Source: Candidatus Scalindua arabica (GTDB lineage: Bacteria > Planctomycetota > Brocadiia > Brocadiales > Scalinduaceae). Taken from it: a DNA stretch of 64,000 nucleotides. Below the pieces are notes generated by a model, which saw only the letters and a program-made list of their open reading frames with translations, did no database searches and was not told where the DNA came from. The position numbers and the translations under genes are program-made. Shown piece by piece: positions 1 through 64,000 of the stretch (the first letter of the stretch is position 1; the number at the start of each line of letters is the position of its first letter). Location of the stretch: assembly GCA_018263435.1 (NCBI GenBank), contig JAANXD010000073.1, positions 1 to 64,000 on the forward strand, given 5' to 3'.

Positions 1-70
1 AAGTCATGGTGTTTTATTTTTTTAACTTTAGTTCAATTTAGCTCACTTTTAACTTTGCGACTTCTTTCCT

Positions 71-757
71 CTATTCTGTTTCTTTGCAATATTTCTCCAA
101 TAACTCAATCAGCTCTTTTGCCTCGTCAGGCACTGTGACCTCATTATTAAATATTTCCTTTATGGTCACCTCATCTTTACCATAAAACTTTTCATTAGCG
201 CCGTTATCCTGTGTCAAAACCCCACCCTCTACTGATAGTCCTGCGAATAGCCCATTAGCAGTTGCGTAGACCAGAAAAGCGGTATCAGGTCCTATCTTTG
301 CCTCTGCATCCCTTCCATAAGGGCCTACTGCAACAGACGCATCAAGACCCAATTTACACTTTGCCTTCAGCAGGGACTCTAAACCTCTCTTATTCATTAT
401 CAAAAGTATCGTATCAATTGACTGTAATCCGGCCTGGAATCCGGCACTTCCCTCTGCGCTGGTAACAAACGAAGGCGCACTCCATTTACCGGTCTTTTTA
501 TCTCTCTTCAGCGCTACTCCTTTGCCACCCTTAATTCCAAAAATAAATCCAGCCTTATACTGACGTATTATTACAACACCGTGGCTCTTCCGCAAAAGGG
601 CTGTAGGTATCCTCGTATCAGGAATCTCTATTACATCTTCAAGATAATTATTAGCCCTTTCAATTCTATCATTCAGTTTCCTCTTTGATACCGCATGTAT
701 ATCCGGAACAACCAGAAAAAAACAGCAAATCATCAACACTAAAATCTTCATTCTCAT
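71..757 (-). CDS. SYLF/Ysc84-like lipid-binding domain protein, secreted
   Basis: ORF with signal peptide; SYLF-like pattern (GVVIIRQYKAGFIFGIKGGKGVAL..., SAGFQAGLQS, LGLDASVAVGP). Confidence 0.75.
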   Translation of the reverse strand: MRMKILVLMICCFFLVVPDIHAVSKRKLNDRIERANNYLEDVIEIPDTRIPTALLRKSHGVVIIRQYKAGFIFGIKGGKGVALKRDKKTGKWSAPSFVTSAEGSAGFQAGLQSIDTILLIMNKRGLESLLKAKCKLGLDASVAVGPYGRDAEAKIGPDTAFLVYATANGLFAGLSVEGGVLTQDNGANEKFYGKDEVTIKEIFNNEVTVPDEAKELIELLEKYCKETE

Positions 758-773
758 ATTAGAAACCCTCCTA

Positions 774-1190
774 TTAACAAATATACCTGGCTTTAACTTC
801 CAATGCTTTCGCCAGTAATTTTACATCCTCGTGGCCAGTAATCTTCATGCATTCGACTACTACCATTGCACACACTGAAGCATCTTCTTCTGCATCATGA
901 TGTTTGAACTCTAACCCAAGGTACTCAGCAACGGTGTTCAGTTTATGATTCCTTAAATCCGGCCACATTTTTCTCGCAAAATCAACTGTGCAATAATATT
1001 CAATACAGGGATATGCAATACCATAAGCATCGAGGCTGGACTGTAAGACACTTATGTCGAATGAGGCATTGTGAGCCAGGACTATCACCTTGTGAACGCA
1101 GGGATCAGTTCCGGACAAAGTAACAATAGCTCCTTTAGATTTGTGGAACATCAGGAATTGCCGGGGATTTAATGCGGCACGGGAGTTCAT
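774..1190 (-). CDS. DnaQ-family 3'-5' exonuclease-like protein, N-terminally truncated
   Basis: ExoII-like VLAHNASFDISVL and ExoIII-like HHDAEEDA present; N-terminal ExoI DxE motif absent. Confidence 0.65.
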   Translation of the reverse strand: MNSRAALNPRQFLMFHKSKGAIVTLSGTDPCVHKVIVLAHNASFDISVLQSSLDAYGIAYPCIEYYCTVDFARKMWPDLRNHKLNTVAEYLGLEFKHHDAEEDASVCAMVVVECMKITGHEDVKLLAKALEVKARYIC

Positions 1191-1195
1191 GATAG

Positions 1196-2161
1196 TTACA
1201 CAGGATCTTTCCGGGAGGTTACATAATCTGATATTTCATTGGACAGCTCTATCAGCTTTTCTATTTCCAACTCTTCCCCCCTACTCTCAGGCTTTATACC
1301 AACATACTCTAAAATAGCCATTAAATCCTGACGTGTTTCACCCTTCTTTATTCCGTGACTTGCACAAAGCGACAACAGGCTGTTCGAAAGGGTCTTTCGC
1401 CTTGAGGAATATATTGACCTGACAACGTCCTGAAAACCCCGATAGTCACGAATCGTGTCGACATGTGTGTGTCGATTGACCGTCATCTTTACGATTGCGG
1501 AATCCACCAGCGGGGCAGGCCAGAATACCTGAGGTGACAGCTTCTTCAGCACCTTCACTTCTGCAAAAAGCCTTGTCATAATCGACAGTACGCCGTAATC
1601 CTTGGTGCCGGGATGTGCCATTATCCGATCTGTAGTATCACGCTGAAGCATCAGGATCATAGTCTTGATGGGTAATATTTCCTGAAGCAAATCAATAATA
1701 ACCGGAGTACTGATATAATATGGAAGATTAGCTATAACTTTGACGCATGTATCCTCAGAAGAATCAGCAGTACTGACATGATCAGATATGGCCTCTACTA
1801 TTTCCGGTTGGATATGGTGTTTTGATTTCAGGATATCCCTGTTGATCAGAGTAACATTGTTAAAATCCTTTAATGTCTCTTCCAGGATTTCAAACAACTT
1901 ACGGTCAACTTCTACAGCAAAAACATGCCCCGCTTCTTGAGCAAGCAGCCTTGTTAGGGAACCCGTCCCAGCCCCTATTTCAAGTACTACATCATTACGA
2001 CACAGCTCTGCAGTCTTAACGATAAACTGCAATAGATTCTGGTCGATTAAGAAATTCTGCCCCCACTGCTTCTTGATGCGAATGCCTCGTTCCTCAAAAA
2101 GCACCTTCAGCATTGATTTTGTGTGAGGACCATCCAACGAAACTATGTCTTCGAATAACAT
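1196..2161 (-). CDS. rsmA: 16S rRNA (adenine1518/1519-N6)-dimethyltransferase
   Basis: QNFLIDQNLL, EIGAGTGSLTRLLA, ANLPYYISTPVI motifs. Confidence 0.95.
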   Translation of the reverse strand: MLFEDIVSLDGPHTKSMLKVLFEERGIRIKKQWGQNFLIDQNLLQFIVKTAELCRNDVVLEIGAGTGSLTRLLAQEAGHVFAVEVDRKLFEILEETLKDFNNVTLINRDILKSKHHIQPEIVEAISDHVSTADSSEDTCVKVIANLPYYISTPVIIDLLQEILPIKTMILMLQRDTTDRIMAHPGTKDYGVLSIMTRLFAEVKVLKKLSPQVFWPAPLVDSAIVKMTVNRHTHVDTIRDYRGFQDVVRSIYSSRRKTLSNSLLSLCASHGIKKGETRQDLMAILEYVGIKPESRGEELEIEKLIELSNEISDYVTSRKDPV

Positions 2162-2199
2162 ACCGTACTTAACGACTTACGAGTGGACTATTCTAACAG

Positions 2200-2370
2200 A
2201 ATTCTAAACTCGAAATCCGAAGCCCGAAATCCCTGCCCGACAAATAGCAGGAGGGCGAAACAATTTTCAAAATTAAAAATTCAAATGACCAAAATCCTGT
2301 CTAGAATTTCTGTCATTCGACATTCGAATTTGTTTCGAATTTCGATATTCTATATTCGGATTTATTCCTG
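2200..2370. repeat. intergenic ATTTCG/CGAAAT-rich palindromic repeat
   Basis: caaatgaccaaaat, ttcgaatttcgatattc words recur near 14510-14640, 34074-34240 and 38135-38290. Confidence 0.5.
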
Positions 2371-2420
2371 TTGCCCGTAGCCTCTTTTTATACAAAGAAC
2401 AAACCGGTGATTTATAGAAT

Positions 2421-2912
2421 TCAATCAATCTTTGTAAACATGGACTCAGGTGCACCACAGATATGGCATTTATCAGGTGCACTGTTTTCTACTGTGTTCC
2501 CGCATATCTGACAAACATAATAATCTACCGATTCATTATTGTCCAAATGGTCCAAAGCTTTCTGATACAGGCTTGCATGGATACTCTCCACCTTATTGGC
2601 AAGATCAAAGCTCCGCACGGCCTTGCTTTCCCCTTCCTTTTCAGCCTCCATAATCATTTCAGGATACATTTTCGTATACTCGTGCGTCTCTCCCTCAATG
2701 GCCTCCTGAAGATTCTCTTTTGTACTATTGATACCGCCCATCACCTTTAGATGGCTGTGGGCATGTACTGTCTCTGCTGCAGCCGCTGCACGGAAAAGCT
2801 TTGCCGCCTGTTCAAAACCTTCTTCGTCAGCCTTTTTGGCAAAGGCCAGATATTTTCTGTTTGCCTGTGACTCGCCGGCAAAGGCATCCTTCAGGTTATC
2901 CATAGTTGACAT
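2421..2912 (-). CDS. rubrerythrin
   Basis: ferritin-like ExxH motifs and C-terminal rubredoxin CQICG...CHICGAP. Confidence 0.95.
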   Translation of the reverse strand: MSTMDNLKDAFAGESQANRKYLAFAKKADEEGFEQAAKLFRAAAAAETVHAHSHLKVMGGINSTKENLQEAIEGETHEYTKMYPEMIMEAEKEGESKAVRSFDLANKVESIHASLYQKALDHLDNNESVDYYVCQICGNTVENSAPDKCHICGAPESMFTKID

Positions 2913-2959
2913 ATTCTCTTATCCTTTCTTTATGTTTAATGCGTTCTCTAGTAAGCAAG

Positions 2960-3424
2960 TCACGAGCCCAGCTTGTCGCAGAGAGCCTTACCGTAATCCT
3001 GGCACGCCCTCATACCTTCTGCATCTTCCACTAAATGCTCTAACAGGTTGAATGAACCTAATGACGTCATCTCCATCTTAAATACATGTTCCATTGTATC
3101 AAAGATATACTTAGGAGCATCACCACTATGGGTGTAAGAGCCAAAAGCGCCCCCGACCTTTCCGTTCAGTTTTGCTTTTTCTACCAGGAAAAGAAATGTC
3201 TTCATGTTAGCCGTCATATCTCTATGGTATGTAGGACAACCAAAGGCATAGCCGTCGTATCCTTCCATCTCTTGTTCGTTCTTTATCTCAGCGAGTTTCT
3301 TAATCTCAGCGCTGTTGCCACTGAAACGAACACCTTCGGCAATATATTCTGCCATCTTCTCTGTTTTACCCGTCCTGCTATAGTATGCAATTAAAACCTT
3401 TCCCATATTTGATTCTCCTTTCAA
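2960..3424 (-). CDS. flavodoxin family protein
   Basis: N-terminal VLIAYYSRTGKTEKMAEYIAEGV FMN-binding signature. Confidence 0.9.
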   Translation of the reverse strand: MKGESNMGKVLIAYYSRTGKTEKMAEYIAEGVRFSGNSAEIKKLAEIKNEQEMEGYDGYAFGCPTYHRDMTANMKTFLFLVEKAKLNGKVGGAFGSYTHSGDAPKYIFDTMEHVFKMEMTSLGSFNLLEHLVEDAEGMRACQDYGKALCDKLGS

Positions 3425-3433
3425 TCCTGTCTG

Positions 3434-4471
3434 TTACACAAATGAATGTTTCTGTTTTTCTGTCATCATAATAGCCGTTTTTGTCGCCTCGATCATTGAA
3501 CCCGGATCTGCAACACATTTACCGGCAATATCAAAGGCTGTGCCGTGGGTGGGTGAAGTCCTGATAATAGGTATACCAAGTGTAATATTTACTCCTGAAT
3601 CAAAAGCGTGCATTTTTATTGGAATAGTACCCTGGTCATGAAATTGAACCACCACTACATCAAACTCCCCGTTAAGCGCCTTATTAAATACCGTGTCGGA
3701 CGAGAGCGGCCCGATACAATCAATCCCCATCTCCTGTGCACAATTTATTGCAGGTACGATGATATCCCTCTCTTCAGTTCCAAAATGATCACCATCGCCA
3801 CAGTGAGGGTTCAAACCGCAAACAGCAATCTTCGGATCAGCTATACCAAAAAGATTTTTAAGCCCTTTTGCAGTAGTTTGAATGGTAGAAAATACACTTT
3901 CATGATTTATAAACCTGAATACATCTCTTACTGCCAGATGAGTGGTAACGAATGAGACTCTCAGCCCGTTGCCAGCCATGAGCATTACTACGTCTTCAGC
4001 AGCTGTCTTTTCCTTTAACAACTCTGTATGACCTGCAAACTCAAAGCCTGCCATTTTAACTGCCTCCTTGCTTATGGGTGCTGTGACAATCGCATCGATT
4101 TCTCCTCCCATTGCAAGATCAAGCCCTTTCATTATATATTCCACAGATGCCCTGCCGCTACTCGGTAAAGGCTTGTGAGAAATGGCATCCTGAACTGAAA
4201 AGTTTTCAAGGTCTAACACGTTTATGTTATTTATTGAATCTCTATCTGCGTTCAAAGGAAGACTATCAAACCGTGAGAGTTGAAGCTTCTTTCCAATACT
4301 GAGACTGTCAGCAACAACACGTAAGACATTATAACACCCTATTATGACAAAGTCCGCAGAAGAAGCCATCTCCTGTGACGACAGTGCCTTAAGAATCACC
4401 TCCGGCCCAATCCCGCCGGGGTCTCCCATAGTTATGCCGATTAGATTTCTTTCTCTATTCTCAGATTTCAT
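3434..4471 (-). CDS. pdxA: 4-hydroxythreonine-4-phosphate dehydrogenase
   Basis: GITMGDPGGIGPEV, AGHTELL, GLNPHCGD, FHDQGTIPIK. Confidence 0.95.
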   Translation of the reverse strand: MKSENRERNLIGITMGDPGGIGPEVILKALSSQEMASSADFVIIGCYNVLRVVADSLSIGKKLQLSRFDSLPLNADRDSINNINVLDLENFSVQDAISHKPLPSSGRASVEYIMKGLDLAMGGEIDAIVTAPISKEAVKMAGFEFAGHTELLKEKTAAEDVVMLMAGNGLRVSFVTTHLAVRDVFRFINHESVFSTIQTTAKGLKNLFGIADPKIAVCGLNPHCGDGDHFGTEERDIIVPAINCAQEMGIDCIGPLSSDTVFNKALNGEFDVVVVQFHDQGTIPIKMHAFDSGVNITLGIPIIRTSPTHGTAFDIAGKCVADPGSMIEATKTAIMMTEKQKHSFV

Positions 4472-5112
4472 AGAAATCCTTTTTCCTTTAACATTTCTTT
4501 AGTTATTCCGGATGTAGTACTGCCATTAGTCGTTAATATCCTCTTTACCCATTTGCCTAACATATCGGTCTCTATGTTAACCTGCTCACCCGCTTTCTTG
4601 AAACCCAGTGTGGTCACTTCAAGCGTATATGGAATAAGCGCAACTGAAAATAGTCCTTCCCTGATTTCCACAATCGTCAGGCTAATCCCGTCTATAGAGA
4701 CAGAACCCTTCTTAATCATCATGTTGGCAAGTTCTTTACTTACAGAAAACCACACAGTACATTGTCCCGGTTCATTCTCTACTTTATTAATCGTGCCAAC
4801 ACCGTCTACATGCCCTGTTACAAAATGACCTCCCAGTTGATCCCCCATCTTCAATGATCTTTCTATGTTTACTTTATCAGAAGTCTTCAGTTTGCCGATA
4901 GCTGTCAAATTTAATGTCTCTGTAGAAACATCAAAATAGACATCAGAATCCTTTATCTGTGTCACTGTCAGACAGGCACCATTTATAGCAATACTGTCAC
5001 CGGGGTTCACATCAGCTGACAATGGACCTATATCTACAACAATAATCGCTGAGTCTGCCTGTAGTTTTACCTGCTTTACCTTGCCTAAATGTTCAATTAT
5101 ACCAGTAAACAT
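4468..5112 (-). CDS. ribE: riboflavin synthase alpha chain
   Basis: MFTGIIEHLG start, two lumazine-binding repeats, GHFVTGHVDG. Confidence 0.95.
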   Translation of the reverse strand: MFTGIIEHLGKVKQVKLQADSAIIVVDIGPLSADVNPGDSIAINGACLTVTQIKDSDVYFDVSTETLNLTAIGKLKTSDKVNIERSLKMGDQLGGHFVTGHVDGVGTINKVENEPGQCTVWFSVSKELANMMIKKGSVSIDGISLTIVEIREGLFSVALIPYTLEVTTLGFKKAGEQVNIETDMLGKWVKRILTTNGSTTSGITKEMLKEKGFL

Positions 5113-5113
5113 C

Positions 5114-5776
5114 TTAATCTTTACCTTTCAATATCCCCAGTACCGTAGTCCCTGCGGATACCATATCTCCCTCTTTTACAGCTATTTCAAAATCTGCATC
5201 TTCCGGAATATAGACTTCAAGCCTTGAACCAAATTTAATCATACCGAATCTCCGGCCGCGTTCTACATCCTGTCCAATCGAGCAGTCACATACGATTCTC
5301 CTTGCTACCTTTCCCGCAACCTGCTTTATCATAATCTTTGTTTTGCCATCGCTTGTGATAATTCCCATCAGATTGTGCTCGTTCATTTCAGAAGCTTTTG
5401 GAGAACGTGCATCCAGAAACTTCCCGGGTACATGTTTTATAAATTCCACTTTTCCACTATACGATATCCTGTTCACATGAACACTGAACAGGGACATAAA
5501 TGTTGCAATCTTTACAGCCTTACATTTTAAATAATTGTCCTCTTGTACGTACGATATTGAAATTATCCTCCCATCAGCAGGGGCAAGTAATTTTTCTTCC
5601 CCCTCAGGAGGGTTTCTATTTGGATCCCTGAAGAAATAAAAGACGAAGAACAGAAATATAGAAATCGGTATAACTACCAATGGATAAAAAAAGAGGCTTA
5701 ATACTATAAGCACAAAAAAGAACATTCCAAAAAAAGAAAGCTCTTTTGAACCATATTCAGCAAAAGGAAATCTCAT
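5114..5776 (-). CDS. psd: phosphatidylserine decarboxylase (PSD-A-type proenzyme)
   Basis: FFRDPNR, LAPADG, FMSLFSVHVNR, terminal KFGSRLEVY autocleavage GS. Confidence 0.93.
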   Translation of the reverse strand: MRFPFAEYGSKELSFFGMFFFVLIVLSLFFYPLVVIPISIFLFFVFYFFRDPNRNPPEGEEKLLAPADGRIISISYVQEDNYLKCKAVKIATFMSLFSVHVNRISYSGKVEFIKHVPGKFLDARSPKASEMNEHNLMGIITSDGKTKIMIKQVAGKVARRIVCDCSIGQDVERGRRFGMIKFGSRLEVYIPEDADFEIAVKEGDMVSAGTTVLGILKGKD

Positions 5777-6058
5777 AGAAGTTACGCTCCTGACTCTCTC
5801 ATAGTATCAATGTTAAATATTCCATTCTAAAGGTCAGACAAACTATAACCGGTGGAAAGACAATAACATAAATTGGCTATAAGTTTTATAATAAAACTCT
5901 GATTAGCACCGGTAAATCAAGTCTAGTTTCTAGCATATAAACATTTGCATGTCAACTTATTGCCGTGTTATTCCTTTACACTCTTTACCAAAAATAGTAA
6001 TATGTCTTATTAACTTAAAACTATTAATTTACTAAATACTATACGGAGTAGTCATAGA

Positions 6059-6769
6059 ATGAAAATCATGCAGAGTTATACATTACGTCAATCTTTTTTT
6101 GCACTGATCTTGTTATTTACCATTTGTGGCTGTAATACTACAAATAATACCTCTGCCATAAAGGCGTCAGACTCAAATCATAAACCGGATATCACACAAG
6201 CTGATTCCGACGTTCCGAAACCCGCCAAACCACAATCCAGCCCGACAGAACATCATGAAGAGCCTGTAACTGACAAAAAATCCGGGTTGGATAAGAAACA
6301 AGCAATAGAAACGCTCGCTAAAAGGCTTGACGGCTTTATTTCGGGTCATGGTGGCAGACATGAACATACTCCTGAGGGCAGGAGTACGACATCAACAAAA
6401 AAATCTACCGAGAATCCGGCAGCAAAATCTGAAGAGTTAGAAAACAGGCTTTTTATAGAGTTGGAGAAAAAACTTTACGGCAGTTGGATAAATAAGAAAG
6501 AGACAGAATCATATGAATTCCATGATGATGGAACTGTGCTGGTCACCGTAATTGGCAAGAGAGAGAAGAGCTTTAAGTTAAACGGTAACTATATTCTGGT
6601 AGGAGAAGATCGTATAAAGATAGATTTCAGAGGTGATTCCTTTGCCGGACAAATGCCGCCAAGATATTTTAAGATTTCCATCTCAGAAGACAAGTTCACG
6701 TTAACTGACGAACCAAAAGGGCCTGGTGCACCTGATGGACCATCAACAAACTATTATAGAATGAACTAG
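6059..6769 (+). CDS. hypothetical lipoprotein
   Basis: signal peptide with lipobox-like LLFTICGC. Confidence 0.6.
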   Translation: MKIMQSYTLRQSFFALILLFTICGCNTTNNTSAIKASDSNHKPDITQADSDVPKPAKPQSSPTEHHEEPVTDKKSGLDKKQAIETLAKRLDGFISGHGGRHEHTPEGRSTTSTKKSTENPAAKSEELENRLFIELEKKLYGSWINKKETESYEFHDDGTVLVTVIGKREKSFKLNGNYILVGEDRIKIDFRGDSFAGQMPPRYFKISISEDKFTLTDEPKGPGAPDGPSTNYYRMN

Positions 6770-7363
6770 CTTCCTTTGCAGTTAATCGATTTCTATGCTT
6801 AGCTTGAAAAAGCAACTTTAACGTGCACAACCCGTATGTCTGATATTACAGACCTTATGCCAGAACCTCACAAAAGATAGACACAGGCATAAACCTAAGC
6901 TTTTGAAACATGACGGCTGCTGTTTTAGAAGCGACGGGTAAATGTCATCATAGTTGTCGTTTTGCAAGCTTTTTAATAAGTAATCTCTTTGCATTGTTTT
7001 CTTCCTATGATAAAAAGTCTACTTGTATACAGGCAATGATTTGTTGCTTTCTAAAGATCGCAAAAACTGAACCGTTATTTAAATATTTAGAAGTATATTT
7101 CCTAATATTCTGTAAGTCCTTGATATCTTTTGAGATGAGGAGAAAATTAATTCTATTGTGATATTCAAATGTGATTTAGTTATATGGTGTCAGTTGAAGA
7201 ATTGTACTATTATGTTACCAATAGAGGAAAATTGTTTCCAAAGTGTATAGAGAACAGACTTGCCCGCTTGATCTTGATCCTTGATAAGGGGAATTCAGGA
7301 GGATTTGCCGACTTGCTATTCCCTTTAACTACAGGGTTGTACACATTATGATGAATAATGGGA

Positions 7364-8308
7364 CTATTTCTTCTGAATGCCCATACTATCCGGACAGAAG
7401 AGTAAGTGCCACATTAAAAGTGTATAGTATTTTAACAATCTGCTTCTAAGTTTCTCGTTCTGAAACAGAGTTATCAGGTTTCCGAGAATGTTCAGAAACA
7501 GGTTTATTAATAACTTACACGGTTTCATGATGCGAAGCGTAAGATAGGAAACAGGATCTTTGTTCTTTCTGAAAAACTTGTAGAGAGATTTGTAGTATTC
7601 AATTTGTGACTCTCCGGGTGCCTTTTTCTTACTGTGACCTGAGAGATGAAAGACTCTAGAGTCCGGCACATGACAGACCTTCCACCCTTTTTTATGCATC
7701 CTGAAGCACCAATCAGTTTCTTCAAGGAAAATAAAGTAATCCTCGTCAAGGAAGCCTGCCTCATCAATAGCCTCTTTCCTGACAATCATACACGCCCCTA
7801 TCACTGAATCCACCTCGATTGGGGCATTATAATTTTCGGCTTTACTTGGATATTTATTGGGGGATATTAATCGCAAGATGCTTTTGTTAAGTATTTCTGT
7901 TTCCAGGGAAGGAAAGTTATCTATTGAATTCTGCCTTGAACCGTCCTCATTTAAGAGCTGAACGCCTGCAACCCCAGCGTCTGGGGTATTGTTCATGAAG
8001 TCCAGCAGGCTCTTTATTGCGCCTTCCTGCAGAACAGCATCTGAGTTAAGAAGTACGGCGAATCTTCCCTGCATTACGCTCAAGGCCTGATTGTTCGCAT
8101 GAGCGAAACCGGTGTTTGTCTTGTTCTCAATCAGTTTTACATCAGGAAAACCATTTCTTACTGCATCCTGGCTCCCGTCAGTTGAATTATTATCAACTAC
8201 ATATATCTCCCGGTCAATATCCGTAACGGTCTTATAAATAGAATTCAGACAATTTATAAGTATATCACGGGTATTCCAGTTTACGATTATGAAGGATATA
8301 GCTACCAA
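7364..8308 (-). CDS. glycosyltransferase family 2
   Basis: ISFIIVNWNTRDIL, VVDNNSTDGS, LLNSDAV, EETDWCFRMHKKGW. Confidence 0.9.
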   Translation of the reverse strand: MVAISFIIVNWNTRDILINCLNSIYKTVTDIDREIYVVDNNSTDGSQDAVRNGFPDVKLIENKTNTGFAHANNQALSVMQGRFAVLLNSDAVLQEGAIKSLLDFMNNTPDAGVAGVQLLNEDGSRQNSIDNFPSLETEILNKSILRLISPNKYPSKAENYNAPIEVDSVIGACMIVRKEAIDEAGFLDEDYFIFLEETDWCFRMHKKGWKVCHVPDSRVFHLSGHSKKKAPGESQIEYYKSLYKFFRKNKDPVSYLTLRIMKPCKLLINLFLNILGNLITLFQNEKLRSRLLKYYTLLMWHLLFCPDSMGIQKK

Positions 8309-10011
8309 TCTTCAGTCACATCTCCGTTGGATGAAACATAGAATATTTTCTCTGTCTTGCTGAGGTTTATTGTTTCTCTAAGAATTTTTTTCTTTTCGTC
8401 TATTATGCTGCATTGTCTCAAGTATTCATTCAGAAATCTTAATCTATCCGTTGTCGAGATAAGTTTCGGGGTGGACAGGTTCATCTGTACAAGATTCTTG
8501 ACCCTTTTCCGGATAGTTATTTCTTCTTCAAAAGAGACTTTATCAAAATCCAGGAATGTAATGTAGGGCGATTTGCCTTTCTCTTTTACCATGATATTAC
8601 ACGTCTTTAAATCATGATGGAAAACATTATGGTTGTGCATCCTTCCAATAGTCTCTGCAAGATAATTTATAAGTATCCTTTTCTTTTTAAACTTACTCGA
8701 TGATGATTTATCATGAAAATTCTTCAATATGTATCTGTCCATTTCCAGACAATCCCTGGCATTCTCCATAATCAGATAGCTGTTTGTAGTAATCCCCAAT
8801 ACTTTCTTTTCCATTAAGGCCAGTGGTTCAGGTGTATTGAAGCTGTATACCGATAAGCCATTACCAGCAATCCACGCCTTCTTTCCTGCAGAATTACAGA
8901 AGATATTCTTTATAAGGCACCCCACACAACTTACCTTATATTGCTTTACTACAACACTCTGGATTTTCTTATTTTTAAGAGGTAACCTGGTTAAGGCAGT
9001 CTTTGAGTCGCGTTTCATGACTTTGTCCTTATCACCACTCACCAATGCATTGTGATGTTTCTCGATCAGCCCTGCAAAGCGGTTTGCATCATAACCTTTC
9101 CGGAAGAATATCTTCATACTGGCAGAACTTTTCCTTGAAAAAACACTGCTTTCCTTCAGACATCTTTTCAGTCTGCTTCTATAATGGATATTCCTTATTC
9201 TTGAAGATTGCAATTCTATCTGTCTTACGAGTTCGCCTTCGTCCGTAATGTTACCAAGTGTATTACTCCCATACGATCTAAGAAAATCTAATTTATCAGA
9301 TTCTGTTAGTATGGATGATAATGAGTTAAAAATCTGTGCGAGGTTGTACCGTCTCTTACGACAGGACATTCTGTTCAGAATTTTTACGCGGTGAAGGTCC
9401 ATTAAATAGAGGTCACAATCATGGATTGAAGAGGATTGCTTGTTTTCAAATTTTATCAATATGTTTCCTGCATGAAGGTCGTAGTGGCAAACCCCTTTTT
9501 CGTGAATATCCCTTATAAATCGTGCCAGTTTATAAAGCAGCTTCTTCTTTTCGGCCTCTTTATCCTCTGACAAAGAAGCACCTTCGAAGTTGGCCTGGCA
9601 GAATCCCATGAGTGATTCACTATTTATGACGGCCTCTGTAACCAACAGGCTATATGTTCCTTTTTTTGCCATTGCAAGCGGAAGGGCGGTATTGATATTC
9701 TTACTTAACATCGTGTTCCCTACCTCCCACTCTGTCCTTGTTCTGGTTGGTACAAACAGATATTTGATGTAATCACTATAGCCACCTCTCTTGAAATACT
9801 TGATGTATATTCCATTTTCACTTACATTTGAATTTGGCACTGAAATTACCGACCGTATCCTGTTTTCTTTTATTAAGTTATATTGCTTTCCATTAGTGCC
9901 AGAACTGAAGTCATCAAGATTTATCTTATCCGTAATGCTTTCATACCCTTTTCTTACAGTCCACTGCGCTCCATCCTTCATTGTCCATGTTGACATAGTA
10001 CTATTATACAT
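8302..10011 (-). CDS. tandem lipopolysaccharide (Kdo/WaaP-like) kinase-domain protein
   Basis: two kinase-like catalytic cores: HYDLHAGNILI...LMDLHRV and FHHDLKTCNIMV...FLDFDKV. Confidence 0.75.
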   Translation of the reverse strand: MYNSTMSTWTMKDGAQWTVRKGYESITDKINLDDFSSGTNGKQYNLIKENRIRSVISVPNSNVSENGIYIKYFKRGGYSDYIKYLFVPTRTRTEWEVGNTMLSKNINTALPLAMAKKGTYSLLVTEAVINSESLMGFCQANFEGASLSEDKEAEKKKLLYKLARFIRDIHEKGVCHYDLHAGNILIKFENKQSSSIHDCDLYLMDLHRVKILNRMSCRKRRYNLAQIFNSLSSILTESDKLDFLRSYGSNTLGNITDEGELVRQIELQSSRIRNIHYRSRLKRCLKESSVFSRKSSASMKIFFRKGYDANRFAGLIEKHHNALVSGDKDKVMKRDSKTALTRLPLKNKKIQSVVVKQYKVSCVGCLIKNIFCNSAGKKAWIAGNGLSVYSFNTPEPLALMEKKVLGITTNSYLIMENARDCLEMDRYILKNFHDKSSSSKFKKKRILINYLAETIGRMHNHNVFHHDLKTCNIMVKEKGKSPYITFLDFDKVSFEEEITIRKRVKNLVQMNLSTPKLISTTDRLRFLNEYLRQCSIIDEKKKILRETINLSKTEKIFYVSSNGDVTEDW

Positions 10012-10045
10012 TTTCTAACTTGACAGGAATCTCCATCCTAAATCT

Positions 10046-11122
10046 TTAATTTAAAATGGAAGTTTGTTTGTACTCTTTTTTTGAATTTAATACTTCGATG
10101 CATGCCTCTACGACCTTTTCTGGTGATATACGGGTCATACAACGGTGGTCCGTAGGACATATCTTGAGCTGGCATGGTGAGCAATCAACATCTTCCCTTA
10201 TAACTTTGCCAATCTCATATTTAGACTCTGCATATCTGGGGTCATTAGAACCCATCAGCACGACAACAGGCCGATTAAGCGCTACTGCAAAATGTCTTGG
10301 CCCTGAGTCCAAGGTTATTAGGAGCATACACCGCTTTACGATTGCCTTAAAGACATCAAGGGAGATTGAGGCCCTTGAAAGATTGATTAAGCCTTTTTTA
10401 GATAATCCCTCTATTTCATCAGCAAGCTCTATTTCGCCAGGACCGGAAGTCAGGACTATATTACAATCAACAGATTCTTTTAATAAATCTGCTGTTCTGG
10501 CAAATCCCTCCGCAGTCCAGAGTTTCGCAGAGCCGTAAGAGGATCCCGGACTTATCAGGATAAAGGGTTTTTTATCAATATTGAATTTCTCTAATAACTT
10601 ATTCGCACTATCTTCACATTCTCTGGATATAAGCAACTCTAACTTCTTCGAGCCTATCTTACAGCCAAGCTGAGTACATAATTTCAGATAATAATCTCCC
10701 ATATAAGTTGGCAGAAACTTTCCGTTTTCACTCAGCCTCTCTATGCCATCTGTCAATAAGAGGGAACGGGCGTCGCGCCTGTATCCAATGCGCCTGCTCA
10801 CACCACCCAGCCATACCATAAGAGCGGAACTGAATGAATTAGGGAATAAAATCCCCATGTCGAATCCTTCCTGCCTGAGTTTGTAGATTAAGCCTAAGAA
10901 ATCCTTTGTGCTTTTTCTCCATCCAGAATCAAATTCGATAACCTCATCAAACCAGGAAGAACCATCTATTATTCCTTTTAAATTCTTTTTAATCAGCAAA
11001 GTTATGTGCGAACCGGCAAAGTTCTCCCTGATACACCTGAATGCAGGAGTTGCCATCACAACATCACCTACCCAATTGGGCGCTCTAACGAGTATTTTCT
11101 TTGCCATACTTAACTGTTCCAT
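10046..11122 (-). CDS. waaF: ADP-heptose:LPS heptosyltransferase II-like (GT9)
   Basis: KILVRAPNWVGDVVMATPAFRCI; SPGSSYGSAKLW; LDSGPRHFAVALNRPVV. Confidence 0.92.
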   Translation of the reverse strand: MEQLSMAKKILVRAPNWVGDVVMATPAFRCIRENFAGSHITLLIKKNLKGIIDGSSWFDEVIEFDSGWRKSTKDFLGLIYKLRQEGFDMGILFPNSFSSALMVWLGGVSRRIGYRRDARSLLLTDGIERLSENGKFLPTYMGDYYLKLCTQLGCKIGSKKLELLISRECEDSANKLLEKFNIDKKPFILISPGSSYGSAKLWTAEGFARTADLLKESVDCNIVLTSGPGEIELADEIEGLSKKGLINLSRASISLDVFKAIVKRCMLLITLDSGPRHFAVALNRPVVVLMGSNDPRYAESKYEIGKVIREDVDCSPCQLKICPTDHRCMTRISPEKVVEACIEVLNSKKEYKQTSILN

Positions 11123-11293
11123 TTTGAACTAACTGCAATTTTATAATGAACTCACATTCAGGTATATACAATTTTTCAATACCTCATTGCTATTGACATA
11201 ATAATATCATTCATATATAGTTACAACAATAATTTATCAAATAGCTGCCAAATAATACAGCATTTAGGCTGTATTATCTATGTATAAACGATT

Positions 11294-11923
11294 ATGACAT
11301 ATCATAGAGTGTTGAATAAAAATGATTACGCAGATTTATTAAACCAAGCTTGCAAGTGGTTAGAAGTTGATAAAGGAAGAGCAAAAAATTATATACGGAT
11401 AATTAAAGAATGTGAGACTCTTGAAAATCACGAGTTCTCACAAGAGCATATACTTGGTCATAATGAAAGTTGGGAAATTGTAGATATTTATGAGTTATGG
11501 AAAGAACATGCTGATAATTTTCTGGGAATTGACAAAAAGATTAAAAGAGTATTTAAAAAAGGAACTATCTTACGTGAGAATGAAATTGATACTGAAGGCG
11601 TTAAAAGCTCTTCTATTCATAGAAATAATGCATTTACATATTTTTTAGCTGGAAAGTCAACGACCACCGGCATACAGGCTGTGTCACAATTATTTTTTCT
11701 ACATAATAGGGACAGCTCCTATTTTATATGGGCTCAACTGATTTGTTATACGTTTTCTTTTTTTTTAAAAAGGAAAATATCTATAGATTTCTCTACGATG
11801 AAGGAATCTTACAAAAACTACAATCTCATTTTCAAGTTTGATCCCTATACGGTAATCACCTACTCTGATTCTGTAGTATTTTCCACCACTTGTAAGTTGC
11901 TTAACATTATTTATTTCCATTAG
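11294..11923 (+). pseudogene. hypothetical protein, 3' end probably lost or replaced by repeat sequence
   Basis: N-terminal ~125 aa look coding; C-terminal part overlaps an antisense RelE-like gene and contains the GGCTGTGTCACAAT repeat word. Confidence 0.4.
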
Positions 11924-12034
11924 GTTTGGAGTATTTTCAATCGTATCAATTACCGCCTTAACCTTCTTCAAAATACTTTTATCATTAATCTTTTTAAGGT
12001 CTCTGGAGAAACTTTTCTTAAAGTCAATTTTCAA
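11765..12034 (-). CDS. RelE/ParE-family toxin
   Basis: FKKSFSRDLKKI...KYYRIRVGDYRIGIKLENEIVVFVRFLHRREIYRYFP. Confidence 0.85.
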   Translation of the reverse strand: MKIDFKKSFSRDLKKINDKSILKKVKAVIDTIENTPNLMEINNVKQLTSGGKYYRIRVGDYRIGIKLENEIVVFVRFLHRREIYRYFPF

Positions 12035-12252
12035 GATTTTCCCTCGGTAATGTTAAATACTTCTTCCCTGCTTGTAGATTCGGTGGATTCTCCTTCTTTA
12101 ATTGCATTTGTTAAGGCAATGTCTTCTATTGCTTCTGCGACAATATCGTGAAACATATCCCTTTTTTGATCAATTACCTCTATAAGTGTTTCTTTTAATA
12201 AATTTTTCAATTTTTTTTCATCGACCGATAATTGTTCCATTTTGACCTCCAT
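12031..12252 (-). CDS. putative antitoxin partner of the RelE-like toxin
   Basis: small acidic ORF overlapping the toxin start by 4 bp. Confidence 0.7.
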   Translation of the reverse strand: MEVKMEQLSVDEKKLKNLLKETLIEVIDQKRDMFHDIVAEAIEDIALTNAIKEGESTESTSREEVFNITEGKS

Positions 12253-12301
12253 TCTAATTTGAAATATAACATTAGACGCCAGTTTGTGTTAATCTAATAA
12301 T

Positions 12302-12544
12302 CTATTTAGGTATATAATCAATATTTTCACCAATATCCTCAAGTTTATTTTGTCTTTCCAATTCTTTCAATTGTTTAAAATTTTTGTACGTTTCGTCAAT
12401 TAAGATATTCCTTTTCTGTAGATACTTGGGCAGAGGAACATTAATATCTTTGTTTTCTCTACAAATATCAAGATATCTTTTTATTATTTCCAACTCTCCT
12501 TTTGCTTTTTCTTGTTTATTACGATACCATAAATCTTTAACCAT
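12302..12544 (-). CDS. small hypothetical protein
   Basis: 80-aa ORF between two TA modules. Confidence 0.35.
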   Translation of the reverse strand: MVKDLWYRNKQEKAKGELEIIKRYLDICRENKDINVPLPKYLQKRNILIDETYKNFKQLKELERQNKLEDIGENIDYIPK

Positions 12545-12607
12545 TTCTCTTTATTGGTACTTTTAATATCCGCGGCAATGCGACAACCGTTGATAACAGG
12601 CATTTTC

Positions 12608-12811
12608 TCACCTTTTTTTCAACCCGACTGTCACCCAGAGTTCTATAGCATCAATAAGATTTTCCCTGGCTTCTTCATAATTCTTGCCCTGGGTAAAACA
12701 CCCTGGGAGGTCTGGCGCTTCAGCAACAATTACATTGGAACTTTCGCCTTTTTCATAAATGGCATTTTTCAAGACTTCAATTATATATTTTCTAAAAGTT
12801 ACTGTCTTCAT
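12608..12811 (-). CDS. HicB-family antitoxin-like protein
   Basis: VIVAEAPDLPGCFTQGKNYEEARENLIDAIELW signature. Confidence 0.85.
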   Translation of the reverse strand: MKTVTFRKYIIEVLKNAIYEKGESSNVIVAEAPDLPGCFTQGKNYEEARENLIDAIELWVTVGLKKR

Positions 12812-12889
12812 AGAAATGAAAAATAGCCTAAAGAATTACACTTTGTCAATAAAAACCCTCAGAAAAACTGATATTTTAAACTTCTCGCC

Positions 12890-13060
12890 AGTTTAGATGT
12901 CAGGCAGGGTGTCACGCCAAGGGCGGATCTGTCTCAGGCATGACCTGACCTATATTATCTTTCTGTGTAATGTACTCGGTGCCTTTTATCCGCGTCTATC
13001 TGCGTCCAGAATTTTCACTGTCTTTCTCTATTGGTGCCAATCCGTGAAATTCGTGTCTAA
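12890..13060. repeat. intergenic repeat-like sequence (ccgcgtctatctgcgtcc / aatccgtgaaattcgtgtct)
   Basis: non-coding; resembles widely dispersed bacterial intergenic repeats (recognition from memory). Confidence 0.3.
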
Positions 13061-13063
13061 ATC

Positions 13064-14431
13064 TTAACCGACGTTATTGTATTCCCTTACACGGAAACGG
13101 ACGCCTAATTCTTCGGCTATTTTCCTACACCCCTCAACATCGATTCCAGGCATGCCCACTATGGAAACCATTACGTCAGGGATATTGTCTCTTGCTTTCT
13201 TGATGAATGAAATCAGGGCTGGGTATGCCTTTCCATCAAATTCAGAATGGCAGAGTTTCTGGTAATCTTCCTCAATATTTGTATTAAGGCTGATACAGAT
13301 TGTGTCTATCAAGCCTTTTAGCTCTTCACATATAGACCTGCCATTGATCAGGTCTCCAAGGCCATTTGTATCCAGCCTGACGGTAACACCCTTCTCTTTT
13401 AAATACCCGGCAACTGACGTCAATACGTCCATGCGTTCAGTAGATTCGCCAAAACCGCAGAATACCACTTCATCATAACCGGACGGGTCTCCAATGGCGT
13501 CTATCAACTCTTCAACGGTCGGATCTTCTTTCAGGCCGAGATAATAACCCTTTACGTATGGAGCTGTCTCCCTTGAGCAGAATACACATCTGTTGGAACA
13601 CCTGCTTGTTATATTCAGATAAAGAGAGTTTCTGATAACGTATGCAATCTCTCCTTTGGTATTAACCGTACCGATCCCAAACAGATTCTTTGCGCTGAGA
13701 GCAGTAACCCTCTTAATATCTTCAACCGATAATTTATACAATTCTGCAAGAACCGGAATAGTATATTGAAGATAAGAAGGTTCGTTGCGTTTACCTCTCT
13801 TTGGCTGTGGTGCAAGAAATGGACAGTCTGTTTCCAGGAGCAGCCTTTCTACTGGAACGGCTTTCAGGGCTTCCCTTAAATTATCAGCCTTGGGAAAAGT
13901 TATTGGGCCTGCAAATGAAATGTGGAATCCAAGTGTCAGGAACTCTTCTGCATCTTCCACGGTACCGGCGAAACAGTGAACAACACCCTTTACCTTGCCA
14001 TTATATTCACGGACGATTTCAAGGCAGTCATCACTTGCTTCACGGTTATGAATTATAACCGGCAGGTTGTGTTGTAGTGACAATTCTATATGCTGGCGAA
14101 ACAGGCGTTTCTGGTCTTCCTTCTTACTTCTGTCACGATAGTAATCAAGCCCAGTCTCTCCAATCGCAACGACCTTGTTCCCACCTGCCAATGCCTCCAA
14201 CCGGGACCATACCTCACCGGAAACTTTCGAGGCCTCATTAGGATGTATGCCTATACTTGCATAAATCTGCTCATATTGTTTTGCCAGTTCAATAGATTTA
14301 ATGCTGGAGGCAACAGTAGTTCCAACGTTGATCATGTATTCAACGCCGACCTCTCCCGCACGCTCTATTACTTCGTCAATATCGTCTCTGTAATCCTTAA
14401 AATCCAGATGTGCATGAGTGTCAATTATCAT
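13064..14431 (-). CDS. TatD-family metal-dependent hydrolase fused to a radical SAM domain
   Basis: N-terminus MIIDTHAHLDF...GETGLDYY...LLETDCPFLAPQP; C-terminus YLNITSRCSNRCVFCSRE (CX3CX2C). Confidence 0.92.
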   Translation of the reverse strand: MIIDTHAHLDFKDYRDDIDEVIERAGEVGVEYMINVGTTVASSIKSIELAKQYEQIYASIGIHPNEASKVSGEVWSRLEALAGGNKVVAIGETGLDYYRDRSKKEDQKRLFRQHIELSLQHNLPVIIHNREASDDCLEIVREYNGKVKGVVHCFAGTVEDAEEFLTLGFHISFAGPITFPKADNLREALKAVPVERLLLETDCPFLAPQPKRGKRNEPSYLQYTIPVLAELYKLSVEDIKRVTALSAKNLFGIGTVNTKGEIAYVIRNSLYLNITSRCSNRCVFCSRETAPYVKGYYLGLKEDPTVEELIDAIGDPSGYDEVVFCGFGESTERMDVLTSVAGYLKEKGVTVRLDTNGLGDLINGRSICEELKGLIDTICISLNTNIEEDYQKLCHSEFDGKAYPALISFIKKARDNIPDVMVSIVGMPGIDVEGCRKIAEELGVRFRVREYNNVG

Positions 14432-14509
14432 AAGTATTTAAGCTTTTCCAAACGAAGCTACACAAATAATAGTTGGTAGAAGTTAAATTCCAGCAACATT
14501 TAATGTAAA

Positions 14510-14640
14510 AAACGAAATCCGAAGCTCGAAACTCTAAACAATATCAAATGACCAAACACGAATCTCAAAACAAAGGATTTATTTCACAATCTATTTCTGG
14601 TTTCGTATTTCGATATTCTTATTCCGGATTTCAATAATAG
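14510..14640. repeat. intergenic palindromic repeat, same family as 2200-2370
   Basis: cgaaatccgaagctcgaa ... tttcgtatttcgatattcttattccggatttc. Confidence 0.5.
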
Positions 14641-14730
14641 CAATAGAAAAATGAAGAATTAAAGATTTTCAGTAAAGTTTAATTCAATGATATTGCACAG
14701 ATAGAGTAAACTGAGTAAATCAAGGTGTAT

Positions 14731-15120
14731 TTAGAAGGCTCCATCTGCCGTAAATGCGTCTTTGAACAATTCGATATTCGGGTTGGTATCGTCTTCTTTA
14801 AACAAGATTGAAACAACGTCAAAACGATAATCTATGCCTTCGATATGATTTATTGCCAGGTAGTTTAACGAAGTCTTGATGATCCTTTTTCTTTTTTCTC
14901 TCGTTACCGCCAGTTCCGGCGGGCCATAATTCTCTGACTGGCGAGTCTTTACCTCTACAAAACTAATAGTACCCTTGTCATATGCGACAATATCAATTTC
15001 GCCGTATCTGCTGACATAATTCCGCTTAAGTATTTTATATCCACTCTTTTTCAGGAACTTCGCAGCCAGGTTTTCACCCTTTATACAAAGTTCTTTTGGA
15101 TTCAGCTGATCACTTTTCAT
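14731..15120 (-). CDS. YraN/UPF0102 family nuclease-like protein
   Basis: GENLAAKFLKKSGYKILKRNYVSRYGEIDIVAYDKGTISFVEVKTRQ. Confidence 0.93.
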   Translation of the reverse strand: MKSDQLNPKELCIKGENLAAKFLKKSGYKILKRNYVSRYGEIDIVAYDKGTISFVEVKTRQSENYGPPELAVTREKRKRIIKTSLNYLAINHIEGIDYRFDVVSILFKEDDTNPNIELFKDAFTADGAF

Positions 15121-15610
15121 CCTTCTTTTTAGTAGCTTTAGCCTTGGCTTTCGGAGCTTTTGCAGCCGTTTTAGCTATTACAGCCTTTTCAGGATTTGCT
15201 GTTTCGGCTGATTCATCAGCAACCACAACAGGAGCCTTTTTCTTAACACTAGTTGCTTTCTTCTCTCTTCTGCGAATTTCCTTCAGTCGTGCACCCTTTC
15301 CTTTTCTATCACGCAGGAAATACAATTTGGCACGTCTTGTTTTGTGACTCTTTTTCACTTTTACATCAGCTACATTTGGAGAGTGTACTGGAAATATCCG
15401 CTCTACACCCTCCCCCTGCACTACTCTTCTAACGGTAAACGTTTCCCTGGGCCCACTTCCTTTTCTTTTAATAACCACGCCATTAAATATTTGAATACGC
15501 TCCTTATCACCCTCAACTGTCTTAACGTGCACGTCTACCAGATCACCAACCTTAAACTGCGGCACTTTCTCTTTCATGCTCTCTTTATCAACTACATCAA
15601 TTATATTCAT
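15110..15610 (-). CDS. rplS: 50S ribosomal protein L19 with Ala/Lys-rich C-terminal extension
   Basis: L19 core (PQFKVGDLVDVHVKTVEGDKERIQIFNGVVI...) plus about 50 aa low-complexity tail. Confidence 0.95.
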   Translation of the reverse strand: MNIIDVVDKESMKEKVPQFKVGDLVDVHVKTVEGDKERIQIFNGVVIKRKGSGPRETFTVRRVVQGEGVERIFPVHSPNVADVKVKKSHKTRRAKLYFLRDRKGKGARLKEIRRREKKATSVKKKAPVVVADESAETANPEKAVIAKTAAKAPKAKAKATKKKDEK

Positions 15611-15644
15611 AATACTAACTCCTTTGCATAAAGTATTATCTCTG

Positions 15645-16334
15645 TTATTTAATTTTATCTTCCAGTAAGTCCGGCCTTCTCCCCTGAGTTCTCGTAATGG
15701 CCTCTTTTCTTCTCCACTCTTCTATCTTTGTATGATGCCCGGATGTCAGGATTTCAGGAACCTTCATCCCCCTGAATTCTGCAGGCCTTGTATACTGTGG
15801 ATATTCCAGATGTCTGTTCACAAATGACTCATCCTGCAATGAACTGTCTCCGCCTAATACTCCCGGAAGCAATCTCACAACAGAATCTATTACAACCATT
15901 GCAGGTATCTCTCCACCTGTAAGTACATAATCACCTATTGAAATTTCACGTACATCTATCCCTGATCGTATTCTTTCATCAAACCCTTCATAGTGTCCAC
16001 AAATTATCATTAAACGAGCCTTTTTCGATAAATCGTCAGCAATTTCCTGTGTAAGCGTTTCTCCCTGTGGCGTCAGTAATATCTTTGTCGATACCACATC
16101 ATCCTGCGCCTCCACAGCCTCAACTGCGTTAAAGACAGGCTCAGGTTTCATAACCATGCCGGCGCCCCCACCGTATGGTTTATCGTCCACACACCTGTGC
16201 TTATCATTTGAGTAATCCCTGATATTGTGCAGGTTGAAATTCACAAGCTCTTTTTCACCTGCAATCTTCATGATGCTTTCACCCAATACATTGTGAAACA
16301 TCTCAGGAAACAGTGTTAAGATATCTATTCTCAT
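15645..16334 (-). CDS. trmD: tRNA (guanine37-N1)-methyltransferase
   Basis: [39 protein letters not shown]. Confidence 0.96.
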
Positions 16335-16501
16335 AATTTATATATAAATTCTGGATTCCTTGCGAAAAGTCCTCGGCGCCTTTTGTCCCCGCCTAACAAA
16401 CTGGCGGGCAGGCGGGGAAGCAAGGCTACCTCCCTCTCGGGAGGACTCCAACTCAGTTTCAGGATTAAGACGCAACAAGCAAGTGGCTAAAGTAAGCTAA
16501 A

Positions 16502-16756
16502 TTATTTTTTTAAAGCGATTTCATTCTTTTTGAGGATGCTGGCTACTGTTTCGGTTGGTTGAGCGCCTACGCTAAGCCAATACTCTATCCTCTCTCTCTT
16601 TAAGACTACCTTCTTTGATTCATCTTTTTCCATTGGATCATACGTTCCCAGCTGTTCGATACTTCTTCCATCGCGCTCTTCACGTGCATCAAAGGCACAA
16701 ATCCTGAAGAAAGCCCTGTTTCTCCGTCCCATTCTCTTTAATCTAATTTTTACCAT
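16502..16756 (-). CDS. rpsP: 30S ribosomal protein S16
   Basis: MVKIRLKRMGRRNRAFFRI. Confidence 0.96.
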   Translation of the reverse strand: MVKIRLKRMGRRNRAFFRICAFDAREERDGRSIEQLGTYDPMEKDESKKVVLKRERIEYWLSVGAQPTETVASILKKNEIALKK

Positions 16757-16812
16757 AAAACATTCTCCCTTTCTTAATTTAAGTATTAATATTCTTATTT
16801 AACTGTTTATAC

Positions 16813-18207
16813 TTATTTTCTCTTTTTTCTTTTTACTTTCTTACGCTTACTCCTGATCTTTCCGGTTCCGGGAAGCTTCATTGCCTCTGGCGTCATTGCT
16901 TCTGCTGGAAAGCTTTTGGGATCTACACCACTCAGAGACCTGAACATCTTCTTCATCTGTTTAAACTGTTTCAGCAACTGGCTGACATCCTGAGAGTTAG
17001 TACCACTACCACGAGATATTCTATGCCTCCTGCTGCCTTCAATCTTTTCAGGGTTCATTCGCTCTTCCAGCGTCATCGAACGAATAATAGCCTCAACTCT
17101 TCTCATTTGATTTTCATCAACATCCATCCCCTTCATCTTTTTGCCCACTCCAGGTATCATACCAAGAATATCCTTCATCGGGCCCATCTTTCTTACCTGT
17201 TGTAATTGGGAAAGGAAATCCTCAAGCGTCAGTGTATTTGCTCTAATCTTTTTCTCTAATTTTTGAGCCTCGTCCTCATCGATAACATCTTGAGCCTTTT
17301 CGACCAGTGATACAACGTCACCCATTCCCAGGATTCTGGAAGCCATCCTATCCGGGTGAAATTCTTCAAGCTTATCAAGCTTCTCACCGACTCCTACAAA
17401 CTTTATAGGTTTACCGGTAACTGCCTTGATTGATAATGCAGCCCCTCCTCTGGTGTCACCGTCCAGTTTTGTTAATATCACACCGTCAAAACCCAATTGT
17501 GAGTTGAATTCCCTGGCGCTGTTAACAGCATCCTGACCGGTCATAGAATCACAAACAAAAAATATCTGAGTCGGTTTTATCTTACTCTTAATCTGCTCCA
17601 ACTCCAGCATCAACTCTTCATCAACATGCAGCCTGCCGGCAGTATCAAGAATGACTACATTATGATTGTCAAGGAACGCACGCTTTATTGCCCATTTACA
17701 TATCTTAACCGGATTAGAGTTTTTCTCAGTATAGACAGGGACATTAAGCTGCTTCCCGATAACCTGCAATTGTTCAATTGCCGCCGGCCTCTGTATATCG
17801 GCGGCTACAAGCATAGGACTTTTTCCCTTTGATAAAATCATATTTGCAAGTTTACCAGCCGTTGTAGTCTTTCCACTTCCCTGTAGCCCTGCAAGCATAA
17901 TTACTGTAACGTCTCCATCCTTATACTTTATAGTAGCATCAACCGGACCCATAAGATGTTCCATCTCGGTTTGTACAATCTTTACTATCTGTTGTCCCGG
18001 TTTGACACTTTTAAGAACCTCCTCTCCAACTGCTTTCTCTGTAACATTCTGTATAAAATTCTTTACAACCTTGTAGTTTGTATCTGCTTCGAGAAGAGCA
18101 ACCCTGACTTCACGCAAACTATCATTTATGTTTTGCTCTGTCAGCCTTCCCCTTCCGCTTAATTTATTAAATATTGTTTCGAAACTGTCCGTAATCGATT
18201 CAAACAT
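16813..18207 (-). CDS. ffh: signal recognition particle protein
   Basis: GLQGSGKTTTAGKLA, DTAGRLHVDEELM, methionine-rich M domain. Confidence 0.96.
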   Translation of the reverse strand: MFESITDSFETIFNKLSGRGRLTEQNINDSLREVRVALLEADTNYKVVKNFIQNVTEKAVGEEVLKSVKPGQQIVKIVQTEMEHLMGPVDATIKYKDGDVTVIMLAGLQGSGKTTTAGKLANMILSKGKSPMLVAADIQRPAAIEQLQVIGKQLNVPVYTEKNSNPVKICKWAIKRAFLDNHNVVILDTAGRLHVDEELMLELEQIKSKIKPTQIFFVCDSMTGQDAVNSAREFNSQLGFDGVILTKLDGDTRGGAALSIKAVTGKPIKFVGVGEKLDKLEEFHPDRMASRILGMGDVVSLVEKAQDVIDEDEAQKLEKKIRANTLTLEDFLSQLQQVRKMGPMKDILGMIPGVGKKMKGMDVDENQMRRVEAIIRSMTLEERMNPEKIEGSRRHRISRGSGTNSQDVSQLLKQFKQMKKMFRSLSGVDPKSFPAEAMTPEAMKLPGTGKIRSKRKKVKRKKRK

Positions 18208-18425
18208 CTCTTACCTTTTCGTTAATTCTTTAATCTGTTTTACAGCCATATCGTCCTGACCGGTTCATTGGTAGAACGGTATCAGGCAAATATCCCTGCA
18301 TTTTTTCAAACGTTATAACATAATATAAATTGAACAAATATTCAATTTAAATTTCGTGGTATGGGTTCAAGATTTTGAACCCGTACAACAAGATCTTGTC
18401 TGCCAGTGCCTGCTCTGACACCCCC

Positions 18426-19721
18426 CTACTCCTTTTCCCGCCATATCTTTGCACCCAGTCTAGTCAGGCGATCTTCCAGCTTCTCGTACCCTCTATCAAT
18501 ATGATAAAGCCTTCTAATCTCTGTAACCCCTTTGGCAACCAGCCCGGCAACTACCAGTGAGGCACTTGCTCTCAAATCGGAGGCCATCACAGTCGTCCCG
18601 GAAAGCGAGGATACACCCTTTATAAACGCAATAGCATCGTCATTCCTGATATTTGCACCCATTCTGTTAAGCTCTGCGACATGCATAAACCTGTGTGGGA
18701 ATATTCGCTCTGTTATAATACTCGTACCATTTGCAACACTCATCAATGCGGTAAATTGCGCCTGCATGTCAGTAGGCATACCGGGATACGGCAATGTTGT
18801 AATATTTGCAGGCTTGATGTGCCCATCGCTTTTAACTATATACTCCCCATTCATTGCCTCGTCAAATTCTTCCTTATCGGCAGAAGCCTGAATATCAACG
18901 CCCATTTCCCGTAATTTATTAATAACTACAGCCAGATGACTGCATATACCATTCTCCAATACTATGCTGCCTCCCGTTATGGCTCCTGCAATCATGAAGG
19001 TTCCGGCTTCGATTCTGTCCGGAATTATCTCGTATTCAATCCCGTTCAACTCATCAACACCATCTATGATAAGGTTCTTTTCGCCGATTCCGCTTATATC
19101 GGCTCCGGCTTTATTGAGAAAGTTAGCCAGATCCTGCACTTCCGGTTCACAGGCAGCATTTTCTATTATAGTCCTTCCTTCTCCAAGAACGGCGGCCATC
19201 ATAACATTACAGGTACCCAAAACTGTAGAACCATACGGACCTCCAAGATCAACCACACTCCCTTTCAGTTTATTCCCTGTTGCAATGACATATCCATCCT
19301 TTACTTCAACCTGAACACCAAGAGATTCAATGCCTTTGATATGAATATCTATAGGCCTGGAACCAATTGAACATCCCCCCGGAATAGATACCTTTGCCAT
19401 ACCCCGCCTTCCAAGCAATGGGCCAAGGACACATATTGATGCCCTCATAGTCCTGACAAGATCGTACGTGGCAGTTATATTACTCTCTTCCTTAACAGTT
19501 ATTTCAAGCGAACCATCCTCATCTTTTCTTGTATCGACACCAAGTTCATTAAGGATATTGCAGAGGGTTTTTACATCAGTAAGGTTTGGTATTCCCTTTA
19601 ATTTCGACGTACCTTTAGTCAACAAACATGCGGCCATAATAGGCAACGCAGCATTTTTCGCACCGTTGATCCTGACCCTTCCCTGCAAGGGATTACCACC
19701 TTCGATTACCATTTTATCCAT
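18426..19721 (-). CDS. murA: UDP-N-acetylglucosamine 1-carboxyvinyltransferase
   Basis: GRVRINGAKNAALPIMAA, YPGMPTDMQAQF, DRGYEKLEDRL. Confidence 0.96.
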   Translation of the reverse strand: MDKMVIEGGNPLQGRVRINGAKNAALPIMAACLLTKGTSKLKGIPNLTDVKTLCNILNELGVDTRKDEDGSLEITVKEESNITATYDLVRTMRASICVLGPLLGRRGMAKVSIPGGCSIGSRPIDIHIKGIESLGVQVEVKDGYVIATGNKLKGSVVDLGGPYGSTVLGTCNVMMAAVLGEGRTIIENAACEPEVQDLANFLNKAGADISGIGEKNLIIDGVDELNGIEYEIIPDRIEAGTFMIAGAITGGSIVLENGICSHLAVVINKLREMGVDIQASADKEEFDEAMNGEYIVKSDGHIKPANITTLPYPGMPTDMQAQFTALMSVANGTSIITERIFPHRFMHVAELNRMGANIRNDDAIAFIKGVSSLSGTTVMASDLRASASLVVAGLVAKGVTEIRRLYHIDRGYEKLEDRLTRLGAKIWREKE

Positions 19722-19813
19722 TTTTAGTCCGGTTCAAATGCCCTTTGCCTGTCAGTATCGACCTCAACAGGCTTTTATCTATTCTGGTTTATTCACTCTC
19801 ATCATTTAATGAA

Positions 19814-19837
19814 GCCCGCTGGGGGAGTCGAACCCCC
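19814..19837 (-). repeat. partial copy of tRNA-Thr 3' end (putative att site)
   Basis: gcccgctgggggagtcgaaccccc versus gcccgcggggggagtcgaaccccc at 21302-21325 (1 mismatch in 24); no 5' tRNA half adjacent. Confidence 0.75.
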
Positions 19838-20219
19838 GAGAACCACCGTATAAGTAACTAATATACAAACACTTAAGAATATCATTTTTTTCTGGGGACA
19901 GTCTGGGAACACCAGCTTTAATTTCACTACCTTTTGTTTAAGTGATACGTTTGAAATATCAACCTCATATCCATCATGTGATGGTATGATGTCTGTGATA
20001 TGATAATTCGGTAGGTAGTAGAAGTACTTAGAATTATAATACTCAGCCAGCTATCAAAATCAAGAGCAAATTTAAACATCAAGATATACAATATAACAGG
20101 GAAGTACAGTTTGGAATGGGGCAATTCATACACAAGAGTAAGTGTGGAAATGACGTAAAATAGAATCAAAGCTTTAGCAGGTTGCGTAATTTCTCTTCTA
20201 TTTCCCTTAGGGTATTAGG

Positions 20220-20410
20220 TCATAAAAAACCCAATTTTCTACTCAAAAGCTTCTTGTGTAAAGTTATTATTTTTCCTACCCTAAAGGCAGAAGACTGCTT
20301 TAACCCTGTATCTATAAATTCAGTACTTTTAGATTCAAGAAGGTAGTCATCAGGCGATAACCTTGAAATATTAGTGGTTATTAAAAGCAATACGATATCA
20401 TTCTGAAGGA
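20220..20410 (-). pseudogene. C-terminal remnant of a PemK/MazF-like toxin
   Basis: NDIVLLLITTNISRL...GLKQSSAFRVGKIITLHKKLLSRKLGFL resembles PemK-like C-terminus; normal N-terminal half missing. Confidence 0.5.
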
Positions 20411-20667
20411 TTATAAATATCCTCCTCTGGAGTATTAAGGAAACCGAATGTACCTGCTTTATCTGCAAGAGTTAAGATTTCTTCATCTGTTAATTCCTGG
20501 TAAGGTATATTTTGAGGGATCTCAAACAGGAATGGAAAGTAAGAATAATCCATATCGAGCTCTTCTTTATCAGCTTTTACCTCTACACGGCTTTGTTCGT
20601 TTGCAGTTTCTGTTTCTGCAGGACTATTTTCAAAGACAGGCATCTTTTGTTCAGCTATTGGGTTCAT
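20398..20667 (-). CDS. small acidic hypothetical protein
   Basis: 89-aa ORF directly upstream of PemK-like remnant and within the tRNA-bounded segment. Confidence 0.5.
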   Translation of the reverse strand: MNPIAEQKMPVFENSPAETETANEQSRVEVKADKEELDMDYSYFPFLFEIPQNIPYQELTDEEILTLADKAGTFGFLNTPEEDIYNPSE

Positions 20668-20688
20668 GGAGATTCCTTTCTAATTTTA

Positions 20689-21084
20689 CTACTTTTTTGC
20701 TACTTTAAATTTACGAGAAACTACTGGTACATTTCCACATAAGAAATCAAAGCGGTACATGCCTGGTTCGGGTAAAATCAATCCTCGTATTTCAAATTTT
20801 GCTTCTACAACAGAAAAAGGGTTGTTAAATTTTAAAGGGCCAGCCAACTGTATAATTTCTTGCTGACTTTCATCGTCTTTTACACAAATTAAAGAGCATT
20901 CGTAATCACCATGTCCTTCTGTTAAACTAAGAAAAACATTAATTACAGGATGGCTACAGGGAAAACTTTTCGCATAAATATTACTAAATAAGCCTATTAG
21001 ACTTTTTTTATTTGTTGTCTTATCATCTATTACTGTATCACAAATAATAAAAGCTAAGGCTTTAGGTCGTGGTTTTTCTGCCAT
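20689..21084 (-). CDS. conserved hypothetical protein (DUF6941-like)
   Basis: PKALAFIICDTVIDDKTTNKKSLIGLFSNIYAKSFPCSHP pattern. Confidence 0.6.
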   Translation of the reverse strand: MAEKPRPKALAFIICDTVIDDKTTNKKSLIGLFSNIYAKSFPCSHPVINVFLSLTEGHGDYECSLICVKDDESQQEIIQLAGPLKFNNPFSVVEAKFEIRGLILPEPGMYRFDFLCGNVPVVSRKFKVAKK

Positions 21085-21301
21085 TTAATTGATTATCAGC
21101 ATTATCATGATATTGTCAATCTGTTTTCATTTTTTTCTTGAGGTTTATTTCGCAATATTCATGCCATGTGTACACCTGAAACACCTCCTACTTACATTAC
21201 CCCCCATGAGTGGTGGAATCATGCCGAGGACAATCTGGGGACGGTATTTTTGATGTCTAAAAGAATTGTAAGTACTTACATTTAAAAAAAGTTATACATT
21301 A

Positions 21302-21372
21302 GCCCGCGGGGGGAGTCGAACCCCCAATCTCATCATTACGAGTGACGTGCTCTGCCATTGAGCCACGCGGGC
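21302..21372 (-). tRNA. tRNA-Thr(CGT)
   Basis: cloverleaf read by eye: acceptor GCCCGCG/CGCGGGC, anticodon loop CTCGTAA, T-arm GGGGG-TTCGACT-CCCCC. Confidence 0.9.
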
Positions 21373-21623
21373 AAAGTTAATATCAACATTTGGTATGGTT
21401 TCTGGTATGAAGGCCAATCTTGTTATACTGCCTGACTTGTCATATTGCCTGAATGGTACCTGTCCAAATCCTTCACTTACCTTTCATGAATCTTGATATT
21501 ATTCATTTCTGCCAATGAGCTAAAGTTACAATATTCACTGTCTTATTTCAAGTTATAATAAAGGAAGCAGAGATTCAGTTTTTTCACTTAACTATTCATC
21601 TCGGAGTAACCTTTAGTTTATAA

Positions 21624-21667
21624 AAAAAGGCTGTATGAGGTTTTTAAACACCTTATACAGCCTTTAA
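21624..21667 (-). terminator. rho-independent terminator after the GltB-like gene
   Basis: aaaggctgtat...atacagccttt stem; T-run on the minus strand. Confidence 0.75.
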
Positions 21668-21701
21668 AATTATATTATACTTAATTTAATAATTAAAAGA
21701 G

Positions 21702-23282
21702 TTATGCATCCAGTATTGCTTCAGATGCCTCATTTTCCCAATCCATAATATAATTGATCCCTGTAACATCAGCGGCTTCCCTGGTCAACGCGAAAATGTC
21801 ATCTCTAGTGATTTCACTGAGGTCAAATCTCCTTGATCCGGCCATTAATTGTCGAAGACCCATTGCCATCTTTTCATAATAGGAGTACATACCCAACACT
21901 CCCGGAGTAACTTCACCAAATTGCTCTTTGACCTTTGATGAGTAATAGAAAATCTTTTCAAGAGTATCACCATGTTCTGAAGCAGGTTTTGGTATATCAC
22001 CAGCCTCAATCGCTTTTCCATTGGTATTCCCAACCATGGTAGCACAGATTGTGGATCGAGACATGCCAACTGCCTTTACGAATGGCGCGGCCAGTGCGAA
22101 TGATTTATAAATATGATCTTCTGCTGAAAGACCTCCGGCCAAGATTATGTCCGGCACATACTCTCCCCTGTCTGCCAGTCTCTTACAATACTCATAAGTC
22201 ATAGCGGCAATATAAACAGTCGGCACTCCCCATTCATTCATCATTCTCCACGGACTCATACCTGTACCGCCGCCTGCGCCGTCGATAGTTAAAACGTCAA
22301 GTTTATAAATCGAGCAAAACTTGATTGCCCTTGCCAGATCAGACGGTCTATACGCACCTGTCTTCAGGAATACATATTTTGCGCCAGCATTTCTCAGGTG
22401 TTCCACCTGCTGACCAAAATCATCGATCGCTTTGGGTAGATATTCTGATATTGCCTTCACCCTGGTATGTCTCTCAAATCCCTCAACAGCACCAGTTTTA
22501 AAGGCTTGCTGCACAACCTTGTCTTCCGGATCAGGGATTACGATGTAGCCTCTCTTCTTTAATAATATTGCCTTATCCAGATCATAGATCTTAACTTCAC
22601 CACCTATGTTCTTGGCGCCCTGTCCCCATTTCAATTCAACTGCATCAGAACCCAGAGTATTCAAACTATACTCAAGAACCCCCAACCTCCAGTCTTCAGG
22701 ATTAGCCTGAATTGCAATAAAGCCATAACCGTCCTTCTGGTTGTCTTTGAAAGATTTAAACCTTCTTTCAAGTTCCTTGCATTCTGTTACTTTCTGATTG
22801 CCGTCAAATTTAGATGTTTCATCCATCCCTACCACATTCTCACCGATAACTATCCCTGTACCACAAATGGCAGAACCTGCTCCGAGATCCGCAAAATGGT
22901 TCTTGGCTATCTGAGTAGAACCCAATCCGGTGCAGATCAAAGGAAATTTTAACTTAAGGCCTTTATCTCTGCCAAGACGCGTTTCAACATTTACATTTGT
23001 AAACTGTTCGTATTCCTTCTGGTGATGACTGGCAACTGTTCCAGTAATGTTAAAATGTGAGTAATCTACAGGATAATCTTTAGTACCACTGGATGTGCTT
23101 TTTCCAAACGGTATTGGATATATGGTCTCCGGCCCCCTCATGGCAGAAAGACCAATTTCACAGTATCCGGGACATCCATCAAGACAAACAACACACATCC
23201 CACTTTGCGGCAATACATCGCTTCCGGTTCTCGTTCTCGTCCCCGTAGCAGCCGATTTGTTAGGTATTTGCAAACTTCCCAT
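21702..23282 (-). CDS. glutamate synthase-like (GltB FMN-binding domain) protein
   Basis: GAGSAICGTGIVIGENV, DGAGGGTGMSPWRMMNEWGVP, LAGGLSAEDHIYK. Confidence 0.85.
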   Translation of the reverse strand: MGSLQIPNKSAATGTRTRTGSDVLPQSGMCVVCLDGCPGYCEIGLSAMRGPETIYPIPFGKSTSSGTKDYPVDYSHFNITGTVASHHQKEYEQFTNVNVETRLGRDKGLKLKFPLICTGLGSTQIAKNHFADLGAGSAICGTGIVIGENVVGMDETSKFDGNQKVTECKELERRFKSFKDNQKDGYGFIAIQANPEDWRLGVLEYSLNTLGSDAVELKWGQGAKNIGGEVKIYDLDKAILLKKRGYIVIPDPEDKVVQQAFKTGAVEGFERHTRVKAISEYLPKAIDDFGQQVEHLRNAGAKYVFLKTGAYRPSDLARAIKFCSIYKLDVLTIDGAGGGTGMSPWRMMNEWGVPTVYIAAMTYEYCKRLADRGEYVPDIILAGGLSAEDHIYKSFALAAPFVKAVGMSRSTICATMVGNTNGKAIEAGDIPKPASEHGDTLEKIFYYSSKVKEQFGEVTPGVLGMYSYYEKMAMGLRQLMAGSRRFDLSEITRDDIFALTREAADVTGINYIMDWENEASEAILDA

Positions 23283-23562
23283 TTATAGTCCTCCGTTCAT
23301 CAAAAAGATCAGAATTTTTAGTTATGTTAAATGAAACAATTTATAATTAGTTGCATAATTTTTCAGAATGTTTTTGTTCGCAAATATAATACCACTACAT
23401 TTATTTAATATCGTATCTATAAGCTACGTAAAATCAAGCCCTTATGTAAGACTTATTAATATTTTCTGCTGAGAATATACCAAGTATCTGGCTAAATTCA
23501 ACCGTTATTTTCATAACAACCATTATTTTCAGGATTTAATTTAGTTCGTAGGTTGTCTTTTA

Positions 23563-23617
23563 GACAAAAAAACCCCGATAGAAACTCACCTTTAAACTAA
23601 GTAGGTTTCTAACGGGG
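23563..23617 (-). terminator. rho-independent terminator after the heme-oxygenase-like gene
   Basis: CCCCGTTAGAAAC...GTTTCTATCGGGG then TTTTTTT on the minus strand. Confidence 0.85.
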
Positions 23618-23667
23618 AATCTAAAACACAAAACTCTAGTATATGTATCAGTTAATTTAAATTAATC

Positions 23668-24411
23668 TTAAAATCCACTTGCTCTTTCCAATCCATCCCA
23701 CAAAACAGTTCTGGCATCAAGGAAATCCATTGCACCAAATCTCAGCAACTCCTGATGATCCGCCGTCTGAGCAAATGGGAGTAAAGAATCTTTTATACCC
23801 TCTGCATGCTCAACATCAAGCTCAATATGTGCAGAAAAGAAAAGCACATCGTCCTCACTCAAACCGGCACCCCTGCACCCTTCACGTACAAGCGTGTACA
23901 TCTGTGGCACGATATATTCAGTTCCAGGACCCATGCCTCCAAAAGCCTCTATGTAATTGAGAAATCTGATATTCAGATACTTATCAACGAAAAGCTTTGT
24001 CTCAGGTAACGGCTTGATTGCATGCAACGCCTCTGGTGACGTATCAATACCTACAGACCTTAAAAACATTCTGAAAATTGCTGGATGTGTTCGTTCTGCA
24101 TCCATGTCCTGATTCTCTTCCTGACGTCCGCCATATTCTTCATGGAGATTCTTAATTAACGGAGCTCTTGATGCTTCGTCCGGAGTAATTGCTACCAGAG
24201 CTGCCAGGTATCTGGAGAAATGACGTGAAAAGCAGTAATACTGCTCAGCAAAAATCTTAACTTGGTCCTTATTTAACTCCCTGTTTTCAAACCTCTTTAA
24301 ATACGAATGTTTCATTGCCGGATGATTCAGGCAATCCTCCTGCAACTGATCTACAAAAGCTTCGGCTGATACTGCTCCACCCTTTGCCACAGGCCTCTCT
24401 GCTACTAACAT
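23668..24411 (-). CDS. heme-oxygenase-fold protein of CADD/PqqC/TenA-like type
   Basis: EQYYCFSRHF, NLHEEYGG, HIELDVEHAEGI metal-ligand pattern; ATG at 24411 preceded by GGAGG, so the 24534 start in the ORF track is probably too long. Confidence 0.7.
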   Translation of the reverse strand: MLVAERPVAKGGAVSAEAFVDQLQEDCLNHPAMKHSYLKRFENRELNKDQVKIFAEQYYCFSRHFSRYLAALVAITPDEASRAPLIKNLHEEYGGRQEENQDMDAERTHPAIFRMFLRSVGIDTSPEALHAIKPLPETKLFVDKYLNIRFLNYIEAFGGMGPGTEYIVPQMYTLVREGCRGAGLSEDDVLFFSAHIELDVEHAEGIKDSLLPFAQTADHQELLRFGAMDFLDARTVLWDGLERASGF

Positions 24412-24877
24412 AACAAATTCCTCCATAAAAAAGCTGAAAAATTTAATTGATATAGTAGATTCGCAATACCTATACCAAAAAGAAAATAATAGCGTGATAT
24501 TTTGTGTGCTAGCACATAAAGGCAATGATAACAATATGATACACCTCCAGATTTGAGTTTGAAATAATTTTATAAATTTTGTATTTATCAGAAAATGCGC
24601 ATATTATTCGCTCTTGATCTATTCCCAAAGAATTCTAGCGTAATATTTGCGCAGGCAATATAACGTAATTGTGAATAGGCCGGAAAAAACATAAAAGATG
24701 CAACGGTAAGCCAGGCCTTGTTAACAAACAAGGACCAGTTGTCGACGAATAATTGAACTGTATAGTAACTGCTTACATTGATATAATCTTATTATAACCT
24801 GTAAGGTACTATCAGTATTTATAGGAAAAACGAATAATGGCGGTCTAATCACATCGTAGAACACGAGCAATTTTAAG

Positions 24878-26030
24878 ATGAGCCGAAAAAAGAAATTAAA
24901 AAAACGAAACCTATCATCAGATAATAAGAGATCAACTAAGGCAAAAACAACTCCAAAGAAACCTTCAATTAGCCTTTTTGGATTACATAAGCGTGATGAG
25001 TTTGAAATCTTCTGTTACTCATACGGAGAGGATGACGGCAGCCGTATCAGGGCACAAATAGAGCAGGATTGTGATAAATTTGTTGACTTGATTAACCTCA
25101 GTCATGCTGATGCAGCAAGGCTCATATATGAAGACCAGGTTGATATCCTGGTAGACCTGAAAGGACACACAAGAGATAACAGGCTGGAAATATCAGCTTT
25201 TCGCCCGGCACCTGTTCAAGTCAGATACCTCGGCCTGGCAGGTACGACTGGAGCCAATTTCTTTGATTATATCATCACAGACAAAATTGTAACACCTGAT
25301 GATCACGCCCAATATTACAGTGAGAATTTTGTCTATCTACCCCACTGCTATTCAAGTGAACAGCTACTCTCAAGTGACCCTGAACAAAGATAGGAATAAG
25401 TCAGATTCTGGGTTAAGCGAGGATAGTCCTGTTTTCTGCTCATTTAATCAGGACTACAAGATTCAGCCCGAGATGTTTAATACCTGGATGAATATCCTCA
25501 GGCAGGTTCCGGAGTCAGTTTTGTGGCTACAAGGGGAGGACGAGATCACCGAAAAGAATTTATGGCGTGAGGCTGAAAGCAAAGGTATAAAGTCTACAAG
25601 ACTGGTTTTCCTGGAAAAATTACCGAAATACCAGCACCTGGAAAGACTAAGGCTTGCAGACGTGGCTTTGGATACGCAAATTGTCAATGGTGCTGCTACA
25701 ACGAGTGATGCATTGTGGGCAGGTGCTCCTGTTATAACAATACAGGGTGGCAGTTTCGCCTCACGCATGTCATCCAGTATACTAACTGCAATCGGGTTGC
25801 CAGAGTTGATCACACAAACAATAGAGGAATACGAACAAATTGCAGTAGATCTGGGACGTAATCCAGAAAGACTGCAGGAAATACGGCATAAGATAGCGAA
25901 AAACCGCTTAGCAGAACCCCTCTTTGACACTCCAAGATTTGCACGGAACTTAGAAAAGGCTTACAAAGAGATGTGGAAAATTTTTATAGCTGGAGAAATA
26001 CCGCGGCGGATCGAAGTGGTGGAAGACTAA
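24878..26030 (+). pseudogene. OGT/SPINDLY-like (GT41) catalytic region, frameshifted and lacking TPRs
   Basis: LVDLKGHTRDNRLEISAFRPAPVQVRYLGLAGTTG; frame change near 25351 restores LPHCYQVNSYSQV; then CSFNQDYKIQPEMFNTWMNILRQVPESVLWL. Confidence 0.8.
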
Positions 26031-26041
26031 ATATTATATAA

Positions 26042-27340
26042 TCATGAACTCAGGTAGGTCTTTATCTTCTCAGCGATTGTCGTAAATATCCACTCAAATT
26101 TTTCCGTGTCTGTTTCTAACAATGTCACCCTGAAACCGTAAAGGTCACAACTAAACCCGGTTAATGGCACAACGCATATACCGGTAGCACCCAGCAGGTA
26201 ATATACAAATCTTTTATCAAGGGCTACACCATCAGTTATCTCTTCAATATAATCTTTTATTTTTTTGTCACTTATCTCCAGCTTCTGTTTATCATTTAGA
26301 ACGCCATCTTTAAAAGTAACCGTCATATAAAACGCACCATCGGCCTGGTTAACTATCACGCCGTCAATTTTCCTCAGCATATCATAAGCAAATTTAGATC
26401 TTAATTCGTATTGCTTGTTTCTAGTGGTATGATATTCTTTGTATCTTGGATCAGATAGCACAGATGGAATAATCTTCTGAGGAAGCGTCGTAGAACAGAC
26501 TTCCAACATCTTTGCATGTATTATTGTATCAATATATTTCTCAAACATGGGATCCTTATCTTTATTATAAATCTCTATCCACCCACATCTCGCCCCCGGC
26601 CATGGAAGTTCCTTGGAAATCCCTCTCATAGAAATCCCACATACATCATTTATAATATCACTCAACGGGGTTGAAACTTTTCCGTTATAAGTTATTTCTG
26701 TATAAACTTCATCACATACAATAAACAAATCAAATTCTTCAGCAATTTTCACAATCCCTTCCATTGTCTCAAGTGGGTACACTGTACCCGTCGGATTGTT
26801 GGGATTTATAATTAATATTCCGGAGATTGAGTGATCATCTATTATTTTACTGCGTAGGTCATCAAGATCGGGATACCAGTTGTTTTCTGGATCTAATTTA
26901 TACATTAATGGATCTAAACCGGCATGCGCCGCTTCCGCTGATGAATGGGTAGAATAAGCCGGTGAGGGGCCAATCACCCTTGCCTCTCTCCTTAAATAGT
27001 TGTAAACGTCAGATATTGCATCGCCAATACCATTAAAGAAAACAATATCTTCTTTTGTTATCTGCGCCTTTTCTCTTTTGTTGCAAATGCCTGCAAGAAA
27101 ATCCCTTGTCTCCTCCAGCCCCTTTGTAGGACAGTATGCAAATGAGGAATCTGTATCAACTGCCTCCTTTATCACATCCTTGATCCATGACGGTATCTTT
27201 TCGCCCTTATGAATAGGGTCACCAATGTTCTCCCAGCAAACAACCAACCCCATGTCATGTAACCTATTGCCTACCGTTACTATTTCACGTATCTCATACC
27301 GGAGTTCATGTGCACCTACATGTACAATATTATTTCTCAT
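26042..27340 (-). CDS. PLP-dependent aminotransferase, class I/II
   Basis: INPNNPTGTVYPLETM, CDEVYTEITY, SKELPWPGARCGW. Confidence 0.92.
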   Translation of the reverse strand: MRNNIVHVGAHELRYEIREIVTVGNRLHDMGLVVCWENIGDPIHKGEKIPSWIKDVIKEAVDTDSSFAYCPTKGLEETRDFLAGICNKREKAQITKEDIVFFNGIGDAISDVYNYLRREARVIGPSPAYSTHSSAEAAHAGLDPLMYKLDPENNWYPDLDDLRSKIIDDHSISGILIINPNNPTGTVYPLETMEGIVKIAEEFDLFIVCDEVYTEITYNGKVSTPLSDIINDVCGISMRGISKELPWPGARCGWIEIYNKDKDPMFEKYIDTIIHAKMLEVCSTTLPQKIIPSVLSDPRYKEYHTTRNKQYELRSKFAYDMLRKIDGVIVNQADGAFYMTVTFKDGVLNDKQKLEISDKKIKDYIEEITDGVALDKRFVYYLLGATGICVVPLTGFSCDLYGFRVTLLETDTEKFEWIFTTIAEKIKTYLSS

Positions 27341-27716
27341 AGCGTATTATTAATGTTTTTGTATGTACTTGATATTCACAATCAGCCTGAACAGCCCTTT
27401 TACCTTGCGCATCCGGACAACCTGGTGCAATGCGAAACAATAGCAGCCCGGACTCAGACTGTAAGCAGATAGCATTTTAGGGTATGTATGAATGAAAATC
27501 AAGTAATTTGCCGAGGATCATGGTGCTGCCTGTTTTCTCACGAATTTGATAATGAAAAATATTGACAATTGAAAATATATTGTATATGACTATAGTCTAG
27601 TGAACAGTGAGCACCGTTTACGGCCGTCAAAATTACCAGTCAGCACACAAGAGCCGCCAACTCTTGACAATAAAGAAATCTGTTTATTTAACTCAACAAG
27701 ACAATTTTACATAAAA

Positions 27717-28451
27717 ATGTCAAAGGCCAATCTTATATTCAAAGAATGCTTTTGGGCCATACTCTGTATTTCTGTCATATTATTGAATGGCTGCAAATTG
27801 CCAGAACTAATTAAGGCTAAACCTGCTGTTGCCAGAGACAAGCCTTTGATTGAAGTAAGCACAACCAAAGAGGTTCCTCCTGTTGAAGAAGAGGATAAAG
27901 CCAAAAAGGAAATTCCTCCCGTTGAAGAGGACAAAACCAAGACAGATAAACCTGCTGTCAACAAGGACAAGCCTTCAGTCAAAGAAAGTAAAGAAAAAGA
28001 AGCTCCTCCCGCTGATAAAGGATCAGGATATTTGTCAAAAGGGTCTCCTCTGGGACTGGGACTGGTAGTGATAGACGGAGACGAAGAAGTAAGTGTTTTT
28101 GAGAAAATCAAAATATTAGAGACCAGGCTGAAAGCATTAAAAAATGAGATGCGCATCAAGACAGAAAAATCTAATAAAAAGCTAGCCGACCTGCAAGCGG
28201 CAAAAGAAGTTGTAGAGAAGAATTTTGCTGATACCAAGGAGAGGCTGGAAAAGGAAAACAAGGATTTGTCAGATAAAATTGAATCCCTTGAATCTAAGCA
28301 AATTGATCTCGAAGCAAGGGCTGTCTCTGCTGAGAATGAACTAAACCCAGTAAAAGATGAACTTCTAAAGACTCAACTATCTGAAATAAAAGCACAGCAA
28401 GAGTTGTATAAATTAAAAATTGAAAATCTGAAGCAAGATGAAGAAGAGTAG
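27717..28451 (+). CDS. putative lipoprotein with charged repeats and coiled coil
   Basis: lipobox-like VILLNGC after MSKANLIF start; K/E/P repeats then heptad-rich region. Confidence 0.65.
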   Translation: MSKANLIFKECFWAILCISVILLNGCKLPELIKAKPAVARDKPLIEVSTTKEVPPVEEEDKAKKEIPPVEEDKTKTDKPAVNKDKPSVKESKEKEAPPADKGSGYLSKGSPLGLGLVVIDGDEEVSVFEKIKILETRLKALKNEMRIKTEKSNKKLADLQAAKEVVEKNFADTKERLEKENKDLSDKIESLESKQIDLEARAVSAENELNPVKDELLKTQLSEIKAQQELYKLKIENLKQDEEE

Positions 28452-28533
28452 CACTCTTTCGCAAAATGGAGAGAAAGCTCCATCTACTATCTATAAAAGT
28501 TTTTAATACTGTATACAAATTATCCAGGTAACT

Positions 28534-29199
28534 ATGAAAACAGTTCATACTGCAATAACAATATCATTATTCTTTTTTATAGTAATTAGTACCAAAGGCT
28601 GCGTAGTGACCGAGGTGGAGGGAATAGCTAGGGAAACTTTTTTTACGAAGAAATTTGATTCTGTCAGCTATCATAAAACCGAAGAATACAACAATGCCAA
28701 CCTTCAAAGAGTTTTATTACTCCCACTCACTACAGAATCAAAAAGAGACAAAATAACAGATGAAGTTACAGAGGCATTCTCTATTGAATTACAAAGAAGT
28801 GCAAAATTTAGCATAGTAGAAGCCGTGGAGTTTCAGGATATACTGTCACAACAAAAGGATATCTGGAACAGAGGCCTGATTAGAGCTGAAACAATTGTAG
28901 AAGCAAAGAAGAGATATAAAGTAGAGGCAATTATTTTTGGTCAAATTACTCAGTATCAACCGTACGAACCACCGATCTTAGGCATAAAGATCGGTATGTT
29001 CTCTACCAAGTCCGGCAACATAATGTGGAGTGCCGATGCTATATTTGATAGCAGTCAAGCCTCAGTTATAAAACTTCTAAAATCCTACCACAAAAAACAG
29101 TACCAAAGAAAACAGTCGTTATATGATTGGAATCTCATACTGTTGTCTATGAAACGATACTCCCAATTTGCTGCCCATTATATAATAGCAACCCTCTAA
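28534..29199 (+). CDS. CsgG-like/outer-membrane lipoprotein, putative
   Basis: lipobox STKGC; RVLLLPLTTESKRDKITDEVTEAFSIEL...VEAIIFGQITQYQPY. Confidence 0.55.
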   Translation: MKTVHTAITISLFFFIVISTKGCVVTEVEGIARETFFTKKFDSVSYHKTEEYNNANLQRVLLLPLTTESKRDKITDEVTEAFSIELQRSAKFSIVEAVEFQDILSQQKDIWNRGLIRAETIVEAKKRYKVEAIIFGQITQYQPYEPPILGIKIGMFSTKSGNIMWSADAIFDSSQASVIKLLKSYHKKQYQRKQSLYDWNLILLSMKRYSQFAAHYIIATL

Positions 29200-29515
29200 A
29201 GCCTTATTACGCCCGTTATATAATACAAACAAGATAGCGCACCAAATGTGGCCTTATAATGCTTCTCAGACTTATTACTTCCCCTCTTCACCTCTCAGCT
29301 ATTGCCTCCTGCTGATTACATTTGATACCTATATACAGGAAATATTTTTCCTCTCCATACGGTAAAAAATGTAATAATGTATACCTCTCCAGAAGTGAAA
29401 ACATCTCCATCACCACTCAACTCAAACAAAATAATTATTTCTTAACTGCTTGTTACAGATGAAAATAGAAATATTGACTATGAATAATCTCAACACAGAA
29501 GATAAAAAGTTTCAC

Positions 29516-29534
29516 TTTGGCACAAAGCTAGCTT
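29516..29534 (+). promoter_or_regulatory. sigma-54 (-24/-12) promoter upstream of fliK
   Basis: TTTGGCACAAAGCTAGCTT; GG-N10-GC. Confidence 0.8.
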
Positions 29535-29760
29535 AATACACAAACATCTTGTTGTCATTTTAAGACTGTGAACGTAACGCAGTTTAAATTGATGGCGCCC
29601 TGAGTATGGCAAAGTAGTGCCTCTAAACAATGGCAAAGCTGCCTCAGGTATGACAGTCGCCCGAGGGCGACCCCAACAGAAGTCCGCCCTGACGGGCTTA
29701 GTGATATGCAAATGTACACCTGGCAGTAAAATTTATTTTTTTAAAATCTATTTATAGAAA

Positions 29761-31602
29761 ATGCCTGAATTGTCCTTAAATTCATTTTTCGGAATGCAGT
29801 CTACAAAAGAGCCGCCTGCAGCAGGTTTACTGAAAACCGGCAACAGCTCCCTGCAAGGTAATCAAAGCAATCACGGTGAAAATAGTTTTCTTGCAAAACT
29901 GGCAGATTCGATGAATAACGAATCTACAACTGAAGACCAAAACTCTACCCTTATTCCATCTGAACTAATTAATATATTAAGTAATGAAGAAATTAATTAC
30001 TTAATTGATTTAGCCTCAATGGGTACATCAACTAACATCGCAACTAACGTTAGTAATGATCAAATGCCATTATATCAATTCTTGAATCATAATATACCAG
30101 TAGAAGCCCTGACAAACGGTATCACCAACAATAATATTAATAACGGTAAGGTGGCTCCTGTACAGACACAGGCAAAAACACTTCCAGGCCACGCACTTAC
30201 AGGCAATCCTCCAGGCAATCAAAGTTCAAGCGCATTGAATGAACCAAACATAGAACTTGCAAAGATTGCACAAGGGACAACCGGAGGCTCGCAACAGGAA
30301 CTGCCGCCAACATCTCTTATAGGCAAATTAAACACAAGTCAAATCAGCTCAAAGACAAATGAACAAAGTGAAACAGGTATCCCAGGCAAACTTAATCCTG
30401 TTAAAATAGCTGACACGACAGGAGATACGCCTCTTCCTCAATCTTCAAAAACTCCGGGTAAACAAATCGCTGAGTCACATAAAGGATCTGACACAGACCA
30501 TGACAACCAGAACAATCAGAACATTGCAAAAATTAATAAACTAAATGCAGCAGGCGTCCTAAACAAACTTAATCCTGTTAAAACTGGTACCACGGCAGGC
30601 GGAGAACCTCCTTCTCAGGCTGCTACAATCCCGGGGACACAAGTCGCTGAGTCACATAAAGGAGCTAACACAAACAGTAACAATCAGAACAATGCAAATG
30701 GAAATAATCAAAACAGAGCGAATAATACAGTCAAACCTGATAATGCCCCAACAATTGATAAAGCAAGTTCCGAACAGACACAACAGGCATCCAAGGCCCA
30801 AGATTCCAACACAAATTCCAGCACAAATTCAGTGTCTCAAAATAATCCAATTTTCGCACAGGCTGACAGTAGTGAATCTCAGAAGATCTTTGACATCCGT
30901 CCGGAGTCTGTCGGAGCAATAGTTTCTAAGTCATCGGACAATACTACAACCCCAATCATAAATTCCGGTGCTAGCAGCGTTAACGCAGACGAAGTATTAT
31001 TACCGTCAAATACATCATCGAATAATTCTTCCTTTAACAACCAGACAGCAGATACCCCTAATGAATCCTACATCAATGCCGTAACCACAAGTCAAAAGGC
31101 TGAACCTGGGAAGGATTTCACCAGCACATTATCACAAATTAATAATTCAACTAAACCTCTTGAATCATTGGGCCGAGACACGGCAGACAATATCGTTCAA
31201 AAGGCAAAGCTGTTTATGGATGGAGGCAAATCCGAAGTAAAAATTCAGCTTAATCCACCGGAACTTGGAACCCTAAAACTTGAATTTGAGGTTGAAGATG
31301 ACAATCTGGAACTGAAGATTAAGGTAGAGAGGTCAGGAGTAAAGGATGTTATTGAAAAGGATATTCCAAGATTGAGAGATCTTCTTTCTAATGCAAATGT
31401 TGATGTAGGCAAGCTTGACGTCTCTCTACAGGAAAAAGAAGAGGAAAGGTTGGGCCAGATGGACAAAGACCTTCAATCAGACTCAGAAAATGATAATACC
31501 AAAGATCTCCAAGACCAGGATAGTGAATCTATCGAGGATAGTATAGAAGAGGAATCTATAGAATATGATAAAGATTCAAACAAAATTAACTTGTTAGCAT
31601 AG
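29761..31602 (+). CDS. fliK: flagellar hook-length control protein
   Basis: N/Q/T-rich linker plus C-terminal KSEVKIQLNPPELGTLKLEFEVEDDNLELKIKVE (FliK C-terminal domain). Confidence 0.85.
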   Translation: MPELSLNSFFGMQSTKEPPAAGLLKTGNSSLQGNQSNHGENSFLAKLADSMNNESTTEDQNSTLIPSELINILSNEEINYLIDLASMGTSTNIATNVSNDQMPLYQFLNHNIPVEALTNGITNNNINNGKVAPVQTQAKTLPGHALTGNPPGNQSSSALNEPNIELAKIAQGTTGGSQQELPPTSLIGKLNTSQISSKTNEQSETGIPGKLNPVKIADTTGDTPLPQSSKTPGKQIAESHKGSDTDHDNQNNQNIAKINKLNAAGVLNKLNPVKTGTTAGGEPPSQAATIPGTQVAESHKGANTNSNNQNNANGNNQNRANNTVKPDNAPTIDKASSEQTQQASKAQDSNTNSSTNSVSQNNPIFAQADSSESQKIFDIRPESVGAIVSKSSDNTTTPIINSGASSVNADEVLLPSNTSSNNSSFNNQTADTPNESYINAVTTSQKAEPGKDFTSTLSQINNSTKPLESLGRDTADNIVQKAKLFMDGGKSEVKIQLNPPELGTLKLEFEVEDDNLELKIKVERSGVKDVIEKDIPRLRDLLSNANVDVGKLDVSLQEKEEERLGQMDKDLQSDSENDNTKDLQDQDSESIEDSIEEESIEYDKDSNKINLLA

Positions 31603-31615
31603 AAAGGAGTTAGAT

Positions 31616-31990
31616 ATGCCCGTTTCCAGCGTAGCCGGCGTTGCCAGCTCGGCAGTCAATAAAGACGAATTTTTAAAACTGTTTGTAGCTCAACTGAAGA
31701 ACCAGAGCCCCCTTGACCCTTTAAAAGGACATGAATTCATAGCACAACTGGCTCAGTTCAGTTCAGTTGAACAGCTTACCAACCTTAATACTTCTTTTGA
31801 AGATGAATTCAAATTTCAACAACTATTAGGAGGAGGTGATCTAATAGGAAGGACTGCCACCTATGTCGATACTGCATTCGGAGGCACTTTCCAGGGAGTA
31901 ATACAAGGCTCCGTAATAAATGACGGAGCAACATCCGTTATAATTGATAACGCGCAGATTCCAATATCCGATATAACAGGAATATCTTAG
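31616..31990 (+). CDS. flgD: flagellar hook assembly protein FlgD
   Basis: DEFLKLFVAQLKNQSPLDPLKGHEFIAQLAQFSSVEQL. Confidence 0.93.
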   Translation: MPVSSVAGVASSAVNKDEFLKLFVAQLKNQSPLDPLKGHEFIAQLAQFSSVEQLTNLNTSFEDEFKFQQLLGGGDLIGRTATYVDTAFGGTFQGVIQGSVINDGATSVIIDNAQIPISDITGIS

Positions 31991-32031
31991 ACAATTAATT
32001 TTTCAAACACTTTTTTAGAAAGGGGTGAACT

Positions 32032-34059
32032 ATGGGTTCATCATCGCTGTTCTCAGGTATATCAGGTTTAAAGTCTTCACAAACATCATTAAATGTAATT
32101 GGAGATAACCTGGCCAACTTAAACACATCTGGTTTCAAGGCATCACGTGTAAGCTTTGCCAATGAATTGACATCGACTCTAAGACCAGCTCTGGCACCAA
32201 CAGGTGGAATCGGCGGAATAAATCCACTGCAGATTGGCAGCGGTACCAGGGTATCAAGTATAGACAGGGATTTCGCTCAGGGAAATTTAACACCTACCGG
32301 ACGTCCACTTGACCTTGCAATACAGGGTGACGGCTTCTTTATTCTTACAGACGGTTTTGAGGATTCTTTCACAAGGGTAGGTGCGTTCAATGTGGATAAA
32401 AACAATGACCTTGTTGACTCAGGTACCGGCCTTAAAGTAAAAAGTGTTTCGGGAAATGCTATAAACATCCCCGTAAACCAGACTTTAGCTGGAAAGGCTA
32501 CAGCTACTACTGATATAAAAGGAAATTTAAACTCTGAATTTACAGCAAACCCGGTTAACCAAGTTATTACGACCTCCACTGCGTATTCAGTAACAGGAAC
32601 CGGGACTACACGTACACTGACCGGTTCAATTGACCCTACCGCATCTACATCAGTCACTGGAGTAGGTACCGCCTTTACAACTGAACTGGCTGTTGGTGAC
32701 AGGATAAACGTTAACGGAGAGATAAGAAAAGTAGCCACAATTACAAACGATACGACACTAACTGTTGAGACGGCTTTTACAGACACCGGTAATGATACGG
32801 CGCTGACAGCTGGTGTTGGCGTACTGACCGGCTCAATTAACCCTGCGGCATCTACAACAGTCACGGGGGTAGGTACCGCCTTTACAACTGAATTGGCTGT
32901 TGGTGATCAGATAACTGTTTCAGGAGAGACAAGGACAATTTCAGCGATTGCATCAAATACGAGTTTAACTGTTTCCGCGGCTTTTTCAGACAACGCTAAT
33001 GATACCAGTGTAATGACTGATTCCATGGCTGTTGTTCTCCTGAATGACCTTTCCGTCAATACAGCAGATTACGTTGCAGGTGACAAGATCAGCGTAGTAG
33101 GTACAGAGCATGATGGCACAGACGTTACCAAATCTTTCGTTTATGGAACGGGAACAGGCCAGGATGGCACAACACTTGGAGACCTTAGAGACTTTGTCAC
33201 AGCTAATTACGGCACTGCAGCTGCATCGATTGACTCAAGCGGCAACATAGTCCTCACAGCAGATCCTCCAGGCGCTTCTAATCTTACGCTGACCTTTTCA
33301 GATGCCGCTGGCAACACCGGAGCTACGACCTTTAACAATTTTGCCACTACTACTACAGGAAGTGGAGACGTATACTCTACTACCATACCGATATTTGATA
33401 CTAAGGGTTCATCTTTCCTGGTTTCCCTTCACTTTGAAAAGACAGCCAGCAATACATGGGATGTAACACCAACCATGAAGGCCTCAGATGGCTCTGTCAC
33501 CGATGCACTTACGGCTATAACCTTTAACACTAACGGCTCATTTGCATCTACTACCGGTACATCAGCCATAACAGTAACCTATAAAGATGGAACCACTCAG
33601 ACAGTAAGCCTTGACTTCGGTGTAGCAAATGCATTCGCCGGTTTAACTCAATTTGGTGGTACCGCGTCTGCCGCAGCAACTGACCAGGATGGCAATGGAG
33701 AAGGTTTCTTTTCGTCAACTACGGTAAACTCAGATGGTAAAGTTGTGGCGCTGTTTACTAACGGAAAAACCCAAGATATAGGCCAGCTTCAACTGGCAAC
33801 CTTCAGCAATCCGGCAGGTTTGACCAGTGAAGGAAACAACGCTTTTAAACCAACCCTGGCATCCGGTGCAGCAACTCTTAAGACTGCTGGTTCAGGCAGG
33901 ACCGGTAGTATTGTCAGCGGTGTCTTAGAGGCTTCTAACGTTGACATCGCAGAAGAATTCACAAAGCTAATCGTTGCTCAGAGAGCCTTTCAGGCAAACG
34001 CACGTACGATAACGACAACTGATGAGGTCCTGCAGGAATTGGTTAATATAGTAAGATAA
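32032..34059 (+). CDS. flgE: flagellar hook protein FlgE
   Basis: SSLFSGISGLKSSQTSLNVIGDNLANLNTSGFKASR; C-terminal EFTKLIVAQRAFQANARTITTTDEVLQELVNIVR. Confidence 0.95.
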   Translation: MGSSSLFSGISGLKSSQTSLNVIGDNLANLNTSGFKASRVSFANELTSTLRPALAPTGGIGGINPLQIGSGTRVSSIDRDFAQGNLTPTGRPLDLAIQGDGFFILTDGFEDSFTRVGAFNVDKNNDLVDSGTGLKVKSVSGNAINIPVNQTLAGKATATTDIKGNLNSEFTANPVNQVITTSTAYSVTGTGTTRTLTGSIDPTASTSVTGVGTAFTTELAVGDRINVNGEIRKVATITNDTTLTVETAFTDTGNDTALTAGVGVLTGSINPAASTTVTGVGTAFTTELAVGDQITVSGETRTISAIASNTSLTVSAAFSDNANDTSVMTDSMAVVLLNDLSVNTADYVAGDKISVVGTEHDGTDVTKSFVYGTGTGQDGTTLGDLRDFVTANYGTAAASIDSSGNIVLTADPPGASNLTLTFSDAAGNTGATTFNNFATTTTGSGDVYSTTIPIFDTKGSSFLVSLHFEKTASNTWDVTPTMKASDGSVTDALTAITFNTNGSFASTTGTSAITVTYKDGTTQTVSLDFGVANAFAGLTQFGGTASAAATDQDGNGEGFFSSTTVNSDGKVVALFTNGKTQDIGQLQLATFSNPAGLTSEGNNAFKPTLASGAATLKTAGSGRTGSIVSGVLEASNVDIAEEFTKLIVAQRAFQANARTITTTDEVLQELVNIVR

Positions 34060-34073
34060 TAAACAATTTTAGA

Positions 34074-34240
34074 TTGTAGATTTCGGATTGCGGATTAATG
34101 TGAATGTGATTTAGTCTCATTTTTTAATACCGCAATCCGAAATCGAAAGATTGCAATGAAACAATGCTCTTCCTTCAAACCCTGAACCCCCGACGCTATT
34201 TCCTTAATTCCGTGATCCGAAATCAGAAATCTGAAATCGC
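34074..34240. repeat. intergenic palindromic repeat (atttcggattgcgga / ccgcaatccgaaat)
   Basis: inverted words atttcggattgcgg ... ccgcaatccgaaat. Confidence 0.6.
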
Positions 34241-34418
34241 ATTGGGAAGGTTTTTCTACAAAACGTGGAAAAATTTATCGTAGATATATAAACAACTCAG
34301 GATTCTAACGAACAACCCTCCTCTCAACCCAATAATAAAATTAATCTAAATTACCAGAATACATAGCATTACAACATTTTAAAAAAATATTTTGATTTAT
34401 TCACTTTAAATTCTTTTT

Positions 34419-34436
34419 CTGGCACAAAGATAGCTT
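34419..34436 (+). promoter_or_regulatory. sigma-54 promoter upstream of flgF-like gene
   Basis: CTGGCACAAAGATAGCTT; GG-N10-GC. Confidence 0.8.
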
Positions 34437-34483
34437 ACGTAAGAACACAACTATTTTAATGAATACTATTAGAAAGGTTAAAC

Positions 34484-35197
34484 ATGATTGACGGAATTGA
34501 ACTGGCAGCCTCAGGACAGGAATCTTATGCCAATGTACAGGAAGTCATAGCTAGAAATCTTGCAAATGCCAACACGATCGGCTTTAAAAAGAATACTATC
34601 TCTTTCAAAACCGTTCTATCAGGTACTGAAGGGTCACAAACCAGCACCCTTCAGACGGATTACGGCGTTGATCAATCTAAGGGTGCTCTTACTCATACAA
34701 GCAACAGCTTAGACATGGCCATAGACGGTGATGGTTTTTTTACTCTGGAGACAGAAAAAGGCATGAGATATACGAGGAATGGACAATTCCAACTTTCAAC
34801 CAATAGTGAAATAATAACCGACAGCGGTGCAAAATTAATAGGACAGAACGGCCCGGTAAAGATCCCAAATGGCGCCGTGGAAATAATTATAAATAGCAAT
34901 GGGACTGTTAAGGTAGATGGCAAAGAGATAGGAAGACTGATAATTACTAATTTTACAGACCTTAATAAACTTGTCCCGACAGGTGACTCAACGTTTGCAG
35001 CGCCTATAGAAGCTATAAACAATGATGGAAATGCAAAATTCAGAGTTGCACAGGGCTACCTGGAAAGATCTAACGTAAATGTTGTTATGGAAATGGTTGA
35101 TATGATAACCAATATGCGGAGTTATGAAGCAAGCAACAATGTCATAAAGACATTTAGTGACTTAATGGAGCGTTTAACCAGCGCTCAAGCATTATAA
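34484..35197 (+). CDS. flgF: flagellar basal-body rod protein FlgF-like
   Basis: NLANANTIGFKK; AIDGDGFFTLETEKGMRYTRNGQF; upstream of flgG. Confidence 0.88.
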   Translation: MIDGIELAASGQESYANVQEVIARNLANANTIGFKKNTISFKTVLSGTEGSQTSTLQTDYGVDQSKGALTHTSNSLDMAIDGDGFFTLETEKGMRYTRNGQFQLSTNSEIITDSGAKLIGQNGPVKIPNGAVEIIINSNGTVKVDGKEIGRLIITNFTDLNKLVPTGDSTFAAPIEAINNDGNAKFRVAQGYLERSNVNVVMEMVDMITNMRSYEASNNVIKTFSDLMERLTSAQAL

Positions 35198-35255
35198 TAA
35201 AATACAATAGAATCAGTTTAATACTTAAACTAATTTAATTAAGGAGACAAGAATC

Positions 35256-36041
35256 ATGATGAAAGCATTGTATACAAGTGCAACAGGAATGAAGGCACAC
35301 CAGTTCCTCCTGGATGTTATATCAAACAATTTAGCCAATGTTAATACTACAGGTTTTAAACGATCACAGATTAATTTTCAGGATCTGCTATATGATAAAT
35401 TTGTACCCGCAGGTTCAGAGGCTGCTCAAGGGATAGAAGCGCCAACCGGTTTGCAGGTTGGTAGCGGAGTCCGTGTTGTATCAACCAATAAGGTATTTAC
35501 TCAAGGCGTAGCTGAAAATACGAACAGAACACTGGACCTGGCCATACAGGGGAAAGGTTTCTTTCAGATAAAACACCCTGATGGAACAAATGTATACTCA
35601 CGAGATGGCACCTTTCATCTTAACAGTGCCGGAGAGGTGGTAAACTCTGAAGGCCTGAAACTTGAACCATCAATCTCAATTACAGGCGATGTAATAGGAA
35701 TCAATATTGGATCAGACGGAACAGTTTCGACCCAAAGCTCAACCGGGGCAAGCCAATCTACAGGCACAATAACCCTTGCGACATTCCCTAACCCGGCAGG
35801 TCTGGAAAGCATGGGGAAAAATCTTTACAGGGAAACAACTGCATCAGGTACCGCTACAACAGGAACACCGGGACAGACCGGAATTGGGGAGATTATGCAG
35901 GGATTTCGTGAAAGCTCAAATGTGGAGGTTGTAACTGAATTGGTAAACCTCATAGTCGCACAAAGGGCATACGAAACAAGCTCCAGGGCAATTAAAGCTA
36001 GTGACGACATGTTACAAACGACAAACCGTATTACAGCATAA
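35256..36041 (+). CDS. flgG: flagellar basal-body rod protein FlgG
   Basis: ALYTSATGMKAHQFLLDVISNNLANVNTTGFKRSQINFQDLLY. Confidence 0.95.
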   Translation: MMKALYTSATGMKAHQFLLDVISNNLANVNTTGFKRSQINFQDLLYDKFVPAGSEAAQGIEAPTGLQVGSGVRVVSTNKVFTQGVAENTNRTLDLAIQGKGFFQIKHPDGTNVYSRDGTFHLNSAGEVVNSEGLKLEPSISITGDVIGINIGSDGTVSTQSSTGASQSTGTITLATFPNPAGLESMGKNLYRETTASGTATTGTPGQTGIGEIMQGFRESSNVEVVTELVNLIVAQRAYETSSRAIKASDDMLQTTNRITA

Positions 36042-36085
36042 TAAATAATATGAATCTTCACACTTTGTACAAAAGGAGAGCAACA

Positions 36086-37087
36086 ATGAAAGCCAGAATA
36101 TCTTTGATTCTTATTCTAAGCACATTCATATTGATACCTGACATTTCAGCCAGCCCACCAGTGCCGTTGGCACAGCAGACAGGCAAGATTGAAGTAAGTT
36201 TAATAGACAATGTTGTACTGGAAGCCAAAACCATCACATTCAGCGACATCTCTACTGTGACCGGTGATGATGTAGAACTGGTAAACAGAATCAATAACAT
36301 TGAGATTGGAAAGACACCATGGGCAAATAGTCTCAGAACGATAAATAAAGATTTTTTGAAAATGCGTTTGAATGCTTCAAACGTTAATGTATCGGATGTA
36401 AGCTTTACCGATACCAGTACAGTAACTGTTTCAGTCGAATCAACAAAGGTAACCGGCCTGGAGATTTCACAAAAAGCCAAGAAATATTTATTAAGCGTTC
36501 TGCCTGTAGCAGACAGAGAAACTACTATAGAACTGGCAAGGTTACCAGGTGATCAATGGATACCAAGTAAAAGAGATAAAATTAATTTTTACGTTTCACT
36601 TGTTGACTCAAGCAAAGACAGGGGAAAAATTGAAGTAATCGTCACTGCATCCTCAAACGGTATGAGATATTTCAAGATACCGGTTCACTTTAATGTCAGG
36701 GTTTTTGAATATGTCGCAATTACAAAGAGGAAATTGTCTCGCAGCCAGCAATTAACAAAAGGAAACGTATTTATGGCCAGAAGGGAAACTACAAAAATAC
36801 GCGGACTGGCCTTTTCCGACAGAAAGCATCTGGCAGGCAAGACTGCAGCCGTATCAATACTGCCATATACTATACTTACTGAGAATATGGTTGAGACGCC
36901 CCCAACAATAAGACGAGGCAGTGTAGTAAAGCTATTTATTATGTCAAGCGGCTTTGAAATTGTTACCAAGGGGCTGGCACAACAAACCGGATACGCAGGT
37001 GAAGTCATAAAAGTAAAGAACCTGGATTCAAAAAAAATACTTTATGGTGAGATTATAGATTCGGACAGAGTCCAGATAACATTCTAA
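36086..37087 (+). CDS. flgA: flagellar basal body P-ring formation protein FlgA
   Basis: SAF-like C-terminus (KRKLSRSQQLTKGNVFMARRETTKIRG...); AGGAG before ATG at 36086. Confidence 0.9.
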   Translation: MKARISLILILSTFILIPDISASPPVPLAQQTGKIEVSLIDNVVLEAKTITFSDISTVTGDDVELVNRINNIEIGKTPWANSLRTINKDFLKMRLNASNVNVSDVSFTDTSTVTVSVESTKVTGLEISQKAKKYLLSVLPVADRETTIELARLPGDQWIPSKRDKINFYVSLVDSSKDRGKIEVIVTASSNGMRYFKIPVHFNVRVFEYVAITKRKLSRSQQLTKGNVFMARRETTKIRGLAFSDRKHLAGKTAAVSILPYTILTENMVETPPTIRRGSVVKLFIMSSGFEIVTKGLAQQTGYAGEVIKVKNLDSKKILYGEIIDSDRVQITF

Positions 37088-37197
37088 TCCCCACTCTTTC
37101 CCCTTTCTAAAAGGGAGAGAAAGAGGAATTAAAACTCTTTTACTGAGATAGAATAAGCAGGATTTAATTAAATCTCTTATTGTACAAAGGAACAAAA

Positions 37198-37863
37198 ATG
37201 ACAAATTTTTCCAGATACCTTATGTTTAAACTCTTTCTAACTGTAAGTATCATTACTGTGTTATATGATTGCGCCATTGCAGATTCGTTATGGCAGAAAA
37301 GGGTTAGCGTAAACTATAACCTCTTCGATGATAATAGAGCCAGAAGGATCGGAGACCTTGTTACCATAACTATATCAGAAAAAACTACTATTGATAATTC
37401 TGAAGAATCCACCACCGATAATACCAGCACAGTTACCGGTTCACGAGACAATGATAAATTCTTTCGTGGGATGTGGAGCGGAATAAGAAATGGACGTAAT
37501 GCAAGGTTCGATGACAGAACAGCCAATGCTTTCTCTAATGCCTATTCAGATGATTTCGATGGTAAAGGGACTTATGACAGTTCCAGGATTGTAAAGGATA
37601 TTACTATGACAGCAATGGTAGTGGAGGTGCTTGATAACGGTAACCTTGTCCTTGAAGGCAAAAGAAATGTAAAAGTAAACAAAGAACAATATACCTTGAA
37701 ACTCACAGGTATTGCCAGACCTATCGACATAAGTACAGACAACATAATAGCGTCAGAAAAAATGTCTAATGTAAAATTTGGACTTGATGGGAAAGGCTGG
37801 CTTACCAGGGCAGGGAAAAAGGGCTGGTTCAACAGATTGAAGGATTTGTTCTGGCCATACTAA
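37198..37863 (+). CDS. flgH: flagellar L-ring protein FlgH
   Basis: RARRIGDLVTITISEKTTIDN; LVLEGKRNVKVNKEQYTLKLTGIARPIDIS. Confidence 0.93.
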   Translation: MTNFSRYLMFKLFLTVSIITVLYDCAIADSLWQKRVSVNYNLFDDNRARRIGDLVTITISEKTTIDNSEESTTDNTSTVTGSRDNDKFFRGMWSGIRNGRNARFDDRTANAFSNAYSDDFDGKGTYDSSRIVKDITMTAMVVEVLDNGNLVLEGKRNVKVNKEQYTLKLTGIARPIDISTDNIIASEKMSNVKFGLDGKGWLTRAGKKGWFNRLKDLFWPY

Positions 37864-37901
37864 ACGATAAACATACACAAGCTTTCACTGTACTACTCAG
37901 A

Positions 37902-37940
37902 AAAGGGAGGGTGGATAAATCTACCCTTCCTTTTTTTTGT
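37902..37940 (+). terminator. rho-independent terminator after flgH
   Basis: aagggagggt...acccttcc followed by tttttttt. Confidence 0.8.
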
Positions 37941-38090
37941 ATCTATTATCAAAAACATCTCAGTAGGAAAAAATAGACATCATGTGTAAATATTTACTGC
38001 CTAATCTCCTGACTTGCAGAAACACACAATCCAACAGCCTTATAAGTCACTCCTATATAAAGCCTTAACGCTAGCCAGATTTAATATGTT

Positions 38091-38108
38091 TTTGGTATAA
38101 ATATTGCT
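38091..38108 (+). promoter_or_regulatory. sigma-54 promoter upstream of flgI
   Basis: TTTGGTATAAATATTGCTTA; GG-N10-GC. Confidence 0.7.
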
Positions 38109-38134
38109 TATTTTAAAGACAGTTTTTAGCAGAA

Positions 38135-38335
38135 AACAAATTCGAATATCGAAATCCGAAACAAATATCAAAATTCAAATGATCAAAATTCTAAACATTT
38201 AACACTGAACCTATTTTAATTAGAACATTTGTATTTTTGTCATTCGGATTTGTTTCGTATTTCGTGCTTCCCGACTGAGTCGGACCTTGAAGATACTCCG
38301 AGGGGCGCCTCTGGCGGCGGATTTTGGATTTTCCA
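38135..38335. repeat. palindromic repeat cluster in flgI leader
   Basis: cgaaatccgaaacaaat ... atttgtttcgtatttcg plus cccgactgagtcgg. Confidence 0.55.
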
Positions 38336-38387
38336 GCTTGTCTGGGTTATGATGTAATAGTATAAACCATGTTTGAGGAATAAACCT

Positions 38388-39515
38388 ATGTTTCGTTATT
38401 TGTTAAGCATTATCATTTTAATTTCAACTTGTTTTATCTCACCAATTACTCCTGTACACGGAAGTATAACCACACGCGTTAAAGATATTGCATACGTACA
38501 GGGTGTTAGAGATAACTTCTTATTCGGTTATGGACTCGTGATCGGGCTATCGGGATCAGGGGACGGAAACGATACTAAATTTACAAGAAGTCTGGCAAAG
38601 AACGTTTTCGAGAAACTAGGCATAATTATAACGGCAGATGATTTTACCTCAAAAAATATTGCAGGTGTCCTGATTACCGCAAACATCCGCCCATTTGCCA
38701 AGCCCGGAGACAAAATGGACGTACTCGTATCATCAATAGGTAACGCAAAAAGCCTGGAAGGTGGCGTTCTTGTTCACACTACACTTCAGGGAGTGGACAA
38801 TGAGGTCTATGCAGTTGCACAGGGCCCTATATCCCTCGGAGGCGGTTTTGATGTCGGAGGGAAGGCGGCTGATAAGAGAAAAAACATTGCAACCACAGGT
38901 AATATACCTAAGGGAGCACTGATTGAAAAGGAAATACCTGTTCATCTTTTTCATGAAAACTCAATAATGTTAAGTCTGAATAACAGCGACTTTACTACAT
39001 CACTTCGTTTAATGGAGATTATCAACGTAATATATCCTGATTCTGCACAAGCCGTAAACGCTGGAGAAGTAAGAATTAAACCTCCACAGGAATTCAGAAC
39101 AATGGACAAGATAACGCAATTTATCTCTGCGATAGAAGAACTGCCCATAACTCCTGATGCTGTAGCCAGGGTCGTGATCAACGAGAGAACGGGTACAATA
39201 GTTGCCGGAGAAAACGTCAAGATTTCCACTGTAGCAGTTGCACATGGCAGCCTCACAATAACGATAAGTGAGAAGACAGAGGCATCTCAGCCCGGCTCGT
39301 TTGCTCCATCCAGTGCAGTAACCAAGGAACTGGACCGTACAACCATCGACATCGAAGAAGATGAGGCAAAACTACACGTTATACCGGATGGTGTAAGTAT
39401 TTCTGAAATAGCACGCGCATTAAACGTTCTTGGCGTGACACCAAGAGATCTTATGGCAATCTTTCAAGCAATACATAGAGCCGGTGCACTTCATGCAGAT
39501 CTCATAATTATGTAA
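38388..39515 (+). CDS. flgI: flagellar P-ring protein FlgI
   Basis: RVKDIAYVQGVRDNFLFGYGLVIGLSGSGDG; NERTGTIVAGENVKIS; ATG at 38388 behind GAGG. Confidence 0.95.
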   Translation: MFRYLLSIIILISTCFISPITPVHGSITTRVKDIAYVQGVRDNFLFGYGLVIGLSGSGDGNDTKFTRSLAKNVFEKLGIIITADDFTSKNIAGVLITANIRPFAKPGDKMDVLVSSIGNAKSLEGGVLVHTTLQGVDNEVYAVAQGPISLGGGFDVGGKAADKRKNIATTGNIPKGALIEKEIPVHLFHENSIMLSLNNSDFTTSLRLMEIINVIYPDSAQAVNAGEVRIKPPQEFRTMDKITQFISAIEELPITPDAVARVVINERTGTIVAGENVKISTVAVAHGSLTITISEKTEASQPGSFAPSSAVTKELDRTTIDIEEDEAKLHVIPDGVSISEIARALNVLGVTPRDLMAIFQAIHRAGALHADLIIM

Positions 39516-39543
39516 CAATTTGTAACCTGACCAGGAAAACTAA

Positions 39544-39861
39544 ATGGAAGTACCTTTTATAAACACTGATTCTTTAATAAATATTGCAAAGGCTGAAAGC
39601 TCAAAAAACAGTATTAAAAACGGGGCTAAATCGGAACATGAAATTCAAAAGGCCGCACAGGATTTTGAAGCCGTAATGCTGAACATGGTGATCAAAGCAA
39701 TGTGGAAGACTATACCTAAATCCGAACTATTTGAGCAGAATAACGCGACACAGATATATGAAGGTATCATGCATACTTCACTTTCGGAAGAGATGGCAAA
39801 GAATGGCGGTATGGGTATAGCAAAGGTGCTTTATCAACAGCTCAGTAAAGAACAGAAATAA
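39544..39861 (+). CDS. flgJ: rod-binding protein, FlgJ N-terminal domain
   Basis: AAQDFEAVMLNMVIKAMWKTIPKSELFE...YEGIMHTSLSEEMAKNGGMGIAK. Confidence 0.88.
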   Translation: MEVPFINTDSLINIAKAESSKNSIKNGAKSEHEIQKAAQDFEAVMLNMVIKAMWKTIPKSELFEQNNATQIYEGIMHTSLSEEMAKNGGMGIAKVLYQQLSKEQK

Positions 39862-39891
39862 TCATAATCTTAATAAATGGGGTAGAATACC

Positions 39892-40392
39892 TTGGAAGAT
39901 CTGTTAGAGAACCTTTCTGAAGCATTAGACAAAATGACTAATACGTATAGAGATATACTCCATACTGCACAGGAAAAGAAGGAACATATAATTTCCGGAG
40001 ACATAGACAAACTCGAATCAATCATTTACCAGGAACGCAACTTGGCAGAGAGGGTCCTTCTTGCTGAAGAAAAGAGAAGGTACGTCCTGCACTCAATTAA
40101 TCAGACACTGGGAAATAGTACCGAATCTATAAAACTTAATGATCTCATAGAGCAGATCAAAGAACCTTATAAAAGCAAACTAAAGGAACAGTATGACGTT
40201 CTTATCGAGGTGATTTCAGAAGTTGAGGCAATTAATAAGGTCAATACGTCACTTACAAAATATTCACTTGAATATGTAAATAATCTTATAAGATCCATAT
40301 GTTCCGAGTCGCTTAACGACTCTACATATCAACTATCAGGCAAATTAAAGGAGCCTGAACTTAATAGAATGTTATTTGATATAAGTGCTTAA
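39892..40392 (+). CDS. flgN: flagellar chaperone FlgN-like
   Basis: helical 166 aa ORF between flgJ and flgK, FlgN-like heptads. Confidence 0.75.
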   Translation: MEDLLENLSEALDKMTNTYRDILHTAQEKKEHIISGDIDKLESIIYQERNLAERVLLAEEKRRYVLHSINQTLGNSTESIKLNDLIEQIKEPYKSKLKEQYDVLIEVISEVEAINKVNTSLTKYSLEYVNNLIRSICSESLNDSTYQLSGKLKEPELNRMLFDISA

Positions 40393-40427
40393 ATTCTTTC
40401 AGTTAAACCTTATGTAGAAGATAAAAA

Positions 40428-42593
40428 ATGGCGTCAACAGATTTATCAATCGGATTAAGCGGACTACTGGCCGCACAACGTGCCCTGCAAACCATAGGAC
40501 ACAATATTACCAACGCAAATACTCCCGGATACACCAGGCAGGTAGTTTCACTTATTGCAAGTAACCCGGACACATCTTCAGCCGGCCCTATCGGTGCCGG
40601 TGTATCAATACAACAAATACAGAGAATTAAAGACGACCTACTGGATTCTCAAATAAGCAACTCCACATCTTTATTTGGTAGTGCAGAAGTACAAAATGAC
40701 ATCCTTCGAAATTTAGAATCCATATTTAATGAACTGTCTGATACCAGCTTAAATAGCAGGTTAGATGACTTTTTCAGCAGTATACAGCAATTATCCACAG
40801 ATCCCGAGCTTACCAGTACACGATTTCAGCTATTACAAGACTCTTTGAACCTGGCCAATAATGGCTTTAATTCCCTGGACGAACAATTTACAAACCTGAA
40901 AATAGATATCAGCAACAGGATAGAAACAAAGGTATCCGAGTTAAACAGTATAACAAGTGAAATTGCTCTCCTGAACAAGAGAATAGACGAGATCGAGTCA
41001 AGCAGCATCACTGCTAATGCAAATGACATGTTGGACAGAAGAGATTATCTCTTAACGAAACTAAGCAAACTGGCAAACACCAAAGTAATAACCAATAGTA
41101 CCGACAGTTCTGTTGATGTCCTGCTTGGCGGCACCTTGGTCGTAATCGGACACCGTTCGGAACCGCTTGTTACAACACTTGTCGGAGAGGGAGTCACCAA
41201 AATACAGGGAGTAGATACAAACAACATGACAAGTGGTGAGTTAAAGGGACTGTTGAACATGCAGAATACAACGATCCCTAAATATATGAGTGATTTGGAT
41301 ACACTGGCTGCCAGTCTTATCAAAGAAATAAACAATGTCCACAGTGAGGGTGTTGGATTAAGCGGAGGTTTCACCTCTTTAACCAGTACAAATGCAGTCA
41401 ACAGCGCTACAGACTCACTGACTAGCACAGGACTTCCATTTGCACCTACGGTTAATACATATTCAACAGGTACAATAACGAGTAATGGATCTACAGTCAC
41501 TGGAGTAGGTACTGCATTTACAAGCAATGTAAAAGCTAATGATTGGATTAAACTCGACGATTCAAATTGGTACAAAGTAGTATCTGTTGATAGTGATACC
41601 CAGTTGACTTTTGATGGAACATACACCGATGCAGATGCTATATCTACCAACATAACAGACGGCAGTTTGTACGTAACCGTTACAGATGATACCACAGGTG
41701 CAATTACAAAGACCAGCTTACGCATCGCTACAGACGAAACACTTACTACGCTGACAGCAAAGCTTGATGGTATTGCAAACCTCAATGCAAGTGTCAGCAA
41801 CAATCTTTTAACCATCACCTCAGATACCGGTTATAAATATAGTTTTACAAAAAAATTGGACACTGATCCCGGCAGTATAGGGGCTTCCACAGTCACACTT
41901 TCAGGAAATTATAGCGGTAATGATAAAGATATTTACACGCTGAATGTACAGAACGCCGGTACCGGCACTATTGGAACCGGTTCGGCCGTGATAACGGTAA
42001 CCGATGCGTCAGGAGTCGTTGTAGCAAGCCTGGATGTTGGATCATCATATAATGCCGGTGATACTTTGCAGATAGCTGATGGTGTATCCGTAAGCTTTGG
42101 AAGTGGTGCAGTAGTTGTGAATCAGAAACTGGCGTTTGACGTCACTAATGACCCTGATACCAGCGACGTGCTCACGTCTTTAGGCATAAACACATTTTTC
42201 ACAGGGAATGATGCTTCATCTATTGATGTAGCACGGTATATCAAGAATGACGTAACACGAATAGCTGCTGCTACCACCGCCTCACAGGGTGACAACACAA
42301 ACGCGCTCAGGATGCTCAATTTACAAAACAGTGCATCTACAAATAATTCAACCTTCAGTGATTTCCTGCATAGTTCCGTAGCTCAATTGGGTGTTGAAGC
42401 AGCAGAAAAAGCCAGTGAGAAAGAGAGTTATAATCTGTTACTTACTAACTTAGAGAATCGCCGACAGGAAATAGCCGGAGTATCTATAGAAGAAGAGATG
42501 ATAAATACCATCAGGTTCCAACAGGCCTTTCAGGCTTCAGCAAGATTTGTCTCTGTCGTAAGTGAGATGAGCAAGATCCTGATGCAAATATAA
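40428..42593 (+). CDS. flgK: flagellar hook-associated protein 1 FlgK
   Basis: GLSGLLAAQRALQTIGHNITNANTPGYTRQ; C-terminal EEEMINTIRFQQAFQASARFVSVVSEM. Confidence 0.95.
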   Translation: MASTDLSIGLSGLLAAQRALQTIGHNITNANTPGYTRQVVSLIASNPDTSSAGPIGAGVSIQQIQRIKDDLLDSQISNSTSLFGSAEVQNDILRNLESIFNELSDTSLNSRLDDFFSSIQQLSTDPELTSTRFQLLQDSLNLANNGFNSLDEQFTNLKIDISNRIETKVSELNSITSEIALLNKRIDEIESSSITANANDMLDRRDYLLTKLSKLANTKVITNSTDSSVDVLLGGTLVVIGHRSEPLVTTLVGEGVTKIQGVDTNNMTSGELKGLLNMQNTTIPKYMSDLDTLAASLIKEINNVHSEGVGLSGGFTSLTSTNAVNSATDSLTSTGLPFAPTVNTYSTGTITSNGSTVTGVGTAFTSNVKANDWIKLDDSNWYKVVSVDSDTQLTFDGTYTDADAISTNITDGSLYVTVTDDTTGAITKTSLRIATDETLTTLTAKLDGIANLNASVSNNLLTITSDTGYKYSFTKKLDTDPGSIGASTVTLSGNYSGNDKDIYTLNVQNAGTGTIGTGSAVITVTDASGVVVASLDVGSSYNAGDTLQIADGVSVSFGSGAVVVNQKLAFDVTNDPDTSDVLTSLGINTFFTGNDASSIDVARYIKNDVTRIAAATTASQGDNTNALRMLNLQNSASTNNSTFSDFLHSSVAQLGVEAAEKASEKESYNLLLTNLENRRQEIAGVSIEEEMINTIRFQQAFQASARFVSVVSEMSKILMQI

Positions 42594-42611
42594 TAAAAGG
42601 AGTGTTTAAAT

Positions 42612-43514
42612 ATGACTACCAGAGTAAACCTTGAAACCGTCATAAATTCTACAATCTATAATGTTCAACGGAGCACGTCTAACCTTAGTAAACTCCAGGA
42701 ACAGATTTCAACCGGAAAGAAAGTTAACCGCCCTTCAGATGCGCCTGCAGGTGCAAGGCAGATACTGAGCCTCCGATCAGAAGCACGCAAGCTTGACCAA
42801 TATGCCTCAAATGTTAAGACGGCAACACAATCATTAAATTTTAACGCTTCAACTCTACAGGGCACTGCAAATATATTGCAGAGGATACAAGAACTGACAA
42901 TGCAGGGAATCAACTCTACGACTGATGCTGACGGAAGAAAGGCAATTGCATCCGAGATAAACGAACTCGCAGAATCAGTATTGCAGAGTGCGAATTCCAC
43001 ACGACAGGGCCGTTACATTTTTGCAGGCACAAAAACAAAGACCGTACCATTTGAGGCAACACGCAACACAAACGGAGAGATATCCGCTGTTACCTATAAG
43101 GGAAATCTCGAAAAAATAGAATACCAGGTAGGTGTAAGCGCCACTGCACAAGTTAACCAGGCTGGCAAAGAAGTCTTTATTGACAATAAGCTCTTTAGTG
43201 CAATCATCAAAATACGAGATGACTTTGCAACCGGAACGGCTGTAACGGCACAAAGTGAATTAGACAATCTAAAGAGTGCACAGACTACCGTGCTGAACAC
43301 AGTAGCAAAAGCAGGAGGCATTGCCAACACCCTGGAACTTACCGATAACAAGATTACGGATGTAAAACTTTCGCTCAATGAAATGTTAGCAACAACCGAA
43401 AGCGCTGATATAACCGAACTGGTTCTAAAGCTTAAAGAACAGGAGAATATCTACCAGGCATCACTGGCTTCCGGTTCTGTAATATTTAATACATCCATAC
43501 TGAACTATTTATAG
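42612..43514 (+). CDS. flgL: flagellar hook-associated protein 3 FlgL
   Basis: RVNLETVINSTIYNVQRSTSNLSKLQEQISTGKKVNRPSDAPAGA. Confidence 0.93.
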   Translation: MTTRVNLETVINSTIYNVQRSTSNLSKLQEQISTGKKVNRPSDAPAGARQILSLRSEARKLDQYASNVKTATQSLNFNASTLQGTANILQRIQELTMQGINSTTDADGRKAIASEINELAESVLQSANSTRQGRYIFAGTKTKTVPFEATRNTNGEISAVTYKGNLEKIEYQVGVSATAQVNQAGKEVFIDNKLFSAIIKIRDDFATGTAVTAQSELDNLKSAQTTVLNTVAKAGGIANTLELTDNKITDVKLSLNEMLATTESADITELVLKLKEQENIYQASLASGSVIFNTSILNYL

Positions 43515-43639
43515 ATATCTTTACTTTACCTCTATCTTAATTAGGGCAAGAGAGAGGATTAAATTTTACAACATTTTTTAAAGGTGTAGATTTCGGTGGA
43601 AGATGGTAATTAAGAGCATCTATCTATTGAGGTCTACTG

Positions 43640-44080
43640 TTGAGAGACATGTTATTAAAAACACATTTGTTTGGTGAAATTAATGTTGAAGAAGAGGAAG
43701 TTATCAACTTCACAAAGCCTATTTTAGGTTTTGACGATTGTACGCAATATGTCCTGGTGGAGAAAGAATCTATATTCCCCACATTCTGGCTGCAATCTGT
43801 CAACAATCCCGGGCTGGCATTCCCAGTTGTATCTCCGTTCTCTGTTAACGAAGATTATTCTATCAAACTACAGAACCATGATCTTGACGATATTCGACTG
43901 AAGGATATTAATGATATTCTTGTTATGACACTCATGGTTGTACCACAGGTCTTGTCATCAATCAGGACGAATTTACGCGCCCCGATTATTTATAATCCTG
44001 TAAATAAGGTAGCAAAACAACTTGTTCTATACGACGATAAGTATCCGGTACATTACTACATAATGGATAATACAAATTAA
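43640..44080 (+). CDS. fliW: flagellar assembly factor FliW
   Basis: GEINVEEEEVINFTKPILGFDD...NLRAPIIYNPVNKVAKQLVL; ATG alternative at 43649. Confidence 0.92.
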   Translation: MRDMLLKTHLFGEINVEEEEVINFTKPILGFDDCTQYVLVEKESIFPTFWLQSVNNPGLAFPVVSPFSVNEDYSIKLQNHDLDDIRLKDINDILVMTLMVVPQVLSSIRTNLRAPIIYNPVNKVAKQLVLYDDKYPVHYYIMDNTN

Positions 44081-44118
44081 TTTGAAGATACTCAGGCATA
44101 TAACCAGGAAGGTGACAA

Positions 44119-44412
44119 ATGCTCATACTATCAAGGAAGTTAGGCGAAAGCATAATAATTGGAGAAAATGTACAACTATCTGTTGTCGAGATTAATAAAA
44201 ACAATATTAAAATAGGTATAAATGCTCCAAAAGACGTGACTATATACAGAGAGGAAGTGTTTAAGAAAATTAAAGAAGAAAACAAGATGGCGTCTACCTC
44301 CGGTCTTGTTGATCTTGCCGACACTTCTAACGCTACAAAACAAGAAGTTGCAACAAAATCTCTTCTTTCCAAATCTTTCCGGCAAAACCAGCCTTATATC
44401 ATATTACATTAA
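44119..44412 (+). CDS. csrA: translational regulator CsrA
   Basis: MLILSRKLGESIIIGENVQLSVVEINKNNIKIGINAPKDVTIYREEVF. Confidence 0.95.
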   Translation: MLILSRKLGESIIIGENVQLSVVEINKNNIKIGINAPKDVTIYREEVFKKIKEENKMASTSGLVDLADTSNATKQEVATKSLLSKSFRQNQPYIILH

Positions 44413-44679
44413 ATACCGCTTGAGGCTTCTCTTCTTAAATGTTGCTAACCCCTGGTAGTTATTTCTATAAATCAGCTCTTGTCTTCTAACTTCTTAATGA
44501 CATACCAAAGAAAACTTTTCCTGCCTATATGTTGAAAATCTATGCAAAATAATTTATTCGCAAATGAGGAAAAAAACATTGTGGACATTTCTTTAACGCT
44601 ACATACATAAGCCTCTGATTTACAGGTGCTTAGCAAGATGTTTTCTTGAATATATTAAATCATATAAATATAAGTTGTT

Positions 44680-44698
44680 TTAGGCATGGTTTTAGCGA
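44680..44698 (+). promoter_or_regulatory. sigma-54 promoter-like site upstream of transglutaminase-like gene
   Basis: TTAGGCATGGTTTTAGCGA; GG-N10-GC. Confidence 0.6.
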
Positions 44699-44903
44699 CT
44701 ACATAAAACAAAGTAATCAAATATTTTCAGCTTTTTTGATAAATGTTAACTCAGGTTGTTCCGATAATAATATAAAGCTTAATGTAATTATCTGGCCATG
44801 AACATTGATTTATAAAAGATCACGTTCAGTTGCTTTACAAACTTAAAGATATGCATGGAATCTAACACAATTTGGAAGTTTATGTTTTTTAAAGGATATT
44901 GTC

Positions 44904-45974
44904 ATGAAGGCAAGAAATATCCCAATAATTACTGGACTAGTTTGTGCTTCCATAATGATGGAAATGGTTAACACGCCTGTACCTATTCGGGCAGGTCTGT
45001 CATTTGCCATTGACAATGATTTGCCAGTCAGTCGGGCTGGTTCTATCGTTCCCACGCTCCAGCGTGGGAATGAGTTTGGCTATAAACCTGTGCTGGATGA
45101 GTGCCCGGATATTAAAGTAGGGGCGTATTGTCGTACCGAAGGCAGATTCGCTGTGGCGAACAATACGCCCGTACCATATGATAACACTTTATATAAGGAG
45201 TGGTGCGAAAGTACATTTAAACACGGTAGCCATATATACGAAGCTTATAGGGACATAGCCTTCAACATTAAATACACTCCAGAATCAGCTAAAACGGATT
45301 TCTGGCAGACGCCTTTTGAAACCACTGAGTCCGGAAATGGTGATTGTGAAGACGCAGTCTTTCTTTTCTTCTCACACCTCCTCCCAGATCAGGAGAATGC
45401 CGAGATTGTCTGGGGATGGGTAATCGACAGAACAATTGGAGCTGCAAAAGCACACGTATGGTATCAACTGAAAGACAAAGAGGGACAATTATATGTAGTC
45501 GAAGGTTTTTCCAATGACTGGGACGGTATAATACCAATGGAAATTATTAAGCAGACCGAATCCAGAAAACCAATATTTACATTGTCACACTTAGAAGCAA
45601 GCAGGCTTGACGGCATGATTTCAAAACCTGACAGCTGGGAGATATACCAATTATTAGCCGACTTACATGGGTCTACGGATTTCATCACACCTGAGCCTGA
45701 CGACAAAAGTGGCCCAGAAAGGAGATATACCCGGCGCCACCTCAATACTGGATTTATCGGACATCAAGGTATGTCACACACATTTAATACGACATGGGAA
45801 TCTTCAGTCAGTGACAGGATGGCTGCGATTATGAGCAAGGAAATCTCAAAGATATTTAAGAAACTTCACGTACTATTTACCAGATACGATGGCCAAAAAG
45901 AAGCTTATACATCAAGCTTACAAGTTACCTCTAAATATAGCCATTCTAAAAAGAACCTGAATTGTAGACGATAG
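44904..45974 (+). CDS. secreted transglutaminase-like cysteine peptidase (BTLCP-like), repeat-containing N-terminal linker
   Basis: GDCEDAVFLFFSHLL ... AKAHVWYQLKDKEGQLYVVEGFSNDW (Cys-His-Asp type). Confidence 0.65.
   Translation: MKARNIPIITGLVCASIMMEMVNTPVPIRAGLSFAIDNDLPVSRAGSIVPTLQRGNEFGYKPVLDECPDIKVGAYCRTEGRFAVANNTPVPYDNTLYKEWCESTFKHGSHIYEAYRDIAFNIKYTPESAKTDFWQTPFETTESGNGDCEDAVFLFFSHLLPDQENAEIVWGWVIDRTIGAAKAHVWYQLKDKEGQLYVVEGFSNDWDGIIPMEIIKQTESRKPIFTLSHLEASRLDGMISKPDSWEIYQLLADLHGSTDFITPEPDDKSGPERRYTRRHLNTGFIGHQGMSHTFNTTWESSVSDRMAAIMSKEISKIFKKLHVLFTRYDGQKEAYTSSLQVTSKYSHSKKNLNCRR
45049..45070. repeat. perfect palindrome inside the transglutaminase-like ORF
   Basis: TTCCCACGCT-CC-AGCGTGGGAA. 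Confidence 0.9.
45117..45174. repeat. inverted repeat inside the transglutaminase-like ORF
   Basis: GTAGGGGCGTATTG ... CAATACGCCCGTAC (10-bp perfect core, 13/14 overall). Confidence 0.85.
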
Positions 45975-45985
45975 TTGAATAAGAT

Positions 45986-47701
45986 ATGACAAATATTGCA
46001 GTTGTTGGATCAGGATACTGGGGAAAGAATCTAGTTCGCAACTTTAATGAATTAGGAACTCTTCATACTGTTTGCGAAACCAATCCAGAAACGCTTTTAC
46101 AATTTCAGGAGAAATATCCAGAAGTGGAGTTTCAGAGTTCATTGCATCTGGTACTCCAAAACCCGTCGATAGATGCTGTGGTTATTGCCACACCGGCAGA
46201 GACTCATTTCGAAATGGCCAGGATGGCCCTGCTCGCCAACAAGCACGTTTTTGTAGAGAAACCACTGGCATTATTTGCAAGTGAAGCAGAAGAGCTTAAT
46301 AAGTTGGCCATTCGCCAAAATCTCATATTAATGGTAGGGCACATCCTGCTTTATCACCCTGCAATTATAAAACTAAAAGAGATTATCAACTCCGGTGAAT
46401 TGGGAAAAATCAACTACATATATTCTAACCGATTAAATCTGGGGAAGATTCGCAACGAAGAAAACATCCTGTGGAGTTTCGCCCCGCACGACATATCGGC
46501 CATTGTTTATTTGTTGGATGAGATGCCTTCTCAGGTTATTGCTCAGGGTGGTAATTATTTAAACCACAATATTGCTGATGTAACAAACACTAGCCTCTCG
46601 TTCAAGAGCGGCGTCAGAGGACATATATTTGTCAGCTGGCTTCATCCTAACAAAGAACAAAAGCTGATAATCATGGGTGACAATAAAATGGCTGTGTTTG
46701 ATGATACAGCAACGGAAGGCAAATTGCAGATCCACGACAAAGGGGTTGACTGGATCAACCGGCAGCCTGTCCCACGTAGAAATGGATCTTCTATAGTTCC
46801 TATTGATTCTTGTGAGCCACTTAAAGCCGAGTGTCAGCATTTTCTCGAATGTATTAAAACAGGTTCAACGCCCAGAACAGATGGTGTTAACGGAATTAAT
46901 GTACTGAAGATTCTAAACGCCTGCCAGGATTCGCTGGAACATAACAGTACCGTTGTCCGGCTTAACGGAAATGATCATACTGAAACTTTCTTTGCCCATG
47001 AAACAGCCGTAGTAGATTCCCCATGCAATATAGGAAATGGAACAAAAATATGGCACTTCAGCCACATAATGCCAAAGGCTGATATAGGGAACAACTGCAA
47101 CATTGGACAAAACGTATCAATCGCATCAGACGTCGCTATAGGCAACAATGTAAAGATACAGAACAACGTCTCCGTGTACTCAGGTGTGATCCTTGAAGAC
47201 GATGTATTCTGCGGCCCCTCCATGGTCTTTACAAATGTTATTAACCCCCGGAGCCATATTTCACGAAAGAACGAGTACAGGCTTACACGTGTCAAGAAAG
47301 GCGCTACCATAGGAGCCAATGCCACTATCGTCTGCGGAAACACCATAGGCAGCCATTCCTTTATTGGAGCAGGCGCCGTAGTTACAAAAGATGTCCCAGA
47401 CCATGCATTAGTATTAGGAAATCCTGCAAGGATTGCAGGCTGGGTGTGCGAGTGCGGCAATCAACTGGATTTCCAGGACGACATTGCTGCCTGCGATAGC
47501 TGCAGTAAACAATACAAGAAGGTCGAAGGTGGGATTAAGTGCCTTGAATGTAATTGCGGTAAGAATCTCGACCAATATAATGACTCTAACACTCACAGTG
47601 ACTGTAAAAAACAAACCAGCGACAAACTCAAAGAGAGTATTAAACCGCTTGAAAAGGAATTGACTCTAACGCAAGAAGCATTTTTCTGCCCAACATCCTG
47701 A
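45986..47701 (+). CDS. Gfo/Idh/MocA oxidoreductase fused to left-handed beta-helix acetyltransferase (WlbA-WlbB type) with C-terminal Zn-ribbon
   Basis: IAVVGSGYWGKNLVRNF, VEKPLAL; hexapeptide repeats IGNNCNIGQNVSIASDVAIGNNVKIQNNVSVYSGV; CECG...CDSC...CLEC. Confidence 0.92.
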   Translation: MTNIAVVGSGYWGKNLVRNFNELGTLHTVCETNPETLLQFQEKYPEVEFQSSLHLVLQNPSIDAVVIATPAETHFEMARMALLANKHVFVEKPLALFASEAEELNKLAIRQNLILMVGHILLYHPAIIKLKEIINSGELGKINYIYSNRLNLGKIRNEENILWSFAPHDISAIVYLLDEMPSQVIAQGGNYLNHNIADVTNTSLSFKSGVRGHIFVSWLHPNKEQKLIIMGDNKMAVFDDTATEGKLQIHDKGVDWINRQPVPRRNGSSIVPIDSCEPLKAECQHFLECIKTGSTPRTDGVNGINVLKILNACQDSLEHNSTVVRLNGNDHTETFFAHETAVVDSPCNIGNGTKIWHFSHIMPKADIGNNCNIGQNVSIASDVAIGNNVKIQNNVSVYSGVILEDDVFCGPSMVFTNVINPRSHISRKNEYRLTRVKKGATIGANATIVCGNTIGSHSFIGAGAVVTKDVPDHALVLGNPARIAGWVCECGNQLDFQDDIAACDSCSKQYKKVEGGIKCLECNCGKNLDQYNDSNTHSDCKKQTSDKLKESIKPLEKELTLTQEAFFCPTS

Positions 47702-47772
47702 TGCATGCAAGAGACAAGAAGCAAGAAACTTGTAACTCACAACCCGCTACCGAATCCCTTAATTCTTCCCTG

Positions 47773-47976
47773 CCCGCCAGTATGCAGACTGTGTCACAAT
47801 AGCAAAAACTCCCAATTTGTCATCTGAACTTGTCGCCTGAGGACGACCCTGTGGGCCAGCTCACAGATCCGACTCAGTCGGGTTTCAGGATCTAATGTTC
47901 ACAACGACTTAGCAACTTAAGAGTTCCCGAAATGAATTCGGGATGACAATTATGACACAGCCTGCTGCCAGGCGGG
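47773..47976. repeat. MITE-like element with imperfect 28-bp terminal inverted repeats
   Basis: left CCCGCCAGTATGCAGACTGTGTCACAAT; right (reverse complement) CCCGCCTGGCAGCAGGCTGTGTCATAAT. Confidence 0.7.
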
Positions 47977-48308
47977 AATTCTTAGATCCTTAAATTCCAT
48001 TCTCTTTTCACTTCATGTTAATTCGCCTTTTACTCGCCCTCGGCGCTGTTTGTCCGGGGGGGGATTCCTTGTTCAACATACGTTATTCGCTTTTTGTCTT
48101 TTAACCTACATTCTTGCTTCTTGCCTCAGTGCCTTTGTAGCAACTATACGCTCAAAAGTGTCGAAATATTATACAATACCTGTGCAAGTATAAGAGAAAG
48201 TAGAAGCAATTCCTCAGATTGTCAGTATAATCTAAAAACTAAGTACTTTCACATCTGCCACTTACAACACATCAATTTAATGTCTGAATTTTGTAAATAA
48301 TTACCTCT

Positions 48309-48327
48309 TTAGGCATAAGTTTAGCAA
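48309..48327 (+). promoter_or_regulatory. sigma-54 promoter upstream of TPR-glycosyltransferase
   Basis: TTTAGGCATAAGTTTAGCAAT; GG-N10-GC. Confidence 0.7.
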
Positions 48328-48354
48328 TATAATTATCGATTAATAAAATGTCTT

Positions 48355-48479
48355 TAAATTGAGCGATTTTGTAGCCGCAACCTTGAGGTTGCGTAACTTG
48401 CGTGAACCCATCAAATGATGAGAAACGCAGGCTAAAGCCTTCGGCTACAATGGCATATAATATAAAATCGCTCAATTTA
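48355..48479. repeat. nested palindromic leader element, copy 1
   Basis: ends TAAATTGAGCGATTTT/AAAATCGCTCAATTTA; inner GTAGCCG/CGGCTAC and CGCAACC-TTGA-GGTTGCG. Confidence 0.9.
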
Positions 48480-48541
48480 GGTTTAACAGAAAAGGCTTAA
48501 ACACAGCAGAAATGCTTCAACAATAACAGGAATGAGGTTAT

Positions 48542-50146
48542 ATGAATACCATAGAAAACAATTTAAAAGCCGGCGAATTTCTTTTTGCTGATGGCAGGAT
48601 TGACGAGGCAGAGGAGTTTTTTTTGTCAGTAATTGAAAATGACAAAAACAACAAAAACGCATATAACAACCTCGGGGTTGTCGCCATTCAAAAGGAGGAT
48701 GTAAAGAGTGCTATTGAATATTTTACCAAATCCTTAGAGATAGACCCTTTTTACAAAGATGCCATTTTTAATTATGCCAATTTACTCAAAACACTCAATC
48801 AATTACATATAGCAGTTCCTCTCTTAGAAAAGATAGCAGAAATCAATCCAGATGACGAAGAAATTCGCCGGCTTTTAAAAGATGTGTCAGGCCCACAGCG
48901 TGACTTTGTCAATAAAGCTGAAGCTGCAAATTCTGATAAAGTTATTCACACCTCTCCCTGTAAAGAGAATCAAACAAAGGATAAGGATGTACTGTCAGGT
49001 GAAGAAATACTCCATGCCCCATCAGAAATAGCCGAAAACATGTCGAGAATTACCAAATTGAAAAAGGTGGGCAACGATGAATCAATCTTCCTGAAACACG
49101 TACCACCAGAGCTGATCAAATACAAGAGAGGAATGAATATCTGTGTCTATGCAGATTTTAACATAGCCGGAAACCTGACAATGCTAATGCATCTCATCAA
49201 CAAGTATACCATTCATAAGGCAAGATGTATTATCGTTTTTGATGATTACATAAGTTATGACAGAGATGTCGTTTTGAAATCCTCACCGGCTGATAAAAAT
49301 GTTGATCCGGTTACAGTAACAGAGGCGGAACAGATTGTGTCCCAGGCTGATTTTTTTCATATAGGCCGACAACCTTTAAATTTCGGAAAAGTAGATTTTA
49401 ATAAAACACTGAATAAAAATAACTGTGTTATCCAATACTTTGGTACTGAATACCGTGATAATGGATCCCAATTTTACAAGATGCATATGCAAACAGGGAT
49501 ACGCGGTATAAGTTGGTGGGATTGGACCATGCTTAACCATGGATTATTATTTTATCATATAGACCACATGCTTGACCTGGAAACGATACGCCCTCCGATA
49601 TCCAGGCCCATGGATGTTGTCAAGATATGTCATTCACCAACAAATAGAGCTTTCAAAAATACTGATTTATTCCTGCAGGTAATGCAAAGAATACAGAAAA
49701 AGCACAAGAACGTTGAACTGATTCTCCTGGAAGGATTAAGTAATTCCGAATGTCTCCGCAGAAAGCAGGAGGCTCACATTCTTTTTGACCAGATCAGCGT
49801 GGGCATGTATGCATTGAGTGCAATAGAGTCTCTAGCCATGGAACAGGTAGTCTTGTGTAGTTTAAGTAATTTCGGCATGAGTTTCTGTCCGGATTCACCT
49901 GTAGTACCGGTTCATCGGGAGAACCTTTATGAGGTCTTAGATGATCTGGTAACTCATCCGGAAAAGATTGTCCGGCTGGGTAAGCGGGGCAGGGAGTATG
50001 TGAGACGGAAACACTCACCTGAAAAAGCGATTGTACAGTATACCTATCTTTGGGACTTAATTGTAAACGGGCTTCGTTTGGTAGACCAGCATCAGGATTT
50101 GTTTATAAAGGACAGTTTCGCGAACAAAGAACTATTAGGCTCTTAA
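48542..50146 (+). CDS. N-terminal TPR + GT4-like glycosyltransferase
   Basis: AYNNLGVVAIQKEDVKSAIEYFTKSLEIDPFYKDAIFNYANLL; C-terminal GT-B-like VGMYALSAIESLAMEQVVLCSLS. Confidence 0.75.
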   Translation: MNTIENNLKAGEFLFADGRIDEAEEFFLSVIENDKNNKNAYNNLGVVAIQKEDVKSAIEYFTKSLEIDPFYKDAIFNYANLLKTLNQLHIAVPLLEKIAEINPDDEEIRRLLKDVSGPQRDFVNKAEAANSDKVIHTSPCKENQTKDKDVLSGEEILHAPSEIAENMSRITKLKKVGNDESIFLKHVPPELIKYKRGMNICVYADFNIAGNLTMLMHLINKYTIHKARCIIVFDDYISYDRDVVLKSSPADKNVDPVTVTEAEQIVSQADFFHIGRQPLNFGKVDFNKTLNKNNCVIQYFGTEYRDNGSQFYKMHMQTGIRGISWWDWTMLNHGLLFYHIDHMLDLETIRPPISRPMDVVKICHSPTNRAFKNTDLFLQVMQRIQKKHKNVELILLEGLSNSECLRRKQEAHILFDQISVGMYALSAIESLAMEQVVLCSLSNFGMSFCPDSPVVPVHRENLYEVLDDLVTHPEKIVRLGKRGREYVRRKHSPEKAIVQYTYLWDLIVNGLRLVDQHQDLFIKDSFANKELLGS

Positions 50147-50164
50147 CAAAAATATTTTGATCAA

Positions 50165-50250
50165 TTTTGGCAAAAATTTAAGAATTTAGGAATTGAAGAA
50201 TTCAGGAATTCCTTAATCCCTCAATTCCTCAATATTATAATTCCGACTCG
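50165..50250. repeat. AT-rich palindrome
   Basis: aggaattgaagaattcaggaattccttaatccctcaattcct. Confidence 0.6.
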
Positions 50251-50273
50251 TTCGGGTTAGGACCTTCAATTGT

Positions 50274-51050
50274 ATGAATAAATTCCCAAAACGTGTCACT
50301 ATTGAAATGACCAATGATTGCAATCTCTCCTGTATCATGTGTCCGAGACATTTCATGAAGGACACTGTCGGATACATCAAATACGATTTATGGTGCGAGT
50401 TGATTGATGAATGTAAGGGGGAAAGTGTTACGTTACTCCCGTTCTGGCGTGGTGAAAGTTTGCTTCATCCTCAATTTGGAGAATTGATTGATTATGCTCT
50501 TGGCAGGGTTAAAGCCGTGCAGTTTGCAACTAATGGTACTTTTATAAATGAAGAGAACGTGTCACTTCTGAGCAAATTTGATTTCATTTCTATCAGCATT
50601 CACAATGAAGCTGCAGTAAATAAATTGGATCTGTTACTGAAGCATTTACACAAAGATAAGCCTGAAATCCAGGCAAGCTTCGTAGAATCAGAAAAGAGCT
50701 GTGAATTGATAGATGCAGTCTTGGAAAAGGTAGATCGAGTGAGGATTTACAAGATGCACACAAATAATGGAGTTTATGGAAAATCAAATGTAGAACTCTC
50801 AAGGCAAGAATCATGTGCGAAGCTCATGAATGATATTGTGATAGCCTGCGATGGAACTGTATCGCGATGTTGTTATCTGTGGGAGACCAATAAATCATTG
50901 AGTGTGGTTTCCAGTTCAATTTACGATGTCTGGAATGGCACACATTACAGGGAAATCAGAAGAAGTTATCCTGATGCATTGTGTGAAAGATGCGACCAGT
51001 GGGGAGGGGAAACGCTGGGTAAAACAATTGAGAAAACACGGGTAAATTAA
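50274..51050 (+). CDS. radical SAM/SPASM-like protein
   Basis: EMTNDCNLSCIMCPRH (CX3CX2C); C-terminal cysteines CDGTVSRCC...LCERCDQW. Confidence 0.9.
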   Translation: MNKFPKRVTIEMTNDCNLSCIMCPRHFMKDTVGYIKYDLWCELIDECKGESVTLLPFWRGESLLHPQFGELIDYALGRVKAVQFATNGTFINEENVSLLSKFDFISISIHNEAAVNKLDLLLKHLHKDKPEIQASFVESEKSCELIDAVLEKVDRVRIYKMHTNNGVYGKSNVELSRQESCAKLMNDIVIACDGTVSRCCYLWETNKSLSVVSSSIYDVWNGTHYREIRRSYPDALCERCDQWGGETLGKTIEKTRVN

Positions 51051-53036
51051 ATGTGCGGAATCGCCGGTATATATAACTTAAAACGTAAACCAATTAATAA
51101 AGATGACATCAAAAAGATGTGTGACATTATGTACCATAGAGGACCTGATGATGCAGGTTATGTGCTGTTTAACGTGAAGGACGGCAATCTTAAGGATGAG
51201 GGTTACTGGCAAGAACTACGTGACGTAGAATTTGATGTTTCCAGTAAAAATGTTTTCAGAAACCATGGTTGCAACATGGCCTTAGGACATCGCAGATTAT
51301 CTATTATCGATCTTACGGAAGCAGCCCACCAGCCGATGTCTAATCGTACTAACTTTATATGGATTACTTATAATGGTGAGATTTACAATTTTAAAGAATT
51401 ACGTGGTGATTTGGAAAAATGTGGACATTGTTTTTTCTCCAGTTCTGACACAGAAGTAATAATCCATCTTTATGAAGAGTACGGTGTAGACTGCATTAAT
51501 CAACTAAACGGTATCTTTGCATTTGCTATCTGGGACGGACGCAAGAACCAGATGGTCCTTGCCAGAGACCGATACGGCGCTAAGCCTCTTTACTACACAA
51601 CACAGAACGATAATCTGATTTTTGCTTCAGAAATAAAAGCTATTATGCAAGCAAATGGTGTATCAGTCCATTTGAATGAATCAGCGGTAGCAGACTATTT
51701 CACATTCCAAAATACCTTTGGTGATGTTACCCTGTTCGATAATATCAAATTGCTGGAACCAGGTCACTTTCTTGTTGTAAAACAAGATGTAATTAAGAAA
51801 ACAAAATACCAGGATTTGATGCCTAAAGCAATTAATGGCGATAACACTGACATCGATTATGTGATGAAGTTCAATAACATCTTCAGCGATGTTATTGACA
51901 GACAGTTGGTTGCTGATGTTCCAATAGGTTCATACCTGAGCGGTGGTATGGATTCTGCCTCAATTTCGGCGTTAGCATCCCAACGACTTTCAAGGTTAAA
52001 GACATTTACCGGCGGCTTTGACACATCACTGGTTACCGGTTTTGAATCTGCCTTTGATGAAAGGGCAGATGCCGAGCTGCTCTCCTCGAAACTTCAAACC
52101 GAGCACTACCAGATGGTAATGCATGCCGGTGATCTTGAATGGGTAATGCCCAAGTTAATATATCACCTGGAAGATCTGCGAATGGGAATGACTTATCCCA
52201 GTTATTATATCGCCCAACTTAGTAGTAAATTTGTTAAGGTTGCCCTGGGTGGAGTGGGCGGTGACGAAATACTGGCCGGTTATCCCTGGCGCTACGTTAT
52301 TGTACGTGACTGTCTGGAGGACGAAGACTTTAAGCAGAAATATTTCAATTACTGGTCATCAAGGCTGGTTTCAGATACAGAAAAGGAGCATTTTTTTTCT
52401 AAGGCGTTTTCAGCCCGTTTAAACGGCCATAAACCTATAGATTCTTTTGATAAGATTTTTGATACGTATGAAAGCTCATTCCAGACACAGACAGAAAATA
52501 ATATTCGAAAGGCATTATATTTTGAGGTAAAAACGTTTTTGCACGGACTATTGGTTGTAGAGGACAAAATCAGTATGGCACATTCCCTGGAACTCAGGGT
52601 GCCAATGCTGGATAATGAACTGGTTGATTATTCTTTATCATTACCGGTTTCTATGTTGATTAATGACGGCTTTGCACAATCTAAGGGTGGTAGCGATGTT
52701 AATCGTATTGGAAAATACATATTTCGCAAGGCCATGGAATCAATTCTGCCGCAATCTATTGTTGAGAAACGCAAGCAAGGCTTTAGCGCCCCGGACCAGT
52801 CGTGGTATCGCACTAAACTGGTAGATTACATACGCTCACTTATCTTAGGCGAACAGGCCCTTGACAGGGGATATTTTAATAAAGCTTATGTGGAAAAGAT
52901 GTTTGAAGATCACATGACTGGAAAGGCCAACAACAGGCTACTATTATGGTCATTAATGTGTTTTGAGTGGTGGAACAGGGTATTCATTGACGAATATAAA
53001 ATAAAACAGCCTATCTGTGATACTCGAAACAATTAA
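51051..53036 (+). CDS. asnB: asparagine synthase (glutamine-hydrolysing)-like
   Basis: MCGIAGIYNL N-terminal Cys glutaminase; SYLSGGMDSASISALAS; VALGGVGGDEILAGYP. Confidence 0.93.
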   Translation: MCGIAGIYNLKRKPINKDDIKKMCDIMYHRGPDDAGYVLFNVKDGNLKDEGYWQELRDVEFDVSSKNVFRNHGCNMALGHRRLSIIDLTEAAHQPMSNRTNFIWITYNGEIYNFKELRGDLEKCGHCFFSSSDTEVIIHLYEEYGVDCINQLNGIFAFAIWDGRKNQMVLARDRYGAKPLYYTTQNDNLIFASEIKAIMQANGVSVHLNESAVADYFTFQNTFGDVTLFDNIKLLEPGHFLVVKQDVIKKTKYQDLMPKAINGDNTDIDYVMKFNNIFSDVIDRQLVADVPIGSYLSGGMDSASISALASQRLSRLKTFTGGFDTSLVTGFESAFDERADAELLSSKLQTEHYQMVMHAGDLEWVMPKLIYHLEDLRMGMTYPSYYIAQLSSKFVKVALGGVGGDEILAGYPWRYVIVRDCLEDEDFKQKYFNYWSSRLVSDTEKEHFFSKAFSARLNGHKPIDSFDKIFDTYESSFQTQTENNIRKALYFEVKTFLHGLLVVEDKISMAHSLELRVPMLDNELVDYSLSLPVSMLINDGFAQSKGGSDVNRIGKYIFRKAMESILPQSIVEKRKQGFSAPDQSWYRTKLVDYIRSLILGEQALDRGYFNKAYVEKMFEDHMTGKANNRLLLWSLMCFEWWNRVFIDEYKIKQPICDTRNN

Positions 53037-53063
53037 AATTATTATGAGAGAAGGATAATCCCA

Positions 53064-53816
53064 ATGGAATTTAGCAAAACAGGATACCAGACATTACTGG
53101 AAACTGCTTTGGATGCAGGTTACAGGTTTATACATTTTGATAATACCTTGCACTTAAAACAAGGTAAATGCTGCCTTCTTCGGCATGATGTGGATGTGGA
53201 CATTGGCGCTGCTCTGGAAATTGCAAAGGTTGAATCTGTCTTAGGTATCCGTTCTACTTTTTTCCTTATGTTGAGGTCGCCTCTTTATAATCTTATGGGA
53301 AGATCAAATAGTCGAATTGTTCAGGAGATTGTACATTTGGGACACCGGATAGGCTTACATTACGATGATGGATTCTGTCTGGATAAGCGGTATTCTCTTG
53401 AGGAATGGATATGTCTAGAATCGAGAATCCTCGAAAAAATGTTTGGAGTAGAAATCAAAGCAGTATCTTTTCATCAGCCGAGCCAGGCCATTTTGTCTGG
53501 AAAAATGAAACTTAATAATTATGTAAATACATATAATAAAAAAGAGCTTGATGGTTTTTACTATGTTTCTGATTCTAATAAAGTTTGGAAAGTTGAAAAC
53601 CCGTATAATATTTTCCAAAAAGAACTTTACAGCAAAGTACATCTTTTAATCCATCCTCTATGGTGGATTGGAGACTATAATTTGCCAACTGAGGATGTCT
53701 GGGAGCAAATGATCGTGTCTAATTTCTATCGTTCACAAAAGCAGCTTTTAGAAACCGAAAGAGCATATGGACATGCCAGGGAAATCACAATATCAAAGAC
53801 ATCAGTATGCTGTTAG
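53064..53816 (+). CDS. polysaccharide deacetylase-like protein
   Basis: LLRHDVDVDIGAALEIAKVESVLGIRSTFFLML...HRIGLHYDDGF. Confidence 0.65.
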   Translation: MEFSKTGYQTLLETALDAGYRFIHFDNTLHLKQGKCCLLRHDVDVDIGAALEIAKVESVLGIRSTFFLMLRSPLYNLMGRSNSRIVQEIVHLGHRIGLHYDDGFCLDKRYSLEEWICLESRILEKMFGVEIKAVSFHQPSQAILSGKMKLNNYVNTYNKKELDGFYYVSDSNKVWKVENPYNIFQKELYSKVHLLIHPLWWIGDYNLPTEDVWEQMIVSNFYRSQKQLLETERAYGHAREITISKTSVCC

Positions 53817-53833
53817 ATTGAAGGTATGAGATA

Positions 53834-54727
53834 ATGAAAAAAATTGTTATGTGTGGGAGCCATACAGGAGGCGCCCCTGCCATTCGTTCCCTTTTGTCAG
53901 AAGGTTATCAATTCCAGTACTTTGTATGTTTAACGCCAGAACAATCTGAAAGGTACTGCATTTCAGGATATTACGACTATAGTGAAATAGCAAGAGATTA
54001 TGGAATCCCTGTTTATCACCCAGAAACATATTCTTTAAAATCAAAGGAAGATGAGAAGTTCTTTAAGGATAACAAATTTGACCTTCTTATTCAGGGAGGG
54101 TGGCAAAGATTGTTTCCGGAAAATATTTTAGCAGCATTGACCATTGGTGCAATAGGCATTCACGGAAGTTCAGACTTCCTTCCAAAGGGAAGAGGCCGTT
54201 CACCTCTGAATTGGTCTCTTATTGAAGACAAGAAACGATTCATTATGCACTTATTCCTCATCAAATCGGGTGTTGACGATGGTGATGTATTTGATTTTAC
54301 AACTTTTGACATTAATGAATTCGATGATATTGAAACACTTTATTTTAAATATGCCATCGTCTACAAGAAACTAATGCTAAGATCTCTTCCCGGGCTTTTA
54401 CAAGGTAGTTTTACTGCTTTTCCTCAAAACGGAGAACCAAGTTACTATGCCAGGAGAACTCAGTCTGATGGTTTAATTGATTGGGAAACCATGGATGTAT
54501 GGCAAATTTATAATTTTACCAGAGCACAAACCAAACCCTATCCGGGAGCTTATGCTTTTATGAATGGGAAGAAATATACTATCTGGAAATGCCGCATATT
54601 TGACACAAGATTAACTTATAAGAAAGCACAATACGGAGAATGTGTTGAAGAATTTGAGGGGAAAATGATAATTAATTGTCGTGGAGGCTTATTACTCCTG
54701 GACGAATTTGAAGTATGTGAGGATTGA
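53834..54727 (+). CDS. formyltransferase family protein (ArnA N-terminal/Fmt-like)
   Basis: GIHGSSDFLPKGRGRSPLNWSLIEDKKRFIMHLFLIKSGVDDGDV. Confidence 0.85.
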   Translation: MKKIVMCGSHTGGAPAIRSLLSEGYQFQYFVCLTPEQSERYCISGYYDYSEIARDYGIPVYHPETYSLKSKEDEKFFKDNKFDLLIQGGWQRLFPENILAALTIGAIGIHGSSDFLPKGRGRSPLNWSLIEDKKRFIMHLFLIKSGVDDGDVFDFTTFDINEFDDIETLYFKYAIVYKKLMLRSLPGLLQGSFTAFPQNGEPSYYARRTQSDGLIDWETMDVWQIYNFTRAQTKPYPGAYAFMNGKKYTIWKCRIFDTRLTYKKAQYGECVEEFEGKMIINCRGGLLLLDEFEVCED

Positions 54728-54886
54728 ATATAGAAAATATACCCATAGAACAATATCACTTCTTAAAAGTCCATTAATAAAGCAATTAATTTGGTATATA
54801 GTTATCTTAAAGTGTAGGCCGTACTGAAGAAATTAATAATCTTTGCAAAGTTTATTTTAAATATGTTGATTATGGAGGAAGCAGGC

Positions 54887-55489
54887 ATGATTGATAAAAA
54901 TATTAAAGAGAAATGGAAAGAGCTTCTTGATGAATATGATAGCTGGACATATAAACAGCTAGATCCCGCATATTTAGATTCTATTAGAGTAATGTGACGG
55001 ATGTTTTCCGGACTTTCCTATAGTGAAGGAAAGCTTGTCCTCGACATTGGTTGCGGCAATGGGAGATATGGTGGAACTAATTATACAGAATCGGAATACA
55101 GTTATGTAAATTACAATTGTAGATACATAGGTATTGATCCTCTTTTAGGAGAGAATAGAAATGTCCCCTTTGTTCAATCAGTAGCTGAATATCTCCCTTT
55201 TAAATCAAAAATCTTTGATACAGTCATTATGGTAACCTCTATGGACCATTTTATGGATCTCGACATGGCTCTTTCTGAATGTAAACGTGTATTGAAACCA
55301 GGAGGTATTTTTGCGACTGCAACAGGCGTATATGAGGACCCTAATCATACTGACCCGTCTCACGTATACCACCTTACCCGTCAATCAGCTTTTGATGCTA
55401 CTGCAAAGCATTTTGAAGTAACACAGATAAACTTCTTTGAGGGTAGTGGTTGCAACTCGTTTTTCATCAGAGGTGTTAGAAGAGTATAA
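54887..55489 (+). pseudogene. class I SAM methyltransferase with in-frame TGA
   Basis: ATG 54887 behind GGAGG; TGA at 54995-54997; same frame continues as RMFSGLSYSEGKLVLDIGCGNGRYGG. Confidence 0.75.
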
Positions 55490-55649
55490 CATTTTAAGAC
55501 CATTCAGAAATTTTAATATCTGACTTTTTAATCGGAAAGTAAATGGTCACATCCCTGATTAATGATCCTGACATAGTCTTATGATTATGAAAGACCGAGC
55601 ACATACAGTTTTATATGTTGAACAATATTGACTTTCACTTTGTTTTTCC

Positions 55650-55760
55650 GGTTTATGGTATTCCACATATCCCATGAAGAAGATATTTGTACCCATCCCC
55701 CCCTATCGTATCTATCTGGAAACAGACTACTAATATCAGTATCCTTCCATAGCAACTCCA
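55650..55760 (-). pseudogene. relic fragment of a family 1 glycosyltransferase
   Basis: WKDTDISSLFPDRYDRGG then shifted MGTNIFFMGYVEYHKPEK; matches IYKNSDIGLFPNRCEGGTNLVLMEYMACGKPV of the 60551-61756 gene. Confidence 0.65.
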
Positions 55761-55823
55761 GGAAAAAACTAAATTACAAAGCTGTTTGATTTTGGCTCAA
55801 CAGGATTGCTACTATAAAACAAC

Positions 55824-56264
55824 TTAGATACTCCCAAGGAATTTTTCTATTGCCTCAACAAAAGCCGAGAAATCACCATGACCAGTCTTGCAATTTTCAA
55901 GAAGGACTTTATCGTCTACTGCCCAGTATCTATGGACAAGAGAATTTCTGAAATCAAAGAAAGGTTTAAGTGATAACGACAGCTCCTTTGATACAATTCC
56001 TACATTGCCCGCCTGCTTGATAGTATCAACATAGCCTTTAGCGGGAATAGAGTAATGTTTGGCTAGTATATGTTGTAGTACAAGTGACATGGCTTCTGAT
56101 ATCTCTACCAATGAATACTTTAAACTCTTTAACAGATGCTTTTCTTTTATTATCCCTTCTTCGTCATAGACATTAAAGAGAGCTTCTATATCCTTCGTAT
56201 TAGATGAAATGTCATAAAGATATCTTGTTATACGTTTTTTATCTATCTTCACCATATGCCTCAT
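55824..56264 (-). CDS. HepT-like (DUF86) toxin
   Basis: helical, FRNSLVHRYWAVDD (Rx4HxY). Confidence 0.85.
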   Translation of the reverse strand: MRHMVKIDKKRITRYLYDISSNTKDIEALFNVYDEEGIIKEKHLLKSLKYSLVEISEAMSLVLQHILAKHYSIPAKGYVDTIKQAGNVGIVSKELSLSLKPFFDFRNSLVHRYWAVDDKVLLENCKTGHGDFSAFVEAIEKFLGSI

Positions 56265-56664
56265 CTAAAACGAAATAATTAGCCCTGTATTCATTCGATA
56301 TACGCTCTATATAATTATTCCTAAGATCGAGGTCTTTGTCGACAAGCAATCTCCCTTCACACAGGATGTCTATCACAATATCATAAGGAGCATCATTAAT
56401 AATTCTGACATCGAAATCATCAACTACAAAGGATTCTATTCCTGCCTCTGAAACAGCATCACATAGTTTCTCTTTTACTTTGACAGGAAAGACAAACGAG
56501 TCTTCACCTTCGCTGGTGTACACAAATACATCTATGTCACGAAAAGCGTTATCTGCCACAAAAGAACCATGTAAATAGGCAAAAACCACCCCCCCCTCAC
56601 TGTTCAGGACTTTCGTAAATATTCTTACTATTGCTTCTCTTTTCTCAGCAGTCAAGGTATTCAT
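56239..56664 (-). CDS. MNT-type nucleotidyltransferase antitoxin
   Basis: YLHGSFVADNAFRDIDVFVYT (GSx10DxD); likely ATG at 56664 (MNTLTAEKRE). Confidence 0.85.
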   Translation of the reverse strand: MNTLTAEKREAIVRIFTKVLNSEGGVVFAYLHGSFVADNAFRDIDVFVYTSEGEDSFVFPVKVKEKLCDAVSEAGIESFVVDDFDVRIINDAPYDIVIDILCEGRLLVDKDLDLRNNYIERISNEYRANYFVLDEAYGEDR

Positions 56665-57170
56665 ATTTTCAACAATCCATAATAATTTCAAGGCAACAAT
56701 TTGCTTTATTATATAAGAGAGAATATTGATATCAAGGGAAAACAGACAAGAGAGTATTAACACTACCGCTATTAAGGTCATATGGTTAGTATCGTCAATG
56801 GTCACTCGGATTCTATCATGCACATTCGCTGTTCTATAATGTGACAATTTTCAATCAAAAAAAGCAAGAAATTGTCGACTTATGGACTAAAACAAGTGAG
56901 GTCTTCTTACGAGCTTTTCTCCACCCCATCCCCCAATTGGTTACTAAGCACAACATTTCTTCGGTTCACCCTGTCCCAATCAGTTTTTTTAGTTGCTGAA
57001 ATGAAGTCAAAGAAGTTTTTACCCGACAAATGTTGAAATATTTTCCGGAGAGAATAACTAGAAAAAGCATACTAATATTTCTTTGTATACTTGTTGTCGA
57101 TAACCCTAATTATTACAACTGGTTACCAGGTTTTTATATTATGAAGCAAAATTTTAATGTAGAACTATTC

Positions 57171-57188
57171 TTGGCATAACTTTAGCGC
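57171..57188 (+). promoter_or_regulatory. sigma-54 promoter upstream of GT-TPR gene
   Basis: TTGGCATAACTTTAGCGCT; GG-N10-GC. Confidence 0.75.
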
Positions 57189-57242
57189 TGATAAATATTA
57201 AAAAGTGAGTCGGCATAAAAATCACACAAAATAAATCCGACT

Positions 57243-57426
57243 TAAATTGAGAGATTTTGCCCGCCCGTACCGAACGGTACGTTCGGCCGGGTAGCCGCAA
57301 CCTTGAGGTTACGAAACTTACGTGAACCCACCAAATGTTAATAAACGCAGGCTACCCGCCTGAAAGACGTAGTCGGTCAGGAAGCCTCCGGCTACAATGG
57401 TATATAATATGAAATCGCTCAATTTA
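57243..57426. repeat. nested palindromic leader element, copy 2 (with internal extra palindromes)
   Basis: ends TAAATTGAGAGATTTT / AAATCGCTCAATTTA; shared core gtagccgcaaccttgaggtt...cgtgaaccca...aacgcaggcta; extra gtaccg-aa-cggtac. Confidence 0.9.
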
Positions 57427-57461
57427 GGTATAAATAAAAAACAATATGAGAAAGGCTGGTT

Positions 57462-59291
57462 ATGAATATTAAAGATGATACAAGAATATCTGATAATTTA
57501 TTAATTGTAAATGCAGTTGCCATGCAGACCTCCGGTGTAGGTGACTATGTCTATCGGGTGGAGCAGCCCTCAATTGCCATGGGCAAGGCCCCCGGAGTAA
57601 CAGTTATCAATGTCAGCACCATATCTCCTTACTTTGAAGTTCTATGCCTGCAGGCAGACGTTCTTATCTTGCACCTTCTGACAGAGCATGATTTGTTACC
57701 AATCATAGAAAAGCGAAAACAAAGAAACCTTGCAACAGTTTACGAAATATCAGATAACTTTGCGGCGATTCGACCTGATGGTGGGACGAAGAACTGGTTC
57801 AGTGACCCGGTAAATATGGCTTCAGCTATACAACTCATAAAGATGGCAGATGCCGCTCAGGTAACCGGAGAAGGCCTTCTGGAGAGATTGGGTGCTTTAA
57901 ATCCCAATATTGAGATCTTTGAGAATCAAATCAGTGAACTTGGTGAATACAGAGAGAGAACATCATCCGATTCTATTGTGATCGGCTGGGGCGGTTCATC
58001 AGGACACACCGAAGACCTGAACTATATAAAGCAATCTATTGTTGATATCTGCTCCAAATATCCCGATGTGCGTTTTTCTTTCATGGGAGATAAAGAGCAG
58101 TTTGTCAATATTTTCTCGTGCATCCCTGATGAGCGGAAGATTTATACGCCTCCCAGCACACTCAGGGATTATTTATGTTTTCTGGAAACACTGGATATTG
58201 GAATTGCAACGATGCTGGACACACCGTTTAACCATTGCCGTTCTGATATAAAATTTGTGGAATACGCCTCCAGAGGCGTGGTTCCCGTCCTTTCAGCTAT
58301 AACCCCGTACAAAAAACATGCTGTTCACGGGTCAAATGCCTTTCTATTTGATAACAATAACAAACTCAAGGCCATACTGGAAAACCTTATACAGGACTAC
58401 ACACTGCGAAAGGAAGTTTCCAGAAATGCCTATGATTATGTCAAAAGCCACCGTATGGAAGATCAACATACAGAAAAAAGAGTCGAATATTATAAGAACA
58501 TTTGCAGAGAGAAAACCGTTAAAAATCTCAAGGCGCTCAAACTTACCAGGTTAAGCCAGACAAGCGAAGCATACGATGTGGAGAAAACCAATGCAGAGGT
58601 TTTCCTCCGTAAGGGCGTAGCAAATGAGGCAAAAGGTAACACCACGGATGCAAGATTTTTGTACACAAAAGCGCACGAGCTTATGCCAGGTTATTATCTT
58701 CCACTTTTCTGGCTAGGCTATAGCTATATGAGGCATAACGACGAGGAGATGGCTATAGAGTTTTTTAATCGTACCATAGAAAAGAACCCACGTTCTGTCA
58801 GGTCTTTGCTTTATCTGGGCAATATTCTTGAATGGAGAGAGGAGAAAATGGCGTTACAATCTTACAAAGCGGCATCTTCCATATCACCATCCTATGCACC
58901 ATCCATAGAAGCAATTGCGCTGTTTTATGAAAATAAAGGAAACTATACAAAGGCAGTAGCATTCTACAACCATGCGCTTGAAGCAAATCCATTTTATAGT
59001 AAGGCCATCTGGAGCCTCGGTAGAGTATATGCAACCATTGAAGAAAAAGAAAAAGCGCTCAACGCTTTCAGAATTGCAGCCGATATGGCTCCATTGCATA
59101 AGGAATATCAGTTAGATCTGGCAGAGCATCTTTTTGAGGCAGGCAGTATCAAAGAATCGGCAAAATATTGCCTGAAGGCATTGGAGATTGATAAAAGCCA
59201 TACTCCGACACGTATCCTAATGAATAATATTATTAAGCTAAACAATGCACAGGTCTCAAAATCAGCCGACTCTTTTGAAAATATAGTGTAA
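57462..59291 (+). CDS. glycosyltransferase with C-terminal TPRs
   Basis: GWGGSSGHTEDLNYI, KFVEYASRGVVPVLSAITPYKKHAVHGSNAFLF; TPRs AIALFYENKGNYTKAVAFYNHALEANPFYSKAIWSLGRVY. Confidence 0.8.
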   Translation: MNIKDDTRISDNLLIVNAVAMQTSGVGDYVYRVEQPSIAMGKAPGVTVINVSTISPYFEVLCLQADVLILHLLTEHDLLPIIEKRKQRNLATVYEISDNFAAIRPDGGTKNWFSDPVNMASAIQLIKMADAAQVTGEGLLERLGALNPNIEIFENQISELGEYRERTSSDSIVIGWGGSSGHTEDLNYIKQSIVDICSKYPDVRFSFMGDKEQFVNIFSCIPDERKIYTPPSTLRDYLCFLETLDIGIATMLDTPFNHCRSDIKFVEYASRGVVPVLSAITPYKKHAVHGSNAFLFDNNNKLKAILENLIQDYTLRKEVSRNAYDYVKSHRMEDQHTEKRVEYYKNICREKTVKNLKALKLTRLSQTSEAYDVEKTNAEVFLRKGVANEAKGNTTDARFLYTKAHELMPGYYLPLFWLGYSYMRHNDEEMAIEFFNRTIEKNPRSVRSLLYLGNILEWREEKMALQSYKAASSISPSYAPSIEAIALFYENKGNYTKAVAFYNHALEANPFYSKAIWSLGRVYATIEEKEKALNAFRIAADMAPLHKEYQLDLAEHLFEAGSIKESAKYCLKALEIDKSHTPTRILMNNIIKLNNAQVSKSADSFENIV

Positions 59292-59319
59292 ACGTAACAA
59301 CATACAAGGATGTGTTTAG

Positions 59320-59571
59320 ATGAATGAAAAGTGTAAACATATATTACTAACCGCAGCAATTTTTTTATTGTCTGTGCCTGCATTTTCTCTGGCAGAAGAA
59401 GAGGAGACAAATATACTATTTATCTTTGATTCATCAGCAAGTATGACGAACCCTGTAAGTGACGTCGAATCCAAGATGGAGGCTGCAAAGAATGTGCTGT
59501 CTGAAGTAGTGGGATATCTACCGGAAAATATAAATGTAGGGCTTGCAAAAAAGATCGGGGTCAGACCTTGA
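59320..59571 (+). pseudogene. von Willebrand factor A-domain protein, truncated by RAYT unit
   Basis: signal peptide then NILFIFDSSASMTNPVSDVESKMEAAKNVLSEVVGYLPENINVGL; last codons lie in the transposon end. Confidence 0.8.
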
Positions 59572-60599
59572 AAGCAGAATATGTAATCTTCTCTATTCTC
59601 TCTCCGATACCTTTTTGTTTTCTTCTTTGTATACTTACACGCAAGGCAGCTTTATTCACTGCGCTTAAACTTACTCCAAATACCTCTCCAATCGTTTTAT
59701 TCTTCAACCCTGTATACATTTTTAATATATACATACCAACATCTCTGGCTTCAAACGATATATGCCTCTTTCTTTGTAATAACGTTGACTTTTCTATTCT
59801 ATAATTACGTATTACCTCTTCTATTACCCTGTCAATCACCCCATCATCACTTATTCTCTTTTTTTGTGGTAAATCTTCGTCCCTTTTCTCTTTTCGATCT
59901 ATAAACTTCTTTTGCAACCAACCCACAAACTTGTCATCTCCCAGGATCATTCCATACCTTACATCAGCCAGAAAATCCTCTTCCTTACCGGATACTTCCC
60001 AAATTAATTTCCTATATTCTTTTCTCGAATCTTGTTTATTTCTACCGAAACCATCCAATACAGCTTCACTATTTACCCATTTATGTACTTTCCTGTTACT
60101 AACATAATCGTGATAGCTGCTCCACTTATACTTACTCAGTTTCTCAATTATACCAGCTCTTAGTGGATTTAAATGTATATAGAAACTTAACATATGCAAA
60201 TAAGATTCTTCTCCAACAACAATGCTCTTGTATCTCCCCTGAAACAGGTGACCACAACGTTTATGCTCACGATTGTAATAAGTACTATAAGCGGTCTGTA
60301 TCCATTGCATGGTCCTGGAAAGATTTGGCTCATTTGTTCGTATAAGCATATGATAATGATTACTCATCAAAACAAATGCAAATATATCTAAACCAAACTT
60401 CTCTCTAGCTTTTTCTATGTATTCTAAAAATCTGGAATAATCTTCATTAGTAAGAAAGATTTTTCCCCTACCAACACCTCTTGACATTATGTGATAGATT
60501 GCACCTTCATATTGTATTCTCCAGGGCCGTGCCATAATCCACATTGTTAATCAAATATTGTAGCTTGTCAAGCACTTTCTGCTTTCAAGGTCTGACCCC
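59557..60599 (-). mobile_element. RAYT unit with perfect 21-bp terminal inverted repeats
   Basis: GGGGTCAGACCTTGAAAGCAG (59557-59577) / CTGCTTTCAAGGTCTGACCCC (60579-60599). Confidence 0.9.
59561..60544 (-). CDS. REP-associated tyrosine transposase (Y1/HUH, IS200-like)
   Basis: ARPWRIQYEGAIYHIMSRGVGRG; HUH motif MSNHYHMLI; Tyr region WIQTAYSTYYNR. Confidence 0.93.
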   Translation of the reverse strand: MWIMARPWRIQYEGAIYHIMSRGVGRGKIFLTNEDYSRFLEYIEKAREKFGLDIFAFVLMSNHYHMLIRTNEPNLSRTMQWIQTAYSTYYNREHKRCGHLFQGRYKSIVVGEESYLHMLSFYIHLNPLRAGIIEKLSKYKWSSYHDYVSNRKVHKWVNSEAVLDGFGRNKQDSRKEYRKLIWEVSGKEEDFLADVRYGMILGDDKFVGWLQKKFIDRKEKRDEDLPQKKRISDDGVIDRVIEEVIRNYRIEKSTLLQRKRHISFEARDVGMYILKMYTGLKNKTIGEVFGVSLSAVNKAALRVSIQRRKQKGIGERIEKITYSAFKV

Positions 60600-61756
60600 T
60601 TTTTCTCCACTACCTCAACAAACTTTTCAGCACATCTCTTCCACGTGAGCCCTTCCAGGTCTTTTCCTGCCTGTGACCCGTACGATCTCAATTTATCCCT
60701 GTTCCGGTAAGCCCATTCCAGATGTTCAATCGTTTCATCTAAATCCGGATCATACCATGTCGCAATCTGCGTCCCGCTTCCATCATTAAGACATATTGAT
60801 TCCATCTTCTTTATCATAATCGAATTGTCCTCATTGATAACATCCTTATGGCCGCTACTGTATGATGCAATTACCGGTTTACCGCACGCCATATATTCCA
60901 TGAGGACAAGATTTGTACCCCCCTCACATCTATTCGGAAACAGTCCAATATCACTGTTCTTGTATATTCTTGCCATCAGTGCATTAGGACGGGGAACCAG
61001 GGTAATAACCCTCTCTAAATCCAGGCCATTATTCTGAAGAATCTTGTTCATTATCGTAATATAATCTCCGGATGAAATATCGAACTTGATGTATGGTGAA
61101 GCCGCCATGGTTTTCATGCTGTCTGCCCAGGCATTAAACCACGAATTTACGAGCACAACGTCCTTATGCCTGTCCTGCAGAACTTTATATGCCTTTATCA
61201 CAATGTCCTGCCCCTTGCGCAATTCGAATTTACCGCCTGAAAAGATTACAAATTGATCCCTGAAAAGTTCTTTCTCTGAATGATATGGATTAAATATCTG
61301 CGGGTCTGTTCCCTGTATTATGGTAGTTACGTTTTCAAGCCCATGGTTTCGAAGAACCTCCTCACACCATGTGGACCCCGCAACCACAATGTCATAGTTA
61401 TCTCTCCCATTCTGAATATATTCCTGAGAGAGTATGTTCTCCTCAAAGAACGTATACCCTGCCTTGAAGGTACCCTTTAAGTTTGGACCAGTGGGCAGTA
61501 GTGTTATATTGTCCATAGCCTGCAGAATCGGATAATCCACCTGCTTAATCACACCGTCTTTAATTTCCTTGTCTTCCGCCTCTCCGATTAATTGACTTTT
61601 AAGGAAATAGTAATCGAGTTCATCACCAATATCTCCAACACCAAACTTTTCTGCAATATATTTTACCTCTGTTATAGCGGACATCTCCTTAACGAGATAC
61701 TTGCCGCAAACACCCCATCCAAAATTATTACCCCTGGGTAGAATTAGATAAATCAT
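60551..61756 (-). CDS. glycosyltransferase family 1; C-terminus encoded by RAYT end
   Basis: VFSGGKFELRKGQDIVIKAYK, IGLFPNRCEGGTNLVLMEYMACGKPVIAS. Confidence 0.88.
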   Translation of the reverse strand: MIYLILPRGNNFGWGVCGKYLVKEMSAITEVKYIAEKFGVGDIGDELDYYFLKSQLIGEAEDKEIKDGVIKQVDYPILQAMDNITLLPTGPNLKGTFKAGYTFFEENILSQEYIQNGRDNYDIVVAGSTWCEEVLRNHGLENVTTIIQGTDPQIFNPYHSEKELFRDQFVIFSGGKFELRKGQDIVIKAYKVLQDRHKDVVLVNSWFNAWADSMKTMAASPYIKFDISSGDYITIMNKILQNNGLDLERVITLVPRPNALMARIYKNSDIGLFPNRCEGGTNLVLMEYMACGKPVIASYSSGHKDVINEDNSIMIKKMESICLNDGSGTQIATWYDPDLDETIEHLEWAYRNRDKLRSYGSQAGKDLEGLTWKRCAEKFVEVVEKKGSDLESRKCLTSYNI

Positions 61757-61758
61757 TA

Positions 61759-62415
61759 TTATATACCAACTCTTTCAGAAAGTTCGGGTTTTCTGCCAAG
61801 CCTTATTTCCATCGCCTGATCCAGCATCTCAACCGCTTTAACCATTTGGCCCTTCAGGATTTGCATATTCCGCGTCTGCTTTCTTTTGACAACCTCCGGA
61901 TCAGAATAACCGGTATGTAATACCATAATATCAGTAAAGTGTGTTTTATAGCCAACCTCCTGGAGTGAAGGTAATACCTGTTCATGTACCTTGTTTCTGA
62001 AACGTATCCTCTGGTCCCTGGGAAACATCCTGATCTGGTTGAAAACTGTGCCAAGTATTCCATCCAGAGAATTTTTAATTATAAAACTGAAGCAGCAGTT
62101 TAAATCATATCCATCCTTTACCTCTCTTACTTTCTCACAGTTATCCTCTGTGATAATGTCATCCGCATCGGTCCAGAGTATCCAGTCAGATGTTGCTTTT
62201 TCAAGAGATGTATTTCTTGAATACGAGAAATCACCCTTCCAGGGATGATATGACACTTTCGCTCCAAACTGCTCCGCAACATGAATACTATTATCCGTTG
62301 AGCCGGTATCAACAACGATAATCTCATCTACTAGTTCACGATAGGATTAAAGACAACTCTTTAGATTGTCTGCTTCATCCCTGGCAATAATACATAGTGA
62401 AATTGTCTTTGGCAT
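61759..62415 (-). pseudogene. glycosyltransferase family 2 with in-frame TAA
   Basis: MPKTISLCIIARDEADNLKSCL*SYRELVDEIIVVDTGSTDNS; stop at 62347-62349; continues open to 61759. Confidence 0.8.
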
Positions 62416-62908
62416 TGTAACTACCCCATATACTCTGGTTTATTTAATTTTTATCTCTAGAAGTGAATTTCGCAAAATGTATGCCAGCTAATATAGACCG
62501 ACAATAATGCACAGATGCCAGGGGGCAGCCACAAATATACTATGGCAACTCACCCACCTGTCTCCCCCCCCCTGTTTCTTTTAACGGCTATCGGTATTTG
62601 CCCTCTAAACTACTTCAACTAAACAATAAAGAGGAAATAACCATCCATACATTTAATACCTTTGTCGCTACTTCCCCTTAATAATTGTCTTTAAATAGTT
62701 CAAATAAAAAAAATTTATAACAGGTATATACAATATAAGAGACCAGCAACGAAATTTTACAACTACAGATGTTTAAATATTATACATGAACAATAGGAGG
62801 AAATGCATACTGGAGCACCAGCATATGAACACTGCGCATAAGCCTATACATTGTACTATGTTACATCAAACAGCACATACAAATAAATACATAAATGAGT
62901 GATTGTCT

Positions 62909-62926
62909 TTGGCATGAGTTTAGCGA
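62909..62926 (+). promoter_or_regulatory. sigma-54 promoter upstream of OGT-like TPR gene
   Basis: TTTGGCATGAGTTTAGCGAT; GG-N10-GC. Confidence 0.75.
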
Positions 62927-63090
62927 TATTAACGCTTAACCAATATCCGGCTAAGCATTAACTCTCAATATTCCCAGTACCGGTACGCCATCATATAACC
63001 AGGTCTAGCAGGCTTTTGGTCGAAATGGAAATATCATTGAAGCAACTCTCTATATAGCTTTGCGAATAATAAAATCGAAAACTGATAGAA

Positions 63091-64000
63091 ATGATTGTTG
63101 AAAAAACATACAAAAAGAAGAAGAGAAAGAGGTCTTCACAAGATATTGCCGCAGGAAAAGCAAAGGTAAGCAATACAGACCTGTTTCATGAGGCGTTTAC
63201 ACTTCACAATACCGGGAATCTTGCGAAAGCAGCATCTCTTTACCGTAAGATACTGAAGAATGAACCGAAGCATGTTGATGCAAATTTTCTTCTGGGCACA
63301 CTGAATATACAACAGGGAAAACTCAAACCCGCCACAACGCTCCTTAAGAAGGCAATCTCACTTAAACCTGATCACGTGGCAGCAAGTAACAACCTTGGCA
63401 CCGCACTTCAATCACAAGGCAATTTCAGTGAAGCAGAAGTAATCTATAATAATATAATTGAACGCACACCGGATTACGTTGAAGGACATATCAATCTCGG
63501 CGCCGTGCTCCAGGAACAGGGTAAACTCGATGAGGCAATTAAATGTTATAACCGGGCAATACCACTCAAACCTGACTACGCAGAGGCACACTATAATCTT
63601 GGTAATGCATTGAAGAGAAAGAATGAATTTGATGAGGCTGCAGCGAGCTACAGTCAAGCGATAAAGCTTAACCCTGACTACGTTCAGGCACACAGCAATC
63701 TCGGCACCGTACTCCAGGAACAGGGTAAACTTGTTGAGGCGGTATCAAGTTTCAGAAAAGCAATAGAACTCAAACCGGAATACGCTGAAGCACACAGCAA
63801 CCTCGGCACCGTGCTCCAGGAACAGGGTAAACTTCGTGAAGCCGCAGAGAGTTTTCACCTGGCAGCTGAACTTAACCCAAACCATGCTGAAGTGCACAAC
63901 AATATTGGAACTTTTCTCATGGAACTGGGCAAACCTGACGAAGCGATAGAAAGTTACGAAAAAGCAATAACACTGGAACCAGACCATGCCGAGGCGCATA
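63091..64000 (+). CDS. TPR protein, likely N-terminal part of an OGT/SPINDLY-like transferase (runs off window)
   Basis: MIVEKTYKKKKRKRSSQDIAAGKAKV then 34-aa TPRs (NLGTVLQEQGKL.EA...A..L.P.YAEAH); open to window end. Confidence 0.85.
   Translation, partial: MIVEKTYKKKKRKRSSQDIAAGKAKVSNTDLFHEAFTLHNTGNLAKAASLYRKILKNEPKHVDANFLLGTLNIQQGKLKPATTLLKKAISLKPDHVAASNNLGTALQSQGNFSEAEVIYNNIIERTPDYVEGHINLGAVLQEQGKLDEAIKCYNRAIPLKPDYAEAHYNLGNALKRKNEFDEAAASYSQAIKLNPDYVQAHSNLGTVLQEQGKLVEAVSSFRKAIELKPEYAEAHSNLGTVLQEQGKLREAAESFHLAAELNPNHAEVHNNIGTFLMELGKPDEAIESYEKAITLEPDHAEAH

Follow-up and report, generated by a model that had tools for sequence, protein, structure and literature searches.

In the stretch of DNA analysed here (64,000 nucleotides, hereafter the window), a run of flagellar rod and hook genes is followed by genes for sugar synthesis and transfer, and sequences of the GG-N10-GC (-24/-12) type precede members of both sets. 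The question raised by this locus is whether RpoN (sigma-54) ties the two sets together, as a first-pass annotation of the window had proposed. The best explanation overall, to which we give a probability of roughly 0.77, is a sigma-54-dependent middle class of flagellar genes that would include those for flagellin glycosylation. The host genome (2.69 Mb in 102 contigs) encodes a 690-residue protein matching the beta and gamma subunits of hydrazine synthase end to end (E = 1e-156 and 9e-187, respectively), and thus the organism is an anammox planctomycete. Fusion of these two subunits is a trait of Scalindua. The sigma factor itself is present: rpoN occurs in one copy, whose product has the RpoN box ARRTVTKYR, and the genome encodes 13 enhancer-binding proteins of full length.

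Predicted sigma-54 sites and their conservation

All seven sites listed by the first-pass annotation were found, each no more than 1 nt from the position given. They are intergenic, lie on the plus strand and face the genes named for them, and between the GC and the first start codon downstream on that strand there are 49-275 nt, in agreement with the proposed range of about 50-280 nt. At these sites GG and GC are spaced 10 bp apart in a YTGGCAC-N5-TTGC context, which is the arrangement of sigma-54 promoters. Among the flagellar sites, that of fliK (29518..29532, TGGCACAAAGCTAGC) is conserved in five relatives, that of flgF (34420..34434, TGGCACAAAGATAGC) in 13 and that of flgI (38093..38107, TGGTATAAATATTGC) in seven. 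Further downstream, the site that follows csrA and precedes the transglutaminase-like gene (44682..44696, AGGCATGGTTTTAGC) was observed in the same place in seven relatives. The site of the TPR-glycosyltransferase gene (48311..48325, AGGCATAAGTTTAGC) resembles one before the TPR-glycosyltransferase gene of relative G014, and its counterpart is absent at the ortholog in relative G009. The site of the GT-TPR gene (57172..57186, TGGCATAACTTTAGC) is conserved at the 86%-identical G009 ortholog, and that of the OGT-like gene (62910..62924, TGGCATGAGTTTAGC) is identical at the ortholog in the same genome.

We scanned the intergenic DNA of the window on both strands with an approximate -24/-12 matrix, using the score of the weakest of the seven sites as the cut-off and 40 Markov shuffles as the control. 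Nine matches were obtained, compared with a mean of 1.1 and a maximum of 4 in the shuffles, so the density does exceed that of shuffled intergenic DNA. Every one of the nine points at a downstream gene. Besides the seven sites, they include two minus-strand sites that had escaped the first-pass annotation: one divergent from the 62910 site (62472..62486, TGGCATACATTTTGC), which is conserved in G009 and is followed after ~57 nt by the ATG of a glycosyltransferase gene with an in-frame stop, and one at 21166 (TGGCATGAATATTGC), 66 nt before a DUF6941 gene. It should be noted that a loose consensus allowing three mismatches gave 70 matches in the whole window versus 66.7 expected; since this is no enrichment, counting alone cannot carry the claim, and because the matrix is approximate, the conservation tests weigh more than the scan. 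In the whole genome, TGGYAYN5TWGCT had 15 exact matches, of which 14 were intergenic and 3 lay in the window, and GGCATRASTTTAGC had 5, with 3 on this contig (binomial p = 2e-4).

The strongest support for the sites is their conservation in relatives. Scanning of the regions around flgI revealed that -24/-12 sites recur before fliK, flgF and flgI (TGGCAYAAAGATAGC, TGGTAYAAATATTGC); the flagellar sites have orthologous counterparts in as many as 13 relatives, and glycosylation sites were present in 7, where AGGCATGRTTTTAGC and close forms stand after csrA and before a transglutaminase-like or TPR gene. In most aligned ortholog pairs the site cores were 87-100% identical and the flanks 54-75%, weaker pairs being fliD (core 80%) and GT2 (core 87% versus flank 75%). 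The sites of the glycosylation genes have a narrower form in common, WGGCATRNNTTTAGC, with TTTAGC at -12. Two patterns of this TTTAGC class gave 31 matches in 17 genomes of the family, versus 6 for reversed-pattern controls; the patterns were picked after the sites in the window were known, so that matches in the organism's own genome are not independent. The genes downstream are mostly glycan genes, and in other relatives include those for a nucleotidyltransferase with a GHMP-type kinase, YdcF-like, Gfo/Idh and OGT-like proteins (named by eye).

The distribution of this class follows that of flagella. In the 13 flagellated genomes there were 30 matches and 5 reversed controls, and in the four genomes without flgI and fliC there was 1 match and 1 control, where 5.9 matches would be expected at the flagellated rate (p = 0.02). 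All four of the latter keep rpoN, and thus the loss of sites tracks the flagellum and not the sigma factor. The family offers a natural experiment in this respect, its non-flagellated members having the sigma factor and lacking the sites. Scalindua from oxygen-deficient zones (ODZ) have been reported to have lost flagellar genes (PMC11104535).

On the basis of these results, it is nearly certain that the sites are real, and very likely that they are sigma-54 promoters, as predicted from their sequence. That they are chance GG-N10-GC matches in AT-rich intergenic DNA, as the flat count for the loose consensus might suggest, is highly improbable in view of the intergenic enrichment with the matrix, the conservation in relatives and the far smaller number of reversed-pattern matches; this reading is refuted for the set as a whole, and single sites, above all that at 48311, could be non-functional.

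Position and content of the glycan island

The flagellar genes of the locus are on the plus strand and comprise fliK, flgD, flgE, flgF, flgG, flgA and flgH (29761..37863; FliK assigned by Pfam, the others by order and sequence, with orthologs in relatives), followed by flgI, a gene for a flgJ-like rod protein, flgN, flgK, flgL, fliW and csrA (38373..44412; orthologs in relatives). On the same strand then come genes for a transglutaminase-like (LapG-like) protein (44904..45974), a weak assignment (Transglut_core, E = 0.011; LapG-type structure 4fgo, E = 0.036); a fused Gfo/Idh/MocA dehydrogenase and hexapeptide acetyltransferase for sugar-nucleotide synthesis (45986..47701); the TPR-glycosyltransferase (48542..50146); radical SAM/SPASM, asparagine-synthase-like, unknown and formyltransferase-like proteins (50274..54727), which are probably sugar-modifying; and GT-TPR, a GT-B-like glycosyltransferase with C-terminal TPRs (57462..59291; Glycos_transf_1, E = 5e-4). 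A GT4 glycosyltransferase gene and a GT2 gene broken by an in-frame stop occupy the minus strand (60551..62415), and on the plus strand the gene for an OGT-like TPR protein of 667 aa with a C-terminal GT9-like domain (63091..64000) extends beyond the window. The glycosyltransferase assignment is sub-threshold for two proteins.

The four genes behind the last four plus-strand sites had been described as non-flagellar. This description should be revised: they belong to the flagellar locus, the glycan island being placed between csrA and fliC in relatives. In relatives G007 and G016, a single contig runs from the flg genes through csrA and the glycan genes to fliC and fliD (and on to fliS in G007). 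The contig studied here breaks off within a GT2-TPR gene, and its terminal 97 bp overlap exactly with one end of another contig, on which fliC is reached 1.2 kb further on. The join is very likely, short of certain because the overlap falls in a repeated gene. The fliD and fliS genes also have -24/-12 sites, conserved in relatives. At the level of sequence, the hook/rod and glycosylation genes carry -24/-12 promoters and the flagellin gene one of the sigma-28 type (TAAA-N15-GCCGATAA before fliC).

In the scheme that we propose, the eight sites of the locus would be RpoN promoters of the flagellar middle class, which would drive the hook/rod genes and an interleaved flagellin-glycosylation island between csrA and fliC, whose products would be sugar-nucleotide enzymes, TPR-bearing glycosyltransferases and OGT-like enzymes. 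Flagellin, with its sigma-28-type promoter, would be made later, at a time when the enzymes for glycosylation would already be present; the cell thus probably makes the enzymes that decorate the flagellum just before the filament. Transcription from the sites, the identity of the activator and the presence of a glycan on flagellin are all points that we infer.

Further support for a flagellar role may come from the TPR-glycosyltransferase, which is genetically linked to flagellin genes, as is expected of an FlmG-type protein. Its N-terminal TPR domain (residues 4-119) is conserved: proteins encoded in the flagellar clusters of relatives share 57-71% identity with it, and a single-sequence fold gave confident helices for residues 2-116. 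For the C-terminal part, the only glycosyltransferase match (Glyco_trans_1_2, E = 0.006) was below the cut-off and the single-sequence model was poor. BLAST showed no similarity between this part and eight full-length relatives, whose own C-termini resemble one another; no solved structure matched it, and a scan of genome contigs with the protein revealed no relative. By these comparisons, the TPR-glycosyltransferase has undergone a module swap, in which the TPR domain was kept and the C-terminal domain exchanged for one unlike those of all relatives.

It could also be considered that the promoters are real and that the product of the island is a glycan of the cell surface or capsule, the shared locus and sigma factor reflecting joint control of the cell exterior. 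Such control is a published theme, sigma-54 having wide links with exopolysaccharide, LPS and flagella (PMC3162934), and paralogs of the transglutaminase-like gene occur throughout the order. Some TTTAGC-class sites also stand beyond the flagellar loci, before a formate-dehydrogenase-like gene, an HD-GYP gene and the gene for a coiled-coil protein on contig C65, and therefore the class is not restricted to flagellar functions. However, csrA and fliC flank the island in relatives, and among its genes none for a polysaccharide polymerase or for export could be recognised. Proteins strongly matching the TPR domain were found only in relatives with flagella, and the sites drop out in genomes that lack them. 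Compared with flagellin glycosylation, a programme for surface glycans that has nothing to do with flagellin is the less likely reading, and we regard it as improbable; flagellin is quite likely to be the glycan acceptor.

Candidate activators of the two gene sets

With regard to activation, a flagellum-linked activator was found: one enhancer-binding protein lies beside a histidine kinase, directly upstream of flgB. On contig C59, which carries these genes, the order is PAS-HisKA kinase, receiver-AAA+-HTH_8 activator, a TGGTATAAGTTTTGC site and flgB-flgC (domains by Pfam). The GAFTGA loop of the activator reads GSFTGA. The kinase and activator are placed as expected for a flagellar FlrBC/FlgSR-like pair, and this two-component pair (PAS kinase and receiver-AAA+-Fis protein) would be the likeliest activator of the middle class, acting from dyads 100-180 bp upstream.

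Candidate activator dyads could be identified on the plus strand upstream of each of the seven genes: fliK (29338..29351, GGAAATATTTTTCC), flgF (34245..34280, GGAAGGTTTTTCT and CGTGGAAAAATTTATCG), flgI (37983..37999, TGTGTAAATATTTACTG), the transglutaminase-like gene (44509..44546, AGAAAACTTTTCC and TGTTGAAAATCTATGCA), the TPR-glycosyltransferase (48159..48175, TGTCGAAATATTATACA), GT-TPR (57031..57047, TGTTGAAATATTTTCCG) and the OGT-like gene (62770..62786, TGTTTAAATATTATACA). A k-mer search up- and downstream of the sites of this genome gave nothing above shuffles. Gibbs sampling of 36 upstream regions, including those of relatives, yielded a motif of 9.57 bits versus 7.0-7.3 in shuffles. Its flagellar form, TGTGNAAAAATT, is located at -102 to -110 (flgI, fliD and fliS) and -156 (flgF), and its glycosylation form, TGTTGAAATATTATACA, at about -134 to -153; the TGTTGAAATATTATACA 17-mer is more frequent in the window than expected. 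A dyad GGAAAN2-3TTTCC (up to one mismatch) was observed upstream of fliK, flgB, the transglutaminase-like gene, GT-TPR and several genes of relatives, and [GC]TTAC clustered around -54 in 11 of the 22 promoters of the glycosylation class. Cross-scans between the flagellar and glycosylation upstream matrices were individually weak (p mostly 0.03-0.2), and p-values for the upstream motifs are optimistic because the motifs were found post hoc.

Since dyads precede members of both gene sets, the two may respond to one activator or to related ones. The proposal that RpoN ties the flagellar and glycosylation genes together is upheld by rpoN, the flgB-linked activator, the density above shuffles, the conserved sites and the position of the island before fliC, and the part of it that stands less firmly is a single activator: the sites before glycosylation genes make up a separate sub-class, with TTTAGC and a distinct upstream motif, and for this reason a shared activator is held to be somewhat more likely than not. 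Both promoter sets might instead depend on sigma-54 and answer to different activators, in which case the genes would be co-located and not strictly co-timed. The -12 sub-consensus indeed differs (TTTAGC versus ATAGC/ATTGC), as do the upstream words and their distances, and 13 activators are on hand in the genome; nevertheless, the GGAAA-N2-3-TTTCC dyad is found in both sets, joint motif sampling beats shuffles, and the sites co-occur with flagella across genomes. We thus consider two separate activators doubtful.

A related and equally tentative idea is that the glycosylation genes constitute a separate sigma-54 sub-class, marked by WGGCATRNNTTTAGC and the TGTTGAAATATTATACA dyad, with a dedicated activator and a modular flagellin-decorating system in which TPR docking is kept and glycosyltransferase domains are swapped between species. 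The promoter at 62910 is homologous over ~400 bp, including dyads and leader, to that of the C65 coiled-coil protein, which argues that the promoter was copied as a cassette. In the window, Rfam matched only a single tRNA, so the conserved leader at 62910 is unexplained by a known RNA element. If this idea were true, a slow-growing anammox bacterium would be diversifying its flagellar glycan.

Relation to known systems

In the literature library searched, a query for Scalindua and sigma-54 yielded nothing on this subject by title and abstract, and whether flagella function in anammox planctomycetes has been described as uncertain (PMC11104535). A few distantly related bacteria are already known to place flagellin-glycosylation genes under RpoN, and what is new here is the phylum: sigma-54 timing of flagellin glycosylation would be extended to anammox planctomycetes, together with a testable promoter code. 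The TTTAGC sub-class and the swapped glycosyltransferase module are features worth following.

In Xanthomonas oryzae, RpoN2 and FleQ control the gigX flagellin-glycosylation island (PMC8657755). As proposed here, sigma-54 and a flagellar activator there control both the structural genes and an island for glycosylation within the flagellar cluster, and flagellin is sigma-28 dependent (here, a sigma-28-type promoter precedes fliC). In contrast with our locus, Xanthomonas belongs to another phylum and uses a FleQ-type activator, whereas we propose one with a receiver domain, and its fliD and fliS are controlled by FliA, whereas they have -24/-12 sites here. In Helicobacter and Campylobacter, the middle class is governed by RpoN and FlgSR (PMC3930126), and Helicobacter jhp0106, involved in flagellin glycosylation, is RpoN-dependent (PMC5368276). 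Rod, hook, FliK and flagellin-glycosylation enzymes fall into one RpoN class there as they would here, with a kinase and a response-regulator activator. However, FlgR acts without binding DNA, whereas the activator in this genome retains an HTH of the Fis type and there are conserved dyads upstream of the promoters; in addition, jhp0106 of Helicobacter lies in the flaB operon without a promoter of its own.

Finally, the layout of the TPR-glycosyltransferase, with a TPR domain at the N-terminus and a putative glycosyltransferase domain after it, and its proposed link to flagellin glycosylation resemble those of Caulobacter FlmG, whose TPR domain binds flagellin and whose C-terminal domain is a glycosyltransferase (PMC7591256). 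The likeness is one of domain layout, and the FlmG mechanism would apply here by analogy only; FlmG genes, in contrast, are controlled by CtrA. A difference from FlmG is also seen in the protein itself, in which the TPR domain is kept and the glycosyltransferase domain differs from those of all relatives. Such a TPR-docked, exchangeable glycosyltransferase points to possible diversification of the flagellar glycan in an environmental bacterium.

Minus-strand promoter matches in the window

The top-scoring predicted sigma-54 promoter (-24/-12) match in the window was found at 21166 on the minus strand, with a DUF6941 gene 66 nt downstream. On the same strand, tandem -24/-12-like sites (23394 and 23482) were located 5' of a glutamate-synthase-domain gene (23282-21702), and it is possible that they mediate NtrC-type nitrogen control. 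The ortholog of this gene in a relative's genome (G009) was also preceded by two similar -24/-12-like sites.

Matches on other contigs

Elsewhere in the genome, a -24/-12 match (TGGTATCTCTTTTGC; L188, C21:55700) was identified with groEL 66 nt downstream, and a site of the TTTAGC class (L016:4627, C12:18626) with a formate-dehydrogenase-like molybdopterin enzyme gene 119 nt downstream. Two minus-strand -24/-12-like sites, in L020 (C41:28276) and at L184:12382, were close to HD-GYP-type genes, suggesting a possible c-di-GMP link to the regulon.

Glycosyltransferase genes and homologous promoters

Homology of ∼400 bp, including a conserved leader for which no Rfam match was found, was observed between the promoter of a coiled-coil protein gene on contig C65 (L017:5225-5650) and that of the OGT-like gene (window 62680-63110). 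In the gene at 48542-50146, the N-terminal TPR domain was conserved and the attached putative glycosyltransferase domain was unrelated to those of all same-locus relatives, a domain swap behind the conserved TPR domain. At 62256-62415, a minus-strand GT2 glycosyltransferase gene was interrupted by an in-frame stop near its N-terminus; its promoter was nonetheless conserved in G009.
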